From Mycobacterium colombiense (GTDB lineage Bacteria > Actinomycetota > Actinomycetes > Mycobacteriales > Mycobacteriaceae): a DNA stretch of 64,000 bases. The stretch is taken from assembly GCF_003284975.1 (NCBI RefSeq), contig NZ_QMEU01000002.1, positions 1 through 64,000 of the forward strand, read 5' to 3'. Position 1 is the stretch's first letter. The number at the start of each line of letters is the position of its first letter. A program made the translations under genes and the position numbers. The notes beneath the pieces are model-generated. The model had not been told where the DNA came from. It ran no database searches and worked only from the letters and a program-made list of their open reading frames with translations. Positions 1 to 64,000 of the stretch are shown one piece after another.

Positions 1-1180
1 GGATTGTCCGCGTCGTCCTCGCACCCGGCGGTGGCGGCGGCAGCGGCAACGCGTTGGGATCGATCCACGGCGGCCTCAGCGGGTTATGCAACGGATCGAG
101 CGTGTAGTTCATGCGATACGGGTCCCCGGGCACCGGTGGAACGGGCATGTCCAGCTGCCCCCAGTGGGTTCCCAGGAACAATCCCTTCTTGAGCCGCGGG
201 ATCGTGAGGTCGAAATCGAAATGCAGGTTGAAGAAGTCACCTCGGACCGCACGGTCGACGAAGTTCTGGGTGAACGGGAACACGAACGACGCCGCGATGG
301 CCGCGCCGAAGTCCGGTCCGACGTCGGCGAGCGCCTTGATGGTCGGCTCCAGGTTTTTGAGATTCGTGACCAGGTCGGCCTGGGAGTCGTTGATTAGCCG
401 GGTGGCGGTGTTGCTGAACACGCGAAGATGATCCAGAGCGGCCGTCAGGCGCGGCCGCTCCTTGATCAACACCTCGAGCGCCGGCGGTATCTTGCGCAGC
501 GCGTCGGTGATGACGTCGCGTTGGTCGGCGAATGTGCCGGCCAGCCGATTCAACGCCTGGATGGAGGCGACGAGGTTGTCGCGCTGGTCGTCCAGTGTGC
601 CCACGAACGTGTCCAGGCGGGTGATCAGGTCACGCACCGCGCCCTCGCGCCCGGACAGGGCGGCCGAGAAATTGTGGATGACCTCCCCGATCTGTCCCAG
701 TCCGCCGCCGTTGACGACCGCGCCCAACGACGACAGCGTCTGCTCCGTCGACGGGTAGGCCGATGACCGGCTGAGTGGGATGGTGGCGCCGGGCTGCAGC
801 CGTCCGCTGCCCTGCTGACCGAGCGGTGTGTTGAGCTCGACATGCATTGAGCCCAGCAGGCTGGTCTGACCGACGGTGGCTACGACATTGGCCGGGACGA
901 CGACATCGCGCTTGACCGAGATGTCGACGTCGGCGTGCCAGCCTTGCACCCGCATCGTGCCGACGCTGCCGACGACGACGTCGTCGATCATCACCGGCGA
1001 ATTCGATTCCATCGTCCCGACATTCGGGAGTTCGACGTGGTAGATGTTGGCTCCCGGCCCGCGTCCGACCGCACCGGGCAGCGGTAGGGAATTCAGGCCG
1101 TGGAATGCGCAACCCGTCGTCGTCAACGCCACGCAACAGCCGACGGTGAACACCCGCCGAGCGACCACCCGAGCGATCAT
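1..1180 (-). CDS. mceE: MceE-type lipoprotein, 3' end outside the window
   Basis: Substrate-binding subunit of an Mce lipid importer, probably anchored to the outer face of the membrane. Reading from ATG at 1180, 393 residues lie in the window. The N-terminus is a short basic/hydrophobic signal ending in LTTTGC, with Cys24 as the likely lipidated residue, as in LprK/MceE proteins. An MlaD-like segment follows (about 35-120, including VMIDDVVVGSVG), then a long helical region and a proline-rich C-terminal part. The start overlaps the mceD stop by 4 bp (ATGA), so translation is coupled. The gene runs off the left edge, so its stop and a following mceF are not visible. Confidence 0.93.
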   Translation of the reverse strand, partial: MIARVVARRVFTVGCCVALTTTGCAFHGLNSLPLPGAVGRGPGANIYHVELPNVGTMESNSPVMIDDVVVGSVGTMRVQGWHADVDISVKRDVVVPANVVATVGQTSLLGSMHVELNTPLGQQGSGRLQPGATIPLSRSSAYPSTEQTLSSLGAVVNGGGLGQIGEVIHNFSAALSGREGAVRDLITRLDTFVGTLDDQRDNLVASIQALNRLAGTFADQRDVITDALRKIPPALEVLIKERPRLTAALDHLRVFSNTATRLINDSQADLVTNLKNLEPTIKALADVGPDFGAAIAASFVFPFTQNFVDRAVRGDFFNLHFDFDLTIPRLKKGLFLGTHWGQLDMPVPPVPGDPYRMNYTLDPLHNPLRPPWIDPNALPLPPPPPGARTTRTI

Positions 1181-2604
1181 TGTTGTGGCCCCTCGTCTGG
1201 CAGCAGCATGCCCGACACGGACGGCGCCGGTGGTGGCGGCACCGGTGTCGACGGCGGCGGCGGCAGCGGCATCGCCGCGCCCGGTATCCGCTCCGGCGGC
1301 ACCGCCCCCGGCGGCCCCACCGGATCACCCGGCAGGCCGGTATAGGCCGACACTTCAGGCGGGATCTCGGGCGGTCCGGGTTTCGGCCCCTCGCCGCCGG
1401 GCGCTAGGCGCGGTTCGGTATAGAGAACCCTGGCCGGGTCGACCGACTTGGCTATGAACGGGTTAATGGGAATTGGCGAATTGTTCCAGCTGGTCTGCCG
1501 CAGCCCGGGCCCCAGGAACAGGGAGCACAGCTTGCCCGATTCGACCGCGGTGATGTTCTCGATGGCACCGATCTGCGTGCAACCGGGCACGCTCAGCAGA
1601 ACTTGACCGCCCCACGTGGGATTGGACATGTTCATCAGCCCGAACCCGCCGACGATGGTTCCGGTGTCGGCGTTGTAGTCGTTGAAGAAGTTGCCGAACG
1701 CGTTCGGCGCGCCGTGCAGAATGTTTTCCAGGGCCATGTGGTGATCGACCAGGTTCTGCGTGACATCGGCCAACCTGGCGATCTGCTCGCTGGTCTGGTT
1801 GCGGGTCCCGGCGATGAACCGCCGCACCTCGCCGACCGCCGTCGACAGATCGGTCAGCGCCGCATCCAGGTCGGATTTGCTGTCGTTGACCACGCTGGTG
1901 AGCGTGGCGAGGCGACCGTTGAACTGCTCGATCTGCACGTTGCTGTCGCGCAGCGCGCCGACGAAGGTCTGCAGGTTCTTGATGATGTCGACGATGTTGC
2001 CGCTGCCGTTGGCGAGGATCCGGCCCACCCCGGACAGTTGCGCGAGCGTTTGCCGCAGCTTGTCGCCGTTGCCGTCGAGCGCGTTAGCGGCGCTGTCGAT
2101 GAACCGGCCCACCGACGTGCCCGAAACCCCGCTCTTAGGTCCCAAATCCGTTGCCAGCCGCATCAACTGGGTTTTGACTTCGTCCCACTCGACTGGTACC
2201 GCGGTCCGTTCGACGGGGATGACCGCCCCGTCGCGCATCACCTGCCCACTGTCGCGATAGGCCGGCGAGAGCTGGACGTAGCGGGCGGCTACCAGATTCG
2301 GCGCGACGATCACCGCCTTGGCGTCCGCCGGAATGGGCACGTCGCGGTCGACCTTGAGGACCATCTTGGCCTGGGTGCCCTGCGGCTGAATGGATTTGAT
2401 GTTGCCGACCTTGACACCGGAGACCCGCACCTCGTCATGGGGATAGATCGCGGTGGCGGTGGTGAAATAGGCGGTGATCGTGCGTGGCCCGAAGAACGTG
2501 TTCCGGACGACCATGGCGGCGCCGGCAATGATCAGGCCGACCAGCACGACCGCCGTCACGGCCGCCAGCCGCTTGCGCGGAATCCGGGACATCCGGGAGG
2601 TCAC
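1177..2604 (-). CDS. mceD: MceD-type subunit of Mce importer
   Basis: Mce family protein of 475 residues. It has one N-terminal membrane helix (about 13-33), an MlaD-like beta domain with the GVKVGNI motif at 63-69, a long helical middle, and a C-terminal tail very rich in proline, typical of MceC/MceD subunits. The GTG at 2604 is preferred because a GGAGGAT ribosome site lies just upstream and it overlaps the mceC stop (GTGA). An internal ATG at 2592 is the alternative. By family, it would form part of a hetero-hexameric tunnel carrying lipid from the outer membrane zone to the YrbE permease. Confidence 0.93.
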   Translation of the reverse strand: MTSRMSRIPRKRLAAVTAVVLVGLIIAGAAMVVRNTFFGPRTITAYFTTATAIYPHDEVRVSGVKVGNIKSIQPQGTQAKMVLKVDRDVPIPADAKAVIVAPNLVAARYVQLSPAYRDSGQVMRDGAVIPVERTAVPVEWDEVKTQLMRLATDLGPKSGVSGTSVGRFIDSAANALDGNGDKLRQTLAQLSGVGRILANGSGNIVDIIKNLQTFVGALRDSNVQIEQFNGRLATLTSVVNDSKSDLDAALTDLSTAVGEVRRFIAGTRNQTSEQIARLADVTQNLVDHHMALENILHGAPNAFGNFFNDYNADTGTIVGGFGLMNMSNPTWGGQVLLSVPGCTQIGAIENITAVESGKLCSLFLGPGLRQTSWNNSPIPINPFIAKSVDPARVLYTEPRLAPGGEGPKPGPPEIPPEVSAYTGLPGDPVGPPGAVPPERIPGAAMPLPPPPSTPVPPPPAPSVSGMLLPDEGPQQ

Positions 2605-3719
2605 TGCGATCCTCCGATCCGTCCACCCAGCGTGCAGCCGGGGCACTGGGGAATGGAGTTATACGGCCAGGGGGTCAGCGCCCGAGGCACCGGCGACGGG
2701 AAGCCGGGGCCCTTGGAGGTATCGAAGGTGCGGAATCCCCAGAGGTAGTCGAACAACTCCTGGAAGAGTTGCGGGATAAGGAAGTTCGGGGCGAACGCCT
2801 GGTAGGCGTACATACCGGCGATAGCCTCACCGACCGTGATCTCGAATTTGGCGAGACCCGGCAGCGCTTTGCCGATGTTGTCTCGGTTCTTCTCCAACAC
2901 TCCAAGGACCCTGTTCAGCCGCTCCAGCGTCGGTGCCAAAGTGGCTTCGTTGTCGTGCACCAACGCCGTGAGCTGCTTGGCCACCACCGAGGTGTTGGCC
3001 AGCAGGTCCACGATCTCTTGCCTGCGTGCGACCAGCACTTGGAGCAGAGAATCCGAGTTGAGGATGAGCTTGTTGACCTGCATGCTGCGTTCAGAAAGGA
3101 TCCCGGTGACATCGCCGGCGCTCTTGAACAACTCGCCCAGGTTCTTGTTGCGGCTGTTCAGGGTTCGCGATAACCGGGTGAGCGCGTCGAAGGCCGGCCC
3201 CATCTGGGGTGCGATTTGGTCGAGCGTCGCCGCCAGCGTGTCCAGCGACTGGTTCAGCGCGGTGGTGTTGGTGCCGGCCGTGTCCGACGTCAGGTCACTG
3301 ACCGCTTCGCTCAACGAATACGGCGACGACGTGCGCGAGACGGGGATCAGAGTCATCGGGTGCATCGTGCCGCTGCCGGCCGATTCCACTGTCAGCATCC
3401 GCTCGCCCAGCAGCGTGCCGGTGCGGATGTGCGCGGAAGTCTCCGAGCCGAGCAGGATGTTGCCCTTCATCGCGAAGGTCACCAGGGCATCGCCGTGGCT
3501 CAGCTTCACATCCGACACGGAGCCGACCTTCATGCCCGACACGATCACGGGATTGCCCGTCGCAAGACCGCCGGCTTCGGTGAACAGCGCCTGGTAACGG
3601 ACCATCGTCGCCCATTGGATGAATCGGTCGGGCGACAGGCCGACCAGGATGACCATCACCGCCAGGACGACGCCGATGAGTCCGGGCTTGACGAGCCCAG
3701 CTCCGCGATACTTGAGCAT
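2601..3719 (-). CDS. mceC: MceC-type subunit of Mce importer
   Basis: Mce family protein of 372 residues. A signal-anchor helix at about 12-28 is followed by an MlaD-like domain with GMKVGSV at 62-68 and a long helical domain. The start ATG at 3719 shares one base with the mceB stop (TAATG), and the stop overlaps mceD by 4 bp. An upstream in-frame start at 3734 lies inside mceB and is less likely. Its place in the fixed order A-B-C-D-E supports the subunit letter. The numbered mce class cannot be assigned from the sequence alone. Confidence 0.93.
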   Translation of the reverse strand: MLKYRGAGLVKPGLIGVVLAVMVILVGLSPDRFIQWATMVRYQALFTEAGGLATGNPVIVSGMKVGSVSDVKLSHGDALVTFAMKGNILLGSETSAHIRTGTLLGERMLTVESAGSGTMHPMTLIPVSRTSSPYSLSEAVSDLTSDTAGTNTTALNQSLDTLAATLDQIAPQMGPAFDALTRLSRTLNSRNKNLGELFKSAGDVTGILSERSMQVNKLILNSDSLLQVLVARRQEIVDLLANTSVVAKQLTALVHDNEATLAPTLERLNRVLGVLEKNRDNIGKALPGLAKFEITVGEAIAGMYAYQAFAPNFLIPQLFQELFDYLWGFRTFDTSKGPGFPSPVPRALTPWPYNSIPQCPGCTLGGRIGGSQ

Positions 3720-4741
3720 TAGGGTTCCGTACACCTTCCTGCATCTGACCTGAAGATGTTGGCGCGCACTGTCTTGCCATTGAGGTCCGTGCCCCGGAGC
3801 CCGAATTGGCAGATGTAGTACGGGATGGTGGCGCCGTTCACGCCGAGCCGGACCAGCTTGCGGTAGTTCCTCGGTGCCCTTTGCAGGGCGGCGTCGAGGC
3901 GGTCCTTGTCGCCGTCGAGGATCGGCGCCAGCCGGTTCAACTGAGCGATGGTGCCCGACAGCGGCGGGCGGGCCTCCGCCAGCAGATCCGCCAACGAGGC
4001 CGTTCCCTTGTCCAGGGCGTCAATGGCGGATCCGATGGTGTCGCGGTCACCCGACAGGCCGCTGACAAGCTGCTCGAGGCGATCAATGGCGCCGGAGAAC
4101 TGCTTGCCGTCCTTGGCCACCGTGCCGATCACGATGTTGAGATTGTCGATCAGTTGCTGCACGGTTTGGTCGTTGTCGGCCAAGGCATTTGAAAACGAGG
4201 TCGTCTTAGCGAACAGCGACTCGAGCGTCCCGCCCTGGCCCTGGAAGACCTGCAACAGTCCGGAGGTCAGCTCGTTGACATCGCGGGCATTCAGGCCCTG
4301 CGTAACGGGTTTCAGCCCGCCCAGCAGCAGATCGAGGTCGAGCGCCGGAGCGGTGCGGCTGACCGGAATCTGACCGCCGGCCGGCAGCCGCTTGGGCGAG
4401 CCGGGACCGTCGACGAGTTCGAGGTAGCGATCGCCCACCAGGTTGAGGTAGCGGACCGCCGCCCTGCTGCCCTCGGTGAGGACGACGTTGCGGTCGGCGT
4501 CGAACTTCACCACAACCTTCTTGTCCGGCTGCAGCGACACACTGTTGACCGTGCCCACCCGGATCCCGGCGACCCGCACCGATTGGCCCGGCTTGAGGCG
4601 CGACACGTCGGTGAACACCGCCGAATACTCGGTCACCGAACCCGTCCGGTACTGACCGAAGATGAAGAACAGGAAGGCGGTAAGCATCGCCATCACGACC
4701 GCAAAGATCGTGAACTTGATCAGCGTTGCGCGCGTCCTCAT
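3719..4741 (-). CDS. mceB: MceB-type subunit of Mce importer
   Basis: Mce family protein of 340 residues, a usual MceB length. It has an N-terminal membrane helix at 9-29, an MlaD-like domain with GIRVGTV at 59-65, then helical segments. The reading frame stays open upstream into mceA, but the ATG at 4741 overlaps the mceA stop (ATGA) and yields the expected MRTRATLIKF-type basic N-terminus, so it is taken as the start. By family it is a periplasm-facing subunit of a lipid importer powered by an MceG-type ATPase. No such ATPase gene is present in this window. Confidence 0.93.
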   Translation of the reverse strand: MRTRATLIKFTIFAVVMAMLTAFLFFIFGQYRTGSVTEYSAVFTDVSRLKPGQSVRVAGIRVGTVNSVSLQPDKKVVVKFDADRNVVLTEGSRAAVRYLNLVGDRYLELVDGPGSPKRLPAGGQIPVSRTAPALDLDLLLGGLKPVTQGLNARDVNELTSGLLQVFQGQGGTLESLFAKTTSFSNALADNDQTVQQLIDNLNIVIGTVAKDGKQFSGAIDRLEQLVSGLSGDRDTIGSAIDALDKGTASLADLLAEARPPLSGTIAQLNRLAPILDGDKDRLDAALQRAPRNYRKLVRLGVNGATIPYYICQFGLRGTDLNGKTVRANIFRSDAGRCTEP

Positions 4742-6000
4742 CCGGGCTGTCCGATCTGCGCGGAGTTGCGTGGCGGTCCGGCGATGGGCCCGTACAGCAG
4801 CTGCTTGAGAAGATCGGAGTTGATCAACAGCTGTGGGTTTCCGTAATTGACGGGATTCGCGCCGGTATCGGCAATCAGCTGCGGTGGGGCCGTGTTGAAC
4901 GGCGGCTTCGGCAGGCCCACGCACTGCGGGCCGCCCGTCGCCGCGACCTTGGGCAGGTTCGTCGGATAGCGGTAGCGCTCGGCGCCCCACGTGAGGCTCG
5001 CCGAGATGTTGATGCTCGGTTCCGACAACGGCGCCCCATGCGAAAGCGTTCCGAGCCCCGCGAAAGCGCAGTTGAGCGCCGGGGCGTACTCGTTGGTCAG
5101 ATCGGTCGTCGGCACCAGCAGATGCAAGACATTTGTCAGCGGTTGGCGGTTCGTCGACAACACGTCGTTGCCGATGTCGGCCAACCCGATCGCGCTGATC
5201 AGCAACGCATCCAGGTTGTGCTGCTCGTCGACAAGTGTCTTGCTGATTCGGGTCGCGTTGGCGGCGGTCTTCACCAGGTCGGGTGCCGCGTCGGCATAGG
5301 CGTTGGACACCGCCGGTAAGACAGCGAGGTCGTGCCGGAACGCGGGCAGGCTCGGCTCCAGCCTGGCCAGGAACGAATCCAGGTCGCTCAGCGACTGGCC
5401 AAGCTGTGGGCCCCGCCCACTGAACGCCTGTGCCAGCGCACCCAGCGACTCGTTGAGCTTGGGCGGGTCGATGTGGCTCAGGACCGACACCAATTGCTGG
5501 AATACCGTGTTGATTTCGACCATGACGTGCTGGCCCTGCAGCGTCTGGCCGCTGCGTAGCCGTTGGGCCGAGGGCTGGTCGGGTGGGACCAGCTCGACGG
5601 ACTTCGCGCCGAAGACCGTCGACGAGGCGATATTGACGAGCACGTTGCCGGGGATGAAGTGCATCTGTGACGGGTCCATCGCCAAGTGAATGGCGGCCTC
5701 GCCGTTGGGCAGCGGCTCGATCGAGGACACCTTGCCCACCTGCACGCCGCGCATCTTGACCTTGGCGTCGGGGTTCATGACCAGGCCGGCTCGTTGCGAG
5801 ATGACCGTCACCGGCACGGTTTCGGTGAAGGAGCCCTGAAACAGACCCACCGCGACGGCGAAGATCAGACCGATGATGAGGACGGTGGCCAGTCCCAGCA
5901 AGGGGGGCAGGTAATTCCGCCCGGCCGGCGGTCGCGCATGGCCGGCGCGCGCCGGTCGACCCGCGACCGCGCCGCGACCCGCCGGAACATTCTGCGTCAT
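4738..6000 (-). CDS. mceA: MceA-type subunit of Mce importer
   Basis: First Mce subunit of the operon, 420 residues. A basic, glycine/arginine-rich cytosolic N-terminus (1-30) leads into a membrane helix at about 31-54. An MlaD-like domain with GVQVGKV at 85-91 follows, then the long MceA helical domain and a proline-containing C-terminus. It starts 19 bp after the yrbEB stop and overlaps mceB by 4 bp. The family imports lipids such as cholesterol (Mce4) or fatty acids (Mce1). Which lipid this system carries cannot be read from the sequence. Confidence 0.93.
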   Translation of the reverse strand: MTQNVPAGRGAVAGRPARAGHARPPAGRNYLPPLLGLATVLIIGLIFAVAVGLFQGSFTETVPVTVISQRAGLVMNPDAKVKMRGVQVGKVSSIEPLPNGEAAIHLAMDPSQMHFIPGNVLVNIASSTVFGAKSVELVPPDQPSAQRLRSGQTLQGQHVMVEINTVFQQLVSVLSHIDPPKLNESLGALAQAFSGRGPQLGQSLSDLDSFLARLEPSLPAFRHDLAVLPAVSNAYADAAPDLVKTAANATRISKTLVDEQHNLDALLISAIGLADIGNDVLSTNRQPLTNVLHLLVPTTDLTNEYAPALNCAFAGLGTLSHGAPLSEPSINISASLTWGAERYRYPTNLPKVAATGGPQCVGLPKPPFNTAPPQLIADTGANPVNYGNPQLLINSDLLKQLLYGPIAGPPRNSAQIGQPG

Positions 6001-6019
6001 TGCTGTTTCACCTCCTCTG

Positions 6020-6865
6020 CTAACCGGACAGGTTGAAGTTGCCGTTCGTACCGTAGATAGAAAGCGAGACCAACAGGGTCACCGACACCACGACGATGAG
6101 CGAGGTGCGCACCGCGTTGCCGGTCGCGTTGCCGACGCCGGCCGGCCCCCCGGAGGCGAAATAGCCGTAGTAGGTGTGGATCAGCAGGATGGTGAGCGCC
6201 ATCAGAATCGCCTGCAGGAACGACCACAACAAGTCGATCGGGTTCAGGAACGTGTTGAAGTAGTGCTGGTACAAACCCTGCGACTGTCCGAGTAGGAACG
6301 TGGTGGTGAACTGGCTGGCCACGAACGACAGGATGACGGCGATGCTGTACAGCGGCGTGATCGCCATCATTCCCGCCAGGATCCTGGTGCTCACCAGGTA
6401 GGCGACCGGCCGAATGGCCATGCTCTCCAAGGCATCCACTTCTTCGTTGATCCGCATGGCACCCAGCTGAGCGGTCACGCCGGCGCCGAAGGTGGCCGCC
6501 AGACCGATCCCGGCGACCACCGGTGCCGCGATGCGCACGTTGATGAACGCGGCCAAAAAGCCCGTCAGCGCCTCGATGCCGATGTTGCCCAGCGAGGTGT
6601 ACCCCTGGATGGCCAGGGTGCCGCCCGCTGCCAGCGTCAAGAAGCCGACGATCACCACGGTTCCGCCGATCATCGCCAAAGTGCCCGCGCCCATGCTGAT
6701 CTCGGCGACCAGTCGAATGACTTCGCGCGTGTAGTGGGTGGCAGCGAAAGGCACCCCGGCGAGCGCCTTGCCGTAGAACAGGGTGTGATCGCCGATCCGC
6801 CCCATCAGGGCGACCGGCCTCTCGAGTTGCCGGGTCAGACGCGGGTATGCGGCCCTCAGTGCCAT
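6020..6865 (-). CDS. yrbEB: YrbEB, MlaE-type permease subunit of Mce importer
   Basis: Integral membrane protein of 281 residues, homologous to MlaE/YrbE permeases. Several hydrophobic segments are evident (about 60-85, 95-130, 155-190, 215-240, 250-272). The conserved cytoplasmic coupling stretch GAMRINEEVDALE lies at 135-147, where the ATPase would dock. It pairs with YrbEA as the permease through which Mce-delivered lipid enters the cell. The gene begins 7 bp after the yrbEA stop. The ATG at 6865 has no competing start nearby. Confidence 0.95.
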   Translation of the reverse strand: MALRAAYPRLTRQLERPVALMGRIGDHTLFYGKALAGVPFAATHYTREVIRLVAEISMGAGTLAMIGGTVVIVGFLTLAAGGTLAIQGYTSLGNIGIEALTGFLAAFINVRIAAPVVAGIGLAATFGAGVTAQLGAMRINEEVDALESMAIRPVAYLVSTRILAGMMAITPLYSIAVILSFVASQFTTTFLLGQSQGLYQHYFNTFLNPIDLLWSFLQAILMALTILLIHTYYGYFASGGPAGVGNATGNAVRTSLIVVVSVTLLVSLSIYGTNGNFNLSG

Positions 6866-6872
6866 GGCAGCC

Positions 6873-7691
6873 CTACTTCGCCGTCATCTTGATGCCGATC
6901 GCGGTGACGACCACGTTGACGACGAACAGCGACATGAAGGCGTAGACGACGGTTTCGTTTACCGCGTTGCCAACGGCCTTGGCGCCGCCGCCGGTGATCG
7001 ACAGGCCGCGGTAGCAGGCGACCAGGCCGGCGATGAGGCCGAAAAGCGCTGCCTTGACGCACGAAATGATCACCTCGGGAACGCCGGTGAGTAACGTGAT
7101 GCCCGCGGCGAACGCGCCGGGATTGACGTCTTGGACAAATACGGAAAAGACGTAACCGCCAAGGACGCCGATGATGACCACCAGGCTGTTGAGCAAGAAG
7201 GCGACCAATCCGGAGGCCAGCATGCGCGGTGTGACCAGACGTTGCACCGGGTTGATGCCCAGCACCTCCATCGCGTCGATTTCTTCGCGGATCGTCCGCG
7301 CTCCGAGGTCCGCGCACATCGCCGTAGCGCCGGCACCCGCAACGATCAAAACCGTGACCAGCGGGCCGAGCTGGGTGACCGCACCGAACGCGGCGCCCGC
7401 ACCGGAGAGATCCGCCGCGCCCAGTTCACGCAAAAGGATGTTGAGCGTGAAGCTGACCAGGACGGTGAACGGGATGGCGACCAACAAGGTGGGAGCCAGC
7501 GACACCCGCGCGACAAACCAGGACTGCTCCAAGAACTCCCGCCACTGGAAGGGCCGGCGGAACAGGAACTTGACCGCGTCGGCGGACATCGCAAACAGGG
7601 CGCCGACGGCATGCATGGGCCCCGTGAAGTCCCATTTCAGTTTCAGCTGCGGCAATCCCGCTGACCAGTGGTCGGCGCCCTTAGTTGCCAT
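6873..7691 (-). CDS. yrbEA: YrbEA, MlaE-type permease subunit of Mce importer
   Basis: Integral membrane protein of 272 residues. The coupling segment ADLGARTIREEIDAME (127-142) and the end NAVNETVVYAFMSLFVVN are strongly characteristic of mycobacterial YrbE A-subunits and, from memory, closest in style to YrbE4A of the cholesterol importer. This resemblance is not enough to assign the Mce4 class. In Mce4 loci yrbE4A follows ksh/hsd-type genes, whereas here a CoA-transferase lies upstream. It is the first recognisable gene of the importer operon. A possible 60-codon ORF overlaps its start by 11 bp. Confidence 0.95.
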   Translation of the reverse strand: MATKGADHWSAGLPQLKLKWDFTGPMHAVGALFAMSADAVKFLFRRPFQWREFLEQSWFVARVSLAPTLLVAIPFTVLVSFTLNILLRELGAADLSGAGAAFGAVTQLGPLVTVLIVAGAGATAMCADLGARTIREEIDAMEVLGINPVQRLVTPRMLASGLVAFLLNSLVVIIGVLGGYVFSVFVQDVNPGAFAAGITLLTGVPEVIISCVKAALFGLIAGLVACYRGLSITGGGAKAVGNAVNETVVYAFMSLFVVNVVVTAIGIKMTAK

Positions 7692-7863
7692 CGGCGTCAG
7701 ACCCTTTCCACGCTACGAGACCGGCAGTCTTGTTCTGGCGCAACGGCTGCGGTAAGTTCAGCAGAATTGACGGCCGTAAACGCCCGCTGACGAGGGCGAA
7801 ATGCTCAGCGGGCAGCCAGTTTCCGGCATCGACCTTGGAAGTGACAGCCGCGACCTCGCTCAC
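7681..7863 (-). CDS. Possible small leader protein ahead of yrbEA
   Basis: A 60-codon frame starting with GTG at 7863. It is preceded by a good ribosome site (CGGAGG, about 7 nt upstream) and overlaps the yrbEA start by 11 bp. The product shows no signal peptide, membrane segment or motif I recognise; the C-terminal third is polar. The ribosome site is better than the one in front of yrbEA, so a translated leader coupled to yrbEA is possible. It could also be an untranslated leader region with a chance ORF. Confidence 0.4.
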   Translation of the reverse strand: MSEVAAVTSKVDAGNWLPAEHFALVSGRLRPSILLNLPQPLRQNKTAGLVAWKGSDADGN

Positions 7864-7973
7864 GCCAGACCTCCGTTCTGTTGCGTGAGTTGGCGCTGCA
7901 AAACGAGGGGCCCCACGTCTTGAAGCGTCCGGCGATTATGACTCATGCCGCGTCCGGGCGGAGCGAAAAATGC

Positions 7974-7984
7974 ATAACCGTTAT
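7974..7984. promoter_or_regulatory. Small palindrome upstream of the yrbE/mce operon
   Basis: ATAAC-C-GTTAT, an inverted repeat of 5+1+5 bases, lies about 110 bp before the possible leader ORF, in the 222-bp gap (7864-8085) between the CoA-transferase and the mce operon. It resembles a regulator site, but its one-base spacer does not fit the KstR consensus (AAC-N2-GTT). The gap otherwise shows no gene. Confidence 0.3.
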
Positions 7985-8085
7985 CGCGCATTCCGCGATC
8001 GGTGCACGGGCGCAAGGCGACTGCGTCCCAACGCAAGCGACGGTCGGCTCAAGCATGTCGCGGCTGACTCCAGTCCATATAGTGC

Positions 8086-9291
8086 TCACGTGACGGCGCC
8101 GGCCGTCTTGAGTTCGATGATGCGGTCCCAGTCGAGGCCGAGCTCCATCAGGATCTCGTCGGTCTGCTCTGCGAATCCGGGGGCTGGCCCGGTCTGTGGC
8201 GCTGCGACGTCGAACTGTACCGGGTTGGCCACCAGCTCGAGTTCGCCCGCCCGCACCAGGTACTCGTTCGAGCGGATCTGCGCATCCTCGGTCGCTTGCA
8301 GGGTGTCCTGCACGGGCGCCCACGGCCCGGAGAGCGTGGCGAAGCGCTCGCTCCACTCGGCCAGCGTGCGACCGGCGATGGCCTTGGTCAGCAGCTCGAC
8401 CGCGTCCGCGGTGTTCGCGGCGATGTTTTCGACGCTGTCGAAGCGCGGGTCGTCGGCCAACTCCGGCAGGTCGACGTGGCGGCACACGTCGGCCCAGAAC
8501 TTGGTGGGCTGCATCATCACGAAGGAGATGTAGCGGCCGTCGGATGTCGTGTACAAACCCACCAGCGGGTTGTTGGGCGCGCCGTGCACGCCCGGCGGGG
8601 GCGATTCCAGCCGCTGGTTCAGATGCTTCGTCAGCGCGACCGTGTGCCCCAGCGACCACAGCCCGCTGCCCAGCAGCGAGACGTCGACGACGGACGGTTC
8701 GCCGGTGCGCTCGCGCTTGAGCAGCGCCGCCGCGATGCCGCCGGCCAGGTTGGTACCCGAGATGGTGTCGCCGTACGCCGGTCCGGGCGGCGCGATCATG
8801 CCGGGCATGCCGGCGGGAGTGATGGTGGCGGCCGTGCCGGCCCGGCACCAGAAGGCGGTCATGTCGTAGCCGCCTCTGGTCGACTCTTCGCCGCGCGGGC
8901 CGAGCGCACTGCCGCGCGCGTAGACGACCTTCGGGTTCACCGCGCGGATGTCGTCGACGTCGATGCCGAACTTGCGCCGGTGGTCGGGCAGGAAGCTGGT
9001 GAGGAACACATCCGAGCGGCGGGCCAGCTCGTAGAGCACTTCCTTACCCTCGGGCACGGACATGTCCAGCCCGATGCTGCGCTTGCCGCGGTTGGCGTGC
9101 TCGATGTTGGGGTTGGGATCGCCCTCGACGCGCAGCATCCCGGTCTGTCGCAGTCCACGTTGCGGATCACCGGTTACCGCGTGCTCGACCTTGACCACGT
9201 CGGCACCCCATTCGGCGAGCACCGCACCCGCCGAGGGCACGAACCCGTACATGGCGACTTCGAGGACGCGGATGCCTTCGAGCGGCCTCAT
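8086..9291 (-). CDS. Class III (CaiB/BaiF) CoA-transferase
   Basis: Protein of 401 residues, usual for family III CoA-transferases, which move CoA between carboxylic acids. The N-terminal Rossmann-type start (LEGIRVLEVA) and the large-small domain architecture are clear. The expected catalytic Asp is D143 in RGGYDMTAFW. The ATG at 9291 overlaps the ALDH stop by 4 bp (ATGA), so the two are co-translated. That suggests the acid made by the dehydrogenase is handed directly to CoA activation. Substrate unknown. The gene lies upstream of, and in the same direction as, the mce operon. Confidence 0.92.
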   Translation of the reverse strand: MRPLEGIRVLEVAMYGFVPSAGAVLAEWGADVVKVEHAVTGDPQRGLRQTGMLRVEGDPNPNIEHANRGKRSIGLDMSVPEGKEVLYELARRSDVFLTSFLPDHRRKFGIDVDDIRAVNPKVVYARGSALGPRGEESTRGGYDMTAFWCRAGTAATITPAGMPGMIAPPGPAYGDTISGTNLAGGIAAALLKRERTGEPSVVDVSLLGSGLWSLGHTVALTKHLNQRLESPPPGVHGAPNNPLVGLYTTSDGRYISFVMMQPTKFWADVCRHVDLPELADDPRFDSVENIAANTADAVELLTKAIAGRTLAEWSERFATLSGPWAPVQDTLQATEDAQIRSNEYLVRAGELELVANPVQFDVAAPQTGPAPGFAEQTDEILMELGLDWDRIIELKTAGAVT

Positions 9292-10823
9292 GCGCCGGCT
9301 CCTTTCGCTGAGACGGCGGGCACGGCGAAGGTCTTGCGCTCGAGGAACTCCTCGAGCCCCGCGACCCCCATCTCCCGGCCCACGCCCGACTGCTTGAAAC
9401 CCCCGAACGGGCTGTCCGCGCCGAAGTAGTTGCCGCCGTTGATGGAGAAGGATCCGGTCCGGATCCTGCGCGCCACGGCCAGCGCGCGGTCCTGATCGCG
9501 GCTGAACACCGCGCCCGCCAGCCCGTAGATCGAGTTGTTGGCGATACGCACGGCGTCGTCGTCATCGTCGAACGCGATCACCACGAGCACCGGCCCGAAG
9601 ATCTCGTCCTGGGCGATCTCGCTGTCGGGATCGACGTTGGTCAGCAGCGTCGGCGCATAGAAGTAGCCGGGGTCGAGCCGCTTGCCCCCGGTGACCAGGG
9701 TCGCCCCGGCGGCCACGGCGCGCTGCACCATGCCGTCGACCTTGTCCCGCTGCTGCTGGTTGATCAGCGGTCCCATATAGGTTTTGGGATCGGCCGGGTC
9801 GCCGTGGCGCACCTTGGCGAAGTTCTGGGCGATCAGTTCGACGATTTCGTCGTGGTGCGACCTGGGCACCAGCAACCGGGATGTGAGCGCACAGCCCTGG
9901 CCCGCGTGGGTGACCATACTAAAGGCCGCGAACACGGCCGCGTTGGCGAAGTCGGCGTCATCGAGCATGATCGCCGCCGACTTGCCGCCCAGCTCCAGAA
10001 AGACCCGCTTGACGGTGTCGCTCGCGGCGGCCATGATCTTGCGTCCGACCGCGGTCGACCCGGTGAAGGTGATGACGTCGACGGCCGGGCTGGTGGTCAG
10101 GGCTACCCCGGCAGCCGGATCCGACGAGCTCAGCACATTCACGACCCCGGCCGGAATGTCGGTGTGATTGGCGATCAGCTCGCCGAGCGCCAGCGTGACC
10201 AGCGGTGTGTCCGGGGCGCCCTTGAGCACCACCGTGCATCCGGCGGCCAGCGCCGGGGCGAGCTTCGCCAGCGCGAGCTGGTTGGGATAGTTGTAGGCGA
10301 TGATGGCGCCGACCACCCCGGCGGCTTCCTTTTCCACCCAGCGGTGGTGGAGCATGCCTCGCGATTCTTTTTCGCCCAAGTCCTCGGTGAATTGATAGGT
10401 GCGCAGCAGGTCCGCGTAGAAGCGCACGATGCCGATCGGCTCGTCGAGCTGAGCGCCCTGGGTCAGCGCGCGGGTGGCGCCCACTTCGGCGATGGTGAGG
10501 TCGCGCAACTCCTCGGCGTGGTCGACGAGCGCCTGGTGCAACTGGTCGAGGCAGCGGATCCGCAACTCGACGTCGGTGGGCCAGCTGGTCTCGTCGAACG
10601 CTCGCCGGGCGGCCGCGATCGCCGCTTGAGCTTCCTCGCCACCGGCGTCCGGCGCATGCCCGATGACCGCACCCGTGGCGGGGTTGATCGAGGGGAATGT
10701 CCTGTCGGCGCTGACCAGCCGGCCATCGATCAACAGACGGCGGTCGACGTGGGACTCAGACGCGGCATCCGCGACGGTCACTGTGGTTCCAGTGGCGGGC
10801 TCTGCCGTGTCCTGGGCAGGCAT
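9288..10823 (-). CDS. NAD(P)-dependent aldehyde dehydrogenase
   Basis: ALDH superfamily protein of 511 residues that oxidises an aldehyde to an acid. Visible motifs are FTGSTAVG (253-260, coenzyme binding), LELGGKS with Glu277, and the nucleophile Cys311 in GQGCALTSR. The ATG at 10823 follows a G-rich ribosome site (GGGGG). It is the first gene of a two-gene unit with the CoA-transferase. A match to the recurrent operator (10853-10867) ends 29 bp before the start codon, so it is likely controlled with the other units in the window. Confidence 0.94.
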   Translation of the reverse strand: MPAQDTAEPATGTTVTVADAASESHVDRRLLIDGRLVSADRTFPSINPATGAVIGHAPDAGGEEAQAAIAAARRAFDETSWPTDVELRIRCLDQLHQALVDHAEELRDLTIAEVGATRALTQGAQLDEPIGIVRFYADLLRTYQFTEDLGEKESRGMLHHRWVEKEAAGVVGAIIAYNYPNQLALAKLAPALAAGCTVVLKGAPDTPLVTLALGELIANHTDIPAGVVNVLSSSDPAAGVALTTSPAVDVITFTGSTAVGRKIMAAASDTVKRVFLELGGKSAAIMLDDADFANAAVFAAFSMVTHAGQGCALTSRLLVPRSHHDEIVELIAQNFAKVRHGDPADPKTYMGPLINQQQRDKVDGMVQRAVAAGATLVTGGKRLDPGYFYAPTLLTNVDPDSEIAQDEIFGPVLVVIAFDDDDDAVRIANNSIYGLAGAVFSRDQDRALAVARRIRTGSFSINGGNYFGADSPFGGFKQSGVGREMGVAGLEEFLERKTFAVPAVSAKGAGA

Positions 10824-10852
10824 TCCGTACCCCCTAGTGTGGTGGCGATCAC

Positions 10853-10867
10853 GATAATTTCATTCTC
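10853..10867. promoter_or_regulatory. Recurrent operator, copy 1 (one mismatch)
   Basis: GATAAT-TTC-ATTCTC differs from the consensus GAGAAT-N3-ATTCTC at one base. It sits 29 bp upstream of the ALDH start, in the divergent gap between ALDH and the SDR. A weaker core, GAAT-GAG-ATTC, lies at 10918-10928 in the same gap. Confidence 0.6.
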
Positions 10868-11066
10868 TTCCCCGGCGAATCTTACATTCGAGTTTTGATA
10901 ATTCAAGAAAGTCTCAGGAATGAGATTCGGGGTGCTGACCAGGGCCGCAACCGGCCGTACACTGCCGGCCAGGGCCTTTCCCGCAGGCTGGACGCGGTGT
11001 TAGGCGCATGTTGCACGGCGATCCGCGCGGAGAGTAAGGTTCTCATAATTGTAAGGGAGATTCTTT

Positions 11067-11108
11067 GTGACTGAAATGGCCCCCTCCGGAGCAGAGGCCT
11101 CTACATGA
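11067..11108 (+). CDS. Possible 13-codon leader peptide before the SDR
   Basis: GTG at 11067 opens a 13-codon frame whose TGA stop overlaps the SDR start codon (ATGA at 11105-11108). A purine-rich ribosome site (AAGGGAG) precedes the GTG, whereas no clear ribosome site precedes the SDR ATG itself. The arrangement would let ribosomes reinitiate on the SDR. The peptide has no recognisable regulatory codon run, so coupling rather than attenuation is the simplest reading. Confidence 0.4.
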   Translation: MTEMAPSGAEAST

Positions 11109-11806
11109 AGACTGCGGTAGTCACCGGCGGCGGATCCGGCATCGGTCTCGCCGTCGCGCAACGCCTGCGGGCCGACGGTTTGAACGTCGCCTCCATCGAC
11201 CTGCGACCGTCGGAAGCCGATTTCGCCTTCACCGCCGACGTCACCGATCGGTCGCAAGTGGACGCCGCGCTGTCGGCCGTCCGCGCGCAACTCGGGCCGG
11301 TGACGGTTCTGGTCAACGCCGCCGGCCTCGACGGGTTCAAGAAGTTCAACAACATCACCTTCGAGGACTGGCAGCGGGTGATCGACGTCAACCTCAACGG
11401 CGTCTTTCACACCGTCCAGGCGGTGCTCCCCGACATGGTCGAGGCGGGATGGGGACGCATCGTCAACATCTCGTCGTCGAGCACGCATTCCGGTGCGCCC
11501 TACATGAGTCATTACGTCGCGGCCAAGTCGGCGGTCAACGGCCTGACGAAGTCGCTCGCACTCGAGTACGGGCCCAAGGGCATCACGGTCAACGCGGTGC
11601 CGCCGGGCTTCATCGACACCCCGATGCTGCGCGCCGCCGAGAAGAACGGATTCCTCGGCGACATCGACGAGACCATCGCGCGGACGCCGGTGCGTCGGAT
11701 GGGCACGCCGCAGGACATCGCGGCGGCGTGCGCGTTCCTGGTGTCCGAGGAGGCCGGCTACATCACCGGTCAGATCTTGGGCGTCAACGGCGGCCGCAAC
11801 ACCTGA
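11105..11806 (+). CDS. Short-chain dehydrogenase/reductase
   Basis: Classical SDR of 233 residues that oxidises or reduces an alcohol/ketone with NAD(P). The cofactor motif TGGGSGIG is at 7-14, NAAG at 71-74, and the catalytic set Ser124, Tyr137 and Lys141 is present in SSSSTHSGAPYMSHYVAAK. The C-terminal half carries an ordinary substrate loop (PPGFIDTPM). It heads an SDR-ferredoxin-P450 cluster, so it may act on the alcohol the P450 makes. It is divergent from the ALDH. Translation may depend on the short upstream ORF. Confidence 0.92.
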   Translation: MKTAVVTGGGSGIGLAVAQRLRADGLNVASIDLRPSEADFAFTADVTDRSQVDAALSAVRAQLGPVTVLVNAAGLDGFKKFNNITFEDWQRVIDVNLNGVFHTVQAVLPDMVEAGWGRIVNISSSSTHSGAPYMSHYVAAKSAVNGLTKSLALEYGPKGITVNAVPPGFIDTPMLRAAEKNGFLGDIDETIARTPVRRMGTPQDIAAACAFLVSEEAGYITGQILGVNGGRNT

Positions 11807-11859
11807 GCGGTGGCGATCCGTCGGCCGCGCCCGGTAACCAGTGTGAGAGGAGACAACCC

Positions 11860-12060
11860 GTGAAGGTCTGGGTGGATTCGCAGCGGTGTCAGGGCCACAC
11901 CCTGTGCGCCATGATCGCTCCGGAATCGTTTCAGCTCAGCGACATCGACGGCAGTTCGTCGGCGGTCGACGAGGTGGTGCCCGCCGACCGCGAGGACCAG
12001 GTCCGTGAGGCCGCGCAGTCCTGTCCGGAGCAGGCCATCATGATCACCGACGACGCCTGA
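11860..12060 (+). CDS. Small ferredoxin with His in the cluster motif
   Basis: Ferredoxin of 66 residues that would pass electrons to the adjacent P450. The motif is C10-x-x-H13-x-x-C16 with a later CP, so His13 stands where a fourth Cys would be in a 4Fe-4S protein; this pattern is known from mycobacterial P450 partners, mostly 3Fe-4S. GTG at 11860 follows GAGAGGAGA. It sits 53 bp after the SDR and 48 bp before the P450, probably in the same transcript. Confidence 0.92.
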   Translation: MKVWVDSQRCQGHTLCAMIAPESFQLSDIDGSSSAVDEVVPADREDQVREAAQSCPEQAIMITDDA

Positions 12061-12108
12061 GCCGCTATCCGTTCCGTAGCTACGGCAAACACATAGGGAG
12101 ACAGAGCA

Positions 12109-13473
12109 TTGAGCGTCGACGACGTCGTCAATGACAGCGACCGCAAGAAGAACCGGTACCACTTCGACCGGCATTCCTCGGAATACCGGTCGAAGTTCAA
12201 GGCGATCACCGAAGAGATGCACGCCAAGTGCCCGATGGCGTGGACGGAAACCTATGGCGGCCACTGGGTTGCGGCCGGCAGCCACGAGGTGTTCGAGCTG
12301 GCCCGCTGCCCCGCCGTCTCCAACGATCACGACATCCACGGCGAACGCCGCGGCTACAAAGGCATTTCGATCCCCACGGCCAGCCGGGTCAGCGCGGTGC
12401 GCGGCGGGATACTGGAGATGGACGACCCCGAGCACCGCATCTACCGAACCGTGCTCAACCCGTACCTGTCGCCCGCGGCGATCAAGCGCTGGGAACCGTT
12501 CATCGACGACGTCACGCGCGCCTGCCTGGACGAGAAGATCGAAAGTGGCCGCATTGACTTCGTGGACGACCTGGCCAATATCGTGCCCGCCGTCTTCACG
12601 CTGGCGATGCTGGGCATCCCGCTGAAGAAGTGGAACCTGTACAGCGAGCCGGTGCATGCCGCGGTATACACGCCCGAACACTCCCCCGACATCGAGCGCG
12701 TCACCGCGATGCACCGCGAGATGGGCCTCGACATGGTCAACAACATGATCGAGATCCGCGCGAACCCGCGGCCCGGAATCGTCAACGGCCTACTCCAGAT
12801 GCGCATCGACGGGGAGCCGGCCCCGGAGCTGGAAATCCTGGGGAACCTCGGCCTGGTCATCGGCGGGGGATTCGACACCACGACCGCGCTGACCGCCCAC
12901 TCGCTGGAATGGCTTTCCGAACACCCGGAGCAACGACAACTGCTCAGCGACGAGCGCAAGACCCTGCTCGACCCCGCGACCGAGGAGTTCTTGCGCTACT
13001 TCACCCCGGCGCCCGGAGATGGCCGGACCTTCTCCGAGGACACCGAGCTCGACGGCACTCAGTTCAAAGAGGGTGAGCGGCTGTGGATTTCGTGGGCGAT
13101 GGCCAACCGCGACCCCTCGGTGTTCCACGACCCGGACCAGATCATCCTCGACCGTAAAGGCAACCGGCACTTCAGCTTCGGGCTGGGCGTGCACCGTTGC
13201 ATCGGCTCGAACGTGGCACGCACCGTGTTCAAATCCATGCTCACCGCGGTCCTCGACCGGATGCCCGACTATAAATGCGATCCGGAGGGCACCGTTCACT
13301 ACGAGACCATCGGTGTCATCCAGGGCATGCGCAAGTTGCCGGCCACCTTCACGCCCGGCCGCAAGGTCGGGGCAGGCCTCGACGAAACACTGGAGAAGCT
13401 TCAGCGCATCTGCGACGAACAGGAACTCGCCCGGCCGATCACCGAACGCAAGGAAGCCGCGGTCATCGACTGA
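12109..13473 (+). CDS. Cytochrome P450
   Basis: Bacterial class I P450 of 454 residues, soluble. Motifs: I-helix GGGFDTT (252-258), ExxR at Glu293-Arg296, and heme loop FSFGLGVHRCIG with ligand Cys364. Such enzymes hydroxylate hydrophobic substrates using ferredoxin-delivered electrons; the ferredoxin gene is immediately upstream. TTG at 12109 is chosen because GGGAGA lies 8 nt before it and no ATG or GTG exists nearby in frame. The C-terminus extends about 60 residues beyond the heme region and is charged. Substrate not predictable. Confidence 0.93.
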   Translation: MSVDDVVNDSDRKKNRYHFDRHSSEYRSKFKAITEEMHAKCPMAWTETYGGHWVAAGSHEVFELARCPAVSNDHDIHGERRGYKGISIPTASRVSAVRGGILEMDDPEHRIYRTVLNPYLSPAAIKRWEPFIDDVTRACLDEKIESGRIDFVDDLANIVPAVFTLAMLGIPLKKWNLYSEPVHAAVYTPEHSPDIERVTAMHREMGLDMVNNMIEIRANPRPGIVNGLLQMRIDGEPAPELEILGNLGLVIGGGFDTTTALTAHSLEWLSEHPEQRQLLSDERKTLLDPATEEFLRYFTPAPGDGRTFSEDTELDGTQFKEGERLWISWAMANRDPSVFHDPDQIILDRKGNRHFSFGLGVHRCIGSNVARTVFKSMLTAVLDRMPDYKCDPEGTVHYETIGVIQGMRKLPATFTPGRKVGAGLDETLEKLQRICDEQELARPITERKEAAVID

Positions 13474-13561
13474 GCCGCTCAGAATTTCGCGAGTAGGCCT
13501 GTTCGGCGTGACCGCGTCTTATATTTGAGCCAAACGCGTGCGCACAGAGGGAGACGCATCG

Positions 13562-13990
13562 GTGAAGACTTTCGCAATGAGCCTTGCGCTTGCCATGGCC
13601 GCGCTGACTGTCACGCCGAGCGCCCACGCGGACATGCTGTATTCCAATTACCGAGTGGACACGAACCGGGATCCCGGCCACAGCTGGATCTGGTCGATCA
13701 ACCCGTGCGTTCATCCGGCGCCGGGATGCTTGCAGGTGTACGCCACGCCGCAGCCCAACGGGCAGGCGGCGCCCTGGCGGGGAGAGGCCCACCTGACCGA
13801 CGGCCGCTATGTCATGGCCGCTGACGACCCCTTCGGTGTGCGTTGCGTGGTCCAGTTCTTTCCCTCGCATGACGTCTACTCATGGGATCCGGTGACGCTG
13901 GCGGGTCAGGTCGACTCGACGTTCGACACCGGCTGCGGCGGCGGACCGGGGGGCGCCAACAGCTGGCCTTTCTCGCTCGTGCGATGGTAG
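13562..13990 (+). CDS. Small secreted protein, function unknown
   Basis: Product of 142 residues from GTG at 13562. The first 23 residues form a Sec signal peptide (basic MKTF, hydrophobic core, AHA cleavage site). The mature part holds four cysteines (NPC, GC, VRC, TGC), consistent with two disulfides, and ends in a glycine-rich stretch before SWPFSLVRW. I recognise no catalytic motif. It lies between the P450 and the two Mce-associated genes, so a role at the cell envelope near the importer is possible but unproven. Confidence 0.75.
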   Translation: MKTFAMSLALAMAALTVTPSAHADMLYSNYRVDTNRDPGHSWIWSINPCVHPAPGCLQVYATPQPNGQAAPWRGEAHLTDGRYVMAADDPFGVRCVVQFFPSHDVYSWDPVTLAGQVDSTFDTGCGGGPGGANSWPFSLVRW

Positions 13991-14045
13991 CCGCGTGAGA
14001 GGTACAGGAGTCGGTCGATCATGACGGCGACGGGCAGTAGCCACG

Positions 14046-14933
14046 ATGGCTGAGGATAAGAAAGCGCCGGTGGATTCGGCCACCTCGAAGGCCGACGTGC
14101 AGGCGTTGCTCGAGGAGGCCGAGGCCGAGGCCGCCGAAGCCGAGGCGCTGGCCGCCGCGGCCCGCGCCCGCGCTCGCGCCGCCCGCCTCCGGCGCGAAGC
14201 GCTGGCCCAGACCGAGACCGAGACAGCGACCGCGGCCACAACCGAGCCCGAGACCGCCCAAGAGTCGCCGGCCGCCGAGGAGGACGGAACCGACACCGCC
14301 GAGCCGGAGACCGACGACGACGTCACCGAAACCGTCGAGGCAACCGGCACCGAAGCAGCCGAGTCCGAGGATGAAGCGTCCTCGGACGAAACCGCCGAAG
14401 AGACAGAAGCGCAGGCGGAGCCGGCCCGCTCTCGGCGGCGTCTGCGGCTGCCCTCGTGGTCCGTGGTGTGGAAAGCGGCGGTCATCCTGCTCATCTGCGC
14501 CTTCCTCGGCGCCAGCGGATACATGGTGTGGAACCACAATGAAACGATCGAGCGCGACCACCGCGCCGCCAACATTCTCGCGGGAGCCCGACAAGGTGTC
14601 GTAAACCTGACTTCCATGGACTTCAATAAGGCCAAGGAGGACGTCCAACGGGTGATCGACAGCTCGACCGGCCAGTTCCGGGACGACTTCCAAGCTCGCG
14701 CAAAGGATTTTACGACCGTCGTCGAACAATCCAAAGTGGTCACCCAGGGAACCGTGAATGCGGCGGCCGTGCAATCCGTCAACGGGGACTTCGCGTTGGT
14801 TCTCGTCGCGGCGACATCGCACATCACCAACGCCGCGGGCGCCAAGGACGAGCCACGCAATTGGCGGCTCAAAGTGACCGTCAAAAACGACGGCGGGCAA
14901 TACAAGATGTCCAACGTGGAGTTCATTCCGTGA
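14046..14933 (+). CDS. Mce-associated membrane protein (first of pair)
   Basis: Product of 295 residues. The first 130 residues are an extremely acidic, Ala/Glu/Thr-rich region, with a predicted coiled-coil stretch of Ala-Glu-Ala repeats at about 20-55. One membrane helix lies at about 135-157 ([23 protein letters not shown]), followed by an extracytoplasmic NTF2-like domain. This layout is typical of Mce-associated (Mam/Mas/Omam) proteins, some of which stabilise Mce transporters. Its stop overlaps the next gene by 4 bp (GTGA). The pair is separated from the mce operon by about 6 kb and faces the other way. Confidence 0.85.
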
Positions 14934-15529
14934 CCGAGGACCAGCCCGGCATCGACACTGCCGACGACTCCGTCGACCACTCTGTCGACCACGACTCCGT
15001 CGACCAAACGGACCGCGACGAAAGTAGCACTCCAGCTGCGCGGCGCAGGGTGAAAGTCGTTCCCGTGATTCTGATTGTGCTGCTGCTGCTTTCCGGCGGC
15101 ACGGCGACGTGGCTGTACTTCAAGCAGTACCGGCCCGACAAACAGACCGACGCCAGCGTCGCGAGCGCGGTCGCCAACGCGGCGTCCGACGGCACCGTCG
15201 CGTTGCTGTCGTACTCACCGGAGTCGCTCGACAAGGACTTCGCCAACGCGAAGACCCACCTGTCCGGCGACTTCTTGTCGTACTACAACCAGTTCACCGA
15301 ACAGATCGTCGCGCCGGCAGCCAAGCAGAAGTCACTGAAAACCAACGCCCGGGTGTTGGGGGCCGCGGTTCAGGAATTACACCCGAATTCGGCGGTCGTG
15401 CTGGTGCTCGTCGACCAGAGCACCACCAGCAAGGACAATCCCGACCCCGCGATGGCTTCCAGCAGCGTGCGGGTGAGTTTGACCCAAGTCAACGGCGCCT
15501 GGCTGATCACCAAGTTCGACCCGGTCTAG
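14930..15529 (+). CDS. Mce-associated membrane protein (second of pair)
   Basis: Product of 199 residues from GTG at 14930, overlapping the first Mce-associated gene by 4 bp. An acidic cytosolic N-terminus (1-40) leads to one membrane helix (about 43-65) and an NTF2-like extracytoplasmic domain ending [18 protein letters not shown], a usual end for this family. Such proteins normally occur as pairs directly after mceF; here the pair follows a P450 cluster. It probably assembles with its neighbour and an Mce complex. Confidence 0.85.
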
Positions 15530-15592
15530 GCCGTTTCAGCTAGTCCGACCGTTGCGCGTGAATCCGCGGCTTTCACTGTGAGCTGAGGGCGC

Positions 15593-15611
15593 CGACACGC
15601 CGGGCGTGTCG
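15593..15611 (+). terminator. Candidate transcription terminator
   Basis: A perfect inverted repeat, CGACACGCC-G-GGCGTGTCG, lies 64 bp after the second Mce-associated gene. It lacks a T tract, as is common in mycobacteria. It would separate this transcript from the esterase gene. Confidence 0.45.
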
Positions 15612-15621
15612 CCGCCCAGGT

Positions 15622-15653
15622 TTCACACTCGACACCGTGGATTCACACTCGAC
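15622..15653. repeat. Two direct repeats of TTCACACTCGAC
   Basis: TTCACACTCGAC occurs at 15622-15633 and again at 15642-15653, a 20-bp period, between the Mce-associated genes and the esterase. It could bind a regulator of the esterase or be a fragment of a dispersed intergenic repeat. The window alone does not decide. Confidence 0.4.
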
Positions 15654-15784
15654 GTAGCGAGCCTGCGCCGCCGGGCTCCGGCCGCCGGGACCATGCCCAA
15701 GGATTCACCAAGGATCCGCCGAGGCCGGCATTCGATCCTTTTCTCACGCCGCTGAATCGTCGGCAGCCGGGAGGAGGAATCGCC

Positions 15785-17161
15785 ATGTCGCTACTGGGCA
15801 ACCACATATCTCTAATGCACGGTTGGGTGCCGATCACGGCCCAGATCGTCACCCCGCTCACCCTGGCGGTTGCCGCCGGCTGGCGATCGCGTCGTTGGCA
15901 CCTGCTCTGGCTGCCCGCCGCTGGCGTCGTCGGGGTCGGCACGGCGCTCGGGGCGCGCCACTGCATCAGCGCGGCGGCACCGGACGCGCTGTACGTCTGG
16001 ATCGCGTTGGTCGGTATGGCCATGGCGGTGCTGATCCTGGGCTGGCGCGGTGCGCGGTGGTGGCGGCGCGGACTATCCATCCTGGCCGTGCCGCTGTGCC
16101 TGCTCTGCTCGCTGCTGGTGCTCAACCAATGGGTCGGCTACTTCCAGACCGTTCAGAGCGCGTGGAATCAGTTCACCTCGGTTCCGCTGCCCGACCAGGT
16201 CGACAAGGCCACGGTCACCACGCTGGCGGCGAAGGGCTCCAAGCCGCCGCACGGCAGCCTGGTGCCGGTCGTGATCCCCGAAGACGCTTCGCAATTCAAG
16301 CACCGTGAGGAACTCGTCTACCTGCCGCCGGCCTGGTTCGCCAGCTACCCGCCGCCGCAGTTGCCGACGGTGATGATGATCGGCGGCATGGTCAACACGC
16401 CCGCCGACTGGGTGCGCGCCGGCGGTGCCGTGGATGCCGTCGACGCCTTCGCGGCCGCGCACGGCGGCAACGCGCCGGTGCTGGTGTTCGTCGATCCGGG
16501 CGGCGCGTTCGACAACGACACCGAATGCGTCAACGGAAGCCACGGCAACGCGGCCGATCACCTGACCAAAGACGTTGTGCCGTACCTGATCTCGAACTTC
16601 GGTGTCAGCCCCGACCCGTCCCGCTGGGGCGTCGTCGGCTGGTCGATGGGCGGAACCTGCGCGGTGGACCTGACCGTCATGCACCCCAACATGTTCAGCT
16701 CGTTCGTCGACATCGAGGGCGACCTGACCCCCAACACCGGGACCAAGGAGCAAACCATCGCCAACCTGTTCGACGGCGATGCCGACGCGTGGGCGAGGTT
16801 CGACCCGACCACGGTGATCAACCGCCACGGTCGCTACACCGGGGTATCCGGTTGGTTCGCCATCTCGTCGGGTGATTCGCCGCGCCGCGACATCACCACC
16901 GTGGACACCGCCGCGATGGCCGTCGCCGGTCGCGCCGCCGCCGCCGACCCGGGCAACCAGGCCGCGGCCGCCTCGTCCCTGTGCGGGCTGGGCCGGGCCA
17001 ACGGCATCGACTGCGCGGTCGTGGCCCAGACCGGAAAGCACGACTGGCCGACCGCCGGCATGGCGTTCTCCACCGCACTCCCGTGGCTGGCCGGCCAGCT
17101 GCACACCCCGGGTGTGAACCGAATCGCCCTGCCCAGCAACGGCTCTCAGCAAGCCCTGTGA
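15785..17161 (+). CDS. Membrane-anchored esterase (alpha/beta hydrolase)
   Basis: Product of 458 residues. Four hydrophobic segments (about 12-32, 42-58, 68-86, 97-114) anchor an extracytoplasmic alpha/beta-hydrolase domain of the esterase-D/antigen-85 type. The nucleophile elbow GWSMGG is evident near residue 287, with a His near the end (TGKHDWP). A strong ribosome site (GGGAGGAGG) precedes ATG 15785. It could release acyl groups from lipids at the cell envelope. It is not clearly tied to the catabolic operons except by position. Confidence 0.85.
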   Translation: MSLLGNHISLMHGWVPITAQIVTPLTLAVAAGWRSRRWHLLWLPAAGVVGVGTALGARHCISAAAPDALYVWIALVGMAMAVLILGWRGARWWRRGLSILAVPLCLLCSLLVLNQWVGYFQTVQSAWNQFTSVPLPDQVDKATVTTLAAKGSKPPHGSLVPVVIPEDASQFKHREELVYLPPAWFASYPPPQLPTVMMIGGMVNTPADWVRAGGAVDAVDAFAAAHGGNAPVLVFVDPGGAFDNDTECVNGSHGNAADHLTKDVVPYLISNFGVSPDPSRWGVVGWSMGGTCAVDLTVMHPNMFSSFVDIEGDLTPNTGTKEQTIANLFDGDADAWARFDPTTVINRHGRYTGVSGWFAISSGDSPRRDITTVDTAAMAVAGRAAAADPGNQAAAASSLCGLGRANGIDCAVVAQTGKHDWPTAGMAFSTALPWLAGQLHTPGVNRIALPSNGSQQAL

Positions 17162-17166
17162 CCGCG

Positions 17167-18342
17167 CTAGCCGCGCGGCAGGCCGAGTACCCGCTGGGCG
17201 ATGATGTTGCGCTGGATCTCCGACGTGCCGCCGGCGATGGTCCCGGAGAAGCTGCGGGCGTAGCGCTCGAACCAGCTGGCGAAGTAGTGGTCCAGATTCA
17301 TGTGCGCGTACGGGCCCGTCAGGCCCGGATGCACCAGTCCATCGGATCCCGCGGACGTCAGCGCCAGTTCCATGCCACGCAACTCGGCCTCGGAGCCTAG
17401 GAGCTTGAGCACCGAGATTGCGGCCACATCATCTTCGCCACGCGCGGCGCGCGCCAGGGCCGCCGAACCCAACAGCCGCAGGGCCTGCTTGTCCATGATG
17501 GTGCTGGCGTATTGGTCACGCTCGACGTCGGTGCTCGGATGGAAGTCGTCGATCATGTTCTCCAGGCGATCGGCGAAACCCAGCCACATCATGGTGCGTT
17601 CATGCCCCAGCGAGCCGTTGGCCACCCGCCACCCCTGGTCGAGCTCGCCGACCAGGTTCTCGGCCGGCACCCGAACGTCGGTGAAGAACACCTCGTTGAA
17701 ATCCAGATCGTCGGCACCGCAGATCGACGGGAACGGCCGACGGACTAGGCCCGGGGTAGCGGTGGGGATGATGAGCGCGCTGATTCCCTTGTGCTTCGGC
17801 ACATCCGGGTTGGTCCGCACGAACGTCAGCAGGACGTCGGCGTCGTGGGCGCCCGAGGTCCACACCTTCTGCCCATTGACCACGAAGTGGTCTCCGTCGC
17901 GCACCGCGCGAGTGCGCAGCGACGCCAGGTCGGAGCCCGCGCTCGGTTCGCTCATGCCGAGCGACGCGGTGATCTCGGCCCGCAGAATCGGCACCGCCCA
18001 ACGCCGCTTCTGCTCGTCGCTGCCGAACGACAACAGCGATGCCCCAACGATATTCACGCCCTGCGGGTTGAAGCTGTGGTAGATCCGCCGGCGGCTCAGT
18101 TCCTCGAGATAGACGAACTGCTGAATGACCGTGGCGTTGCGCCCGCCGAATTCCGGCGGCTGGCTGGGCAGCAGCCAGCCGTTGTCGAACAACAGCCGCT
18201 GCCAGTCGCGGGCCCACTGCGGCATGTGTGAGACCGACCGGGGACGTTCGAGCGTTTCGCTTGCGGGAGGCAGGTTTTCGTCGAGGAACGCCGAGAACTC
18301 CGTCCGGAACTCCTCGACGTCGGAATCAAAAGTCAGCTGCAC
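17167..18342 (-). CDS. Acyl-CoA dehydrogenase, probable catalytic subunit
   Basis: FadE-type flavoprotein of 391 residues that would insert an alpha,beta double bond into an acyl-CoA. FAD/substrate motifs are GMSEPSAGSDLA and WTSGA. The usual Glu before GTS is replaced (AGGTSEIQRN), but Glu248 in GSLGHERT matches the alternative catalytic position used in isovaleryl-CoA dehydrogenase-like enzymes. GTG at 18342 follows GGAGG and overlaps the upstream partner by 17 bp. Close in sequence to the copies at 27570-28745 and 52082-53269. Confidence 0.93.
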   Translation of the reverse strand: MQLTFDSDVEEFRTEFSAFLDENLPPASETLERPRSVSHMPQWARDWQRLLFDNGWLLPSQPPEFGGRNATVIQQFVYLEELSRRRIYHSFNPQGVNIVGASLLSFGSDEQKRRWAVPILRAEITASLGMSEPSAGSDLASLRTRAVRDGDHFVVNGQKVWTSGAHDADVLLTFVRTNPDVPKHKGISALIIPTATPGLVRRPFPSICGADDLDFNEVFFTDVRVPAENLVGELDQGWRVANGSLGHERTMMWLGFADRLENMIDDFHPSTDVERDQYASTIMDKQALRLLGSAALARAARGEDDVAAISVLKLLGSEAELRGMELALTSAGSDGLVHPGLTGPYAHMNLDHYFASWFERYARSFSGTIAGGTSEIQRNIIAQRVLGLPRG

Positions 18343-19324
18343 GGTATTCCTCCGCGATCCGCGCCCGGTGCTCCGCCGCGCCGCCGAGCATCAACTCGCC
18401 CGCCTTGGCTCGTTTCAGCGCGAACTGCAGGTCGTTCTCCCACGTGAATCCCATTGCGCCGTGCAGCTGTAGGCCGTGCCGGAATACCAGCGACTGGCAT
18501 TCGCCGGCCGACGCCTTGGCCATCGCGGCCGCCAGCCGGCGGCGCGGATCGTCGGCCGCGATCGTCAACGCGGCGAAGTAGGCCAGCGCGCGCGCCCGTT
18601 GCACGGCGACGTGCATGTCGGCGGCCTTGTGCTGCACGGCCTGGAACGAGCCGATCGCCACGCCGAACTGCTGGCGGCTACTCACGTGCTCGAGGACCAG
18701 GTCGAGGATGCGTTGGCAGGCGCCAACCATCGTGATCGCCATGCCGGTCAAAGCGAAATGGTGAGCGCGTTCCGCGTCGACGGTCAGCCGGTCACTGTCG
18801 GGCACCCGCACCTCGGCGAATGACAGGTCGGCGACGTGCAGTACCGGATCGAACACCGCCGCGCGCCGGGCCGACACCTGACCGGACGCGACCAGGAACA
18901 CCCCGGCGTCGGTCACCACCGCCAACCGATCCGCCCGATCTCCGTCGAGCACGTGCCGCGCGGTGCCTTCCAGGACCCAACCCTCGGCGTCGCGGTGCGC
19001 GGCAACCCCGCTGTAGACCGCGGTGCCCGACTGGTGAGGGTCGAAGCGGTCTGCGGCCAGCGGCGCGAACTGGCTCATCGTCGCCAGGTACGGGGTGGGG
19101 TCGGTGGCGTGGCCGAGCTGCTCGAGCACGATGGCCAACTCGACGGCGCTGTCCGCATCGCTGAGCTCGGTCCAGCCCTGGTCTACATACGATTTCCACA
19201 ACGGGCTCGGGTCGACGCCCTCTTCGGCCACGCTGCGCACCAACGACGGCGGGCACTGCTTCGCGACGGCGTCGCGCACCGTGTCCTGCCACAGTCGCTG
19301 GTCAGCATCGAACTCCAACAGCAT
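18326..19324 (-). CDS. Acyl-CoA dehydrogenase-like partner subunit
   Basis: Shorter FadE-like protein of 332 residues. FAD-contact motif RQQFGVAIGSFQAVQH and GAMGFTWENDLQ near the C-terminus identify the family, but no candidate catalytic Glu is visible at either known site. In mycobacterial steroid degradation such degenerate partners form alpha2beta2 enzymes with an adjacent catalytic FadE; the 17-bp overlap with the downstream gene fits this. A perfect recurrent operator lies 30 bp before its ATG, so the pair is a regulated unit. Confidence 0.9.
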   Translation of the reverse strand: MLLEFDADQRLWQDTVRDAVAKQCPPSLVRSVAEEGVDPSPLWKSYVDQGWTELSDADSAVELAIVLEQLGHATDPTPYLATMSQFAPLAADRFDPHQSGTAVYSGVAAHRDAEGWVLEGTARHVLDGDRADRLAVVTDAGVFLVASGQVSARRAAVFDPVLHVADLSFAEVRVPDSDRLTVDAERAHHFALTGMAITMVGACQRILDLVLEHVSSRQQFGVAIGSFQAVQHKAADMHVAVQRARALAYFAALTIAADDPRRRLAAAMAKASAGECQSLVFRHGLQLHGAMGFTWENDLQFALKRAKAGELMLGGAAEHRARIAEEYRAADF

Positions 19325-19353
19325 CCGCGCCGCCTCTCGTCGTGACTGTCACG

Positions 19354-19370
19354 CGAGAATACCATTCTCG
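19354..19370. promoter_or_regulatory. Recurrent operator, copy 2 (perfect)
   Basis: CGAGAAT-ACC-ATTCTCG, a perfect 7+3+7 palindrome containing the consensus GAGAAT-N3-ATTCTC. The 15-bp core ends 30 bp before the start of the acyl-CoA dehydrogenase pair, a position where a bound repressor would block transcription. Confidence 0.75.
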
Positions 19371-19447
19371 GTTGCGGAAGTAATAATCTCTGAATCCGGG
19401 CATGGGGTCACCGCAAGGCTGCTGACAAGCGGACTCCGTCGGGCGAC

Positions 19448-20098
19448 CTAACCGCTGGTCACGAGGCCGTCGGCGGCTTGGTCCCAACGGTCGAGGTTGA
19501 CGAATTCGGCCAGTGGGCGCCGCCGCAGCGGGCCATGTTTGCCCTTCGGCCACCCCACCACGATGTGGCCGGCGATCATCCAGCCCTCGGGTACCCCAAC
19601 GGCTTCCCGCAGCAGCTGCTCACCGCCGTACGAGGCCCAGCTGGTCAGGCAGGCGCCGAGGCCCTGGGCGCGAGCGGCCAGCAGAAAGTTCTGCATGGCG
19701 GGAAAGATCGAACCGCCCAGCAGCAGTTCGGACGCCGTCGGATAATGCGCCTGGGCGAATAGGACCGAAGTGAATTCACCGGCGCGGTCGTGCAATTCGT
19801 ATGTCGCACGGTAGGTGCGGGCGCGGCGGCTGTTGTCGTCGGCGGCGGGCCGGCTCATGCCGTAGACCGGCTCGATCACTTCCAGCGCGTGGGCCGCGGC
19901 CTTGGCCACCACCGCCCGCTGGTCGGGCGAGCGCAGCACCACGAATCGCCAGCCTTGCGCGTTGGCGCCCGAGGGGGCCCACCTGGCCGCCTCGAGGCAG
20001 CGCGCCAGAGTCGCATCGTCCACCGGTTCGTCGGTGAAGCGCCGGATGGTCCGGGCCGTCGACATCACTTCCCAGATGTCCGCGCTTGCTCCGGTCAC
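19448..20098 (-). CDS. Nitroreductase-family flavoprotein
   Basis: FMN-dependent nitroreductase-fold protein of 216 residues. The N-terminus STARTIRRFTDEPVDDATL and the WAPSGANAQGWRF stretch are the classic FMN-binding regions of this family; GWPKGKH near the end completes the fold. Members reduce nitro groups, quinones, enones or flavins. The frame is open far upstream, but GTG at 20098 with GAGGAGAAGCA just before it is the best start. It is divergent from the CMD gene. The natural substrate is unknown. Confidence 0.88.
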   Translation of the reverse strand: MTGASADIWEVMSTARTIRRFTDEPVDDATLARCLEAARWAPSGANAQGWRFVVLRSPDQRAVVAKAAAHALEVIEPVYGMSRPAADDNSRRARTYRATYELHDRAGEFTSVLFAQAHYPTASELLLGGSIFPAMQNFLLAARAQGLGACLTSWASYGGEQLLREAVGVPEGWMIAGHIVVGWPKGKHGPLRRRPLAEFVNLDRWDQAADGLVTSG

Positions 20099-20358
20099 TG
20101 CTTCTCCTCTACGTCCAGAGTCGCTCAGGTCCGCACCGTCAGTTCGTATTCCTTGCGGCGCAAGACTTTTGGTTACCGCGACGTTCCAGCACCCGTCCGG
20201 CGGCAATGAGAACAGAGAGCGGACAGCTGCATTAGAACCTCGACTGTAGACCCCGCCGAGCGACCGCGGTGCAAGACTGCGCTCAGGCAATCGGAACCTC
20301 GCCGGCGCACGCGCGACAACATCGAGGGCCGCTGCCCCGAACTGAAGGGAGAAGTGCA

Positions 20359-20739
20359 TTGGATCGTGAAACCTACCAGCGGGGGCTTGACATCCGCTCC
20401 GAGGTGCTGGGTGAGGAATACGTCAACCGCGCGTTGGCCAACGCGGATGACTTCACCGGTCCCCTGCAAGACCTCGTGACCGAATACTGCTGGGGTGCCG
20501 TGTGGGGCCGGGAGGAACTGCCAAGGAAGATCCGTAGCATGCTCAACCTGGCGATGATCTCGGTTCTCAACCGGCCCAACGAATTGCGTACGCACGTCAA
20601 GGCGGCACTGACCAACGGCGTCACCCGCGAGGAGATCCGCGAGGTCTTCCTGCAGGTGGCCATCTACGCCGGCGTGCCGGCCGCAGTCGACAGCTTTCGC
20701 ATCGCGGGTGAGGCGTTCGCCGAACTGGACCGGGACTAG
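20359..20739 (+). CDS. Carboxymuconolactone decarboxylase-family protein
   Basis: Small all-helical CMD/AhpD-fold protein of 126 residues. Segments CWGAVWGREELPRKIRSMLNLAM and HVKAALTNGVTREEIREVFLQVAIYAG are the typical CMD helices. It lacks the AhpD CxxC pair, so it resembles the lactone decarboxylase branch more than the peroxidase branch. TTG at 20359 follows AAGGGAGAAG. It lies 9 bp before the HIBADH-like gene and is probably co-transcribed with it. Confidence 0.88.
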   Translation: MDRETYQRGLDIRSEVLGEEYVNRALANADDFTGPLQDLVTEYCWGAVWGREELPRKIRSMLNLAMISVLNRPNELRTHVKAALTNGVTREEIREVFLQVAIYAGVPAAVDSFRIAGEAFAELDRD

Positions 20740-20748
20740 GGACGCAGC

Positions 20749-21642
20749 ATGGAGATCGGATTCATCGGGCTGGGAAACATGGGCCTTCCCATGGCATCCC
20801 GCCTCCTCCGGGAAAATCACGACGTCGTCGCCTTCGACACTCGCGGCGACGCGCTCGAGCGCATCGTCGCCCTCGGCGCCCGCCCGGCGTCGTCGGCCAA
20901 GGAGGTCGCCGACCGCGCCGAAACGGTGCTGGCCAGCCTGCCCACCCCGGGCGTGTCGCTAACGGTGGCGACCGGTCCGGCGGGCGTGATCGAGGGCGCA
21001 CGGGTGCGGCGCTACGTCGACTTGTCCACTGTCGGTAGCCAAATGGCGGTGCGAATCCACGCAATGCTGGCCCGGCGCAACATCGTGGCGATGGACAGCC
21101 CGGTCAGCGGCGGCGTCGGCGGGGCGGATAAAGGGACCCTGGCGCTCATGGTGTCCGGCCCGCGCGACCAATTCGACCTCGTGCGAACCACGCTCGAAGC
21201 ACTGGGCCGGCCGGTGTATGTCGGCGACAAGCCCGGCGCGGCGCAGACAATGAAACTGGCGAACAACATCTTGGCGGCAAACGTCTTGGCCGCCACCGCC
21301 GAAGTCGTCGTGATGGGCGTCAAAGCCGGCCTCGATGCCGGCGTGATGATCGAGGTGCTCAACGCGGGATCGGGTGCGACGAGCGCGAGCCGCGACAAGT
21401 TCCCCCGCGCGATCCTGCCGCGCACCTTCGACTACGGCTTCGCCACCGGGCTGATGCTCAAGGATGTGCGTCTCTATCTCGACGAAGCACGGGCGCTGGG
21501 CGTGCCCGCCGAGGTCGCCGAGACGGTCGGCCGGCTGTGGGAGGCGCTCGCCCGTGACGAGGGGCCCGACTCCGACTTCACGGCGGTGATCAAACCGTTG
21601 GAGCGGGCCGCGGGTGTGACGGTCGGCGGACGATCGGATTAG
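20749..21642 (+). CDS. 3-hydroxyisobutyrate dehydrogenase-like oxidoreductase
   Basis: Beta-hydroxyacid dehydrogenase of 297 residues. NAD(P)-binding GFIGLGNMGLPMA is at 4-16, the substrate loop DSPVSGGVGGA at 116-126, and the catalytic Lys169 in QTMKLANN. It would oxidise a beta-hydroxy acid to the semialdehyde. It follows the CMD gene by 9 bp. Two further relatives lie in tandem at 34605-36217, so the window carries three such enzymes. Confidence 0.92.
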   Translation: MEIGFIGLGNMGLPMASRLLRENHDVVAFDTRGDALERIVALGARPASSAKEVADRAETVLASLPTPGVSLTVATGPAGVIEGARVRRYVDLSTVGSQMAVRIHAMLARRNIVAMDSPVSGGVGGADKGTLALMVSGPRDQFDLVRTTLEALGRPVYVGDKPGAAQTMKLANNILAANVLAATAEVVVMGVKAGLDAGVMIEVLNAGSGATSASRDKFPRAILPRTFDYGFATGLMLKDVRLYLDEARALGVPAEVAETVGRLWEALARDEGPDSDFTAVIKPLERAAGVTVGGRSD

Positions 21643-21699
21643 CCCGTGGCCGTGGCCATCGGGGCGACGAGCCCCGCAGTTCGCGTCCGTCGTAACGCG

Positions 21700-21714
21700 G
21701 AGAATGATATTATC
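21700..21714. promoter_or_regulatory. Recurrent operator, copy 3 (one mismatch)
   Basis: GAGAAT-GAT-ATTATC matches the consensus except for one base in the right arm. It is in the 247-bp gap between the HIBADH-like gene and the amidohydrolase operon, 175 bp before the amidohydrolase start. Confidence 0.55.
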
Positions 21715-21889
21715 CGGAATGAAGAACCATACTTGCTCCAACGACCGCGAAACGCCCGCCACCAGCGACGATGATTAAACGAAATGCTTACCGGAAACCC
21801 GTTGATGGATCACCGACGAAAATGTTAGATTGGCTATCATCTGACCTCGCGCGGACGGCGTTTGCCGCCGCAGCCGAAGGGTGGCTTTC

Positions 21890-22981
21890 GTGATCACACA
21901 CGCCGACGGAACCAGCACCCCGTTGATCGACGCGAGCGTGCACATCTTCTTTCCGTCGAACAAGGCCCTGCGCAAGACCCTGCGCGAGCCGTTCAAGAGC
22001 CGCGGCTTTCCGGACTACGAGATGGACTGGTACGGCGCCCCCGGCGGTGAGTACGCGCCCAACACCGAGGGCCCGGACCGCCAGTACCCGGGTTCGGATC
22101 CGGATTTCGTTGCCAATGAACTGTTTTCGAAGCGCGGCGTCGATGTGGCGCTTCTGCATCCGATGGCGCGCGGCATCATGCCGGACCGGCACCTGGGCAG
22201 CGCCCTGCACGCCGCGCACAACGAGATGATGGTGTCGAACTGGCTAGAGTCCGGCCAGTTCGGCGAGCGGTTCCGCGGCACCATCCGGGTCAACCCCGAC
22301 GACATCCCCGGCGCGCTGCGCGAGATCGAGCGGTGGCGTGCGCACCCGCGGGTGGTCCAGATCGGCGTCCCGCTGCAATCCCGCGAGTTGTACGGCAAAC
22401 CGCAGTTCTGGCCGATCTGGGAGGCTGCCGTCGACGCCGGATTGCCCGTCGCCGCGCACATCGAGGTCGGGTCGGGCATCGCGTTCCCGCCGACGCCGAA
22501 CGGCAACACCCGCACCTACGAGCAGTACGTCAGCTTCATGGCGCTGAACTACCTGTATCACCTGATGAACATGATCGCCGAGGGTGTGTTCGAGCGGTTC
22601 GATGGCCTCAAGTTCGTCTGGGGCGACGGCGCCGCCGACTTCATCACGCCGTTCATCTGGCGGATGGACACCTTCGGCCGTCCGCACCTGGAGCAGACGC
22701 CGTGGGCACCGCGGATTCCCAGCGACTACCTGCCCGGTCACGTGTTCTTCGTTCAGGGCAGCCTCGACGGACCCGGCGACGTCGAGTTCGCCGGCGAATG
22801 GTTCGGCTTCACCGGCAAAGACGACATGGTGATGTTCGGGTCGAGCTATCCACACTGGCAATGCGGCGATGTCAGCAAACTGCCCAGCGCGTTGTCCGCC
22901 GAGCAGCGCGAGAAGCTGTGCTGGCGCAACGCGGCGCGGCTCTACGGCATAGACATTCCCGCCGGGGTGGGCGCACAGTAG
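21890..22981 (+). CDS. Amidohydrolase-family protein (COG2159 type), copy A
   Basis: TIM-barrel metal-dependent hydrolase/decarboxylase relative of 363 residues. The N-terminal metal region keeps one His (DASVHIFF). The C-terminal motif normally written SSDYPHW reads FGSSYPHWQ, so the usual Asp is Ser, which may reduce or change activity. GTG at 21890 is preferred over 21881 because GAAGGGTGG lies just before it. It heads a unit with a second amidohydrolase, a Rieske protein and a hydrolase. The family includes carboxy-lyases acting on ring-cleavage products. Substrate unknown. Confidence 0.85.
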   Translation: MITHADGTSTPLIDASVHIFFPSNKALRKTLREPFKSRGFPDYEMDWYGAPGGEYAPNTEGPDRQYPGSDPDFVANELFSKRGVDVALLHPMARGIMPDRHLGSALHAAHNEMMVSNWLESGQFGERFRGTIRVNPDDIPGALREIERWRAHPRVVQIGVPLQSRELYGKPQFWPIWEAAVDAGLPVAAHIEVGSGIAFPPTPNGNTRTYEQYVSFMALNYLYHLMNMIAEGVFERFDGLKFVWGDGAADFITPFIWRMDTFGRPHLEQTPWAPRIPSDYLPGHVFFVQGSLDGPGDVEFAGEWFGFTGKDDMVMFGSSYPHWQCGDVSKLPSALSAEQREKLCWRNAARLYGIDIPAGVGAQ

Positions 22982-23010
22982 AAGTATCGCGAAAGACTGA
23001 GGAGAGCCAG

Positions 23011-24156
23011 ATGACGTTGACCCATTCGCAGGAGCGGGTTCCCGCTACCGAGCGCATAGCCGTCCGCTGCGTCGACTCGGATGTCCACCCGGCCCCCAAG
23101 CGCGGAGAGCTGCTCCCGTACATCCCCGAGCCGTGGCGCAGCAAGTACTTCCTCACTCGCACGGTTGGTGAGCAGATCTACTACGACGCACCCGACTACG
23201 CGCACTCCTACGCGATGCGCGTGGACTCGTTTCCGGCCAACGGCGAGTTCCCCTGCAGCGACCCGGATTTGGCGTTTCGCCAGCTGATAATGGAGGCCGG
23301 GTCCGACATCGCGATCCTGGAGCCCGCGGCCTATCCGGCGCGCATTCCCGAAGCGCAGCATGCCATGTCGGCCGCGTTGAACGACTGGCAGGCCAATCAC
23401 TGGCTGGACAGCCACAACAATTGGCACGAGCGGTGGCGGGGCTCGATTTGCATCGCGATCGAGGAGCCGGAGGAGTCGGTCCGCGAGATCGAGCGCTGGG
23501 CCGGGCACCCCTTCATGGCGCAGATCCTGATCAAGGCCGAGCCGCGGCCGTCCTGGGGCCACCCGAAGTACGACCCGATCTGGGCGGCCGCCACCAAGAA
23601 TGACATCACCGTGAGCTGCCACCTGTCGCGCAGCCAGTTCGACGAGCTGCCGATTCCGCCGGTGGGATTCCCCAGCTACAACCACGACTTCATGGTGACC
23701 TACTCCCTGCTGGCGGCCAACCAGGTGATGAGCCTGATCTTCGACGGCGTCTTCGACCGGTTCCCGACGCTGCGGATCGTGTTCGTCGAGCACGCCTTCA
23801 GCTGGATCCTGCCGCTGATGTGGCGCATGGACGCGATCTACGACGCCCGCAAGTCGTGGCTCGACATCAAGCGCAAGCCGTCCGAGTACGTCAAGGACCA
23901 CATCAAGTTCACCACCCAGCCGCTGGATTATCCCGAGGACAAGACCGAGCTGACCCGCGCGCTGGAATGGATGGAGTGCGAAAAGATCCTGCTGTTCTCC
24001 TCGGACTACCCGCACTGGACGTTCGACGACCCGCGCTGGTTGGTCAAGCACCTGCCCAAGCACGCCCGCGACGCGGTGATGTACAAGAACGGCATCGCGA
24101 CCTATCACCTGCCCGAGACCGTGCCGGTCCTCGAGGGTCAGACCCGGGTGCTTTGA
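23011..24156 (+). CDS. Amidohydrolase-family protein (COG2159 type), copy B
   Basis: Amidohydrolase-superfamily TIM barrel of 381 residues. The N-terminus has VDSDVHP and the C-terminus has the intact LFSSDYPHWTFDDPR motif with its metal/catalytic Asp and His. It lies 29 bp after copy A and resembles it along its length (IERWxxHP, FDRFxxLxxVxxxxA, PFIWRMD/PLMWRMD), suggesting an old tandem duplication in which B kept the complete site. A GAGGAGA ribosome site precedes ATG 23011. The two may form a mixed complex. Confidence 0.88.
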   Translation: MTLTHSQERVPATERIAVRCVDSDVHPAPKRGELLPYIPEPWRSKYFLTRTVGEQIYYDAPDYAHSYAMRVDSFPANGEFPCSDPDLAFRQLIMEAGSDIAILEPAAYPARIPEAQHAMSAALNDWQANHWLDSHNNWHERWRGSICIAIEEPEESVREIERWAGHPFMAQILIKAEPRPSWGHPKYDPIWAAATKNDITVSCHLSRSQFDELPIPPVGFPSYNHDFMVTYSLLAANQVMSLIFDGVFDRFPTLRIVFVEHAFSWILPLMWRMDAIYDARKSWLDIKRKPSEYVKDHIKFTTQPLDYPEDKTELTRALEWMECEKILLFSSDYPHWTFDDPRWLVKHLPKHARDAVMYKNGIATYHLPETVPVLEGQTRVL

Positions 24157-24157
24157 G

Positions 24158-24556
24158 TTGACGGAAGAAACCAAACGGCCCGAGCCCCGTCTCGCCCAGG
24201 GCCGCGAGCATGTTGTCGCCACCGTAGACGAAATCCCGCCGGGCACACACAAACTGGTGCCGATCGGGCGCCACGGCGTCGGCGTCTACAACGTCAACGG
24301 CACCTTCTACGCCATCGCTAACTACTGCCCCCACCAAGGCGGCCCGCTATGTTCGGGACGGGCCCGGGGGCGCACCATCGTCGACGAGACCGCGCCGGGC
24401 GACTCGGTCATGGTGCGCGACCTGGAATACATCTACTGCCCCTGGCACCAATGGGGTTTCGAGCTGGCGACCGGCACGACGGCGGTCAAGCCGGAATGGA
24501 GTATTCGCACCTATCCGGTGCGCGTCGTCGGCAACGACGTTTTGGTTCAGGCCTAA
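24158..24556 (+). CDS. Rieske 2Fe-2S ferredoxin-like protein
   Basis: Stand-alone Rieske protein of 132 residues. The cluster motifs are Cys57-x-His59 (YCPHQGGPLC) and Cys94-x-x-His97 (YCPWHQWGF). The spacing between them is wider than in most Rieske ferredoxins because of an inserted loop (about 66-90). It may carry electrons or act as a small oxygenase subunit. TTG at 24158 begins one base after the amidohydrolase B stop. The Rieske oxygenase at 46480 is a possible distant partner. Confidence 0.88.
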   Translation: MTEETKRPEPRLAQGREHVVATVDEIPPGTHKLVPIGRHGVGVYNVNGTFYAIANYCPHQGGPLCSGRARGRTIVDETAPGDSVMVRDLEYIYCPWHQWGFELATGTTAVKPEWSIRTYPVRVVGNDVLVQA

Positions 24557-24571
24557 CCACAGGAGAATCGG

Positions 24572-25438
24572 GTGCCTTCTATTGAGATCAACGGGGGAAA
24601 TGTCGTCTACGAAATCCTCGGTGACTCTGGCGATCTCATTGCGCTGACGCCGGGCGGCCGGTTCAGCAAGGAGATCCCCGGCCTGCGCCCGCTCGCCGAA
24701 GCGCTGGCCGCGGGTGGCTACCGGGTGCTGCTGTGGGACCGGCCGAACTGTGGTGCCTCCGATGTGCAGTTCTACGGGCAGAGCGAGTCGCATATGCGCG
24801 CCGAGACGCTGCACAAGCTGGTGACCGGCCTGGGCTTCGAGCGCTGCATTCTGGCCGGGGGCTCCGGCGGCGCAAGGGATTCCATGCTGACCACCATGCT
24901 CTATCCCGAGATGGTCACCAAGCTCGTGGTGTGGAACATCGTCGGCGGCACCTACGGCACCTTCGTGCTCGGTTCGTTCTACATCATTCCCAGCATCCTC
25001 GCGGTGCGCGGCACCGGCATGGACGGCGTGATGAAGGTGGCCGAATGGCGTGAGCGCATCGAGGAGAACCCGAACAACAAGCAGCGATTCCTCGACTTCG
25101 ACAAGGATGAATTCCTCAAGCTCATGCTGCGTTGGCTCAACGCCTTCGTCTCCAAGCCGGGACAGACGATTCCGGGGGTCGAGGACGAGATGTTCGATCG
25201 GATCAAGGTGCCTACGTTGATCATTCGTGGCGGCGAGAACGACATGGATCACCCGAAGCGGACGTCGCTGGAAGTCAGCTGCCTGATCAAGGGATCGAAG
25301 CTCATCGACCCGCCGTGGCCCGAGGATGCGTGGGAGCGCGCGTCCGAGGACCGTGCCGCGGGCCGGGTGCAGCACTTCAACATGTTCGACACCTGGGTGC
25401 AGGCGGCGCCCGCGATCCTGGAATTCCTGGGTTCGTAA
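24572..25438 (+). CDS. Alpha/beta hydrolase
   Basis: Hydrolase of 288 residues. The oxyanion region LTPGGR, the strand-helix turn WDRPNCGASD and the nucleophile elbow GGSGG (Ser98) are visible. An acid in GGENDMDHP and a late His (VQHFNMFD) could complete the triad. Relatives cleave C-C bonds in ring-cleavage products or esters. GTG at 24572 follows AGGAGAATCG, and the gene closes the amidohydrolase-Rieske unit. Confidence 0.87.
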   Translation: MPSIEINGGNVVYEILGDSGDLIALTPGGRFSKEIPGLRPLAEALAAGGYRVLLWDRPNCGASDVQFYGQSESHMRAETLHKLVTGLGFERCILAGGSGGARDSMLTTMLYPEMVTKLVVWNIVGGTYGTFVLGSFYIIPSILAVRGTGMDGVMKVAEWRERIEENPNNKQRFLDFDKDEFLKLMLRWLNAFVSKPGQTIPGVEDEMFDRIKVPTLIIRGGENDMDHPKRTSLEVSCLIKGSKLIDPPWPEDAWERASEDRAAGRVQHFNMFDTWVQAAPAILEFLGS

Positions 25439-25443
25439 TGGCG

Positions 25444-25917
25444 CTAGACGGTGCGGATGTGGACCTCACAATTCAGCGACGCCTCCAGCGCCGTGTGCAC
25501 GCGGCTTTCCGGAATCCGTTCGAGGTCGGACTCGCGCAGGGTCACTCGGACGATGTCGAAACCGTCCTCGCCCGGCGTGCGCTCGATGTCACCGGTGAGC
25601 CCGAATGCGGACAGGACGCCGTGCGCGTCGTCGTCGGTTCCCCGGCTGACGAAGGTGACCACTCCCGCAGCGGGATCAACGCCGAATGCTCTGGCGCACA
25701 ATCCGATCGCGGTGGCCTTGGCCGTGTCGGCGTCTTCGGCCGCGATGAGCAGTTCCAGTTCGCGGCGGGTCGCGGGCCGCGATGCGAGGTCATTGTCGAC
25801 CACGTCGGCGCCGGCCGCGGCTACCAGCTCGAGGAGGGCCGCCATGCCGTCGCGTAGTCGTGCGGGCGTGAGCACGCTTTCCGGGTCAACGTTGACACGC
25901 ACCACCGCAGTTCGCAT
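25444..25917 (-). CDS. Uncharacterised protein
   Basis: Product of 157 residues with no signal peptide or membrane segment. I do not recognise a family. The sequence is rich in acidic residues and reads as an alpha/beta protein, with a repeated strand pattern at both ends (MRTAVVRVNVDPE and GFDIVRVTL). ATG at 25917 is chosen although the frame is open much further upstream, because that extension is antisense to the NuoF-like gene. It is tail-to-tail with the hydrolase (5 bp) and divergent from the NuoF-like gene. Confidence 0.6.
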   Translation of the reverse strand: MRTAVVRVNVDPESVLTPARLRDGMAALLELVAAAGADVVDNDLASRPATRRELELLIAAEDADTAKATAIGLCARAFGVDPAAGVVTFVSRGTDDDAHGVLSAFGLTGDIERTPGEDGFDIVRVTLRESDLERIPESRVHTALEASLNCEVHIRTV

Positions 25918-25953
25918 GTGCGCAAGCCTAACTAACACGATGGCAGGCCGGCC

Positions 25954-27249
25954 GTGAACACCACTCAGTCCACCACCATCGCCACCGCGACGTTGCCCGG
26001 ATGCACGCCGCGGCTGTTGAGCGAGCACGCCCGCGAGGATCTGGCGTCCTATCGCAAGCTCGGTGGCTACCGCCCGCTTGGCGACGCCGATGAATTCTTG
26101 ACCGAAGTCGAATCCAGCGGCCTGGTCGGCCGCGGCGGTGCGGCGTTCCCGCTGTCGGTGAAGCTGCGGTCGGTGCGCGACAACGGACGACTGCTGGGCG
26201 TCCCCGTCGTCGTGGCGAATGGCGAAGAGGGAGAACCGGCTTCGGTCAAGGACCGTTGGCTGTTGCGCAATCGCCCTCACCTCGTCCTGGACGGACTGCG
26301 GCTGGCCGCGACGATCGTTGCCGCCGACCGCGCCTACGTCTACGTGTCCGACCAGGAATCGGCACACAGCATCGAATCCGCGCTCGGCGAGCTGGATCCC
26401 GGCGCGCTCGGCGTCGCCGTCGACCTGCGCACCGTGGCGCCGGGGTACGTGGCCGGCGAGGAGACGGCCGCGGTGCGCGCGATCAACGGCGGCCCGGCCA
26501 AGCCGACGGACAAGCCGCCGCGCCCCTTCGAAGCCGGCGTCGATGACCGGCCCACGCTGGTGAGCAACGTCGAGACCCTGGCCAACCTGCCCTACCTGCA
26601 GTCCCACGGATCGGCCGATTTCCGGTCGCAGGGCACGACGCTGTCGTCGGGCACCTTCCTGGCCACCATCACCGGGGGCGGGCGACCTCCCGTCCTGTAT
26701 GAACTGCCGCTTGGGCTGCCGTTCACGGAACTGCTTGCCCTGCACGGTGTTCCGGCCGACCGGGTGCGCGGAGCACTGATGGGTGGTTACTTCGCCGGTC
26801 TGCTCAACCGCTCGGTGTTGGAGACCACCCTGGACCACGAGACGATGCGACGGGTCGGCAGCGGGCTGGGCTGCGGCGCGATTTCGATCCTCATCGAGGA
26901 CTGTCCCGTCGCGGTGGCCGCATCCGTGCTCGCGTACTTCGATCGCGAAAACGCCGGTCAATGCGGATCGTGCTTCAACGGGACGGCGGCGATGGCCGCG
27001 GTCGCCGGCGCACTGCGCGATGGCGCCGCGACGGCGGCAGACGTGGAACGGTTGCGCCGCTGGTCGGTGCTGCTGCGTGGACGCGGTGCGTGCGCAACGC
27101 TGGATGCCGCGACCAACGTCGCTGCCAGCCTGCTCGATCAGTTCCCGGACGACGTCGGTGCCCATCTCGACGGCACTTGCCCGGACTGCACCCGCGGTGC
27201 GCTCCGCGCGGACCGTCCCTACGAGGCGGAACCTGTGAGGCAAGCATGA
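25954..27249 (+). CDS. Stand-alone NuoF-like flavoprotein (NADH-oxidising type)
   Basis: Product of 431 residues related to the 51-kDa subunit of complex I. Visible: GRGGAAFP (59-66, FMN/NADH site), NGEEGEP (89-95), YVAGEETA (165-172), an SLBB-like middle, and a C-terminal iron-sulfur region. That region has Cys337, Cys340 and Cys380, but Gly343 stands where the third Cys is expected, so the cluster is altered or absent. No nuoE or nuoG lies nearby. Its stop overlaps a ferredoxin start (ATGA), so it is probably an NADH:ferredoxin reductase for that ferredoxin. Confidence 0.85.
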   Translation: MNTTQSTTIATATLPGCTPRLLSEHAREDLASYRKLGGYRPLGDADEFLTEVESSGLVGRGGAAFPLSVKLRSVRDNGRLLGVPVVVANGEEGEPASVKDRWLLRNRPHLVLDGLRLAATIVAADRAYVYVSDQESAHSIESALGELDPGALGVAVDLRTVAPGYVAGEETAAVRAINGGPAKPTDKPPRPFEAGVDDRPTLVSNVETLANLPYLQSHGSADFRSQGTTLSSGTFLATITGGGRPPVLYELPLGLPFTELLALHGVPADRVRGALMGGYFAGLLNRSVLETTLDHETMRRVGSGLGCGAISILIEDCPVAVAASVLAYFDRENAGQCGSCFNGTAAMAAVAGALRDGAATAADVERLRRWSVLLRGRGACATLDAATNVAASLLDQFPDDVGAHLDGTCPDCTRGALRADRPYEAEPVRQA

Positions 27250-27542
27250 AAATCCGGCTGGATCGCACCATCTGTGACGGCTTCGGCATCTGCGCCAAGC
27301 ACGCGCCCGGATACTTCTCGCTGGACGACTGGGGATACGCATCGCTCATCGGGGACGGCACGGTGGCGGAGGCGGATCGCGACGCAGTCATGCGGGCGCT
27401 GCTCGACTGCCCGGTGCACGCCATCACCGAAATCGGCCAGCGCACCTCCCGCGCTTCCCAGCCGCCGTTGGCCGACACCGAGGACCCGGCCGAGCACCTC
27501 AAAACCGAAGAGAACGAGGCGGAGTGGGGATTCACGCGCTGA
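27246..27542 (+). CDS. Ferredoxin with Phe in the cluster motif and a long tail
   Basis: Ferredoxin-like protein of 98 residues. Motif Cys10-x-x-Phe13-x-x-Cys16 plus Cys55-Pro, so Phe occupies the variable ligand position and a 3Fe-4S cluster is expected. About 30 extra charged residues follow the ferredoxin fold. It overlaps the NuoF-like gene by 4 bp and is followed after 27 bp by an acyl-CoA dehydrogenase. No P450 is adjacent, so the electron acceptor may be one of the P450s elsewhere in the window or the Rieske proteins. Confidence 0.88.
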   Translation: MKIRLDRTICDGFGICAKHAPGYFSLDDWGYASLIGDGTVAEADRDAVMRALLDCPVHAITEIGQRTSRASQPPLADTEDPAEHLKTEENEAEWGFTR

Positions 27543-27569
27543 GCCGTCCGCGCTCCGGGGAGTAGTGCC

Positions 27570-28745
27570 GTGCAGCTCACCTTTGACGCCGACGTAGAAG
27601 CGTTTCGCGCGGAGTTCGTCGGCTTCCTCACCGAACACCTGCCGACGCAGGCCCAAGCCGCGCAGCGCCCGTCGTCGACCTCGCACGTGCCCGAATGGTC
27701 GCGCCGCTGGCAGCGACTCCAGTTCGACCACGGATGGCTACTGCCCGGCAACCCACCGGAATTCGGTGGTCGCAACGCAAACATCTTGCAGCAGTTCGTA
27801 CATCGCGAGGAGCTGTCGCGACGCAGAATCTACCACTGCTTCAATCCCCAGGGCGTCGGCATCATCGCCGCGTCGCTGTTGTCCTTCGGCACCGAAGAGC
27901 AGAAGCGTCGCTGGGCCGTCCCCATCCTGCGAGCCGACATGACCGCGTCCCTGGGAATGAGCGAGCCGGGAGCCGGCTCCGACCTGGCCGGGCTGCGGAC
28001 GAAGGCCGAATTGGTCGGCGATGAGTTCGTGGTCAATGGGCAGAAGGTGTGGACCTCCGGCGCCCATGATGCCGACGTGATCCTGACATTCGTTCGTACG
28101 GACCCGAACGCTCCGCGGCACAAGGGAATCAGCGCGCTGCTCATCCCGACCGATAGTCCCGGGCTGGTGCGTCGCCCCTTCCCCTCGGTCTATGACCGCG
28201 ACGAGCTGGACTTCAACGAGGTGTTCTTCAACGACGTCCGGGTGCCCGTGGATAACCTGGTCGGGCCGCTTAATGGCGGGTGGCGGGTCGCCAACGGCTC
28301 GCTCGGCCACGAGCGCACCCTGATGTGGATGGCGTTCGCCAACCGGCTCGAGCAACTCCTCGAGGACTACCGGCCCAGCGACGAGGTGAATGCGGACTAC
28401 TACGCCACGATCGTGATGGACTACTACGCGCTGCGCCTGCTCGGTTCGGCCGCGCTGGGCAAAGCGGCTCGCGGCGAGGTGGACGTGGCGGCGTTGTCCG
28501 CGCTGAAGGTGTTCGGCTCGGAGGCCGAACAGAGCGCGCTGCGACACGCTCTGGATGCCGCCGGGGCCGATGGGCTGCGCGACAAAATGCTCACGGCCCC
28601 GTACAACCCTTACGCCCCGGATCTTTTCACCGCCAGCTGGTTCGCGCGCTACATCAGCAGCTACGCGGGCACCATCGCGGGCGGCACGTCGGAGATCCAG
28701 CGCAACATCATCGCGCAGCGCGTCCTCGGTCTGCCCTCGCGGTGA
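27570..28745 (+). CDS. Acyl-CoA dehydrogenase (paralogue of 17167 and 52082 genes)
   Basis: FadE-type enzyme of 391 residues. The same hallmark segments as its paralogues are present: MQLTFDADVEAFRAEF start, GMSEPGAGSDLA, KVWTSGAHDAD, GSLGHERTLMW with the alternative catalytic Glu, and GGTSEIQRNIIAQRVLGLP at the end. GTG 27570 follows GGGGAGTAG. It has no adjacent degenerate partner gene, unlike the 17167 and 49754 enzymes. It is the last gene of the NuoF-like/ferredoxin unit and ends directly against the converging F420-type gene. Confidence 0.93.
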   Translation: MQLTFDADVEAFRAEFVGFLTEHLPTQAQAAQRPSSTSHVPEWSRRWQRLQFDHGWLLPGNPPEFGGRNANILQQFVHREELSRRRIYHCFNPQGVGIIAASLLSFGTEEQKRRWAVPILRADMTASLGMSEPGAGSDLAGLRTKAELVGDEFVVNGQKVWTSGAHDADVILTFVRTDPNAPRHKGISALLIPTDSPGLVRRPFPSVYDRDELDFNEVFFNDVRVPVDNLVGPLNGGWRVANGSLGHERTLMWMAFANRLEQLLEDYRPSDEVNADYYATIVMDYYALRLLGSAALGKAARGEVDVAALSALKVFGSEAEQSALRHALDAAGADGLRDKMLTAPYNPYAPDLFTASWFARYISSYAGTIAGGTSEIQRNIIAQRVLGLPSR

Positions 28746-29702
28746 TCACAACGCCGGACACAGCGACGACAGAAACTGCTGAGTTCGGCGTCGCGAGTTG
28801 ATTCGCTCGTCAATGTCCTTGCCCAACGGGACGATTCGCACCGCGAGGTCGGTGACACCGGCATCGCGGTAGCGGCGCAGCCGCTCCAGGACGGCCACCT
28901 CGTCGCCTGCCGCCATGGTGTCGCCGACGTCTTCGGCGTCGCCGTGCTGCAGCAGGCGCACGTAGTTCGGCGAGAAGTCTGCGTGTCCGAGCACCTCGCT
29001 GGCGTAGCCGCGAGCCTCGTCCGCCTCGCTATTGGAGCAGAGCGCGACGGGAATACCGGCGACGATCCGGGGCGCGGGGCGCCCGGCCCGGGCGGCCGCC
29101 GCGGTGAGGCGCGGAACGACGTGGTCGGCGATGGCGCGCTCGTCGGCCATCCACAGCACGGTGCCCCCGGCCCGCTCGCCGGCGAGTTGCAGCATCGTCG
29201 GCCCGAGCGCCGACAACAGCACCGGCACCTCGAAGGCGTCGGTGACGTCGACCGGCGAATGGACGCAATAGTTTTCGTTGTCGACATCCACGGTGCCGGG
29301 GCCGGCGAACGACGCGAGGAGCACGTCGAGATAGTCACCGATCAGGCGCGCCGGGCGGTCATAGGGCAGCCCCAGCTGGGAGTTGACGATCCAATGATGC
29401 GAGGGCCCGATGCCGAGCGTGAACCGACCGCCGCACGCGACCTGGGTGGTCAGGGCTTGTTGCGCCATGATCATCGGATGGCGAGTCTGAATCGGTACGA
29501 CCGCCGTTCCGATCTCGATGGCCTCGGTGGCCTGCCCAATCAGCGCCACGGCGGTCAACGCGTCGAGATAGCCCGGGACCTGGGGCATCCAAAACGCGGT
29601 GAAACCGTCGCTTTCGGCGGTCACCCCGTCGTCGATCAGGCCGGCGAGCCGATCGGCGCGTGACCGCTCTTTGTCCGAGCCGACCATCAAGCCGATGCGC
29701 AT
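28746..29702 (-). CDS. F420-dependent LLM-class oxidoreductase
   Basis: Luciferase-like TIM-barrel protein of 318 residues. The N-terminal MRIGLMVG strand, GTAVVPIQTRHPMIMAQQALT and LGIGPSHHWIV segments are typical of mycobacterial F420-dependent reductases/dehydrogenases. It probably uses F420 to reduce or oxidise a carbon-carbon or carbonyl group. Its stop abuts the converging acyl-CoA dehydrogenase without a gap. The next gene upstream on the same strand (ending 29715) is 12 bp away, so they share a transcript. Confidence 0.9.
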   Translation of the reverse strand: MRIGLMVGSDKERSRADRLAGLIDDGVTAESDGFTAFWMPQVPGYLDALTAVALIGQATEAIEIGTAVVPIQTRHPMIMAQQALTTQVACGGRFTLGIGPSHHWIVNSQLGLPYDRPARLIGDYLDVLLASFAGPGTVDVDNENYCVHSPVDVTDAFEVPVLLSALGPTMLQLAGERAGGTVLWMADERAIADHVVPRLTAAAARAGRPAPRIVAGIPVALCSNSEADEARGYASEVLGHADFSPNYVRLLQHGDAEDVGDTMAAGDEVAVLERLRRYRDAGVTDLAVRIVPLGKDIDERINSRRRTQQFLSSLCPAL

Positions 29703-29714
29703 GCGGCCCCTTCC

Positions 29715-30458
29715 CTACGGCACATAGCGATCCCACTCGTAGGGGACGACCGCGAAAAATGGTGCGGCGAACAATGCTTCAATGCCCGGTTCGGCCCAGC
29801 GGGCCTCGAGTACCGGTCGCAGCCGCTGCGCGGTGGCGATCGGGTCGTCGTCGAGAAAGCAATACGTGATCGTCTGGTTCTGTGGTGCGCTGGCCAAACT
29901 GGCATCGACCCGGCGAGATACTGCGGACCAGACCCCGGCGACGCCGTCGACGTCCACCAGTGGGTCCGGCGACGACGGTCCCCGCTCGACCAACAGGAAC
30001 GCGCCCCGCACGGGCAGCCAGGGCAACACGTCTGACCCGATCCTGACGCGCGGCGCGGCGGCTTTGCGTTGCACGTCGTACACGCCGCGCTCCACCGGCG
30101 GCAGCAGCGGGAGTTTGCGGCCGGCATTCCCCAGCGCCGTGGACAGTTCGTTGAAATCGTGCAGTCCGGCAATGTCGGTGAAGAAGTACGTCATCACGTG
30201 GTCGACCGCGTTCAACGGCCCGTCGCTCACCGCGCGAGCCGAGCGGCAGGCCGGCGTGGACACCAGCCGCAGCGAGGCGCGCACCGCGCGCAGGCGGTGT
30301 TGCTCCGGACGGTGATCCAGGCTGTGCCAACGCAGGTACTCGGCGTCTTTACCGTCGGGATGGCGGACCGCCATGGAGACGAACAGGGTGGTGATCTCGC
30401 CGCTACCGGCGGCACGGATCTCGGGGACCTCGTCCGACGGCGTGCCGGGAAGATGCAT
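29715..30458 (-). CDS. Uncharacterised protein, possibly dimeric alpha/beta-barrel (EthD-like)
   Basis: Product of 247 residues with two similar halves. Each half ends in a strand-rich segment with paired acidic and aromatic residues (AVRHPDGKDAEYLRWHSLDHRPEQ; ITYCFLDDDPIATAQRLRPVLEARW). The HSLDH/RPEQ pattern recalls EthD-like dimeric alpha/beta-barrel proteins that accompany P450 or catabolic systems, but I am not certain. ATG at 30458 is chosen as the first start downstream of the epimerase stop (11 bp gap). It probably works with the adjacent epimerase and F420 enzyme. Confidence 0.65.
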   Translation of the reverse strand: MHLPGTPSDEVPEIRAAGSGEITTLFVSMAVRHPDGKDAEYLRWHSLDHRPEQHRLRAVRASLRLVSTPACRSARAVSDGPLNAVDHVMTYFFTDIAGLHDFNELSTALGNAGRKLPLLPPVERGVYDVQRKAAAPRVRIGSDVLPWLPVRGAFLLVERGPSSPDPLVDVDGVAGVWSAVSRRVDASLASAPQNQTITYCFLDDDPIATAQRLRPVLEARWAEPGIEALFAAPFFAVVPYEWDRYVP

Positions 30459-30469
30459 GGCGTTGAACC

Positions 30470-31393
30470 TCAGGCTCTCGTCGAATCGTCTTGATACAAT
30501 TGGATTTCTGGATGGCGAGCCGCGATCATGCGCCGAAATCCCACACGCCAGGGCACCTTCGTGCGGCCGAGCACGTCGTGCATGTGGGTGACGTCCGGCC
30601 ACAGCGGGGTGTGCGCCTGAGGCGTGTACTCGAAGATCGGCTCGACACCGACCAACTCACCCATGAAGGCGCAGTACTCCTCCACGCTGACGGTTTCGCT
30701 GCCCGCCCAGTTCACCACGACGGGCGGTGTCGCGGCGACTTCCATCGCGCGGATGCCCAGCTGTACGTAGTCGTCTTCATAGATGGGGTTGTAATTGTTC
30801 GGCTTGTCGGGATGCAGCCGAATGGGCTTGCCCGCCAACATCGCGTCGAGACGGTCTGCGGGCGCGCCGCCCTGTGGGCCGTACGTCGAACAGATCCGGA
30901 TGATGGTCAGCGGGATGTGAAAGCGCCTGGCGATCCAGGTGCACACCGCCTCCGCGGCCACCTTGGAGAAGCTGTAGTTGGCCCGCAGTGGTGCCCCCGG
31001 CGGATCGGTCTCGGTAAGCGGTCGTCGGCCCTGGTAGGCGTAGATCGAGCCGGTGGAGCAGAAGACGAAACCCTTTGCGGCGCGGCAATGGTAGAGCAGT
31101 TCGCCCGACGCCTGCGCGTTCGTTTCGACGCACTGGATCCAATCATCGGCGCCCGGGTCCACGGCGGCGTGGAAGACGTAGGTGAAATCGTCTGGCAGAC
31201 CGGAGAAGTCGCCGGCGCCGACGTCCAGCGCGACCGGTCTGATCGCCGCGTCCACCAGTTTTTGCCGGGCCGCGGGTTCTTTCAGGCGGGCGGCGCCCCA
31301 CACCTCGTTCCCTGCTGCGGCCAAGGCACGCGCGATCGGAAACGCGATCTTGCCCGTCGCACCGGTGATCAGGATCTTCTCTGCGTCGAGCAA
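30470..31393 (-). CDS. NAD-dependent epimerase/dehydratase-family protein
   Basis: Extended SDR of 307 residues. Cofactor motif TGATGKIA (10-17), where the third Gly is Ala, and catalytic Tyr140-x3-Lys144 in YSFSK with STGS at 113-116. Members act on nucleotide sugars or reduce ketones, including 3-beta-hydroxysteroid-type substrates. TTG 31393 is preceded by GGAGGACGGG. A near match to the KstR2 motif lies 14 bp upstream. It heads the epimerase-unknown-F420 unit on the minus strand. Confidence 0.88.
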   Translation of the reverse strand: MLDAEKILITGATGKIAFPIARALAAAGNEVWGAARLKEPAARQKLVDAAIRPVALDVGAGDFSGLPDDFTYVFHAAVDPGADDWIQCVETNAQASGELLYHCRAAKGFVFCSTGSIYAYQGRRPLTETDPPGAPLRANYSFSKVAAEAVCTWIARRFHIPLTIIRICSTYGPQGGAPADRLDAMLAGKPIRLHPDKPNNYNPIYEDDYVQLGIRAMEVAATPPVVVNWAGSETVSVEEYCAFMGELVGVEPIFEYTPQAHTPLWPDVTHMHDVLGRTKVPWRVGFRRMIAARHPEIQLYQDDSTRA

Positions 31394-31407
31394 CCCGTCC
31401 TCCGAAT

Positions 31408-31421
31408 ATTAAGTACTTGAT
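31408..31421. promoter_or_regulatory. Possible KstR2-like operator
   Basis: ATTAAGTACTTGAT agrees with the published KstR2 consensus AnCAAGnnCTTGnT at all fixed positions but one (T for C at the third). It lies 14 bp upstream of the epimerase start. A single copy with one mismatch in an AT-rich gap could also arise by chance or belong to another TetR protein. Confidence 0.4.
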
Positions 31422-31580
31422 ACCGCGTGGCGCGAGCATAACTCCCGGTCGACGGAAAACGCCACGAGACGCCGCGTTCGGTGTCGTGTCGTCCTCCAAC
31501 GAACGTCACCTGGTCGTGGCGGTAGCAACGGAATAAGCTGGACCAGGCCAGGCTCGAATTGGCCCACCGGGAGGCCCACC

Positions 31581-31898
31581 ATGAGGTGGTTATTTGGTCG
31601 CCTGACCGCGGTTGTCGCGGTCGCCTTCATGGCGATGGTGGTTGCGGTGATCGCGACGCCGGCGATCGGCTCGGCGCAGTGCGATCGCAACCTGTCGTTC
31701 AATGTGTCGACGTTCGAATGCAAACCGCGACCGGCCCCGCCGCCGTGGTACGCCGTGCCGCCGGCATATTCGCCGGCATTCGCGTCGGACGTGCCGCCGC
31801 CGCCGCCTCGGCCGGCGTGGTCGCCGAACGAACCGATGTGGAGCGTCGGCTTTCACCAATGGGGCGCCTATTTCGACGGCGTCTGGGTGCCGTACTGA
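31581..31898 (+). CDS. Small secreted proline-rich protein
   Basis: Product of 105 residues. A signal peptide (basic MRWLFGR, hydrophobic 9-28) is likely cleaved near IGSAQ. The mature part has two Cys (QC, EC) and proline-rich runs, and ends in an aromatic stretch (WSVGFHQWGAYFDGVWVPY). GGGAGG precedes ATG 31581. I recognise no enzyme motif. It may be a cell-wall associated protein. It is oriented away from the epimerase and precedes the DUF35-thiolase operon. Confidence 0.7.
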   Translation: MRWLFGRLTAVVAVAFMAMVVAVIATPAIGSAQCDRNLSFNVSTFECKPRPAPPPWYAVPPAYSPAFASDVPPPPPRPAWSPNEPMWSVGFHQWGAYFDGVWVPY

Positions 31899-31957
31899 CC
31901 GGGGCCGCCCCACCTCACCGAACCCCGCAACGCGTCTGGATCGCACCTGCGCTAAGT

Positions 31958-31972
31958 GATAACGTAATTCTC
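31958..31972. promoter_or_regulatory. Recurrent operator, copy 4 (two mismatches)
   Basis: GATAAC-GTA-ATTCTC keeps the right arm of the consensus exactly and differs at two bases in the left arm. It lies 52 bp before the GTG start of the DUF35-thiolase fusion gene. Confidence 0.5.
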
Positions 31973-32024
31973 CGATTTGCATAATGGCCCTACCAGGCCG
32001 GCCGTGCGGACCCCCGGAGGTGAC

Positions 32025-33704
32025 GTGTCAGCAGCACCCGGACGGCCGCTGCCCCTGATCACGCAGGACAACGAATTCTTCTGGACGTCGGGCGCCGACG
32101 GCAAGCTGCGCCTGCAGGAATGCCAGAGCTGCGAATCGCTGATCCATCCACCCGCGCCGGTCTGCCGGTACTGCCGGTCCCGCGACATCGGCGTGCGGGC
32201 GGTCTCGGGCCGGGCGACGCTCGCCGGCTTCACGATCAACGAGCGGTTCAGCCTGCCCGGACTGGCGGCGCCCTACGTGATCGCGCAGGTGGCTATCGCC
32301 GAGGACCCGCGGGTCCGGTTGACCACCAACATCGTCGAAAGCGATGTCGATCGGCTGGAACTCGGACAGCAGGTCGAGGTCGTCTTCGAGCAGGTCGAGG
32401 ACGTGTGGTTTCCGTTGTTTCGACCCTTGCGGGCGGGAGGGACCGATGCCGACGAACCCGGTGAGCTGCCGGTCGACGAGATCGCGCCGGAACGTTTCGG
32501 TGAGCACGTCCGGCCGATGCTGACCGCCGAGAAGTTCGAGGACAAGGTCGCGTTGACCGGAATCGGCGCGTCGCCGATCGGTCGCCGGTTGATGCAGCCG
32601 CCGCTGGCGTTGACGGTGCAGGCGTGTGAAGCGGCCATCGCCGATGCCGGCCTGACATTCGCCGATATCGACGGTCTGTCCACCTACCCCGGCGCTCTCA
32701 ACGTGGCGGGCATGGGCGAGGGGGGCACCACCGCCCTGGAGGCCGCATTGGGCATCCGGCCGACTTGGCACAACGGCGCGATGGAAACGTTCGGGCCGGG
32801 TGGCTCGGTGATCGCCGCGATGCTGGCGATCGCCGTCGGGCTCGCGCGGCACGTGCTGTGTTTCCGGACGGTGTGGGAAGCCACCCACGGCGAGCTGATG
32901 AAGCAGGGCAAGATCACCCCGGCCCATGGTTCAGCGGGCCGAATGTCGGGCTGGCAGATGCCATTTGGTGCCACGTCGGCGGCGCACACACTGGCGATGA
33001 ACGCGCAGCGGCACTTTCACCGGTACGGCACCCGCAAGGAGACGCTGGGCTGGATCGCGTTGAACCAGCGCGCCAATGCCGAACTCAACCCGACCGCCAT
33101 CTACCGCTCCCCCATGACGATGGACGACTACCTGGGCGCGCGGCCCATCACCACGCCGTTCGGCCTATACGACTGCGACGTGCCGTGCGACGGCGCCATC
33201 GCCGTCATCGTCTCGGCCGTCGACGCAGCAAGCGACCTGGCCAAGCCGCCGGTATTGGTGGAAGCGGTGGGAACGCAGATCGTCGAGCGACTCGACTGGG
33301 ACCAAAGCACCCTCACCCACGAGCCGCAGGTCCTGGGCCAGGCGGCGCACGTATGGACGCGTACCTCGCTGCGACCCGCCGACGTCGACGTGGCCGAGCT
33401 GTACGACGGGTTTTCCTTCAACTGTCTGTCCTGGATCGAGGCGCTGGGCTTCTGCGGAATCGGTGAAGCCAAAGACTTTCTGGACGGCGGGAAGAACATC
33501 GCGCGCGACGGGCAGTTGCCGCTCAATACGCACGGCGGCCAACTCTCGCACGGCCGCACCCACGGCATGGGTCTGCTGCACGAGGCCATCACTCAGCTGC
33601 GCGGCGAGGCCGGTGACCGCCAGGTCGCCGGTGCCCGCGTCGGTGTGGTCAGCAGCGGCGGCCTGACTCCTAGCGGCGTGCTCCTGCTGCGGGCGCCGGA
33701 ATGA
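32025..33704 (+). CDS. DUF35 (OB-fold)-thiolase-like fusion protein
   Basis: Product of 559 residues. Residues 1 to about 150 form a DUF35 module with a zinc ribbon (Cys33, Cys36, Cys47, Cys50) and an OB fold. From about 175 to the end it is a thiolase/SCP2-like domain, with no Cys in the usual nucleophile region and ending NTHGGQLSHGRTHGMGL. In actinobacterial steroid side-chain degradation, thiolase-like aldolases (Ltp2) work bound to a separate DUF35 domain; here both are one chain, so a retro-aldol C-C cleavage role is inferred. GTG 32025 follows CCGGAGG. Confidence 0.88.
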   Translation: MSAAPGRPLPLITQDNEFFWTSGADGKLRLQECQSCESLIHPPAPVCRYCRSRDIGVRAVSGRATLAGFTINERFSLPGLAAPYVIAQVAIAEDPRVRLTTNIVESDVDRLELGQQVEVVFEQVEDVWFPLFRPLRAGGTDADEPGELPVDEIAPERFGEHVRPMLTAEKFEDKVALTGIGASPIGRRLMQPPLALTVQACEAAIADAGLTFADIDGLSTYPGALNVAGMGEGGTTALEAALGIRPTWHNGAMETFGPGGSVIAAMLAIAVGLARHVLCFRTVWEATHGELMKQGKITPAHGSAGRMSGWQMPFGATSAAHTLAMNAQRHFHRYGTRKETLGWIALNQRANAELNPTAIYRSPMTMDDYLGARPITTPFGLYDCDVPCDGAIAVIVSAVDAASDLAKPPVLVEAVGTQIVERLDWDQSTLTHEPQVLGQAAHVWTRTSLRPADVDVAELYDGFSFNCLSWIEALGFCGIGEAKDFLDGGKNIARDGQLPLNTHGGQLSHGRTHGMGLLHEAITQLRGEAGDRQVAGARVGVVSSGGLTPSGVLLLRAPE

Positions 33705-33711
33705 GGCGAGC

Positions 33712-34605
33712 ATGAACCCCGCGGCACCGCGGCCACGGCTGGTAATCGTCGACGGGGTGCCGATGTCGGCGCTGGTCACCGAAGTCGAAGACCCCCAGGC
33801 CGTGATCGTGGCCATCCACGGCGGTGGCACCACCGCGATGTATTTCGACTGCCCGGGCCACCCCTCGTATTCGCTGTTGCGGACCGGCGCGGCGGCCGGG
33901 TTCACCGTGGTGGCCCTCGATCGGCCGGGCTATGGCAGCTCGGCGCCCTATCCCGAAGCGATGGTCTCCGGCGAGCAGCGCGTCAACCTGGCTTACGGCG
34001 CCGTCGACCGCATCCTCGGCGAACGACCGCGGGGCGCCGGCACATTCGTGTGGGGCCACTCGGGCGGCTGCGAGCTGACGCTGCGGTTGGCCGCCGACGC
34101 GCGAGGTGCCGACCTCCTCGGTATCGAGCTGGCCGGCACCGGCCGGCACTACCACCCCGCCGCCAAGGAAATACTGAAAACGGCCACCCGCGAACGCCGC
34201 CCGTCGGGCATGCGCGAACTGCTGTGGAGCCCAGAGCAGTCCTATCCGCCCGAGGTTCTCAACGGCGCCACGGTGTCGCCGTCCGCCCCGGCCTACGAAG
34301 ACCAGATGGTGTCGAACTGGGCGCGACAGACTTTCCCGGAGCTCGCGCCCGACGTGCGCGTCCCGGTGCACTTCAGCATCGCCGAGCACGAAAAGGTCTG
34401 GCAGGCCGACGATGCGGCGGTGACCGAGGTCGGCGCCCTGTTCACCGGGGCGCCGCGATTCGTCGTGCACCGGCAACCCGACGCCGGGCACAACATCAGC
34501 CTCAGCCACGCCGCCCCCATCTATCACTCGAAAGTCCTTGAATTCGTGCGGGATTGTGTGGCCGAGCGTTCGGCGAAGACGCAATCCGATCTGGAGGCCG
34601 GCTGA
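33712..34605 (+). CDS. Alpha/beta hydrolase
   Basis: Hydrolase of 297 residues. HGGG oxyanion loop (36-39), nucleophile Ser117 in GHSGG, and a C-terminal His in DAGHN are visible. It begins 7 bp after the DUF35-thiolase fusion and overlaps the following HIBADH-like gene by one base (TGATG), so the four genes form one operon. It may hydrolyse an ester, lactone or thioester produced in the same pathway. Confidence 0.88.
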   Translation: MNPAAPRPRLVIVDGVPMSALVTEVEDPQAVIVAIHGGGTTAMYFDCPGHPSYSLLRTGAAAGFTVVALDRPGYGSSAPYPEAMVSGEQRVNLAYGAVDRILGERPRGAGTFVWGHSGGCELTLRLAADARGADLLGIELAGTGRHYHPAAKEILKTATRERRPSGMRELLWSPEQSYPPEVLNGATVSPSAPAYEDQMVSNWARQTFPELAPDVRVPVHFSIAEHEKVWQADDAAVTEVGALFTGAPRFVVHRQPDAGHNISLSHAAPIYHSKVLEFVRDCVAERSAKTQSDLEAG

Positions 34606-35420
34606 TGCGCGTCGGATTCATCGGGTTGGGCAGCCAGGGCGGCCCCATGGCGCGCCGGATCGTCGAGGGCGGCTACCCCACCACGTTGTGGGCGCGCAGG
34701 CCGGAGACCCTCGAGGCATTCGCCGACACCTCGGCCGGCATTGCCGGATCGCCGGCCGAACTCGCCGCGGCCAGTGACCTGGTCTGCCTCTGCGTGGTCG
34801 CAGACGCCGACATCGACGAACTGGCCTGCGGGACAAATGGATTGCTGTCGACGATGAAGCCCGGCAGCGTGATCGCCGTGCACAGCACGGTGCATCCGGA
34901 CACCTGCCGAGACCTCGCGAACAAGGCCGCCGCCCAAAGTGTTTCCGTCATCGATGCGCCGGTGAGCGGCGGGGGCGGCGCGGCGGCCGAGGGCCGGCTG
35001 CTCGTGATGGTGGGCGGCGACACCGACGTCGTCGAACGTTGCCGCCCCGTCTTCGCGACCTATGCCGATCCCGTCGTTCACCTCGGCGAGCTGGGTTCCG
35101 GACAGACCACGAAGCTCCTCAACAACCTGTTGTTCACCGCCAACCTGGCCACCGCGGCCAGCGCGCTGTCACTGGCCAGCTTGCTCGGCGTCGAGCCGGA
35201 CCGCCTCACCGAGGTGGTCTCCCGCAGCTCAGGCAACAGCTTTGCGCTCAACGCCCTGGGCGGCATCGGCGGACTTGATCGGCTGGCCGGGGTGGCGGGC
35301 GGGCTGCTACAGAAGGATGTTCGGCTGGTCGTCGACCTTGCCGAGAACGCCGGGGCCAACGGCGGCGCGGTGCTCGATGCGGCCGACGCGGCGCTGGCCC
35401 TGATGGACCACCCGCGGTGA
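34605..35420 (+). CDS. HIBADH-like NAD(P) dehydrogenase, first of tandem pair
   Basis: Beta-hydroxyacid dehydrogenase-like protein of 271 residues. GFIGLGSQGGPMARR at the N-terminus departs from the usual GxGxMG by having Gln in the Met position. The substrate loop DAPVSGGGGAAAEG and catalytic Lys in GQTTKLLNN are intact. The ATG at 34605 overlaps the hydrolase stop. It is followed by a related gene with a 4-bp overlap. The pair may form a heterodimer or act on two hydroxy-acid intermediates. Confidence 0.9.
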   Translation: MRVGFIGLGSQGGPMARRIVEGGYPTTLWARRPETLEAFADTSAGIAGSPAELAAASDLVCLCVVADADIDELACGTNGLLSTMKPGSVIAVHSTVHPDTCRDLANKAAAQSVSVIDAPVSGGGGAAAEGRLLVMVGGDTDVVERCRPVFATYADPVVHLGELGSGQTTKLLNNLLFTANLATAASALSLASLLGVEPDRLTEVVSRSSGNSFALNALGGIGGLDRLAGVAGGLLQKDVRLVVDLAENAGANGGAVLDAADAALALMDHPR

Positions 35421-36217
35421 GAATCGGATTCATCGGCGCGGGACGGATGGGCCGCCCCATGGTCGGCCGCCTGGTGGCCGCCGGTCACGACGTCCGGGCC
35501 GTGGGCCGGACGGCCGAAAAGCGCGGCGAGGTCGAGCAACTGGGCGCGCGGGCCGTCGGCGCGGCGGCCGAGGCCGGTGCCCAAGCCGACGTCGTGGTCC
35601 TCTGTGTGTTCAGCGACGAACAGGTTCGACAGCTCTGCCTGGCCGGCGAATTGCTGGCCGCCCTGCGGCCCGGCGCGGTGCTGGTGGTGCACACCACCGT
35701 CAACCCGCACACCATCGCGGCCATCGCCGAGCACGCCAACGGCGTTGACGTCGTCGACGCCGCGGTCAGTGGGGGCCCACACGACATCGCCGCCGGCCGG
35801 CTCACGCTGTTCGTCGGCGGTGCCGACCAAGCGGTTGACCGAGTGCGACCGCTGCTGGCTTGCTACGGCGACCCGGTCCTGCACGTCGGGCCCGCCGGCG
35901 CGGGTCAGAAGGTGAAACTCGTCAACAACGCACTGTTCGCCGCGCAGATCGGGCTCCTTGCCGAGTCGATACGACTGGCAGAAGTGCTCGGCGTCCCGGA
36001 AGCCACATTGCTGAGCGCCCTGGGGCACGGCAGCGCGACCAGCCGCGTGCTCAACCTCGTCGCGGCGGGCGGTTCCATCGCGTCGTTCATCGAAATGACC
36101 GGTGAGTTCGTGGCGAAGGATGTGGCCGCCGTCCGCGCTATCGCCGGGGAGTTGGGCAGCGGCCTGGGTGCGCTGGATGACGTCATCGCGGCCATCGGCG
36201 CCGCGAAGAGGGTATGA
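35417..36217 (+). CDS. HIBADH-like NAD(P) dehydrogenase, second of tandem pair
   Basis: Related dehydrogenase of 266 residues with intact GFIGAGRMGRPM, DAAVSGGPHDIAAG and catalytic Lys in GQKVKLVNN. Its GTG overlaps the preceding stop (GTGA). It is clearly homologous to its neighbour but diverged throughout, indicating an old duplication. It closes the DUF35-thiolase operon. The typical reaction is NAD(P)-linked oxidation of a beta-hydroxy acid. The natural substrate is unknown. Confidence 0.9.
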   Translation: MRIGFIGAGRMGRPMVGRLVAAGHDVRAVGRTAEKRGEVEQLGARAVGAAAEAGAQADVVVLCVFSDEQVRQLCLAGELLAALRPGAVLVVHTTVNPHTIAAIAEHANGVDVVDAAVSGGPHDIAAGRLTLFVGGADQAVDRVRPLLACYGDPVLHVGPAGAGQKVKLVNNALFAAQIGLLAESIRLAEVLGVPEATLLSALGHGSATSRVLNLVAAGGSIASFIEMTGEFVAKDVAAVRAIAGELGSGLGALDDVIAAIGAAKRV

Positions 36218-36254
36218 AATGCCAGCGTTTTGGTCTTTCCGGTTCGTCACGAAG

Positions 36255-36284
36255 GTATTACCGTTAGCGTTACAGTCAGTGACT
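36255..36284. promoter_or_regulatory. Repeat-rich putative promoter/operator of the P450-ferredoxin unit
   Basis: On the minus strand three hexamers run head to tail, TAACGC-TAACGG-TAATAC (36272-36255), followed on the plus strand by a perfect odd palindrome, AGTCA-G-TGACT, at 36274-36284. The block lies 46-75 bp upstream of the P450 start at 36330. It does not match the GAGAAT operator, so this unit may be under different control. Confidence 0.4.
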
Positions 36285-36329
36285 CCGCTGTAAAGGTTCC
36301 AGCCCGACCTCGCCGCTGAGGAGGATGCA

Positions 36330-37535
36330 GTGACAAAACCGAAGGTCGTCTTCGATCCCTACTCCGAGGACTACTTCAACAATCCGTTCGACATCTATCG
36401 GCGGATGCGCGAGGAAACGCCACTGTATTACGACGAGAAGGAGGACTTCTACGCGCTGACCCGTCACGAAGACGTGGCGGCCGCGTTCAAGGACTTCGAG
36501 ACGTACTCTTCGGCACGCGGCTGCGACCTGGCGATGGTGCGCCGGGGCATTGCCCCCGAGCAGAAGTCGATCATCTTCATGGATCCGCCGGAGCACCGCC
36601 ACATGCGCAGCCTGCTCAATAAGGCGTTCACCCCGCGGGCGATCCAGTCGCAGCGCGAGACGATCATCGAGGTGATCGACAAATACCTGGGTGCGGTCGA
36701 CTCGGACAACTTCGACGTGGTGCAGGATTTCTCCGGTCCGTTCCCGGTTGAGGTCATCACCCGGATGGCTGGAGTGCCGGAGGAATACCGCCAGCAGGTC
36801 CGCCACTGGATCGACACCAGCCTGCACCACGAGCCGGGGCAGATCGAGATCAGCGAGGCCGGCATGCAGGCCAACATCGACACGGCGATGTACTACTTCA
36901 GCCTGGTCCAGGAGCGTCGCCAGGAGCCGCAGGACGACATGATCAGCCGGCTGATCGCCGCCGAGATTCCCGGTGAAGACGGCCAGCTGCGCAAGCTCGA
37001 CGACATCGAGATCTGCGGGTTCGCAACGCTTTTGGGTGGTGCGGGCGCCGAGACCGTCACCAAGTTGATGGGCAACGCCGCGGTCATCTTCGCCAATCAC
37101 CCCGACCAGTGGCAGAAGCTCCAGGAGGACCGGGACAAGATCCCCGGGGCTGTCGAAGAGCTACTGCGCTACGAGGGACCGGTGCAATACAACGTCCGCT
37201 ACACCCTCAAGGAGGCCCACGTCAGCGGTGGGGTCATCCCGCCGGGCAAACCGGTATTCCTGTGCGGCGCCGCGGCCAACCGCGACCCGGACGCCTTCAC
37301 CGACCCCGACACGTTCGACATCGAACGCGACCACACCGAGGCGCAGCACCTCGGACTCGGGTACGGGATCCACAGCTGCCTGGGCGCAGCGCTGGCCCGC
37401 CTGGAAAGCCGGATCGCGCTGGAGCGGCTGCTCGATTTCATGCCGCGCTACGAGCTCGACCTGGCGGGATGCAAACGGGTGACCATGCAAAACGTGGCGG
37501 GCTGGAAGAACGTGCCCGTCAAGGTGCTTCGTTGA
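36330..37535 (+). CDS. Cytochrome P450
   Basis: Class I P450 of 401 residues. I-helix GGAGAET at 236-242, ExxR at Glu277-Arg280, and heme loop LGLGYGIHSCLG with Cys350. The usual Phe at the start of the heme loop is Leu. GTG 36330 is preceded by GAGGAGGAT. The ferredoxin gene follows after 11 bp, so they form a redox pair. A hydrophobic substrate is expected; the regiochemistry is not predictable. Confidence 0.94.
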   Translation: MTKPKVVFDPYSEDYFNNPFDIYRRMREETPLYYDEKEDFYALTRHEDVAAAFKDFETYSSARGCDLAMVRRGIAPEQKSIIFMDPPEHRHMRSLLNKAFTPRAIQSQRETIIEVIDKYLGAVDSDNFDVVQDFSGPFPVEVITRMAGVPEEYRQQVRHWIDTSLHHEPGQIEISEAGMQANIDTAMYYFSLVQERRQEPQDDMISRLIAAEIPGEDGQLRKLDDIEICGFATLLGGAGAETVTKLMGNAAVIFANHPDQWQKLQEDRDKIPGAVEELLRYEGPVQYNVRYTLKEAHVSGGVIPPGKPVFLCGAAANRDPDAFTDPDTFDIERDHTEAQHLGLGYGIHSCLGAALARLESRIALERLLDFMPRYELDLAGCKRVTMQNVAGWKNVPVKVLR

Positions 37536-37546
37536 AGGGGGCCACG

Positions 37547-37747
37547 ATGACGAAGAAGATCGAAGTCGACTGGGGACTCTGCGAGAGCAACGGTGTCTGC
37601 ATGGGCATCAACCCAGACATCTTCGAACTCGGCGACGACGACATGTTGACCGTCCACCAAGAGGAAGTCACCCCCGAGAACGAGGCGGACGTGCGCGAGG
37701 CCGTCCGTCAGTGCCCTCGGCAGGCGATCTCGATCGTCGGCGAGTAA
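37547..37747 (+). CDS. Small ferredoxin with Asn in the cluster motif
   Basis: Ferredoxin of 66 residues, immediately after the P450. Motif Cys12-x-x-Asn15-x-x-Cys18 and Cys56-Pro, so Asn is at the variable fourth-ligand position; a 3Fe-4S cluster is likely. The rest is very acidic, as expected for a P450-docking protein. AAGGGGG precedes ATG 37547. It converges on the DUF1330 gene with one base between stops. Confidence 0.92.
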   Translation: MTKKIEVDWGLCESNGVCMGINPDIFELGDDDMLTVHQEEVTPENEADVREAVRQCPRQAISIVGE

Positions 37748-37748
37748 A

Positions 37749-38033
37749 TCAGAATCCGGAGAGGATGACGGCGTTGCAGTCGGCAGCCTGCTGGCGCAGT
37801 TTCGCCGCCTTCTGGTAGCCCTCGGATTCGTACCACGCCCGAGCCGCATCCACCGATTCGAATTCCAGCACGACGGTCTGGTCGCCGTGCCAGTCCCCCT
37901 CGATGACTTTGGGCGCGGTGTCCACCGCGAGGATGGTGGCACCGCTCATCGCGGATCCGGCGGCTTGAGCGTATGCCTTCATGCCTTCCGGGTCTTTGAT
38001 GGCCTCGGTCAGGATGACATACCCTTTGGCCAC
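37749..38033 (-). CDS. DUF1330-type small dimeric alpha/beta-barrel protein
   Basis: Product of 94 residues. MAKGYVILTEAIKDPEGMKAY, EGDWHGDQTVVLEFESVDAARAWYES and the C-terminal NAVILSGF match the DUF1330 family, a ferredoxin-like fold seen beside many catabolic genes. No catalytic residues are established for the family. GTG 38033 follows AGGAGATTC. It lies 30 bp after the ferredoxin of the minus-strand P450 unit and is probably its last gene. Confidence 0.85.
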   Translation of the reverse strand: MAKGYVILTEAIKDPEGMKAYAQAAGSAMSGATILAVDTAPKVIEGDWHGDQTVVLEFESVDAARAWYESEGYQKAAKLRQQAADCNAVILSGF

Positions 38034-38063
38034 TCGAATCTCCTTACTCGCCCGTAATTTTGG

Positions 38064-38252
38064 TTATTTCTCGCTGATCGCCTGCTCGGGACAGCATTGG
38101 ATCGCCTCCTGGGCGGCGGACTCCAATTCCGTTGGGACATCGGAATCTATCGCTACGGCGTAACCGTCGTCGGTCAGGCTGAACACGTCGGGGCACAGCG
38201 TGAGACACATGCCGTGACCGCGACATCGCTGGTCGTCTACCCAAACCTTCAT
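38064..38252 (-). CDS. Small ferredoxin with His in the cluster motif
   Basis: Ferredoxin of 62 residues. Motif Cys10-x-x-His13-x-x-Cys16, a further Cys20-Pro, and a later CP (CCPEQ). It is similar at the N-terminus (MKVWVDxQRCxGH) to the ferredoxin at 11860. It overlaps the stop of the upstream P450 by 4 bp (ATGA), which firmly pairs the two. It would donate electrons to that P450. Confidence 0.93.
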   Translation of the reverse strand: MKVWVDDQRCRGHGMCLTLCPDVFSLTDDGYAVAIDSDVPTELESAAQEAIQCCPEQAISEK

Positions 38253-39523
38253 GCCAGTGTGAACTCCAGGTGCAATTCGGTCAGGCCACGCAGAATGTAG
38301 GTCGGAACGTATTGGTAACGACGGCTATCCGCGGGCCCGTGGACGTCCTCGTTGATTTTAATATCCGTCGTGCGGTCGAGCAGCCGTTCGATCGCCACCC
38401 GGGTTTCGGCCCGCGCCAGCGGGGCGCCGGGGCAGCTGTGGATACCACGACCGAACGAGATGTGCTGGCGCGCGTTCTTGCGCGTCGGATCGAAGGTGGC
38501 GGGTTCTTCGAACCGGCGCGGATCACGGTTGGCCGCGGCCTGCACGATCATCACCGTGGTGCCGGCCGGCAGGTCGACGCCGCCGACGTTGACCGGCCGC
38601 CGGTTCATCCGGAAGTCGCCCTTGACCGGGCTCTCGTGGCGCAGCGACTCTTCGATGAAATTCGGGATCAGGCTGCGGTCCTTGCGCAGCTGCGCCTGGA
38701 TGTCGGGGCGCTCGCCCAGCGTCTGCAGGGCCGCGCCGAGCAGCCGCACGGTGGTCTCCTGTCCCGCCGAAAACACGTTGCTGGCGACGCGGGCCACGTC
38801 CTCGACGTCCGGGATCGAACCGTCGGGAAAGGTGGCGGTGGCCAGCCCGGTCAGCACGTCGTCACGCGGCTCGCTCCGGCGGTCGCGGACGTAATCGGAG
38901 AACAGGCCGTAGAGGAATTCCAGCGGGCTGTGGGCCAACGATTCCTTGCCGGTGCCCCCGACGCCGCCGCCCGAGTGCTCGCGAATGCCCTTGACGAATT
39001 TGTCGCGGTCTTCCATCGGCACGCCCAGCAGGTCGGCGATCACCAGCAGGGTGAACGGGCCCGCGAAGCCCTTGATCCATTCGCCGCGGCCGGGGGCCAG
39101 GAAGTCATCGAGCGCCTGGTCGGCGAGCGCCCACATGGCGTCCTCGTTCTCCTTGAGGCGCTTCGGGGTGATCAGTCGCATCAGCAGCGAGCGATGGTTG
39201 GTGTGGGTCGGTGGGTCGAGCGTCGGCAGCTGGTCGCTGAACGGCAGTTCGTCACGGTGCTGCTCGATCAGCTCGGTGATGTCGTCGCCTTCGATCGGGA
39301 CCGGGAAGCCGGGGAACGGACCCGTCACCGAGATGCAGGAAGACCAGGTCTCGGCGTCGTTGAGCACCGCACACGCCTCGTCCCACCCGGTGATCATCGT
39401 GACGTCGTGGTGGCTTTCCCGGGTGACGGGGCATCGCTGACGCAGCGCCTCGTAGTAGGGGTACGGGTTCTCGATGAGCTCGCTGCCGCGAAAGAAGTCC
39501 AACTCGGAGAATTCGTTCGCCAT
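38249..39523 (-). CDS. Cytochrome P450
   Basis: Class I P450 of 424 residues. I-helix AGQETT at 253-258, ExxR at Glu292-Arg295, heme loop ISFGRGIHSCPG with Cys364. A Gly-rich insert (about 183-193) lies before the G-helix region. The start at 39523 lies 26 bp after a match to the recurrent operator, so this P450-ferredoxin-DUF1330 unit is probably in the same regulon as the acyl-CoA dehydrogenase and Rieske operons. Substrate unknown. Confidence 0.94.
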   Translation of the reverse strand: MANEFSELDFFRGSELIENPYPYYEALRQRCPVTRESHHDVTMITGWDEACAVLNDAETWSSCISVTGPFPGFPVPIEGDDITELIEQHRDELPFSDQLPTLDPPTHTNHRSLLMRLITPKRLKENEDAMWALADQALDDFLAPGRGEWIKGFAGPFTLLVIADLLGVPMEDRDKFVKGIREHSGGGVGGTGKESLAHSPLEFLYGLFSDYVRDRRSEPRDDVLTGLATATFPDGSIPDVEDVARVASNVFSAGQETTVRLLGAALQTLGERPDIQAQLRKDRSLIPNFIEESLRHESPVKGDFRMNRRPVNVGGVDLPAGTTVMIVQAAANRDPRRFEEPATFDPTRKNARQHISFGRGIHSCPGAPLARAETRVAIERLLDRTTDIKINEDVHGPADSRRYQYVPTYILRGLTELHLEFTLA

Positions 39524-39549
39524 CTCCTGCTCCTTGAATCTCGGCTAGT

Positions 39550-39564
39550 GAGAATGTGCCTCTC
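39550..39564. promoter_or_regulatory. Recurrent operator, copy 5 (two mismatches)
   Basis: GAGAAT-GTG-CCTCTC has a perfect left arm and two mismatches in the right arm. It lies 26 bp upstream of the P450 start at 39523, nearly the same spacing as at the ALDH (29), acyl-CoA dehydrogenase (30) and CMD (22) genes. Confidence 0.5.
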
Positions 39565-39687
39565 GCGGATGAGTATTACATTTTCACACGGGGTGGTGGT
39601 CGTCAACGACGGGTCCCCGCCGGGTGTCACGAGATGCGCGAGTCCGCCGGCCGCCGGCCGTGGCGCGCCGGTCCGCATCGCGCCCGA

Positions 39688-40203
39688 CTAGCTGGCGGGA
39701 ACCAGGTCGGCGGCCACCGAGGGCCACGCCAGCAGCCCGCTGCGGAACGTCTCGACGTGGCCGACGGGGGCGTGCGGTACGGCCGCGGCCGCGAGGGCCT
39801 GGGCCTTGAACGTCTGCGCCGCCATGCTCAGCTGGTGTTGCACCAGGCCGACGCTGTCATCGAGTTCCGACGGCCAGTCCTCCCCCCACAGCGTGACCTC
39901 CATGGCGCCCTGATCGAGGGCCCGCAGCACGCCTTGGCGAACCCGCGCGTCGCAACCGAACAGGTCCGCCGCGGCCGCCAGGGCCTGGGGGCGGGGCCGC
40001 GATTGCACCGATGCCAGCGCCTCTTCGAGGTCGAGCACCTGAGCGCCGATGATCTGCAGCGGCCGATCATCGGGGTGGTCGGCCAGATCCATCAAGAGCA
40101 CGGTGACGTCCCAACCCGCCATCGACCGGTCGAAGATCCAGCCACCGGCGAACCGCACCACATCGACCGCGGTGGTGGCAACGACGTCGAGCCGGTACCT
40201 CAT
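39688..40203 (-). CDS. Uncharacterised protein coupled to TetR
   Basis: Product of 171 residues. An N-terminal segment (VVRFAGGWIFDRSMAGWDVTVLLMDLADHPDDRPLQI) reads as alternating strands, and the middle is helical and Ala-rich (LASVQSRPRPQALAAAADLF). No signal peptide or known motif is seen. ATG 40203 overlaps the TetR stop by 4 bp (ATGA), so it is co-expressed with the regulator and may modulate it. I do not recognise the family. Confidence 0.65.
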   Translation of the reverse strand: MRYRLDVVATTAVDVVRFAGGWIFDRSMAGWDVTVLLMDLADHPDDRPLQIIGAQVLDLEEALASVQSRPRPQALAAAADLFGCDARVRQGVLRALDQGAMEVTLWGEDWPSELDDSVGLVQHQLSMAAQTFKAQALAAAAVPHAPVGHVETFRSGLLAWPSVAADLVPAS

Positions 40204-40835
40204 GCCGTCTCGAGCTTCTTCGGGGGCGCGAAGTCCCGCGCCAGTGTCTCGGCGTACTGCTTGAATACCTCGGGCAGCGGTATCGAGGGATCGAGTAACC
40301 ATGTGGTTTCCATTCCGTGGACGAAGGCGAGGATTTCCACTGCCTTGACGGCGGGGTCTATGTCTTCGCGATACCGGCCGTCGGCCTGACCGCGACGGAT
40401 GAGCTCGGCGACGATGTCGGTGGCGGCCCGGTGCCTCGCTAGCATGCGGTCGTGCAGCGGAGCCTCCGGGAGGATGTTCTCGACGAGCAGCACCGTGAAC
40501 GTCCCTACCAATTCGGGGGCCCGGTGGAACCGGTCCGCGACCGCGGCGATCTGGTCGAACAGGTCCCCGGTCCGGTCGGCGTGGGTGTCGTCGTCGAGGT
40601 CGCGGGCATCGAGCACCGCGTGCAGTAATTGCTCTTTCGATTCGAAGTGATGCAGTAGGCCCGCCGGTGTCACCCCGGCCTCACCGGCGATCTGGGCGAG
40701 CGTGGTGCTGCGCCAGCCGTTGCGGGTGAGCAGGCGTTGGGCGACGTCGAGGATCCGCATCTTGCGGTCCTCCCCCTTGGCGAGAAGTGTGTCGTATCGC
40801 CGTGCGACGGGCACCAGGGTCCTCTCTACCGACAT
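40200..40835 (-). CDS. TetR-family regulator
   Basis: Product of 211 residues. The N-terminal helix-turn-helix is at about 28-70 (LDVAQRLLTRNGWRSTTLAQIAGEAGVTPAGLLHHFESKEQLL), with a C-terminal ligand/dimer domain. It lies downstream of the thiolase gene on the same strand, 106 bp away, with an imperfect inverted repeat just before its start that may be its own operator. It is one of two TetR candidates for the window-wide GAGAAT operator; its own promoter lacks that motif, which argues against it. Confidence 0.92.
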   Translation of the reverse strand: MSVERTLVPVARRYDTLLAKGEDRKMRILDVAQRLLTRNGWRSTTLAQIAGEAGVTPAGLLHHFESKEQLLHAVLDARDLDDDTHADRTGDLFDQIAAVADRFHRAPELVGTFTVLLVENILPEAPLHDRMLARHRAATDIVAELIRRGQADGRYREDIDPAVKAVEILAFVHGMETTWLLDPSIPLPEVFKQYAETLARDFAPPKKLETA

Positions 40836-40844
40836 AGCAAAACC

Positions 40845-40868
40845 AACTTAGTGAACACACAGTAGGTT
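40845..40868. promoter_or_regulatory. Imperfect inverted repeat upstream of TetR
   Basis: AACTTAGTG and CAGTAGGTT flank a 6-base spacer; as an inverted repeat the arms agree at 7 of 9 positions. It ends 9 bp before the TetR start codon, a plausible autoregulatory site. No GAGAAT-type site is present here. Confidence 0.35.
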
Positions 40869-40941
40869 AGTTTGGGCGCTGTGACAAGGGTCACGTGGTG
40901 CACACTTTCGGCGCGCGTGCGGCCGCTGCGGGCCGCGGCGG

Positions 40942-42096
40942 TCAGCTCACCAGCTCGACCAGCGTGGCGTTGGCGGTGCCGCCGCCTTCGCACATGGTCT
41001 GCAACCCGTAGCGAATCCCGTTGTCGCGCATGTGGTGGGCCATGCGCGTCATCAACACCGCCCCCGACGCGCCCAGCGGGTGTCCCAGCGCGATCGCCCC
41101 ACCCAGCGGGTTCATCCGGGCCGGGTCCGCCCCGGTTTCTGCCAGCCACGCCAGCGGAACCGGCGCGAAGGCCTCGTTGACCTCGAAGACACCCACGTCG
41201 GACAGCGCGACGCCGGCCTTGCCCAGCACCTTCTCGGTCGCGGGGATGGGGCCGGTGAGCATCAGCACCGGATCGGCGCCGGTCACCGCACCCGCCAGGT
41301 AGCGCAAGATCGGCGTCAAACCGAGCTCGACGGCCAGTTCCGCGGTGGTCACCAGCAGGGCGGCGGCGCCGTCGGAGATCTGCGAGGAATTGCCCGCATG
41401 GATCACCCCGTCCTCGGCGAAGGCGGGTTTGAGGGTGCCGAGCTTCTCCACGGTGCTGCCGCGCCGCACGCCCTCGTCGGCGGTGACGACGTTGTTGTCG
41501 CCTCCCTCGACGAACACCGGCACCAGCTGCTCGGTGAATGCGCCGCTGTCCTGGGCCCCGGCCGCCCGCTCGTGGGACTCGACGGAGAATTCATCGAGGC
41601 GGGTGCGGGAGAATCCCCATTTCTTGGCGATCAGTTCCGCCGACAGGCCCTGGTTGAAGGAGAAGTCGTCATAGCGGGCAAGGACTTTCGGGCCGTAGGG
41701 CATACCGGTTGCGCGGGCGGAACCGAGTGGAACGCGGCTCATGACCTCGACCCCGCCGGCCACGACGACATCCTGCTGCCCGGACATCACCGCCTGCACG
41801 GCGAAGTCCAGCGCCTGCTGGCTGGACCCGCAGGCGCGGTTGACGGTGGTGCCGGGGATGGTCTCGGGCCAACCGGCGGCCAGAACCGCGTAGCGGCCGA
41901 TGTTGCTGGACTGATCGCCCACCTGGGAGACGCAACCCCAGACCACGTCGTCGATGATCTCGGGACCGATGCCGGTGCGCTCGATGAGTTCGGTCAGGAC
42001 GACCGCGGACAGGTCGGCGGCATGCATGCCGGACAGGGCGCCGTTGCGCTTCCCCACCGGCGTCCGAACGGCCTCGACGATGACTGTTTCTCGCAT
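40942..42096 (-). CDS. Acetyl-CoA acetyltransferase (thiolase)
   Basis: Thiolase of 384 residues with the full catalytic set: nucleophile Cys89 in NRACGSS, the NEAFA loop, His in GGAIALGHPLGASG, and Cys in MCEGGG. It would cleave a beta-ketoacyl-CoA. It starts 4 bp after the enoyl-CoA hydratase stop and is third in an acyl-CoA dehydrogenase-hydratase-thiolase series, one beta-oxidation cassette lacking only the hydroxyacyl-CoA dehydrogenase, which could be one of the SDRs here. Confidence 0.94.
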   Translation of the reverse strand: MRETVIVEAVRTPVGKRNGALSGMHAADLSAVVLTELIERTGIGPEIIDDVVWGCVSQVGDQSSNIGRYAVLAAGWPETIPGTTVNRACGSSQQALDFAVQAVMSGQQDVVVAGGVEVMSRVPLGSARATGMPYGPKVLARYDDFSFNQGLSAELIAKKWGFSRTRLDEFSVESHERAAGAQDSGAFTEQLVPVFVEGGDNNVVTADEGVRRGSTVEKLGTLKPAFAEDGVIHAGNSSQISDGAAALLVTTAELAVELGLTPILRYLAGAVTGADPVLMLTGPIPATEKVLGKAGVALSDVGVFEVNEAFAPVPLAWLAETGADPARMNPLGGAIALGHPLGASGAVLMTRMAHHMRDNGIRYGLQTMCEGGGTANATLVELVS

Positions 42097-42100
42097 ATCC

Positions 42101-42934
42101 CTACTCCGATTGCTTGTCGCCAGAATGTGGTTCCGCGCCAGATTTTGCTAGGGCCCACCGACCAGTAAACGATGGCTCCCGCCGTTGCGCGAAAGCGGCG
42201 TAGGCGGCCGCCGTGTCCGCGGTCGCGAAGTTGACGCCCTGGGCGCGGGCCTCGCTGGCCAGCGCGTCCCGCAGGGTGCGGTCGGCGCCCTCGTTCAGTA
42301 GCGCCTTGGTGTGGGCCAGCGCGATCGGCGGGCCGGCCGCCAGTCGGTTGGCGAGATCGTCGACGAACGCGTCGATCTCCGCGGCCGACACCACCCAGGT
42401 CACCAGGTTCAGGGCGCACGCTTCCTCGGCATCGATCGTGTCCGCCAGCAACGCGAGCCGCTTGGCCTGTTGCAGCCCAACGATTTTGGGCAACAGCCAG
42501 GAGCCGCCGAGGTCGATCGACAGACCACGCTTCGAAAAGATCTGGCAGAACGTCGATTCCGGTGTGGCCACCACCAGATCACAGCCCAGCGCGAGGTTCC
42601 AGCCGGCGCCGACGGCCACCCCGGTCACCTTGGCGATCGTCGGAACCGACAGCTCGTGCAGCGCCAGCGCCACGTCGGTCAACCGCTGCAACTTGTACTT
42701 CGGATGGATGTCCTCGGGAGCCGAGATGTCCGCGCCGGAACAGAAACTGCCGCCGGAGCCGGTGATCACCAGTGCGCGCACGCCGGGATCGTGGCCGGCG
42801 GCATCCAACGCGTACCGCAGGGCGGCCCACAGTTCCGGGTTGATCGCATTCTTGCGACGCGGGCGGTTGAGCGTGAGGGTGCGCACCCCGTCGCGGTCCT
42901 CCGACAGCAACACGGGGTCATCGGTCGTGGTCAA
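42101..42934 (-). CDS. Enoyl-CoA hydratase/isomerase (crotonase) family protein
   Basis: Crotonase of 277 residues. Oxyanion-hole segments are TGSGGSFCSGADI and GVAVGAGWNLALGCDLV; the usual second catalytic Glu region reads IDLGGSW, so Asp stands near the expected acid. TTG 42934 overlaps the acyl-CoA dehydrogenase stop (TTGA) and has GAGGAG close upstream. It adds water to, or isomerises, an enoyl-CoA. Middle gene of the beta-oxidation cassette. Confidence 0.9.
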   Translation of the reverse strand: MTTTDDPVLLSEDRDGVRTLTLNRPRRKNAINPELWAALRYALDAAGHDPGVRALVITGSGGSFCSGADISAPEDIHPKYKLQRLTDVALALHELSVPTIAKVTGVAVGAGWNLALGCDLVVATPESTFCQIFSKRGLSIDLGGSWLLPKIVGLQQAKRLALLADTIDAEEACALNLVTWVVSAAEIDAFVDDLANRLAAGPPIALAHTKALLNEGADRTLRDALASEARAQGVNFATADTAAAYAAFAQRREPSFTGRWALAKSGAEPHSGDKQSE

Positions 42935-44112
42935 TAGCTCCTCGGCAACTTCAGGACGTTGGCTCCCAAAAAGTTCAGAATCATCTCCTGGCTGACCGGC
43001 GCGATCTTCATCAACCGGGCCTCGCGGAAGTAACGGGTGATGTGGTATTCCTCGGCGTAACCCATGCCGCCGTGGGTTTGCAGCGCCCGGTCGGCGGCGG
43101 TGAAGCCGGCGTCGGCGCACAAATACTTTGCCGTATTGGCCTCTCGCCCACAGGGTTTGCCATTGTCGTAGAGCCAGGTGGCCTTGCGCAGCATGAGCTC
43201 GGCGGCGTCGAGCCGGGCCAGTGAATCGGCGAGTGGGAACTGCAATCCCTGGTTCATGCCGATGGGTCGGCCGAACACCTCGCGCTCATTGCCGTATTTC
43301 ACCGCCTTCTCCAGCGCCACCCGGCCAATGCCGAGCGCCTCGGCCGCGATCAGCATCCGCTCCGGGTTGAGGCCGTCGAGGATGTACTGAAAGCCCTTGC
43401 CTTCCTCGCCCACTCGGTCCTCGACCGGCACCTCGAGATTGTCGATGAACAGTTCATTGGAGCTGACGGCGTTGCGGCCCATCTTGCGGATGGGGCGGAT
43501 GTCGACGCGGCTGCGGTCGAGATCGGTGAGGAACAGGGTCATCCCGTCGGTCTTCTTGGTGACCTCGTCGTAGCTCTGCGTTCGGGTGAGCAGCAGGATC
43601 TTGTCGGATTCCATCGCTTTGGAGATCCAGACCTTGCGACCGTTGACGATGTAGCGATCACCGTCGCGCTTGGCGAACGTGGTGATCCGCGAAGTGTCAA
43701 GCCCGGCACCGGGTTCGGTGACCCCGAAGCAGACGTGCACCTCGCCGGTCGCGACCGCGGGCAACGTACGGGCCTTGAGCTCGTCGGAGCCGTGCACCAC
43801 GACCGGCTGCATGCCGAAGATGGACAGGTGAATCGAGCTGGCGGCGTTCATGGCGCCGCCGGACTTGGCGACCTCCTCGAGCAGGATCGTCGCTTCGGTG
43901 ATTCCCAGGCCATGACCGCCGTACTCGGTCGGGATCGTCATGCCCAGCCAGCCGCCATCGGCGATGGCCTGATAGAACTCGGTCGGAAATTCGTGCGCCT
44001 GGTCTTTCTCCATCCAGTACTGGTCGTCGAATCTCCGTGCCAGCTCCGCGACCGACCGACGGATCAGTTCCTGATCTTCGGTCAGTTCAAAGTTCATTCC
44101 AGCGCCGGGCAC
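42931..44112 (-). CDS. Acyl-CoA dehydrogenase
   Basis: FadE-type enzyme of 393 residues. GVTEPGAGLDTSRI, GRKVWISKA and the C-terminal THGGMGYAEEYHITRYFREAR identify it. Glu in LDGLNPERML matches the alternative catalytic site, and the classical C-terminal Glu is absent. GTG 44112 is chosen because GAGGAG lies 8 nt upstream; ATG 44097 is a possible alternative. It differs strongly from the other four acyl-CoA dehydrogenase families in the window and heads the ACAD-hydratase-thiolase cassette. Confidence 0.93.
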   Translation of the reverse strand: MPGAGMNFELTEDQELIRRSVAELARRFDDQYWMEKDQAHEFPTEFYQAIADGGWLGMTIPTEYGGHGLGITEATILLEEVAKSGGAMNAASSIHLSIFGMQPVVVHGSDELKARTLPAVATGEVHVCFGVTEPGAGLDTSRITTFAKRDGDRYIVNGRKVWISKAMESDKILLLTRTQSYDEVTKKTDGMTLFLTDLDRSRVDIRPIRKMGRNAVSSNELFIDNLEVPVEDRVGEEGKGFQYILDGLNPERMLIAAEALGIGRVALEKAVKYGNEREVFGRPIGMNQGLQFPLADSLARLDAAELMLRKATWLYDNGKPCGREANTAKYLCADAGFTAADRALQTHGGMGYAEEYHITRYFREARLMKIAPVSQEMILNFLGANVLKLPRSY

Positions 44113-44180
44113 TGCTCAGTCTCCTCTTCTCAGCGCGAACAACTCAGAAGCACCCGGCACGCCGACGAATTAGGTGCTCT

Positions 44181-44219
44181 TGCCGGGGGCAGCTCCCGCT
44201 TGCGGGGGGCTGCTCGGCA
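44181..44219 (-). terminator. Hairpin after the amidohydrolase gene
   Basis: A 39-base imperfect hairpin with outer arms TGCCG/CGGCA and an inner GC-rich stem (GCAGCTCCCGC against GCGGGGGGCTGC). It begins 12 nt after the amidohydrolase C stop and lies before the acyl-CoA dehydrogenase start, so it probably terminates or attenuates transcription between them. No T tract follows. Confidence 0.5.
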
Positions 44220-44231
44220 ACAGTACTGTGC

Positions 44232-45530
44232 TCAGTCCTTGTTGCCGGTAAGGGCTTTCGCGTTGGCCGCGAAGTCCGCGAAGGACGAGCCGCCCCGACT
44301 GTCCTTGTCGTGGCCCTTGGCCTTGATGGACACATCGTGCCCCTCGGCGGCCTTGCGCAGCGCACCGACGGTCGCCTGTTCGCGCGAAATGTGCGTGAAC
44401 GGGTCGAACGAGTACCAGCGCATGGCGTTCTCGTGGGTCATCCTGTTGATCTCGTCATCGGGAACGTTATTGAGGGACAACACATCCCACAGCTCTTCGG
44501 GCGCACCCGGCCACATCGAGTCGCTGTGCGGGTAGTCGGCTTCCCAGCAAATGTTGTCGATGCCGATCATGTTGCGCAGCGCCACGCCGACCTTGTCGCT
44601 GATGAAGCAGGTCAAGAAGTGGTCGCGGAAAACCTCGCTGGGCAGCTTGCCCTTGAAATCCTGGTGCGTCCAGGCGGAGTGCATCTCGAAGGTGCGGTCC
44701 GCGCGCTCGAGGAAGTAGGGAATCCAGCCGGTTCCGCCCTCCGACAGCGCGATCTTGAGGTCGGGGTATTCCTTTATCGGCTTGGACCACAACAGATCGG
44801 CGGCGGCCTGCACGATGTTCATCGGCTGCAGCGTGATCATCACGTCCATGGGGGCGTCGGGCGCGGTGATGGCCAACCGCCCCGAGGAACCGATGTGCAC
44901 GTTCATCACGGTGCCGGTGTCGCACAGCGCCTTCCACAGCGGGGCCCAGTAGTCGTCGTGGAAGCTGGGGTAGCCCATCGCGGCCGGGTTCTCGGTGAAG
45001 GTCAAGGCGTGCACGCCCTTTTTGGCGACCCGTCGCACTTCGGCCGCGCACGCCTCGGCATCCCAGATCACCGGGATCGCCATCGGGATGAATCGCGCCG
45101 GGTAGGCGCCGCACCACTCTTCGATGTGCCAGTCGTTGTAGGCCTGCACCAGTGCGATCGAGAAGTCGTTGTCGTCGGTGGCGAACAGCCGTCCGGCGAA
45201 ACCGGGGAAGGACGGGAAGCAGATCGACGCCAGGATGCCGCCGGCGTTCATGTCCTTGACGCGCTCGTCGACGTTGTAACAACCGGGCCGGATCTCGTCG
45301 AGCCCCGTCGGCTCGATGCCGTACTCCTCCTTCGGCCGCCCGGCCACCGCGTTGAGCGCGACGTTGGGGATGACGGTGTCGCGGAACTTCCACATGTCCG
45401 ATCCGTCGGCGTTGTGCACGAGCCGGGGCGCATCGTCCTGATACTTCTTCGGCAGGTGGTTCTTGAACATGTCCGGCGGCTCGACGGTGTGGTCGTCGAC
45501 GCTGATCAAAATCATGTCTTCTTTGTTCAT
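44232..45530 (-). CDS. Amidohydrolase-family protein (COG2159 type), copy C
   Basis: TIM-barrel hydrolase of 432 residues. The metal motif VDDHTVEPPD at the N-terminus, HIGSSG in the middle and EADYPHSD near the C-terminus are intact, so it should be active. A 60-residue charged tail rich in Lys, Asp and Gly extends past the barrel. ATG 45530 (MNKED) follows AAAGGGACGG. It lies upstream of the beta-oxidation cassette on the same strand, separated by a hairpin, and divergent from the Rieske operon. Confidence 0.9.
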   Translation of the reverse strand: MNKEDMILISVDDHTVEPPDMFKNHLPKKYQDDAPRLVHNADGSDMWKFRDTVIPNVALNAVAGRPKEEYGIEPTGLDEIRPGCYNVDERVKDMNAGGILASICFPSFPGFAGRLFATDDNDFSIALVQAYNDWHIEEWCGAYPARFIPMAIPVIWDAEACAAEVRRVAKKGVHALTFTENPAAMGYPSFHDDYWAPLWKALCDTGTVMNVHIGSSGRLAITAPDAPMDVMITLQPMNIVQAAADLLWSKPIKEYPDLKIALSEGGTGWIPYFLERADRTFEMHSAWTHQDFKGKLPSEVFRDHFLTCFISDKVGVALRNMIGIDNICWEADYPHSDSMWPGAPEELWDVLSLNNVPDDEINRMTHENAMRWYSFDPFTHISREQATVGALRKAAEGHDVSIKAKGHDKDSRGGSSFADFAANAKALTGNKD

Positions 45531-45617
45531 GGCCGTCCCTTTCATCGGATCCACCGGATCGATTAGAGCCTCGGCGAATCGCTGTCCCGTGCCAAGATCA
45601 CTAAACTGAAAACTATC

Positions 45618-45634
45618 TTCTCGCCAGGCGAGAA
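45618..45634. promoter_or_regulatory. Perfect inverted repeat TTCTCGCC-A-GGCGAGAA
   Basis: Two 8-base arms surround one base. It shares the GAGAA/TTCTC half-site of the recurrent operator but with the arms pointing the other way and a GC centre. It lies 87 bp before the amidohydrolase C start. It could be a second operator type or a hairpin in the leader. Confidence 0.45.
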
Positions 45635-45894
45635 TCAACATCCAGCGGTTGCTAGGCGTTGCCGCAACCTTCTGACCAGCAGCCGAACGTGCAGGTCTAG
45701 CGCCCTTCCACGGCGCAGCCATGCCGTGAGGTAGAACCCGGGTTGGCGCGGCGGGACCGAGGCGCTTGCCACCCTGTCGGCCCGGGTCGACGGCCCAGCC
45801 GCGGCCTGCGCCGAGTCGATGGGCGGACCTGTCCCCGAGCGGCACGCCGGCATTGACCGGACGCGCGTTTCGTGCCAGTCTGTTAGTTGCAAAT

Positions 45895-45909
45895 GAGAAT
45901 ATGATTCTC
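45895..45909. promoter_or_regulatory. Recurrent operator, copy 6 (perfect)
   Basis: GAGAAT-ATG-ATTCTC, a perfect match. It ends 22 bp before the CMD start codon of the seven-gene Rieske operon, close enough to overlap the promoter or transcription start. Confidence 0.75.
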
Positions 45910-45931
45910 TTTCACCGAGAGGACACTGCCG

Positions 45932-46465
45932 ATGCGCTTGCAGCCGCTGCCCGCCGACCAGTGGGACGAGGCGACCCGGCAGGCCCTCTCGGCGATGCGT
46001 GGGGCGGACAGCAACAACGCGCTGTCCACGCTGGCCCACCATCCGGCGCTGGCCAAGGCGTTTCTTCGGTTCAACGTTCACCTGCTGGTGTCATCCACAC
46101 TGCCGGCCCGCATCCGCGAACTGGCCATCCTGCGGGTGGCCCATCGCCGGCAGTGCGCCTACGAGTGGTCACACCACGAGCGGATGGCCAAAGAAGAAGG
46201 GATCACCGACGACCAGATCGCGGCCTTGCAGCGCGGCGAGGCCGCCGACGCGTTCGACCAGGTCGTGATCACTGGGGTCGACGAGCTCGATGAGAAGTCG
46301 GAGCTGTCGGACCAGACCTGGGCGGCACTGGGCGAGCGCCTCAACGACCAGCAACGGATGGACTTCGTCTTCACGGTCGGCTGCTACGCCCTGCTGGCCA
46401 TGGCCTTCAACACTTTTGGCATCCAACCCGAGCACGCCACCACAGCCGCTAACAACGTCGAATAA
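45932..46465 (+). CDS. Carboxymuconolactone decarboxylase/AhpD-like protein
   Basis: CMD-fold protein of 177 residues. ARIRELAILRVAHRRQCAYEWSHHERMAKEEG is the core helix of the family; one Cys and a nearby His pair replace the AhpD CxxC motif, so a simple thiol peroxidase role is unlikely. It is the first gene of a seven-gene operon, 22 bp after a perfect recurrent operator, and 14 bp before the Rieske oxygenase gene. A lactone or beta-keto acid decarboxylase role is possible. Confidence 0.88.
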   Translation: MRLQPLPADQWDEATRQALSAMRGADSNNALSTLAHHPALAKAFLRFNVHLLVSSTLPARIRELAILRVAHRRQCAYEWSHHERMAKEEGITDDQIAALQRGEAADAFDQVVITGVDELDEKSELSDQTWAALGERLNDQQRMDFVFTVGCYALLAMAFNTFGIQPEHATTAANNVE

Positions 46466-46479
46466 GAGGAGTAAGAACG

Positions 46480-47757
46480 TTGCCGCACTTCCCGAAGCCG
46501 GCCGCCGGCAGCTGGACAGAGAACTACCCCGAGTTGGGGACCTCGCCGGTCGACTACACCGACTCGATCGACCCCGCGTTCTTCGAGGCCGAGCGCGACG
46601 CCGTGTTCAGGAAGACCTGGCTCAACGTCGGCCGCGTCGAGCGCCTGCCCCGCACCGGCAGCTACTTCACCAGGGAACTGCCCTCGGCCGGCAAGGGCAC
46701 GTCGGTGATCATCACCAAGACCAAGGACGGATCCGTCAAGGCCTACCACAACGTCTGCCGCCACCGCGGAAACAAGTTGGTGTGGAACGACTTTCCCAAC
46801 GAGGAGACCTCCGGCACCTGCCGGCAGTTCACCTGCAAGTACCACGCCTGGCGCTACAGCCTCGACGGCGATCTGACCTTCGTTCAGCAGGAAGAAGAGT
46901 TCTTCGACCTCGACAAGAGCAACTTCGGGCTGGCGCCCGTTCGCTGCGAGGTGTGGGAAGGCTTCATCTTCATCAACTTCGACGACAACGCGGCGCCGCT
47001 CACCGACTACCTCGGGCCGCTGGCCAAGAGCATCGAGGGCTACCCGTTCGGCGAGATGACCGAGACCTACTCCTACCGGGCCGAGGTCGGCAGCAACTGG
47101 AAGCTGTTCATCGACGCGTTCGTCGAGTTCTACCACGCGCCGATCCTGCACCAGGGTCAGTACACCAAGGAAGAAGCCGCCAAGATCCAGAAGTTCGGCT
47201 ACGAGGCGCTGCACTACGAGTTGGCCGGCCCGCACAACCTGCAGTCGACCTGGGGTGGCCAGGCGCCGCCCCCGGACATGTCGATGGTCAAGCCGATGGA
47301 CCAGGTGTTGCGCAGCGGGCTGTTCGGTCCTTGGGACAAGCCGGAGATCATCCAGAACCTGGAGCTGCCGCCGGGCGTCAACGTGAAGCGGGTGCCGCAG
47401 TGGGGCATTGACTCGTGGCTGTTCTACCCCAACTTCATGCTGCTGATCTGGGAGCCGGGCTGGTATTTGACCTACCACTACTGGCCGACCGCGGTGGACA
47501 AGCACATCTTCGAGTCGTCGCTGTATTTCGTGCCGCCGCGCAATGCGCGGGAACGCCTGGCCCAGGAGTTGGCCGCGGTGACGTTCAAGGAGTATGCGCT
47601 GCAGGACGCCAACACCCTGGAAGCGACCCAGACCATGATCGGCACCCGAGCCGTCAAGGAGTTCCTGCTCTGCGACCAGGAAGTCTTGATCCGACACCTG
47701 CACCACACGACCGCCAACTACGTCAAGGAGTACCAGCGCAATGGCGCTACCGTCTGA
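46480..47757 (+). CDS. Rieske non-heme iron oxygenase, large (alpha) subunit
   Basis: Ring-hydroxylating-oxygenase-type protein of 425 residues. The Rieske centre is Cys93-x-His95 and Cys119-x-x-His122 (NVCRHRG, CKYHAW). The catalytic iron ligands are His219 and His224 in EFYHAPILH. No beta-subunit or dedicated reductase gene is next to it. TTG 46480 follows AGAGGAGTAAG. It probably hydroxylates a ring or alkyl position; the ferredoxins, the Rieske protein at 24158 or the NuoF-like protein could supply electrons. Confidence 0.93.
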   Translation: MPHFPKPAAGSWTENYPELGTSPVDYTDSIDPAFFEAERDAVFRKTWLNVGRVERLPRTGSYFTRELPSAGKGTSVIITKTKDGSVKAYHNVCRHRGNKLVWNDFPNEETSGTCRQFTCKYHAWRYSLDGDLTFVQQEEEFFDLDKSNFGLAPVRCEVWEGFIFINFDDNAAPLTDYLGPLAKSIEGYPFGEMTETYSYRAEVGSNWKLFIDAFVEFYHAPILHQGQYTKEEAAKIQKFGYEALHYELAGPHNLQSTWGGQAPPPDMSMVKPMDQVLRSGLFGPWDKPEIIQNLELPPGVNVKRVPQWGIDSWLFYPNFMLLIWEPGWYLTYHYWPTAVDKHIFESSLYFVPPRNARERLAQELAAVTFKEYALQDANTLEATQTMIGTRAVKEFLLCDQEVLIRHLHHTTANYVKEYQRNGATV

Positions 47758-48064
47758 ATTCGCCGCCCTCGAGCCCTTTTTGGAGTGGGACCTGGCCACC
47801 GAGCCCGAGCGCTACGCCAAGCGGTTGGCCTCGACGATGGCGGAAATGCAGGCGTTCTATGACGTCGCATTTCCCAAGCTGAACGACGTCATCGCATACT
47901 GCGACAAGTTCCCCTTGGACGACCTGCCGGACGACGCAAGGACGTTGATGCACATGATGCAGTCGCTCGTCATGGTGTCGTTCCCCATCGAGGCGTGGAA
48001 GCAGCCGCGCGTGCCGGACAGCGGCGCGGCATGGGTTGCAGTGATCCGGGAACCGGTGATCTAG
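47741..48064 (+). CDS. Uncharacterised helical protein coupled to the Rieske oxygenase
   Basis: Product of 107 residues that overlaps the oxygenase gene by 17 bp. It reads as mostly amphipathic helices (ATEPERYAKRLASTMAEMQAFYDVAFPKLNDVIAYCDKF), with no membrane segment or metal motif. The tight coupling and small size suggest an accessory or small subunit of the oxygenase, but it shows no likeness that I can see to the usual beta subunit (SnoaL-like fold). The SnoaL-like protein lies two genes further on. Confidence 0.75.
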   Translation: MALPSEFAALEPFLEWDLATEPERYAKRLASTMAEMQAFYDVAFPKLNDVIAYCDKFPLDDLPDDARTLMHMMQSLVMVSFPIEAWKQPRVPDSGAAWVAVIREPVI

Positions 48065-48067
48065 CCG

Positions 48068-49288
48068 GTGCTGACGCTCAAGGCCGCGGGGCTGCTCGAC
48101 GTTGACGGCGGCGAGATCATCCGGCCCGGCATCCTGAAGATCCAGGACGACCGGATCGTCGGCGTGGGGGGCGACCCCGAAGGCGAAATCATCGCGCTTG
48201 GCGACCAAGTTCTGTTGCCGGGCCTGATGGACATGGAGGTCAACCTCCTGATGGGCGGGCGCGGCGAGACGCCCGGGCTGTCCCAGGTTCAGGACGACCC
48301 GCCCACACGGGTGCTGCGCGCGGTCGGCAACGCCCGGCGCACGCTGCGCGCCGGTTTCACCACCGTTCGCAACCTCGGATTGTTCGTCAAGACCGGCGGC
48401 TACCTGCTCGACGTCGCCCTGGCCAAGGCCATCGACGCGGGCTGGATCGACGGGCCCCGAATAGTCCCGGCCGGCCACGCGATCACGCCCACCGGCGGGC
48501 ACCTTGACCCGACGATGTTCGCCGCATTCATGCCGGGCGCACTCGAGCTCACGATCGAAGAGGGCATCGCCAACGGCGTCGACGAGATCCGCAAGGCGGT
48601 GCGCTACCAGATCAAGCACGGCGCCGAATTGATCAAGGTGTGCGTTTCCGGCGGTGTCATGTCATTGACCGGTGAGGCCGGGGCGCAACACTATTCGGAC
48701 GAGGAACTGCGCGCGATCGTCGACGAGGCGCACCGCCGTGGACTGCGTGTCGCCGCCCACACGCACGGAGCGGAGGCGGTCAAGCACGCGGTCGCGTGCG
48801 GTATCGACTGCATCGAGCACGGGTTCCTGATGGACGACGAGGCCATCCAGATGCTGGTCGACAACGACAGGTTCCTGGTGACCACCCGCAGGCTCGCCCA
48901 GGCCATGGACGTGTCGCGCGCCCCGAAAGCCTTGCAGGACAAGGCGGCCGAGATGTTCCCCAAGGCCGAGACCTCGATCAAGGCGGCCTACGAGGCCGGG
49001 GTGAAAATCGCGGTCGGCACCGACGCCCCGGCCATCCCGCACGGCAAGAACGCCGACGAGCTCGTCACGCTGGTGGAATGGGGCATGCCGCCGCTGGCGG
49101 TGCTGCGGGCCGCCACCATCACCGCGGCCGAGCTCATCAACAAAACCGACCGGGGGCGCCTCGCGACGGGCCAGCTCGCGGATATCATCGCGGTACCGGG
49201 AAACCCGTTGGAAGACATCACGGTTACCCAGCGCGTCAGCTTCGTCATGAAAGGCGGCAAGGTCTATGTCGACACCCGATCAGCCTAA
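48068..49288 (+). CDS. Amidohydrolase with degenerate metal site (imidazolonepropionase-like)
   Basis: Amidohydrolase-superfamily protein of 406 residues. The fold markers LLPGLMDM, Lys190 in LIKVCVSGG, His231 in AAHTHG, His251 in IEHG and Asp319 in VGTDAP are present. However, the first metal motif His-x-His reads Glu57-Val-Asn59 (DMEVNL), so two metal ligands are missing. It may bind one metal, use a different chemistry, or be inactive. GTG 48068 starts 3 bp after the preceding stop. The gene overlaps the SnoaL-like gene by 23 bp. Confidence 0.88.
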   Translation: MLTLKAAGLLDVDGGEIIRPGILKIQDDRIVGVGGDPEGEIIALGDQVLLPGLMDMEVNLLMGGRGETPGLSQVQDDPPTRVLRAVGNARRTLRAGFTTVRNLGLFVKTGGYLLDVALAKAIDAGWIDGPRIVPAGHAITPTGGHLDPTMFAAFMPGALELTIEEGIANGVDEIRKAVRYQIKHGAELIKVCVSGGVMSLTGEAGAQHYSDEELRAIVDEAHRRGLRVAAHTHGAEAVKHAVACGIDCIEHGFLMDDEAIQMLVDNDRFLVTTRRLAQAMDVSRAPKALQDKAAEMFPKAETSIKAAYEAGVKIAVGTDAPAIPHGKNADELVTLVEWGMPPLAVLRAATITAAELINKTDRGRLATGQLADIIAVPGNPLEDITVTQRVSFVMKGGKVYVDTRSA

Positions 49289-49736
49289 AAGCGGCCCAAC
49301 CCGAACTGATGACCTGGTCGAGATCCAGCAGCTGCTTGGCCGCTACGCGGTCACCATCACCCAGCAGGACATCGAGGGTCTGGTCGCCGTCTTCACTGCC
49401 GACGGCACCTACAGCGCCTTCGGCGAGACCTACAGCCTGAGCCGATTCCCGGAATTGGTGGCCGCAGCCCCAAAGGGCTTGTTCCTCACCGGAACCGCGG
49501 TGGTCGACCTCGATGGGGATGCGGCCACCGGCACCCAACCGCTGTGCTTCATCGACCATGCCACTCACGACATGCGGATCGGTTACTACCGCGACACCTA
49601 TCTGCGTACCGCTGACGGGTGGCGACTGAAGACCCGCGCCATGACCTTCATCCGCCGCAGCGGGGTGCACGACTCCGGGCGCCCGCACGCCATCGGCCGT
49701 CCCGCCGGTGACTCCGCGGCCCAGGCAGCGACTTAA
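49266..49736 (+). CDS. SnoaL-like (NTF2-fold) protein
   Basis: Product of 156 residues. DLVEIQQLLGRYAVTITQQDIEGLVAVFTADGTYSAFGE is the typical start of SnoaL-like polyketide-cyclase/steroid-isomerase folds, and the strands GYYRDTYLRTADGWRLKTRAMTFIRR close the cone. Members are isomerases, hydratases, cyclases or oxygenase beta subunits. Its overlap with the amidohydrolase gene and place in the Rieske operon make an isomerase/hydratase or oxygenase-subunit role plausible. Confidence 0.87.
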   Translation: MSTPDQPKSGPTRTDDLVEIQQLLGRYAVTITQQDIEGLVAVFTADGTYSAFGETYSLSRFPELVAAAPKGLFLTGTAVVDLDGDAATGTQPLCFIDHATHDMRIGYYRDTYLRTADGWRLKTRAMTFIRRSGVHDSGRPHAIGRPAGDSAAQAAT

Positions 49737-49753
49737 GGAGCCGACCCATTGAA

Positions 49754-50851
49754 GTGAATGTCGAGCAGTTCCGGGCCGACCTGCGCGCGTGGCTCGACGA
49801 CAACGATCTGACCCCCGAGCGCGACCACTCGCTGCAGGGGCACATGCGGCAGTTCGCCCGGGTCAGCCGCGCACTCTACGACGCCGATTGGATGCGGTTC
49901 GGCTGGCCGGTCGAGGTCGGCGGGCTCGGCGGCCCGGCAGTGCTGCGCGCGATCGTCGGCGAAGAGGTGGTGGGCCGGCGCCTGGCCGAGCCCGGCCCCT
50001 ATTCGATGCTCGAGGTCCTCGCACCCACGATGATCGATTACGCGCCCGTGGAGCTCGCCAAGGAAATGGTGCCGCGGCTGCTCAGCGGGGAAGAGCAATG
50101 GTGCCAAGGCTTTTCCGAGCCGGGGTCGGGCAGTGACCTGGCGTCGCTGACCACCCGCGCGACGCAGCAAGGTGATAACTGGATCGTCAACGGACAAAAG
50201 GTCTGGACCAGCTTCGCGCAGTTCTCCACCCGGTGCGTCCTGCTCACCCGCACCGCGCCCGGCCACGACGGGATCACCGCGTTCTTCGTCGACCTCGACA
50301 CCCCGGGCATCACCATCCGCCCGCTGCGCACGATGCACGGCGTCGACGAATTCTGCGAGGTGTACTACGACGACGTGGTGATCCCGGCCAGCAGGATGCT
50401 GGGCAAGCCCGGGGACGGCTGGCGACTGGCAATGGACCTGCTGCCCTACGAACGCTCCGCTTGCTTCTGGCAGCGAATCGCCTACCTCTATTCACGTTTC
50501 GACGATCTGATCACCGCGGCGTCAGAAAACGGGGAACCCGACGAATCCGCGCTCGGCGGAGCCTATCTGGCTCTTCATACGTTGCGCTGCCGATCGCGTG
50601 CCACCCAGCATCGTATGCGGGACGGGGCAAGGCTGGGGCCGGACACCTCCATCGACAAGGTGCTGCTGGCCTCCGCGGAGCAGCGACTCTACGACACCGT
50701 CCGCGACGTGTTGCCGGGAACGCTCGAGCTCGAAGACACCCCGTGGCGTTCGGAATATCTGTATTCACGCGCTGCGACGATCTACGGCGGCACCGCCGAG
50801 ATCCAGCGCAATATCATCGCCCGCCGGCTACTCGACCTCGGGAAGGAGTGA
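49754..50851 (+). CDS. Acyl-CoA dehydrogenase, probable catalytic subunit
   Basis: FadE-type protein of 365 residues. GFSEPGSGSDLASL, QKVWTSFAQ, and IYGGTAEIQRNIIARRLLDL mark the family. Glu in LLPYERSACF matches the alternative catalytic position; the C-terminal Glu is Gly. GTG 49754 is the first good start; an in-frame ATT at 49748 sits at better distance from AAGGAG, so the true start is uncertain by two codons. It precedes a degenerate partner by 2 bp, as in heterotetrameric steroid-type enzymes. Confidence 0.92.
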   Translation: MNVEQFRADLRAWLDDNDLTPERDHSLQGHMRQFARVSRALYDADWMRFGWPVEVGGLGGPAVLRAIVGEEVVGRRLAEPGPYSMLEVLAPTMIDYAPVELAKEMVPRLLSGEEQWCQGFSEPGSGSDLASLTTRATQQGDNWIVNGQKVWTSFAQFSTRCVLLTRTAPGHDGITAFFVDLDTPGITIRPLRTMHGVDEFCEVYYDDVVIPASRMLGKPGDGWRLAMDLLPYERSACFWQRIAYLYSRFDDLITAASENGEPDESALGGAYLALHTLRCRSRATQHRMRDGARLGPDTSIDKVLLASAEQRLYDTVRDVLPGTLELEDTPWRSEYLYSRAATIYGGTAEIQRNIIARRLLDLGKE

Positions 50852-50853
50852 CC

Positions 50854-51684
50854 GTGACCCCTCCGACGGACATCGAGTCCGATCCCGAATCTCTGCGCCT
50901 GCTTGCGGAGTCGTTGCGGACGACGATGACGGCCGCCTCGGGAGCCAAGCTCGACGCGGCGCTGACCGAGCTCGGCTGGCGCGACATGCTCGATGAAATG
51001 CCCGACATCGCAATACCTCTGGTGTTCAAGCTGCTCGGTGAGACCGGCGCGCACGCACCCGTGCTCAACGACGTGGTGCTGCGCGCGGCGGGTGACGCGC
51101 CCGGGGGGACCCTGCCGCTGCCGTTTGCCGGTGGCTCCTGGGTGTTGTGGGAGCGCCGTGACCATGCCGAGTCGGCGATCGATGAGCTGTTGCCGATACA
51201 CCGCGTGCCCCAAGATGATTCGTTGCCACCCGCCGTGCTGCACGCGGGTTGGCGGGCTCTGGGGTGGTGGCTGGTCGGCACCAGCCGCGCCATGCTGTCT
51301 TTGGCTCGTCAGCACGCCGTCGACCGGGTCCAGTTCGGTCGGCACATCAGTTCGTTCCAGGCGATCCGGCATCGACTGGCCGAGGCGCTGGTCGCGATCG
51401 AGGGTGCCGAAGCGACACTGCAGGCCGCCACGGACTGCGACGACCCGCAGGGGCTCGCTTCGCTGCTGGCCAAGGCCGCGGCCGGCCAGGCGGCGCTGAC
51501 CACCGCGCGCCACTGTCAGCAGGTGCTCGGCGGCATCGGCTTCACCGCCGAACACCCCCTGCACCACCACATCAAGCGGTCGTTGATCCTCGACGGGCTG
51601 CTGGGTAGTTCGAAAGAACTGATACGTCAGGCCGGAAAGGCGGTCCTGGCTGCCGGCTCGGCGCCCCGGCTCGCGCAGCTGTAA
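50854..51684 (+). CDS. Acyl-CoA dehydrogenase-like partner subunit
   Basis: Shorter FadE-like protein of 276 residues. RQHAVDRVQFGRHISSFQAIRHRLAEAL is the FAD-contact motif, and LGGIGFTAEHPLHHHIKRSL the late motif; no catalytic Glu is visible. Much of the N-terminal domain is short. GTG 50854 follows AAGGAG. It probably forms a mixed tetramer with the preceding gene product. It is the last gene of the operon that begins with the perfect operator at 45895. Confidence 0.88.
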   Translation: MTPPTDIESDPESLRLLAESLRTTMTAASGAKLDAALTELGWRDMLDEMPDIAIPLVFKLLGETGAHAPVLNDVVLRAAGDAPGGTLPLPFAGGSWVLWERRDHAESAIDELLPIHRVPQDDSLPPAVLHAGWRALGWWLVGTSRAMLSLARQHAVDRVQFGRHISSFQAIRHRLAEALVAIEGAEATLQAATDCDDPQGLASLLAKAAAGQAALTTARHCQQVLGGIGFTAEHPLHHHIKRSLILDGLLGSSKELIRQAGKAVLAAGSAPRLAQL

Positions 51685-51803
51685 CGCGGCGCGCCCACAT
51701 CCAGGCACCGTGCGCGGAGCATGAGATGCTTCGCGGGGGCACTTGGTGGTTGGGTCGGCGCGCGGACGTCGGCCCCGCCATGAGCCCTGGGAGGTGGGAC
51801 GCA

Positions 51804-52073
51804 ATGAGTCGGCCGCAAGGACCACAAAACCAGTTCGGGGTCGCCTCGGTGCTCCTGGGCGTGGTCGGACTCATCACCTGCTGGCTGCTGCTCGGGGTGC
51901 CCTTCGGCATCGCGGCTGTGGTGACCGGCGACATCGCCCGGCGAAGGGTGGCCCGCGGCCAGGCGAACAACCGGCGAACCGCTCTGGCCGGGATGGTTCT
52001 AGGGGCGGTCGCGATAGTTGCGGGTCTTGTCGCCATTGGCTACTACGCCCACCTGGACGCCCGAAACCATTGA
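51804..52073 (+). CDS. Small membrane protein of DUF4190 type
   Basis: Product of 89 residues with two membrane helices (about 11-39 and 58-81) separated by a basic loop (GDIARRRVARGQANNRR). This is the usual DUF4190 layout. ATG 51804 is chosen because GGGAGGTGGGA lies upstream; the frame is open to 51726. No function is known. It is tail-to-tail with the acyl-CoA dehydrogenase at 52082 and does not obviously belong to the catabolic system. Confidence 0.8.
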   Translation: MSRPQGPQNQFGVASVLLGVVGLITCWLLLGVPFGIAAVVTGDIARRRVARGQANNRRTALAGMVLGAVAIVAGLVAIGYYAHLDARNH

Positions 52074-52081
52074 CGCACAGA

Positions 52082-53269
52082 TCAATTGCGCGGTAACCCG
52101 AGCACGCGTTCGGCGATGATGTTGCGCTGAATCTCCGACGTGCCACCGGCGATGGTCGCGGCGAAGGTGCGCGCGTACCGGTCGAACCAGCTGCCGTAGT
52201 GGCTGTCCAGGTTGAGCGGGGCGAACGGGGCGGTGACTCCGCGCAAGGCCAGTCCCTCGCCGTCCTTGGCGGCCAGCGCGTCCTCGCAGGCGCGTTGCAT
52301 CGCCTCCGAGCCGAGCAACTTGAGCACCGACTGGGCGGGCACGTCCTCTTCGCCGCGCGCGGCTTTGGCCAGGGTCGCCGACCCCAGTAGCCGCATCGCG
52401 TAGAAATCCATTACCAGCGTCGCGTAGCGGTCCCGCTGCACCGGCCCCGAGGGGCTCGACTCGACGGTCATCGCGTGCAGCATGTCCGCGTAATCCAGCC
52501 ACAGCATGGCGCGTTCGTGGCCGAGCGAACCGGTCGCGACGCGCCAGCCGCCGTTGAGCTCCCCCACCAGGTTCTCGGCCGGCACCCGGGCGTCGGTGAA
52601 GAAGACCTCGTTGAAGTCGACGTCTTCGATGTCACCCATCGAGGCGAACGGGCGCCGAACCACACCGGGAGTGTCGGTGGGGATCAGTAAAGCGCTGATC
52701 CCCTTGTGCTTTGGCGCGTCCGGATCGGTGCGCACGAATGTCAGCAACACATCGGCGTGGTGGGCGCCCGACGTCCACACCTTCTGCCCGTTGACGATGA
52801 AGCAGTCGCCTTGCGAATCGGAGTGGCGCACTGCGCGCGTCTTCAGCGACGCGAGATCCGATCCCGCGCCGGGCTCGCTCATCCCCAGCGACGCGGTGAT
52901 CTCCGCGCGCAGGATCGGCACCGCCCACCGTTGCTTCTGTTCGGGCGTGCCGAACGACAACAACGACGCCGCGATGATCCCGACACCTTGCGGATTGAAA
53001 CTCTGATAGATCCGCCGGCGCGACAACTCTTCGGAGTACACGTATTGCTGCAGCAGCGTCGCGTTACGTCCGCCGAACTCCGGCGGGTTGCCGGGTTGTA
53101 GCCAGCCGCTGTCGAACAGCAGGCGTTGCCAGCGGCGGGCCCAGTCCGGGATGTCCGAGCTCGACTGCGGCCGCACCAACGCCTCGGCCTCGGAAGGCAG
53201 ATGCGCGTCGAGGAAAGCCACGAACTCGGCTCGGAACGCCTCCACGTCGGCGTCAAAGGTCAGCTGCAC
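52082..53269 (-). CDS. Acyl-CoA dehydrogenase (paralogue of 17167 and 27570 genes)
   Basis: FadE-type protein of 395 residues with the same start (MQLTFDADVEAFRAEF), GMSEPGAGSDLA, WTSGAHHAD, GSLGHERAMLW and end (GGTSEIQRNIIAERVLGLPR) as its two paralogues. A short insert (HSDSQGD) lies at about 148-154. GTG 53269 follows GGGAAG. A perfect recurrent operator is 106 bp upstream, shared with the divergent TetR gene. It has no degenerate partner beside it. Confidence 0.93.
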   Translation of the reverse strand: MQLTFDADVEAFRAEFVAFLDAHLPSEAEALVRPQSSSDIPDWARRWQRLLFDSGWLQPGNPPEFGGRNATLLQQYVYSEELSRRRIYQSFNPQGVGIIAASLLSFGTPEQKQRWAVPILRAEITASLGMSEPGAGSDLASLKTRAVRHSDSQGDCFIVNGQKVWTSGAHHADVLLTFVRTDPDAPKHKGISALLIPTDTPGVVRRPFASMGDIEDVDFNEVFFTDARVPAENLVGELNGGWRVATGSLGHERAMLWLDYADMLHAMTVESSPSGPVQRDRYATLVMDFYAMRLLGSATLAKAARGEEDVPAQSVLKLLGSEAMQRACEDALAAKDGEGLALRGVTAPFAPLNLDSHYGSWFDRYARTFAATIAGGTSEIQRNIIAERVLGLPRN

Positions 53270-53375
53270 GGCACTTCCCGGGATGGTCCTTCAGTGTTCC
53301 CACGCGTCGGTAGATCAAGGTTTCCGTCGACGACGCGGTTCACTCTTGCGATTACGCTTCCATACACACGTCTAA

Positions 53376-53390
53376 GAGAATAGTATTCTC
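53376..53390. promoter_or_regulatory. Recurrent operator, copy 7 (perfect)
   Basis: GAGAAT-AGT-ATTCTC, a perfect match in the divergent gap between the acyl-CoA dehydrogenase at 52082-53269 and the TetR gene. A site between a regulator and a target gene is the classic place for that regulator's own operator. Confidence 0.75.
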
Positions 53391-53512
53391 ATGGTAAGAA
53401 AGTTACAATCTCCGACACGTGATCCGTGAGGGGGTCGAGCGCAGCGATGTCACGGCGTTCTCCGGTAGAGTCCAACCATGTTCTCCCCGCGCGGCAATCA
53501 CCTGAGTCGGCC

Positions 53513-54163
53513 GTGACCAATCCAAGCGAGGAGCCGGCCTGGAAGCAGCGAGCGGTCGAGCGGTCGATCAAGACGGCGAAATTGCGTGCGGCGCAGCGTG
53601 TTCAGCGCTTCCTCGACGCCGCCCAGGCCATCATCATCGAAAAGGGCAGCACGGACTTTACGGTGCAGGAGGTCGTGGACCGCTCCCGGCAGTCGTTGCG
53701 CAGCTTCTACCTGCAATTCGACGGCAAACACGAGCTGCTGCTGGCGCTCTTCGAGGATGCACTGAGCCGGTCGGCCGACCAGATCCGCGCGGCCACCGAG
53801 AACCAGGCCGATCCGCTGGAGCGGCTGCAGGTCGCCGTGCAGCTCCTGTACGAAGCGTCCCGCCCGGACCCGACGGCCAAGCGCCCGCTGTTCACGGACT
53901 TTGCTCCTCGACTGCTTGTCACCCACCCGGCCGAGGTCAAGATCGCCCATGCACCGCTGCTCGCGTTGCTGACCGAACTGATGGACGCGGCGCATGATGC
54001 CGGCAAGCTGCGCACCACCATCAACCCCAAACGAGTCGCCGCGATGACCATGCAGACGGTGATGTTCATCGCACAATCCAGCGGCGGGCCCGACGACGCG
54101 ACGACGCATCCCATCACCGCCGAAGAGGTATGGGATTTCTGCTCACGCGGTTTCGTCGCGTAG
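53513..54163 (+). CDS. TetR-family regulator
   Basis: Product of 216 residues from GTG 53513; in-frame starts at 53447 and 53426 would add 22-29 residues, so the start is uncertain. Helix-turn-helix at about 30-75 (RFLDAAQAIIIEKGSTDFTVQEVVDRSRQSLRSFYLQFDGKHELL), then a ligand domain. The gene lies next to a perfect GAGAAT-N3-ATTCTC palindrome and another lies directly downstream (54227), so it is the best candidate for the protein that reads this motif. Confidence 0.9.
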   Translation: MTNPSEEPAWKQRAVERSIKTAKLRAAQRVQRFLDAAQAIIIEKGSTDFTVQEVVDRSRQSLRSFYLQFDGKHELLLALFEDALSRSADQIRAATENQADPLERLQVAVQLLYEASRPDPTAKRPLFTDFAPRLLVTHPAEVKIAHAPLLALLTELMDAAHDAGKLRTTINPKRVAAMTMQTVMFIAQSSGGPDDATTHPITAEEVWDFCSRGFVA

Positions 54164-54226
54164 CACCCGAACGCCCCGCCTTCCCGCACCTCGCCAGTGA
54201 GCAAATAGCGCACGCCGTTTGCCGGT

Positions 54227-54241
54227 GAGAATGAGATTCTC
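54227..54241. promoter_or_regulatory. Recurrent operator, copy 8 (perfect)
   Basis: GAGAAT-GAG-ATTCTC, a perfect match between the TetR gene and the mycofactocin-type SDR, 155 bp before the SDR start. Confidence 0.75.
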
Positions 54242-54396
54242 TAATATCTAGAACCACAAATAGCCGAAACGGATTCGTCATTGACACCCGCGGCGGGCGA
54301 ATGACAGAGTTCAAGGGCGGCAAGACCCGCGGTCGGAGGCCGCATCGTTGTCCGGCGCAGGCGTGCCGATCTATCAAGTCAGGAGTTGAGGTAGCC

Positions 54397-55245
54397 ATGA
54401 CCGGACGTGTTGAGGGCAAAGTCGCTTTCGTCACCGGAGCGGCGCGCGGTCAGGGCCGCAGCCACGCGGTGCGGTTGGCCCAGGAGGGCGCCGACATCAT
54501 CGCCATCGACATCTGCAAGCCCATCCGGGAAGGCGTGCTGGACACGGCGATCCCGGCATCGACACCCGAAGACCTCGCCGAGACCGCCGACTTGGTCAAG
54601 GGACACAACCGCAGGATCTTCACGGCCGAAGTCGACGTGCGCGACTATGCCGCACTCAAGGCGGCGGTGGACACCGGCGTCGAGCAACTCGGCCGGCTCG
54701 ACATCATCGTGGCCAACGCCGGAATCGGCAACGGCGGCGAAACGTTGGACAAAACCAGCGAAGAAGACTGGACCGAGATGATCGACATCAACCTGGCCGG
54801 CGTGTGGAAGACCGTGAAAGCCGGTGTGCCGCATCTGATCGCGGGCGGCAACGGCGGTTCGATCATCCTGACCAGCTCAGTCGGCGGACTCAAGGCCTAC
54901 CCCCACACCGGCCACTATGTCGCGGCCAAGCACGGTGTCGTCGGGCTGATGCGCGCGTTCGGAGTTGAGCTGGGACAGCACATGATTCGCGTCAACTCCG
55001 TGCACCCGACCCACGTCAAGACACCCATGCTGCACAACGACGGCACCTTCAAGATGTTCCGTCCCGACCTGGAAAACCCGGGCCCCGACGACATGGCGCC
55101 GATCTGTCAGCTGTTCCACACGCTGCCGATCCCCTGGGTCGAGCCGATCGACATCAGCAACGCGGTGCTGTTCTTCGCCTCGGACGAGGCCCGCTACATC
55201 ACCGGCGTGACCCTGCCCATCGATGCGGGTAGCTGCCTCAAGTAG
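54397..55245 (+). CDS. Mycofactocin-type short-chain dehydrogenase
   Basis: SDR of 282 residues. TGAARGQGRSHA (13-24), the long insert after DIC (41-70), catalytic Ser160/161, Tyr174 and Lys178 (TGHYVAAK) and the insert before the C-terminus match the mycofactocin-coupled SDR family, which holds NAD tightly and passes electrons to mycofactocin. It would oxidise an alcohol, for example one made by the P450s. ATG 54397 follows CAGGAG. No mycofactocin biosynthesis gene is in the window. Confidence 0.92.
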   Translation: MTGRVEGKVAFVTGAARGQGRSHAVRLAQEGADIIAIDICKPIREGVLDTAIPASTPEDLAETADLVKGHNRRIFTAEVDVRDYAALKAAVDTGVEQLGRLDIIVANAGIGNGGETLDKTSEEDWTEMIDINLAGVWKTVKAGVPHLIAGGNGGSIILTSSVGGLKAYPHTGHYVAAKHGVVGLMRAFGVELGQHMIRVNSVHPTHVKTPMLHNDGTFKMFRPDLENPGPDDMAPICQLFHTLPIPWVEPIDISNAVLFFASDEARYITGVTLPIDAGSCLK

Positions 55246-55248
55246 CCG

Positions 55249-55665
55249 CTAGAAGGGGCTGCTGTTGGACTGCCATTCGGCCGATTCGGGTCGCGGCCCG
55301 TAGCGGCGGATGTAGTCCTCATGCATCCGCGCCTGTTTTTGTCGATTGATCACGTCGACCAGGTTCGGATCCAGTCCATGAACGGCCAACCGGTGGCGGC
55401 GCCAGACCTTGTTCAGGGCAAGGGTTATCAGCAACGCCCAGATGTAGAGCGGCGCCGTCATCTCCGTGTGCACGTAGAGCGAGGCGGGCAGCAACCAAAA
55501 CGGGGCAAGCACCAACAGGGGCGGTATGGCCCACCTGATCATGTGCCGGCGGATGGCTCCCTCCCCGGCCAGATCGCGCGCCACCCAGTCACGCATCGAG
55601 TCGGGCAGGCGCCGCCCGTAGGCATAGCCGATGCGCTGCCAGAGATTGGGTTTCCCGGCGGTCAT
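55249..55665 (-). CDS. Membrane protein of DUF5313 type
   Basis: Product of 138 residues with two membrane helices at about 45-65 and 70-88. The N-terminus (PNLWQRIGYAYGRRLPDSMRDWVARDL) and charged C-terminus resemble a mycobacterial small membrane family, DUF5313, from memory. ATG 55665 follows GAGGAGCACC; ATG 55683 is possible. Function unknown. It follows the MarR-like gene on the same strand and is probably co-transcribed. Confidence 0.7.
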   Translation of the reverse strand: MTAGKPNLWQRIGYAYGRRLPDSMRDWVARDLAGEGAIRRHMIRWAIPPLLVLAPFWLLPASLYVHTEMTAPLYIWALLITLALNKVWRRHRLAVHGLDPNLVDVINRQKQARMHEDYIRRYGPRPESAEWQSNSSPF

Positions 55666-55684
55666 GGTGCTCCTCGGGGTCATG

Positions 55685-56176
55685 TCAGGAATGCAGTGCG
55701 CCGGCTGCCACTGCGGCGGCGTTGATTCGGGTAAGGACCTGATGCAGGTTCCCGAGTTCGGCCTGTTCCACGCCCAGGCGCGCCACAACGGCGGGCGGAA
55801 TCTCGAGTGCCTTCTCCCGCAACGCTATTCCGCGCTGCGTGAGCGTCACATCGGTGGTGCGTTCGTCGGCCGGATTCTTGGCACGAGTGATCAGCCCCTG
55901 GCCCTCCAAGCGCTTGAGCATCGGCGACAGCGTCGCGGAATCCATCTGCAATGCCGCGGCGATCTGCTTGACCGACAACGGAAACCGGTCGGCCCCGGGC
56001 GTCTTGCGGTGATCCCACAGCGCCAGCATCACCAAATATTGCGGATGGGTCAGCCCGAGGGGCTCCAGCAGGGGCCGGTACACCGCCAACACCGCCCGGT
56101 TGGTCGTCGCGAGCGCGAAGCACACCTGGTGTTCCAGGGCGAGCGGATCGATTTCGCGAGCGGTCGCGGCGGGCAT
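55685..56176 (-). CDS. MarR-family regulator, OhrR-like
   Basis: Winged-helix repressor of 163 residues. The N-terminus QVCFALATTNRAVLAVYRPLLEPLGLTHPQYLVMLALW and Cys19 match OhrR, where that Cys senses organic peroxides. The wing carries NPADERTTDVTLT. A perfect palindrome, CCCTAA-TAG-TTAGGG, lies between it and the divergent SDR gene. No ohr gene is adjacent, so in this locus it may sense an oxidised substrate or peroxide and control the SDR. Confidence 0.92.
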   Translation of the reverse strand: MPAATAREIDPLALEHQVCFALATTNRAVLAVYRPLLEPLGLTHPQYLVMLALWDHRKTPGADRFPLSVKQIAAALQMDSATLSPMLKRLEGQGLITRAKNPADERTTDVTLTQRGIALREKALEIPPAVVARLGVEQAELGNLHQVLTRINAAAVAAGALHS

Positions 56177-56188
56177 GATTATATGGTG

Positions 56189-56203
56189 CCCTAATAGTTA
56201 GGG
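56189..56203. promoter_or_regulatory. Palindromic operator of the MarR/OhrR-like regulator
   Basis: CCCTAA-TAG-TTAGGG is a perfect 6+3+6 palindrome centred between the divergent MarR-like gene and the SDR, 12 bp before the regulator's start. Position and symmetry fit autoregulation plus control of the SDR. Confidence 0.65.
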
Positions 56204-56261
56204 ACCTATCTACATGACGTCTCTCACACCGGCTGCCGCGCGGGTAATACGCTCGGAATCT

Positions 56262-57092
56262 ATGGACGATTTCCAGGGACGCGGGGCGGTCATCACCGGC
56301 GGTGCGAGCGGCATCGGGTTGGCCACCGCCACCGAATTCGCCCGGCGGGGCGCCCGCGTCGTGCTATCCGATGTCGATCAGCCCGCGCTGGAACAGGCGG
56401 TGAACCGGCTGCGCGGCGAGGGGTTCGACGCAAACGGGGTGGTCTGCGACGTCCGGCACCTCGAGGAGATGGTGCACCTCGCGGAGGAGTCCTTCCGGTT
56501 GCTCGGCCAGGTCGATGTTCTGTTCAGCAACGCCGGCATCGTCGTCGCGGGGCCGATGGCCCAGACGAACCACGACGACTGGCGCTGGGTGATCGACATC
56601 GACCTGTGGGGTTCGATCCATGCCGTCGAGGCGTTCGTGCCGAGGCTGCTCGATCAAGGCAAGGGTGGGCACATCGCATTCACCGCGTCCTTCGCCGGGC
56701 TGGTGCCCAACAACGGCCTGGGGACCTACGGCGTTGCCAAGTACGGCGTCGTCGGGCTCGCAGAAACGCTCGCCCGCGAGCTCAAGCCCAACGGCATAGG
56801 GGTGTCGGTGCTGTGCCCGATGGTGGTGGAGACCAAGCTGGTCTCCAATTCCGAACGGATTCGCGGCGCGGACTACGGGCTGTCCGCGTCACCCGAGGGG
56901 GCGTTCGGGACACTGCCGACGCAGGACGAGGCGGTCACCGCGGACGACGTCGCGCGGTTGACGGCCAATGCGATCCTCGCCAACCGCCTCTACGTGCTGC
57001 CGCACGGGGCCGCCCGGGATTCGATCCGCCGCCGGTTCGAGCGCATCGACCGGACCTTCGACGAACAGGCCGCCGAGGGCTGGACGCACTAG
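56262..57092 (+). CDS. Short-chain dehydrogenase/reductase
   Basis: Classical SDR of 276 residues. TGGASGIG at 12-19, NAG at about 90-92, ASFAG and YGVAK for the catalytic Ser, Tyr and Lys. The C-terminal part is longer than usual and ends in a charged helix. ATG 56262 gives the normal N-terminus; ATG 56214 would add 16 residues and would place the start very near the operator. It is probably regulated by the divergent OhrR-like protein. Confidence 0.9.
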   Translation: MDDFQGRGAVITGGASGIGLATATEFARRGARVVLSDVDQPALEQAVNRLRGEGFDANGVVCDVRHLEEMVHLAEESFRLLGQVDVLFSNAGIVVAGPMAQTNHDDWRWVIDIDLWGSIHAVEAFVPRLLDQGKGGHIAFTASFAGLVPNNGLGTYGVAKYGVVGLAETLARELKPNGIGVSVLCPMVVETKLVSNSERIRGADYGLSASPEGAFGTLPTQDEAVTADDVARLTANAILANRLYVLPHGAARDSIRRRFERIDRTFDEQAAEGWTH

Positions 57093-57161
57093 CTCGATGG
57101 TGGCGGCCCGCCGCGCCCGGCTTCGCCGCACTCGCGACCGCCACTAGCTCGATGGTGGCGG
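57087..57161. repeat. 20-bp direct repeat over two gene ends
   Basis: CACTAGCTCGATGGTGGCGG is found at 57087-57106 and again at 57142-57161, 55 bp apart. The first copy carries the stop of the upstream SDR, and the second carries the stop and last codons of the converging SDR. A short tandem duplication at the gene junction would explain it. Confidence 0.8.
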
Positions 57162-57959
57162 ACCCAATCGATAGTCCCCCGTCCGCGGGTCGTGGTACCA
57201 GCCGCTGGCAGCGTGGGTGCCGCCGTCGACGTGCAGCGTCTGCCCGGTGAGATAGATCGACATGTCGGAAGCCAGAAACACTGTGGCGGCGGCGATTTCG
57301 TCGACATGACCGGGGCGGCCCAGCGGCACGATGTCCGCCATGGCCGCCGCCGCGCCGTCGCTGTTGAGCGCGGCCAGGCCCTCGGTGAGCGTGATGTCGG
57401 GCGCTATCGCGTTGACCCGGATGCCGTGCGGCGCCAACTCCAGGGCCGCGGTCTTGGTGTAGTTGATCACGCCGGCTTTGGCCGCGGCGTAGGCGGCATA
57501 GCCCGGTGCGGCTCGGACGCCTTCGATCGACGTCACCGAGATGACGCTGCCGCCAACGCCCGAGGCAACCAGCTGCCGGGCAACTCGCTGGGTGCAGAGC
57601 AGCACGTGGCGCAGGTTCGCCTTATACAGTGCATCCCAGCCATTTTCACTGGTGTCCAGCAGGGGTGAGGAGAACACCCCGCCGGCGTTGTTCACCAGGA
57701 TCGTCGGCGTGCCCAGCTCGGCACTGGTGCGTTTCAGGGCGGCGTCCACCTGGTTGCCGTCTCGAACGTCGGTGACGATTCCCAGGGCCCCGGTGGCTTC
57801 GGACGCTTGCGCACAGGTCTGCGGGTCACGCTCCCAGATCGCCACCCGCGCACCGAACGCGGCCATGCCGGCGGCGATCCCGCGACCGATGCCGGCTCCC
57901 CCACCGGTCACCACGGCGACGCGGTCGGTGAGCAGGATGTTCGAGGGGTCGATCGTCAT
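57144..57959 (-). CDS. Short-chain dehydrogenase/reductase
   Basis: Classical SDR of 271 residues. TGGGAGIG at 18-25, NNAGG, TSIEG and YAAAK supply the cofactor and catalytic residues; the late VDGGTHAASGWY is typical. It is the last gene of a six-gene minus-strand operon, 6 bp after the double CoA-transferase. It may supply the missing hydroxyacyl-CoA dehydrogenase step or act on an alcohol. Its 3' end lies in a duplicated 20-bp sequence. Confidence 0.92.
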   Translation of the reverse strand: MTIDPSNILLTDRVAVVTGGGAGIGRGIAAGMAAFGARVAIWERDPQTCAQASEATGALGIVTDVRDGNQVDAALKRTSAELGTPTILVNNAGGVFSSPLLDTSENGWDALYKANLRHVLLCTQRVARQLVASGVGGSVISVTSIEGVRAAPGYAAYAAAKAGVINYTKTAALELAPHGIRVNAIAPDITLTEGLAALNSDGAAAAMADIVPLGRPGHVDEIAAATVFLASDMSIYLTGQTLHVDGGTHAASGWYHDPRTGDYRLGPPPSS

Positions 57960-57965
57960 CGTCGA

Positions 57966-60395
57966 TCAGCTCCGCCCGTGCATCGCCGGTGCACTGCCGA
58001 TCACCCCATCGGCTTCCAGCTCGGCGATCTGCGAATCGGACAGGCCCAGTCGGGATAGCAGTTCGTGATTGTGTTGCCCCAGCAACGGCGCATGCGCGGT
58101 GTGGAACTTGTGGGGCCCGGTCGAGAACCTCATCGGCACGGTGCTGAGCCTAGCCGGGCCGTTGACGGGATGGTCGACAACTTCGAAGAAATCCCGAAAG
58201 GCCAACTGTTCCAACTCGGGTTGCCGGTGCGGTTGCATGACCTTGGCCACCGGCACTCCGGCGTCCCACAGGGTTGCGACGATTTCGTCGCGGCTGCGGC
58301 GCTCGCACCAGGCGGCGAGCTGGCCGTCTATTCGGTCGTGGTGCAGGCGCCGGCCCGCCTGGGTCGATAGCGTGGAATCGGTTGCCCAACAAGGTGATCC
58401 GATCGCCCGGACCAGACTGGCCCACTGCTCGTCGGTGGTCACGGCGATGGCGACCCAGCTGTCGAGGCGACCGAATTCGTCGATGTCGGCGCTGCGATAG
58501 AGGTTCTGCGGCGCGGCGGTCGGTCCCCGGTTGCCCGCGCGCGCCAGCAGCGCCCCGTACGCCGAGTACTCGATGACCTGCTCGGCGGCAATGCTGAGCG
58601 CGGCATCGACCATCGCCGCTTCGATGAACACGCCCTCGCCCGTGCGGCGCCGGTGCTCGAGCGCCAGCAGTATCGCGTTGAGCGCGTGCACGCCCGCGCA
58701 TGCGTCTCCGATCGAATACGGGTCATACGGCGTGCGATCGGGATAGCCAGTGAGCCAACTCACCCCGGAGGCCGATTCGATGACGTAGGCGAATGCCGGG
58801 TTGTCACGCCAGGGTCCCTCCAGGCCGAAGCCCGGCATCCGCACCATCACGATGTCCGGTCGAATCGACTGGGCGGTCGGAAAATCCAGGCCGATCTGGT
58901 CCAGCACCCGCGGCGTGAAGTTTTCCACGAGCACGTCGGCCGTTGCGACGAGCTCGCGCAGCAGTTCCCGGCCTCGCGGACTCTGCAGGTCCAGGGTGAG
59001 GCCCTTCTTGTTGGTGTTGAGGGCCTCGAAGATCGGCGACTTCTCCCACCACCGATCCTCGGTGATCGGTATGCCGGCGATCATCCGCGTGCCGTCGGGC
59101 CGGCGGGTCGACTCGACGTGAATGACCTCGGCGCCGAGCAGGGCCAGCGCATGCGTGCAGCAGGGACCCGCCCAGAACGTCGTCATGTCCAGCACCCGAA
59201 TACCGCTGAGCGGCAGCGGTTTCGCGACCCCGCTCGGCGCGGGCCGCGCCGGGAGATGCGCGGTCCGATAGCGCTCGGTGTGCTCGCCCAGCCGCGGCGC
59301 CGGCTGCGGTTGGCGTAGCTGCGCGGGCCGCATGCGGTATGGATGGCTGGGCTGCTGGAAGCCGTCGCGCGGATTGCGCACGAACGAATCGCGTGCCACG
59401 AACTGGTCGAACGACGTCACGTTGGCGCCGTTGGCGACGGGCGCGTTGGGGATGCGGAATGCCGAAGCCAGTTCCCGAATTTCGTTGACCGGCGTGTCGG
59501 CCAGCCAGGCGAAGATCTCCTCGGCGTGGATGTTCGCCTGCTCGGTGATCGACAGTGGCGATTCCTCATCGATCCACTCCGGGCGGCCCACCATCGCGCA
59601 CAGGTCGAACCACTGCTGCGCGGTCCCACACCCGAGGTCGACCAGGCCATCCTTGGCCTGAGCCACTCCAGGAATGGTCGGACGCCGCATGTCTCGCCAC
59701 GGCCGGCCGAGCACTTCGAAGTAGGAGACCGGGTAATAGGTGAGGCACAGGATCTGCGTCTCGAGCATCGACAGGTCCAGCAGTTCTCCTGCCCCGCCGT
59801 CGATTCGGCGCCACCGGGACGCCAGGGTGGCCACGCTCGCGTAGACGCCGGCCAGGTATTCGCCGACCTGACCGCCGACGAAGACGGGCGGACGCTCCTG
59901 CTCGCCGCGGCCCAGCCCGACGATTCCTCCCGACCACGCCTGCAGCGTGAACTCGGTCGCCGCGCGGTCGTGCCACGGTCCCTCCAGGCCGAACGGCGTG
60001 ATCGCGGTGACCGTAAGATGTGGGTGCCGGGCGTGGATGGCGCGCGGCGAAAAGTTCGGGCGTGCGACCACTTCGGAGCCGGCGGACCACACCACCGCAT
60101 CCGCGGCTGCCAGCAGCCGGTTCACCAGTTCGACGTCGTCGTCGGCGGCGGGATCAGCGACGACACTGTGTTTTGCCCCAGCCAGGAAACTGAACAGCGC
60201 GCCGTCACCGCCGGCCGGGATGGTGGCGCCCGAGGCCGACCATGCGCGCAGCGAGTCACCCTGCGGGGATTCCACTTTCACGACGTGGGCACCGCCGTCG
60301 GCAAGCAACTTGGTGCAGTAGGCGCCGGCTATACCGGTGGACAGGTCGATCACGGTATAGCCGTCAAGCGGCGGTTCGACGCGACGTTGCGTCAC
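57966..60395 (-). CDS. Double class III (CaiB/BaiF) CoA-transferase fusion
   Basis: Product of 809 residues with two complete family III domains (about 8-385 and 395-800), each starting with a typical VIDLSTGIAG/VLDMTTFWAG segment. The nucleophilic Asp expected four residues before QA/ES is Glu148 in domain 1 and Ala536 in domain 2, so neither has the normal residue. GTG 60395 overlaps the crotonase stop (GTGA). It may act as a CoA ligase-like binding protein or a thioester carrier with changed chemistry. Confidence 0.9.
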   Translation of the reverse strand: MTQRRVEPPLDGYTVIDLSTGIAGAYCTKLLADGGAHVVKVESPQGDSLRAWSASGATIPAGGDGALFSFLAGAKHSVVADPAADDDVELVNRLLAAADAVVWSAGSEVVARPNFSPRAIHARHPHLTVTAITPFGLEGPWHDRAATEFTLQAWSGGIVGLGRGEQERPPVFVGGQVGEYLAGVYASVATLASRWRRIDGGAGELLDLSMLETQILCLTYYPVSYFEVLGRPWRDMRRPTIPGVAQAKDGLVDLGCGTAQQWFDLCAMVGRPEWIDEESPLSITEQANIHAEEIFAWLADTPVNEIRELASAFRIPNAPVANGANVTSFDQFVARDSFVRNPRDGFQQPSHPYRMRPAQLRQPQPAPRLGEHTERYRTAHLPARPAPSGVAKPLPLSGIRVLDMTTFWAGPCCTHALALLGAEVIHVESTRRPDGTRMIAGIPITEDRWWEKSPIFEALNTNKKGLTLDLQSPRGRELLRELVATADVLVENFTPRVLDQIGLDFPTAQSIRPDIVMVRMPGFGLEGPWRDNPAFAYVIESASGVSWLTGYPDRTPYDPYSIGDACAGVHALNAILLALEHRRRTGEGVFIEAAMVDAALSIAAEQVIEYSAYGALLARAGNRGPTAAPQNLYRSADIDEFGRLDSWVAIAVTTDEQWASLVRAIGSPCWATDSTLSTQAGRRLHHDRIDGQLAAWCERRSRDEIVATLWDAGVPVAKVMQPHRQPELEQLAFRDFFEVVDHPVNGPARLSTVPMRFSTGPHKFHTAHAPLLGQHNHELLSRLGLSDSQIAELEADGVIGSAPAMHGRS

Positions 60396-61390
60396 TGTTT
60401 CTTTCTCTTCGCGTTGCTGTTCTTGTCGGCTCCCGCCTTCTTGCGGGCCTTCTTGCTCAGCCGCCATTCAGCGGGGAACTTGTCGTCGTTGTCCTTGACC
60501 GCGTCACCCAGGCCCCGCTGCATCGCGTCGTCGAGCATCAGCTCATCGCCGGCGTCCGGGCGGACGCTGCCTCCCATCGACTCGAACACGCCGCTGAGCA
60601 TGCTGCCCAGGTATTCGCCCTGGAACTGCTTCATGATCTCGAAGAAGACCTTCTGCATGAAGACCGTGTCCGTGGGGCGGTTACGGGCGCAGGCGAGCGC
60701 GTACTTGTCCACCTCGGCCTCGAGTTCAGCCCGCGGCACCACGCTGTTGAGGAAGTTGCAGTCATACATCTCCGCGGCGGTGAAAGCCCTTCCGGTGAAC
60801 ACCATCTCCTGAAACTTGCGGATGCCCATGGTCTGCGCCCACCACCACATGCGGGGCCCCCAACCGTAATACCGGAACGACCGGTGCCCGAACAGCGCGT
60901 CGTCGCTGGAGATCACCAGGTCGGCATCGGCGGCCTGGTAGAAATGCCAGCCGTAGCAGTAACCCTTGGCCTCGAGGATGCTGATCTTCTTGAAGTCCTG
61001 CAGGCCGCGAATGCCCGAGTTCGGGTTGGCATACCACTGGCCGAGCGTGGCACCGTTACGAAACGACCCCTGCGGCGGGTATCGGACTTCGTCGGCGCCG
61101 ATTCGGTATTCGGCGAGCCGCGGACCCTGGTCCGCCGCGTCGCGCATCCGCATAGCCTCGGTGAGATCCGCACCCGAGCCCAGGTCGTCGCCGGCACCGC
61201 GGACCACCAGAACCTTGACGTCGTCGTCGATGTTGGCCCGGTGCAACAAGTCTGCGTAACGCACCCGCGCGGCGATTGTCGGCGCGTTGAGATAGTCCGG
61301 GCGGTCGAACGTGATCGTGGCGATCCGCGTCGTGGCGTCCTTGTCATATCGGATGATCTCTTCGGCCGCGGGCTCGGAGGGCTCGTTCAT
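60392..61390 (-). CDS. Crotonase-family protein with basic tail
   Basis: Enoyl-CoA hydratase/isomerase-family protein of 332 residues. RPDYLNAPTI, GAGDDLGSGADL and AKGYCYGWHFYQAADADLVI are the core regions; Trp-rich insertions (GWGPRMWWWAQTMG) are unusual. The usual catalytic Glu pair is not obvious. The last 25 residues are Lys/Arg-rich (KKARKKAGADKNSNAKRKKQ). It starts 2 bp after the M24 gene stop. It could hydrate or cleave a large CoA thioester. Confidence 0.85.
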   Translation of the reverse strand: MNEPSEPAAEEIIRYDKDATTRIATITFDRPDYLNAPTIAARVRYADLLHRANIDDDVKVLVVRGAGDDLGSGADLTEAMRMRDAADQGPRLAEYRIGADEVRYPPQGSFRNGATLGQWYANPNSGIRGLQDFKKISILEAKGYCYGWHFYQAADADLVISSDDALFGHRSFRYYGWGPRMWWWAQTMGIRKFQEMVFTGRAFTAAEMYDCNFLNSVVPRAELEAEVDKYALACARNRPTDTVFMQKVFFEIMKQFQGEYLGSMLSGVFESMGGSVRPDAGDELMLDDAMQRGLGDAVKDNDDKFPAEWRLSKKARKKAGADKNSNAKRKKQ

Positions 61391-61392
61391 GG

Positions 61393-62532
61393 CTAGGGTT
61401 GCCAGAACGGGCTACCGGTGAGCACTTCGGGGGCGTCGGCGGTGATCAGGACCGCCTCTCGCCCGAAGACAGCGCCGATTCCCTCTTCCCATACATAACC
61501 GGTGACGGCCAGCACCATCCCGGGCTCGAGGCGTTCGCCGGCCGCGGTCGCGGGCAGATGCTTGGAGACGACGGGCGGGTCAAACCCCATGCCCAGGCCG
61601 CGGGCCACCGGCATCGGCGGCTCGGGCTCGCCGGCGGCGTGGTAGGCGGCGAGCAGTTGGCCCGCGCCCGCTCCGGGCCGGCAGGCACCGATCAGCTTGC
61701 CCCACAGGCTCTCCCAGCGCCGCTGCAGGGCGGCGGCCCCGTTGGGCGCGTGCCTGGTGTCGGCAGGCCAGGTCCGGCCGACCTCACCGACGTAGCCCCC
61801 GGCCAGGACGCCGGCGGAGAAGGCCACCAGATCACCGTCCTGGATACGGCCTTCGTTCCGATCACCGTCGTCGGCCCGCCGCCATGGATGCTTGCGCGAA
61901 GTCACCCATGCGACATCCTGATTCGACGGGGTGCTGACCCCACCGGCCGCGGATGCCTCCAGCAAGACGCCGGCCAGCGCTTGCTCGGTCACCCCCGGCC
62001 GCAACTCGGATACCGCGGCCGCCAGGGCCGACTCGGCCACCGCGACGGATTCCCGGATGGCGGCGGTCTCCTCGTCCGTCTTGATGCGGCGTGCCGCCCG
62101 CATGGCCAGCTCGCCGTCGACCAGCTGGGCGTTGGGAAACGCGGTTGGCAGCAACTGGGCGAAAACCGGCGAGAGGGCATCCGTTCCGACGCGCCGCGCG
62201 CTCGCCGCCCCGTCGATGCGCTGCAGCGCCGACATGGTGTTCATCGGGTTCCACGAGATGCCGTAGAGGTTTTCGTGAGGGATGTCTTCCGGAACGCCCT
62301 CGTCCCAGGTGCTCAGGAGGTGGACGGCGCCGGTTTCGCGCACGAGCACGCAGGTCGGGCCGAAGGGCCGGGTGCCGGCGACCCACAGTTGCGGCGCCCC
62401 GGTGACATACCGGACATTGGCTTGCCGGCCGAGGACCAGGACGTCGAGATCGTGTGCCGCCATCTGCGCCAGCGCCCGTCGGCGGCGGCCCAGGCGCAGC
62501 GTGCGCTCGTCGGGCAGGACTTCAGTTGCCAT
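61393..62532 (-). CDS. M24-family protein with degenerate metal site
   Basis: Pita-bread-fold protein of 379 residues related to creatinase/prolidase. Aligned with the next gene, the five metal ligands Asp, Asp, His, Glu, Glu read Ser239, Glu250, Arg311, Thr344 and Glu359, so most are lost. It is probably not a metallopeptidase; it may be a structural partner of the intact M24 protein, with whose gene it overlaps by 11 bp, or a non-metal enzyme of this fold. Confidence 0.88.
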   Translation of the reverse strand: MATEVLPDERTLRLGRRRRALAQMAAHDLDVLVLGRQANVRYVTGAPQLWVAGTRPFGPTCVLVRETGAVHLLSTWDEGVPEDIPHENLYGISWNPMNTMSALQRIDGAASARRVGTDALSPVFAQLLPTAFPNAQLVDGELAMRAARRIKTDEETAAIRESVAVAESALAAAVSELRPGVTEQALAGVLLEASAAGGVSTPSNQDVAWVTSRKHPWRRADDGDRNEGRIQDGDLVAFSAGVLAGGYVGEVGRTWPADTRHAPNGAAALQRRWESLWGKLIGACRPGAGAGQLLAAYHAAGEPEPPMPVARGLGMGFDPPVVSKHLPATAAGERLEPGMVLAVTGYVWEEGIGAVFGREAVLITADAPEVLTGSPFWQP

Positions 62533-63766
62533 AAGGGTGATAGGGGTAGTCGGTCAAACGGATCCAACCTTCCTCGGTAATCACCAGGACCTCTTCGCTG
62601 CGATAGCCGCCGGTGCCGTCCTCCCAGACGACGGGCTCCAGCACCAGCACCATCCCGGATTGCAGAACGAAATTCTCGTCGAACTCCTGACCGAGATCGG
62701 TTCCTATCATTGGCATTTCGGCGGCATTGACGCCGATTCCGTGGCCCAGATAGAAGTGCGGCAGCCACGGCTTGGTGCCACCGTTGGCCTTGACGGCGGC
62801 GCGCCCCAGATCCGCCGCGGTGGCACCGGCCTTGGCGACACTCAGAACCGCGCTCATGATCTCGAACCACTTGTCGAACTGCGCCCGTTGACGAGGTGAC
62901 GGATCGCGGCCGACGATCCAGGTGCGCCCGAAGTCCGAACAGTAGCCCTGATAGGTGATGCTGACGTCGGTCCACAGCACGTCGCCCTCGGCCAGCTCGC
63001 GTTCCGTGGTGAGCAGCGGCAGCGCCAGGTCGCCGTGTGTGGTCCACACACCCTCGGCCTTGCTGGGGGGCATCACCTGCCAGATCGGCTCGAGCATGCT
63101 GGCCGTGGCCCCCAACTCGAAGGCGCGGCGCAAAAAGCTTGCGGACAAATCGATTTGACGGATGCCGGGAGCCAGGCGCTTCTGCACCTCGACCATAGCC
63201 TCATCGGTGATCCGAATCGCGGTGCGCATGCACGACAATTCGTCCGGAGTCTTCACCGCCTTGGCGGCGCTCACGATGGCCGCGGCGTCCACGGGCGCCC
63301 CGCCCGGGAACAGAGCCTTGGCGGCGCGCGACATGGCGCCGGTGAACTCGTCGACCGCGACTACCGCCGTGGCCGGGATCAGATCGGCCAGCTGATGCGC
63401 GAAATGCTGGACGCCCTCGTCGAATTCGAGATATACGGGCCCGTGCAGGTGATCGGCGGGCAGGTCCGACTCCTGTGCGGCCCCCTCGCGGAACGGCAGG
63501 AACAGGTGTGGCCACTCGTCGTCGGCGAGCACCACGGCCACCGGCCGCTCGACGTAGGACAACCCGGCGTCGCCGAGCGGCCAGCTGGCACCGGTGGCGT
63601 AGACCACCGCGTTGTTGCCCAGCAGGATCATCGCATCGACACCGCGCTCCGCCATCGCCGAGCGCAGCCGGGTCCCCGTCGCACGGCGCAGGCGGCTCAA
63701 GTCGGCGATTTCCGGGATCACCAGTCCGTTGCCGGTGTCGGTGTTCAGTTGCGCGAACGTCGTCAC
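62522..63766 (-). CDS. M24-family metallohydrolase (creatinase/prolidase-like), intact
   Basis: Product of 414 residues. An N-terminal creatinase-like domain precedes the catalytic domain with all five expected metal ligands: Asp267, Asp278, His342, Glu377 and Glu391 (WTDVSI, CSDFGRTW, GHGIGVN, LVLEPVV, SEEVLV). GTG 63766 shares one base with the amidohydrolase stop (TAGTG). It would hydrolyse an amide or C-N bond, perhaps removing an amino-acid-like conjugate, or act in another catabolic step. Confidence 0.92.
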   Translation of the reverse strand: MTTFAQLNTDTGNGLVIPEIADLSRLRRATGTRLRSAMAERGVDAMILLGNNAVVYATGASWPLGDAGLSYVERPVAVVLADDEWPHLFLPFREGAAQESDLPADHLHGPVYLEFDEGVQHFAHQLADLIPATAVVAVDEFTGAMSRAAKALFPGGAPVDAAAIVSAAKAVKTPDELSCMRTAIRITDEAMVEVQKRLAPGIRQIDLSASFLRRAFELGATASMLEPIWQVMPPSKAEGVWTTHGDLALPLLTTERELAEGDVLWTDVSITYQGYCSDFGRTWIVGRDPSPRQRAQFDKWFEIMSAVLSVAKAGATAADLGRAAVKANGGTKPWLPHFYLGHGIGVNAAEMPMIGTDLGQEFDENFVLQSGMVLVLEPVVWEDGTGGYRSEEVLVITEEGWIRLTDYPYHPYGN

Positions 63767-64000
63767 TACAGACCCAGGAACTTCGTGACGTTGTCGCTGA
63801 CGATCTTCACCGCGTTCTCCGGGCCCACCGCATCCACAACGGATTTCAGCGATTTCTCGGAATAGCCGTAGGTACTCTCGTTGTGCGGGTAGTCGCTGGA
63901 CCACATCACCTTGTCCACCCCGATCTGATCGATCAGCTGCAACCCCAGCGGGTCGACCATGAACGAGGCGCTCATGTGGGTGTCCCAGTAGTAGCGCGGT
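63766..64000 (-). CDS. Amidohydrolase-family protein (COG2159 type), copy D, 5' end outside the window
   Basis: The last 77 residues of a COG2159-type amidohydrolase. PRYYWDTHMSAS, GLQLIDQIGVDKVMWSSDYPHNEST and NAVKIVSDNVTKFLGL are visible; the SSDYPH motif with its Asp and His is intact. It is the first visible gene of the six-gene minus-strand operon that runs to 57144. The N-terminal metal motif lies beyond the right edge. Confidence 0.9.
   Translation of the reverse strand, partial: PRYYWDTHMSASFMVDPLGLQLIDQIGVDKVMWSSDYPHNESTYGYSEKSLKSVVDAVGPENAVKIVSDNVTKFLGL

Follow-up and report, generated by a model that had tools for sequence, protein, structure and literature searches.

Among the closest described systems is the KstR regulon, in which, going by the parts of the source considered here, an autoregulated TetR repressor acts through a short palindrome with an AGAA half-site placed before many catabolic genes (PMC1995591). 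Conserved palindromes in front of TetR genes have also been collected in mycobacteria by genome comparison; as excerpted, the same study describes the EthR, Mce3R and QacR operators as binding more than a single dimer or as containing repeated sites (PMC4482099). A locus with similar traits is found in the window, the stretch of 64,000 nucleotides of Mycobacterium colombiense DNA that was analysed. The palindrome GAGAAT-N3-ATTCTC, whose half-site is related to that of KstR, recurs there upstream of catabolic operons and of a TetR gene, P0001. We describe its sites, their positions and tandem layout, their conservation in the genus and family, and their co-occurrence with P0001. From these sequence data we consider it quite probable that the palindrome is the operator of P0001, which would repress its own gene and the operons until an intermediate releases it. 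A partial literature search retrieved no description of this motif or regulon, and an earlier publication is possible.

A palindrome recurs upstream of catabolic genes

Four perfect copies are present in the window (19355, 45895, 53376 and 54227), as against 5e-4 expected, and none was produced in 100 dinucleotide shuffles, in agreement with a first-pass annotation that had put the chance expectation far below one copy per 64 kb. The 5.43-Mb genome holds 8 perfect copies for 0.043 expected from base composition. One mismatch is found in the copies at 10853 and 21700, two in those at 31958 and 39550. A pattern scan of the window returned all the palindromes of the first-pass annotation at the coordinates it had given, and mechanical gene calls placed them between genes. 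These calls often extend too far 5' (DitZ-like and ECH genes, for example). A further two-mismatch site, at 11030, was absent from that annotation. The putative operators and their genes are listed below, with matches to the twelve defined letters given as first + second copy where a second copy is present (see next section).

9288..10823, minus strand: aldehyde dehydrogenase (ALDH), closest to the Rv0768 type (TIGR04284, 661.6 bits, below the cutoff of 775)
10853..10889, minus strand: ALDH operator, 11+8 matches
11030..11065, plus strand: candidate operator before the SDR gene at 11105, 10+7 matches
17167..19324, minus strand: acyl-CoA dehydrogenase pair (genes 18326-19324 and 17167-18342)
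19355..19390, minus strand: operator of this pair, tandem, 12+8 matches, spacing 21
21700..21736, plus strand: amidohydrolase operator, before 21881, 11+7 matches
21881..22981, plus strand: amidohydrolase-2 family protein
31958..31994, plus strand: weak operator before the thiolase-like gene, 10+6 matches
31977..33704, plus strand: lipid-transfer/thiolase protein with ChsH2-type domains (6ok1 'lipid-transfer protein', E 6e-52; Pfam)
38249..39523, minus strand: cytochrome P450, closest to CYP150A6 (6dcd, E 4e-153)
39550..39585, minus strand: P450 operator, two imperfect copies, 10+10 matches, spacing 21
45895..45909: perfect palindrome of the CMD/Rieske operon, 22 bp before it
45932..51684, plus strand: CMD/Rieske gene run, likely an operon, with genes for CMD (45932), Rieske oxygenase alpha (46480), a small ORF (47741), an amidohydrolase (48068), a SnoaL-like protein (49266) and acyl-CoA dehydrogenases (49754 and 50233)
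54227..54263, plus strand: SDR operator, perfect palindrome with a poor second copy (5/12 matches)
54301..55245, plus strand: mycofactocin-coupled SDR oxidoreductase (TIGR03971, 387.6 bits, cutoff 300)

The ORF 31977..33704 as called overlaps its weak operator, so that its start is probably later. For four operons, the interval of 22-30 bp reported earlier between site end and start codon was found again (29 bp for ALDH, 30 for the acyl-CoA dehydrogenase pair, 26 for the P450, 22 for CMD/Rieske); it is longer at tetR, at the SDR gene and at some other sites.

Matches with up to two mismatches number 65 in the genome, compared to 8 for a reversed-pattern control. Those with exactly two are 54 by subtraction, and the window has 6 of them for 0.64 expected at that density. 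With 54 in the genome and 8 in the control at up to two mismatches, they were rejected as stand-alone sites; because they cannot be judged singly, the case for 31958 and 39550 depends on where they lie and on their second copy. No support emerged for the "shorter core" at 10918-10928, which was discarded.

Six of the 8 perfect genome copies lie on one 153-kb contig (C139; binomial 1e-8); the remaining two, together with a near-perfect copy, are spread over three further contigs. The earlier description of a "local regulon" is supported as to the regulon, with sites that precede genes, and too narrow in the word "local". Across the genome the palindrome was concentrated and lay before genes, rather than at the same density inside genes or in unrelated regions. 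With a crude gene caller, 4/74 sites fell inside ORFs and 16/74 in ORF 5' ends. An intragenic site on contig C194 was rejected, as the frame around it was probably called too long: in three relatives the palindrome is followed after 23-26 bp by an ATG (duplicate sites were collapsed to 286, and those closer than 80-95 bp to the end of a locus were left out of this comparison). Over 198 genomes of the genus, 1048 perfect palindromes were counted, spread over 163 genomes, and the reversed pattern was found 3 times.

Similar sequence at many places of a genome could also be a dispersed repeat or an RNA element that no regulator reads. We regard this as extremely improbable: flanks differ from site to site and between species, the palindromes stay in front of the same genes from genome to genome, and the window has no Rfam match. 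No tRNA was found in the window by a tRNA scan.

A probable tandem operator

A weaker second copy, which the first-pass annotation did not mention, lies 21-22 bp from the palindrome at most sites. Judging from the following counts, the two together probably form an operator of 37 bp. At 21/22 bp the second copy matches 7.36 of 12 letters on average; for 132 other offset sets the mean is 4.18 (sd 0.34), and 0 of 5000 flank shuffles reached the observed score. Spacing 22 gave the most pairs among 18 spacings at each of four match totals tested, its lead being small at a total of 16 (17 versus 14 pairs). Spacing shuffles destroy the palindromes as well, so the offset comparison is the cleaner control for spacing. 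Scattered operons had been thought to be tied together by a single palindrome: the recurrence holds, the unit is probably the tandem.

At tetR the layout is as follows:

52082..53269, minus strand: acyl-CoA dehydrogenase, divergent from tetR
53376..53412, plus strand: tetR tandem operator, made of the perfect palindrome 53376-53390, a 7-bp gap and the second copy GAAAGTTACAATCTC at 53398-53412

In an alignment of 29 sequences, one of them probably not a tetR promoter, conservation was 0.95 in the palindrome, 0.52 in the gap, 0.85 in the second copy and 0.53-0.56 in the flanks. The tandem model also exposed an unlisted tandem, in front of a DitZ-like gene:

44232..45530, minus strand: DitZ-like amidohydrolase (8uyr, E 2.4e-109)
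45608..45644, minus strand: imperfect tandem operator before the DitZ-like gene, 9+8 of 12 matches

The longer ORF 44232-45845 shows homology only from its residue 106 onward, which places the DitZ-like start near 45530. In 43 nonredundant loci both copies of this tandem are 0.97 conserved and the flanks 0.5. It was found, with up to 3 mismatches allowed, in 148 of the 198 genus genomes: by counts made by eye, 147 of 163 TetR-positive and 1 of 35 TetR-negative genomes, leaving 16 TetR-positive genomes without it. The minus strand of 45608-45644 reads TTGATT-N17-TAGTTT, and it is plausible that the halves of the tandem overlie a -35/-10 pair.

This last feature would also fit a second copy that is a conserved promoter or ribosome-binding sequence resembling the palindrome by chance, as would the -10-like word TACAAT in the tetR second copy, and the overlap of the second copy at C144:11589 with purine-rich sequence immediately 5' of the start codon; that one copy may be coincidental. 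Such a reading seems unlikely to us as a general one. In several operons the second copy lies upstream of the palindrome, spacing 22 leads at all four totals, and outside the genus the second copy at tetR has lost TACAAT but still has its outer letters (in most, GA at one end and AGTCTC at the other). A tandem operator remains the preferred reading.

P0001 is the best candidate for the binding protein

53426..54163, plus strand: TetR-family regulator P0001 (PF00440, 31.1 bits, cutoff 24); the frame opens at 53426

A TetR helix-turn-helix is present in the P0001 N-terminus (PF00440 above cutoff). The start is likely ATG 53447, and not 53513 as proposed earlier, since many of the 120 relatives listed are 238-239 aa long and Met8 does not vary in an alignment of 26 sequences. 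Its DNA-binding region is near-invariant in an alignment across 7 genera. An AlphaFold2 model built from 26 similar sequences (mean pLDDT 73) has an all-helical TetR fold, and the Foldseek matches listed are members of the TetR family (EthR2, FadR and QacR, for instance), with TMq of 0.47-0.61 over 50 matches. No match to the model of the mycofactocin regulator MftR (TIGR03968) was obtained at E <= 0.001.

In 79 of 80 named loci, a perfect palindrome begins 42-70 bp 5' of the TetR matched stretch. Among the loci of other genera, 14 of 17 have the palindrome near a P0001-type gene; in three loci (L268, L283, L284) the TetR is present and a site near the gene was not found. P0001, the TetR named in the first-pass annotation, is the best candidate for binding the palindrome.

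A KstR-type steroid regulator might instead recognise the palindromes, which would then be variants of the KstR motif. The AGAA/TTCT half-site is common to both, one genome (G093) has GAGAAC on one half of many sites, and P0001 itself faintly matches a KstR model. This last score, 20.6 bits against the KstR equivalog NF033703, is far from the cutoff of 280. The palindrome has an N3 and not an N2 spacer and an AAT rather than AAC half-site, and its presence follows P0001; the first-pass annotation, too, had set it apart from the KstR consensus. We hold this alternative to be very improbable.

Presence of P0001 and of the palindrome across genomes

Orthologs were scored at E <= 1e-50 and per-genome counts entered by hand into the statistics. 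In the 198 genus genomes, P0001 and the palindrome were both present in 160, the TetR only in 3, the motif only in 3 and neither in 32 (Fisher 5e-30); in 114 genomes from the rest of the family the corresponding counts were 16, 1, 8 and 89 (Fisher 9e-13), both values overstating independence since the sampled genomes share ancestry. All 14 genomes of the rest of the family with at least 2 palindromes carry P0001. Two of the three genus genomes with a TetR and no perfect palindrome (G056 and G177; the third is G089) have an 11/12-match palindrome adjoining the TetR.

A second TetR gene of the window has to be weighed as a rival or sub-regulator:

40200..40835, minus strand: second TetR, P0002, on the same strand as the DitZ-like gene and downstream of it

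Were P0002 the protein that binds the palindrome, P0001 would be merely one of its targets. P0002 follows the motif in the genus almost as closely as P0001 does (152 genomes with both, 11 with the motif only, none with P0002 only, 35 with neither). It is also absent from the three genomes that have P0001 and no perfect palindrome, and G219 and G289, both from one other genus, carry a palindrome ~183 bp 5' of the P0002 match. However, 9 motif-positive genomes have P0001 without P0002, 7 of them with 4-8 copies, for one reverse case, in a fragmented genome. An assembly of 700 contigs, G147, holds 8 palindromes plus the DitZ-type tandem and has no P0001 ortholog. In the rest of the family, genomes with at least 2 copies have P0001 in 14 of 14 cases and P0002 in 12 of 14, and P0002 is absent from a single-contig genome with 6 copies (G227). 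The conserved site is located at the P0001 promoter, whereas the window interval from P0002 to the preceding gene has no site at up to 3 mismatches. Any co-occurrence test is confounded by targets being lost or kept along with the regulator; with that limit, the data favour P0001 over P0002 as the binder, and we find it improbable that P0002 fills this role.

Putative targets in other genomes

For the first-pass annotation, a concentration of sites before catabolic operons in related mycobacteria would count as support. Of 66 sites read in ten genomes, 57 lie in front of a gene whose product is related to an own-genome protein, and 51, counted by eye, precede relatives of genes that bear a site here; 6 more precede genes carrying no site here and 9 have no matched target. 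These 66 are part of all sites; of the 11 genomes considered, G086 was left out, and 4 of the 10 sites of G156 were included. One amidohydrolase is preceded by a site in all 10 genomes.

The enzymes concerned are a CYP150A6-like P450, the DitZ-like amidohydrolase, paired acyl-CoA dehydrogenases, a FadD3-family ligase, a thiolase-like protein with ChsH2-type domains and a Rieske oxygenase, which suggests the breakdown of terpenoid or steroid-like ring compounds as putative substrate class. DitZ itself has a role in diterpenoid breakdown. The DitZ-like protein can be aligned to DitZ (PDB 8uyr) over ~405 residues.

Comparison with known systems

In the mechanism that we propose, P0001 would bind the tandem operator as two dimers side by side, for which a spacing of 22 bp, about two helical turns, would be suited. 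The bound dimers would cover the core promoter and thereby repress tetR and the catabolic operons, and an intermediate of the pathway would act as the ligand that frees P0001 from DNA. More tentatively, and at somewhat less than even chances, mycobacteria and several related genera may share an undescribed regulon of cyclic-terpenoid breakdown, with an autoregulated TetR whose two dimers, on a 37-bp tandem laid over the -35/-10 elements, shut the core promoter.

If the proposed mechanism is right, a catabolic regulon would be known by its regulator, its operator and its targets, with regulator and sites in 160 of 198 sampled genus genomes, and the regulator would offer a biosensor route to the substrate. 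The tandem operator would be a sharp search tool for more targets.

Compared to the EthR, Mce3R and QacR operators, as partly described in PMC4482099, the putative operator here is defined from sequence as two imperfect palindromes of 15 bp each, centred 21-22 bp from one another. One of the motifs that the study gives as logos may equal this palindrome if M. tuberculosis has an ortholog. The KstR operator, in the part of PMC1995591 considered, is TnnAACnnGTTnnA, 14 bp with an N2 spacer, as against GAGAAT-N3-ATTCTC with a second copy 21-22 bp away; it does not match the perfect sites, which read AAT-N3-ATT. The proposed regulon, if it exists, would parallel what KstR gave for its lipid-degradation regulon.

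Distribution of the palindrome

A pattern scan recovered GAGAAT-N3-ATTCTC (12 scored letters) at every coordinate that the first-pass annotation had claimed for it in the window. Its supposed rarity was borne out: at a G+C content of 66.3%, composition predicts 0.0005 perfect copies per window, and none of 100 dinucleotide shuffles yielded one. The whole genome (5.43 Mb, 216 contigs) contains 8 perfect copies, against 0.043 predicted from base composition and none of the reversed pattern used as control. With up to 2 mismatches, 65 matches were found, versus 8 for the control. Six of the 8 perfect copies lie on contig C139 (153 kb; binomial 1.4e-8), and the others on contigs C144 and C194. Three copies have one mismatch (10853 and 21700 in the window, and C161:67334). 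Two-mismatch matches at 35419-35433 and 62663-62677, located at or in genes, are probably due to chance.

The distances of 22-30 bp between the palindrome and the start codon, claimed for four operons of the window, are correct. Of 74 sites checked with a crude gene caller, 54 were intergenic, 16 overlapped an ORF at its 5′ end and the remaining 4 were internal to one. An intragenic position was rejected for the C194 copy: the frame is probably over-long, and an ATG is found 23-26 bp after the palindrome in three relatives.

A probable tandem operator

The features concerned are the following:
53426-54163, plus strand, TetR-family regulator P0001
40200-40835, minus strand, second TetR-family regulator P0002
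45608-45644, minus strand, imperfect tandem before a DitZ-like gene

Most own-genome palindromes are accompanied by a weaker second copy, before or after them, at a distance of 21 or 22 bp. Over the 11 sites with at most 1 mismatch, the best match at these distances averages 7.36/12 (at least 7 in 9 of the 11). The mean for 132 alternative offset sets was 4.18/12 (sd 0.34), and 0 of 5000 flank shuffles reached 7.36. A survey of 231 kb of the own genome gave 13 pairs, some having a site in common, that total at least 18/24 at spacing 21 or 22. Spacing 22 ranked first among 18 spacings at every total, with 9 pairs at 18 or more versus 4 each for spacings 19, 21 and 28; its lead was narrow at total 16 (17 versus 14 pairs). 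Conservation in the tetR promoter (29 nonredundant sequences, one probably another site) was 0.95 for the palindrome, 0.52 for the gap, 0.85 for the second copy and 0.53-0.56 for the flanks. A second copy of at least 8 matches is kept in 14 of 17 TetR promoters of other genera. A similar imperfect pair (10+10 matches), absent from the first-pass annotation, lies at C144:11038-11074; an enoyl-CoA hydratase gene probably starts some 30 bp further on.

Recognition of the tandem arrangement revealed the site at 45608-45644, also missing from that annotation, where two imperfect copies (9/12 and 8/12) precede the DitZ-like gene. The long ORF shows homology from residue 106 onward, which places the start of this gene near 45530. 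At the DitZ-like gene, 67 of the 68 named loci extending far enough have a pair with a total of 15 or more, and conservation over 43 nonredundant loci is 0.97 for both copies, 0.72 for the gap and 0.5 for the flanks. Within the genus, 148 of the 198 genomes carry the tandem (up to 3 mismatches) and none its control; the tandem occurs in 147/163 P0001-positive versus 1/35 P0001-negative genomes, the one being G147. On the strand of the gene it contains TTGATT, 17 bases and TAGTTT, one hexamer per copy, a plausible −35/−10 pair judging from the sequence. In two genomes (G026:C1:4739780-4739814 and G138:C148:26513-26547) this tandem is separated from the TetR gene by about 0.1 and 0.8 kb, as if the intervening stretch had been lost; elsewhere the distance is several kb.

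Genes behind the palindrome in the genus

The 198 genus genomes contain 1048 palindromes, distributed over 163 genomes (median 7 where present), and 3 copies of the reversed control. A scan of related mycobacteria for downstream genes, as proposed in the first-pass annotation, covered 66 sites in ten genomes, a match being a gene at most 320 bp downstream whose product shares at least 40% identity with a protein from the own-genome stretches compared. Such a relative followed 57 of the 66 sites. By count from the listing, 51 stand before relatives of genes that border an own-genome site, including 3 sites at the gap between kinase and histidine phosphatase on C194; a further 6 are followed by relatives of other own-genome genes, and 9 are unmatched.

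Recurrent targets, genomes out of ten
C144 amidohydrolase: 10/10
TetR (P0001): 8/10
Acyl-CoA dehydrogenase pair: 8/10
AMP-dependent ligase of C139: 7/10
CMD: 6/10
Amidohydrolase 21881: 6/10, there divergent from the dehydrogenase pair, with one site common to both

At G020:C1:5375108, a perfect palindrome separates relatives of the own-genome alpha/beta hydrolase and IclR-type regulator; none was found between these two genes in the own genome.

Candidate binders of the palindrome

The closest named relative of P0001 is a Mycobacterium colombiense TetR (99% identity). An ortholog (E <= 1e-50) is present in 163 of 198 genus genomes, and the palindrome in 160 of these 163 versus 3 of the 35 others. 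Two of the latter 3 have one copy each, and the third, G147, has 8 in an assembly of 700 contigs. Of the three P0001-positive genomes devoid of a perfect palindrome, two have an 11/12 site beside the TetR gene; in the third, G089 (3.2 Mb), the TetR is kept, the palindrome has decayed to 9/12 and the second copy still matches 8/12. In the family's other genera (114 genomes), 16 genomes have both, 1 the TetR only, 8 the motif only (a single copy each) and 89 neither.

P0002 as the binder must be weighed here, since the palindrome tracks it too (152 genus genomes with both, 0 with P0002 only, 11 with the motif only, 35 with neither), so that co-occurrence alone fails to name the binder. Nine motif-bearing genomes, however, possess P0001 and lack P0002, against one in the reverse case, and among genomes outside the genus with at least 2 palindromes P0001 is found in 14/14 and P0002 in 12/14. 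We consider binding by P0002 improbable. Given this distribution and the site at its own promoter, P0001 is likely the binder.

Of 80 named loci, 79 have a perfect palindrome that begins 42-70 bp upstream of the matched TetR stretch; the exception, M. tilburgii, has no site within 2 mismatches. In 31 loci picked to include divergent and awkward genomes, the palindrome near the P0001 gene was perfect in 19, 11/12 in 5, 10/12 in 2, 9/12 in 2 (one being the DitZ-type tandem) and at most 7/12 in 3, and the DNA-binding region of P0001 is almost invariant across all 31. The sites of G093 and G056 drift to GAGAAC on one half, closer to the KstR half-site, with one or two substitutions only in the 51-residue DNA-binding stretch. 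In G219:C6 and G289:C12, a second TetR, a paralog with 59-60% identity, is preceded by a palindrome of its own, some 170 bp ahead of the matched stretch.

Probable targets, proposed mechanism and known systems

Enzymes encoded at the target sites
P450, nearest CYP150A6 (6dcd, E 4e-153)
DitZ-like amidohydrolase (8uyr, E 2.4e-109)
Acyl-CoA dehydrogenase pairs
FadD3-family ligase (749 bits, above the model cutoff of 657)
Lipid-transfer/thiolase protein with ChsH2-type domains
Rieske oxygenase
Mycofactocin-coupled SDR

DitZ has a role in diterpenoid breakdown, FadD3 and ChsH2 in that of steroids. Taken together, the targets may serve to break down terpenoid or steroid-like rings by oxidative, CoA-dependent steps. 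A review (PMC6891630) names two resin-acid-degrading strains of Mycobacterium, so diterpenoids are worth considering as substrate, although this is no evidence on the genes described here.

From the sites observed, their spacing, their conservation and their co-occurrence with the regulator, we infer cooperative binding and ligand-controlled repression by P0001. Its dimers would most likely sit on both copies of the tandem and thereby close the core promoter. P0001 would also repress its own gene, tetR, and would release DNA once a pathway intermediate binds.

No published description of this motif or regulon was found in the literature searched, whose coverage was partial. By protein model, P0001 is not MftR. 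We rate the tandem operator layout as unusual. The system would resemble KstR in its mode of working but differs from it in that P0001 fails the KstR protein model and the sites fail the KstR operator test, in agreement with the earlier claim that the motif is distinct from the KstR consensus.
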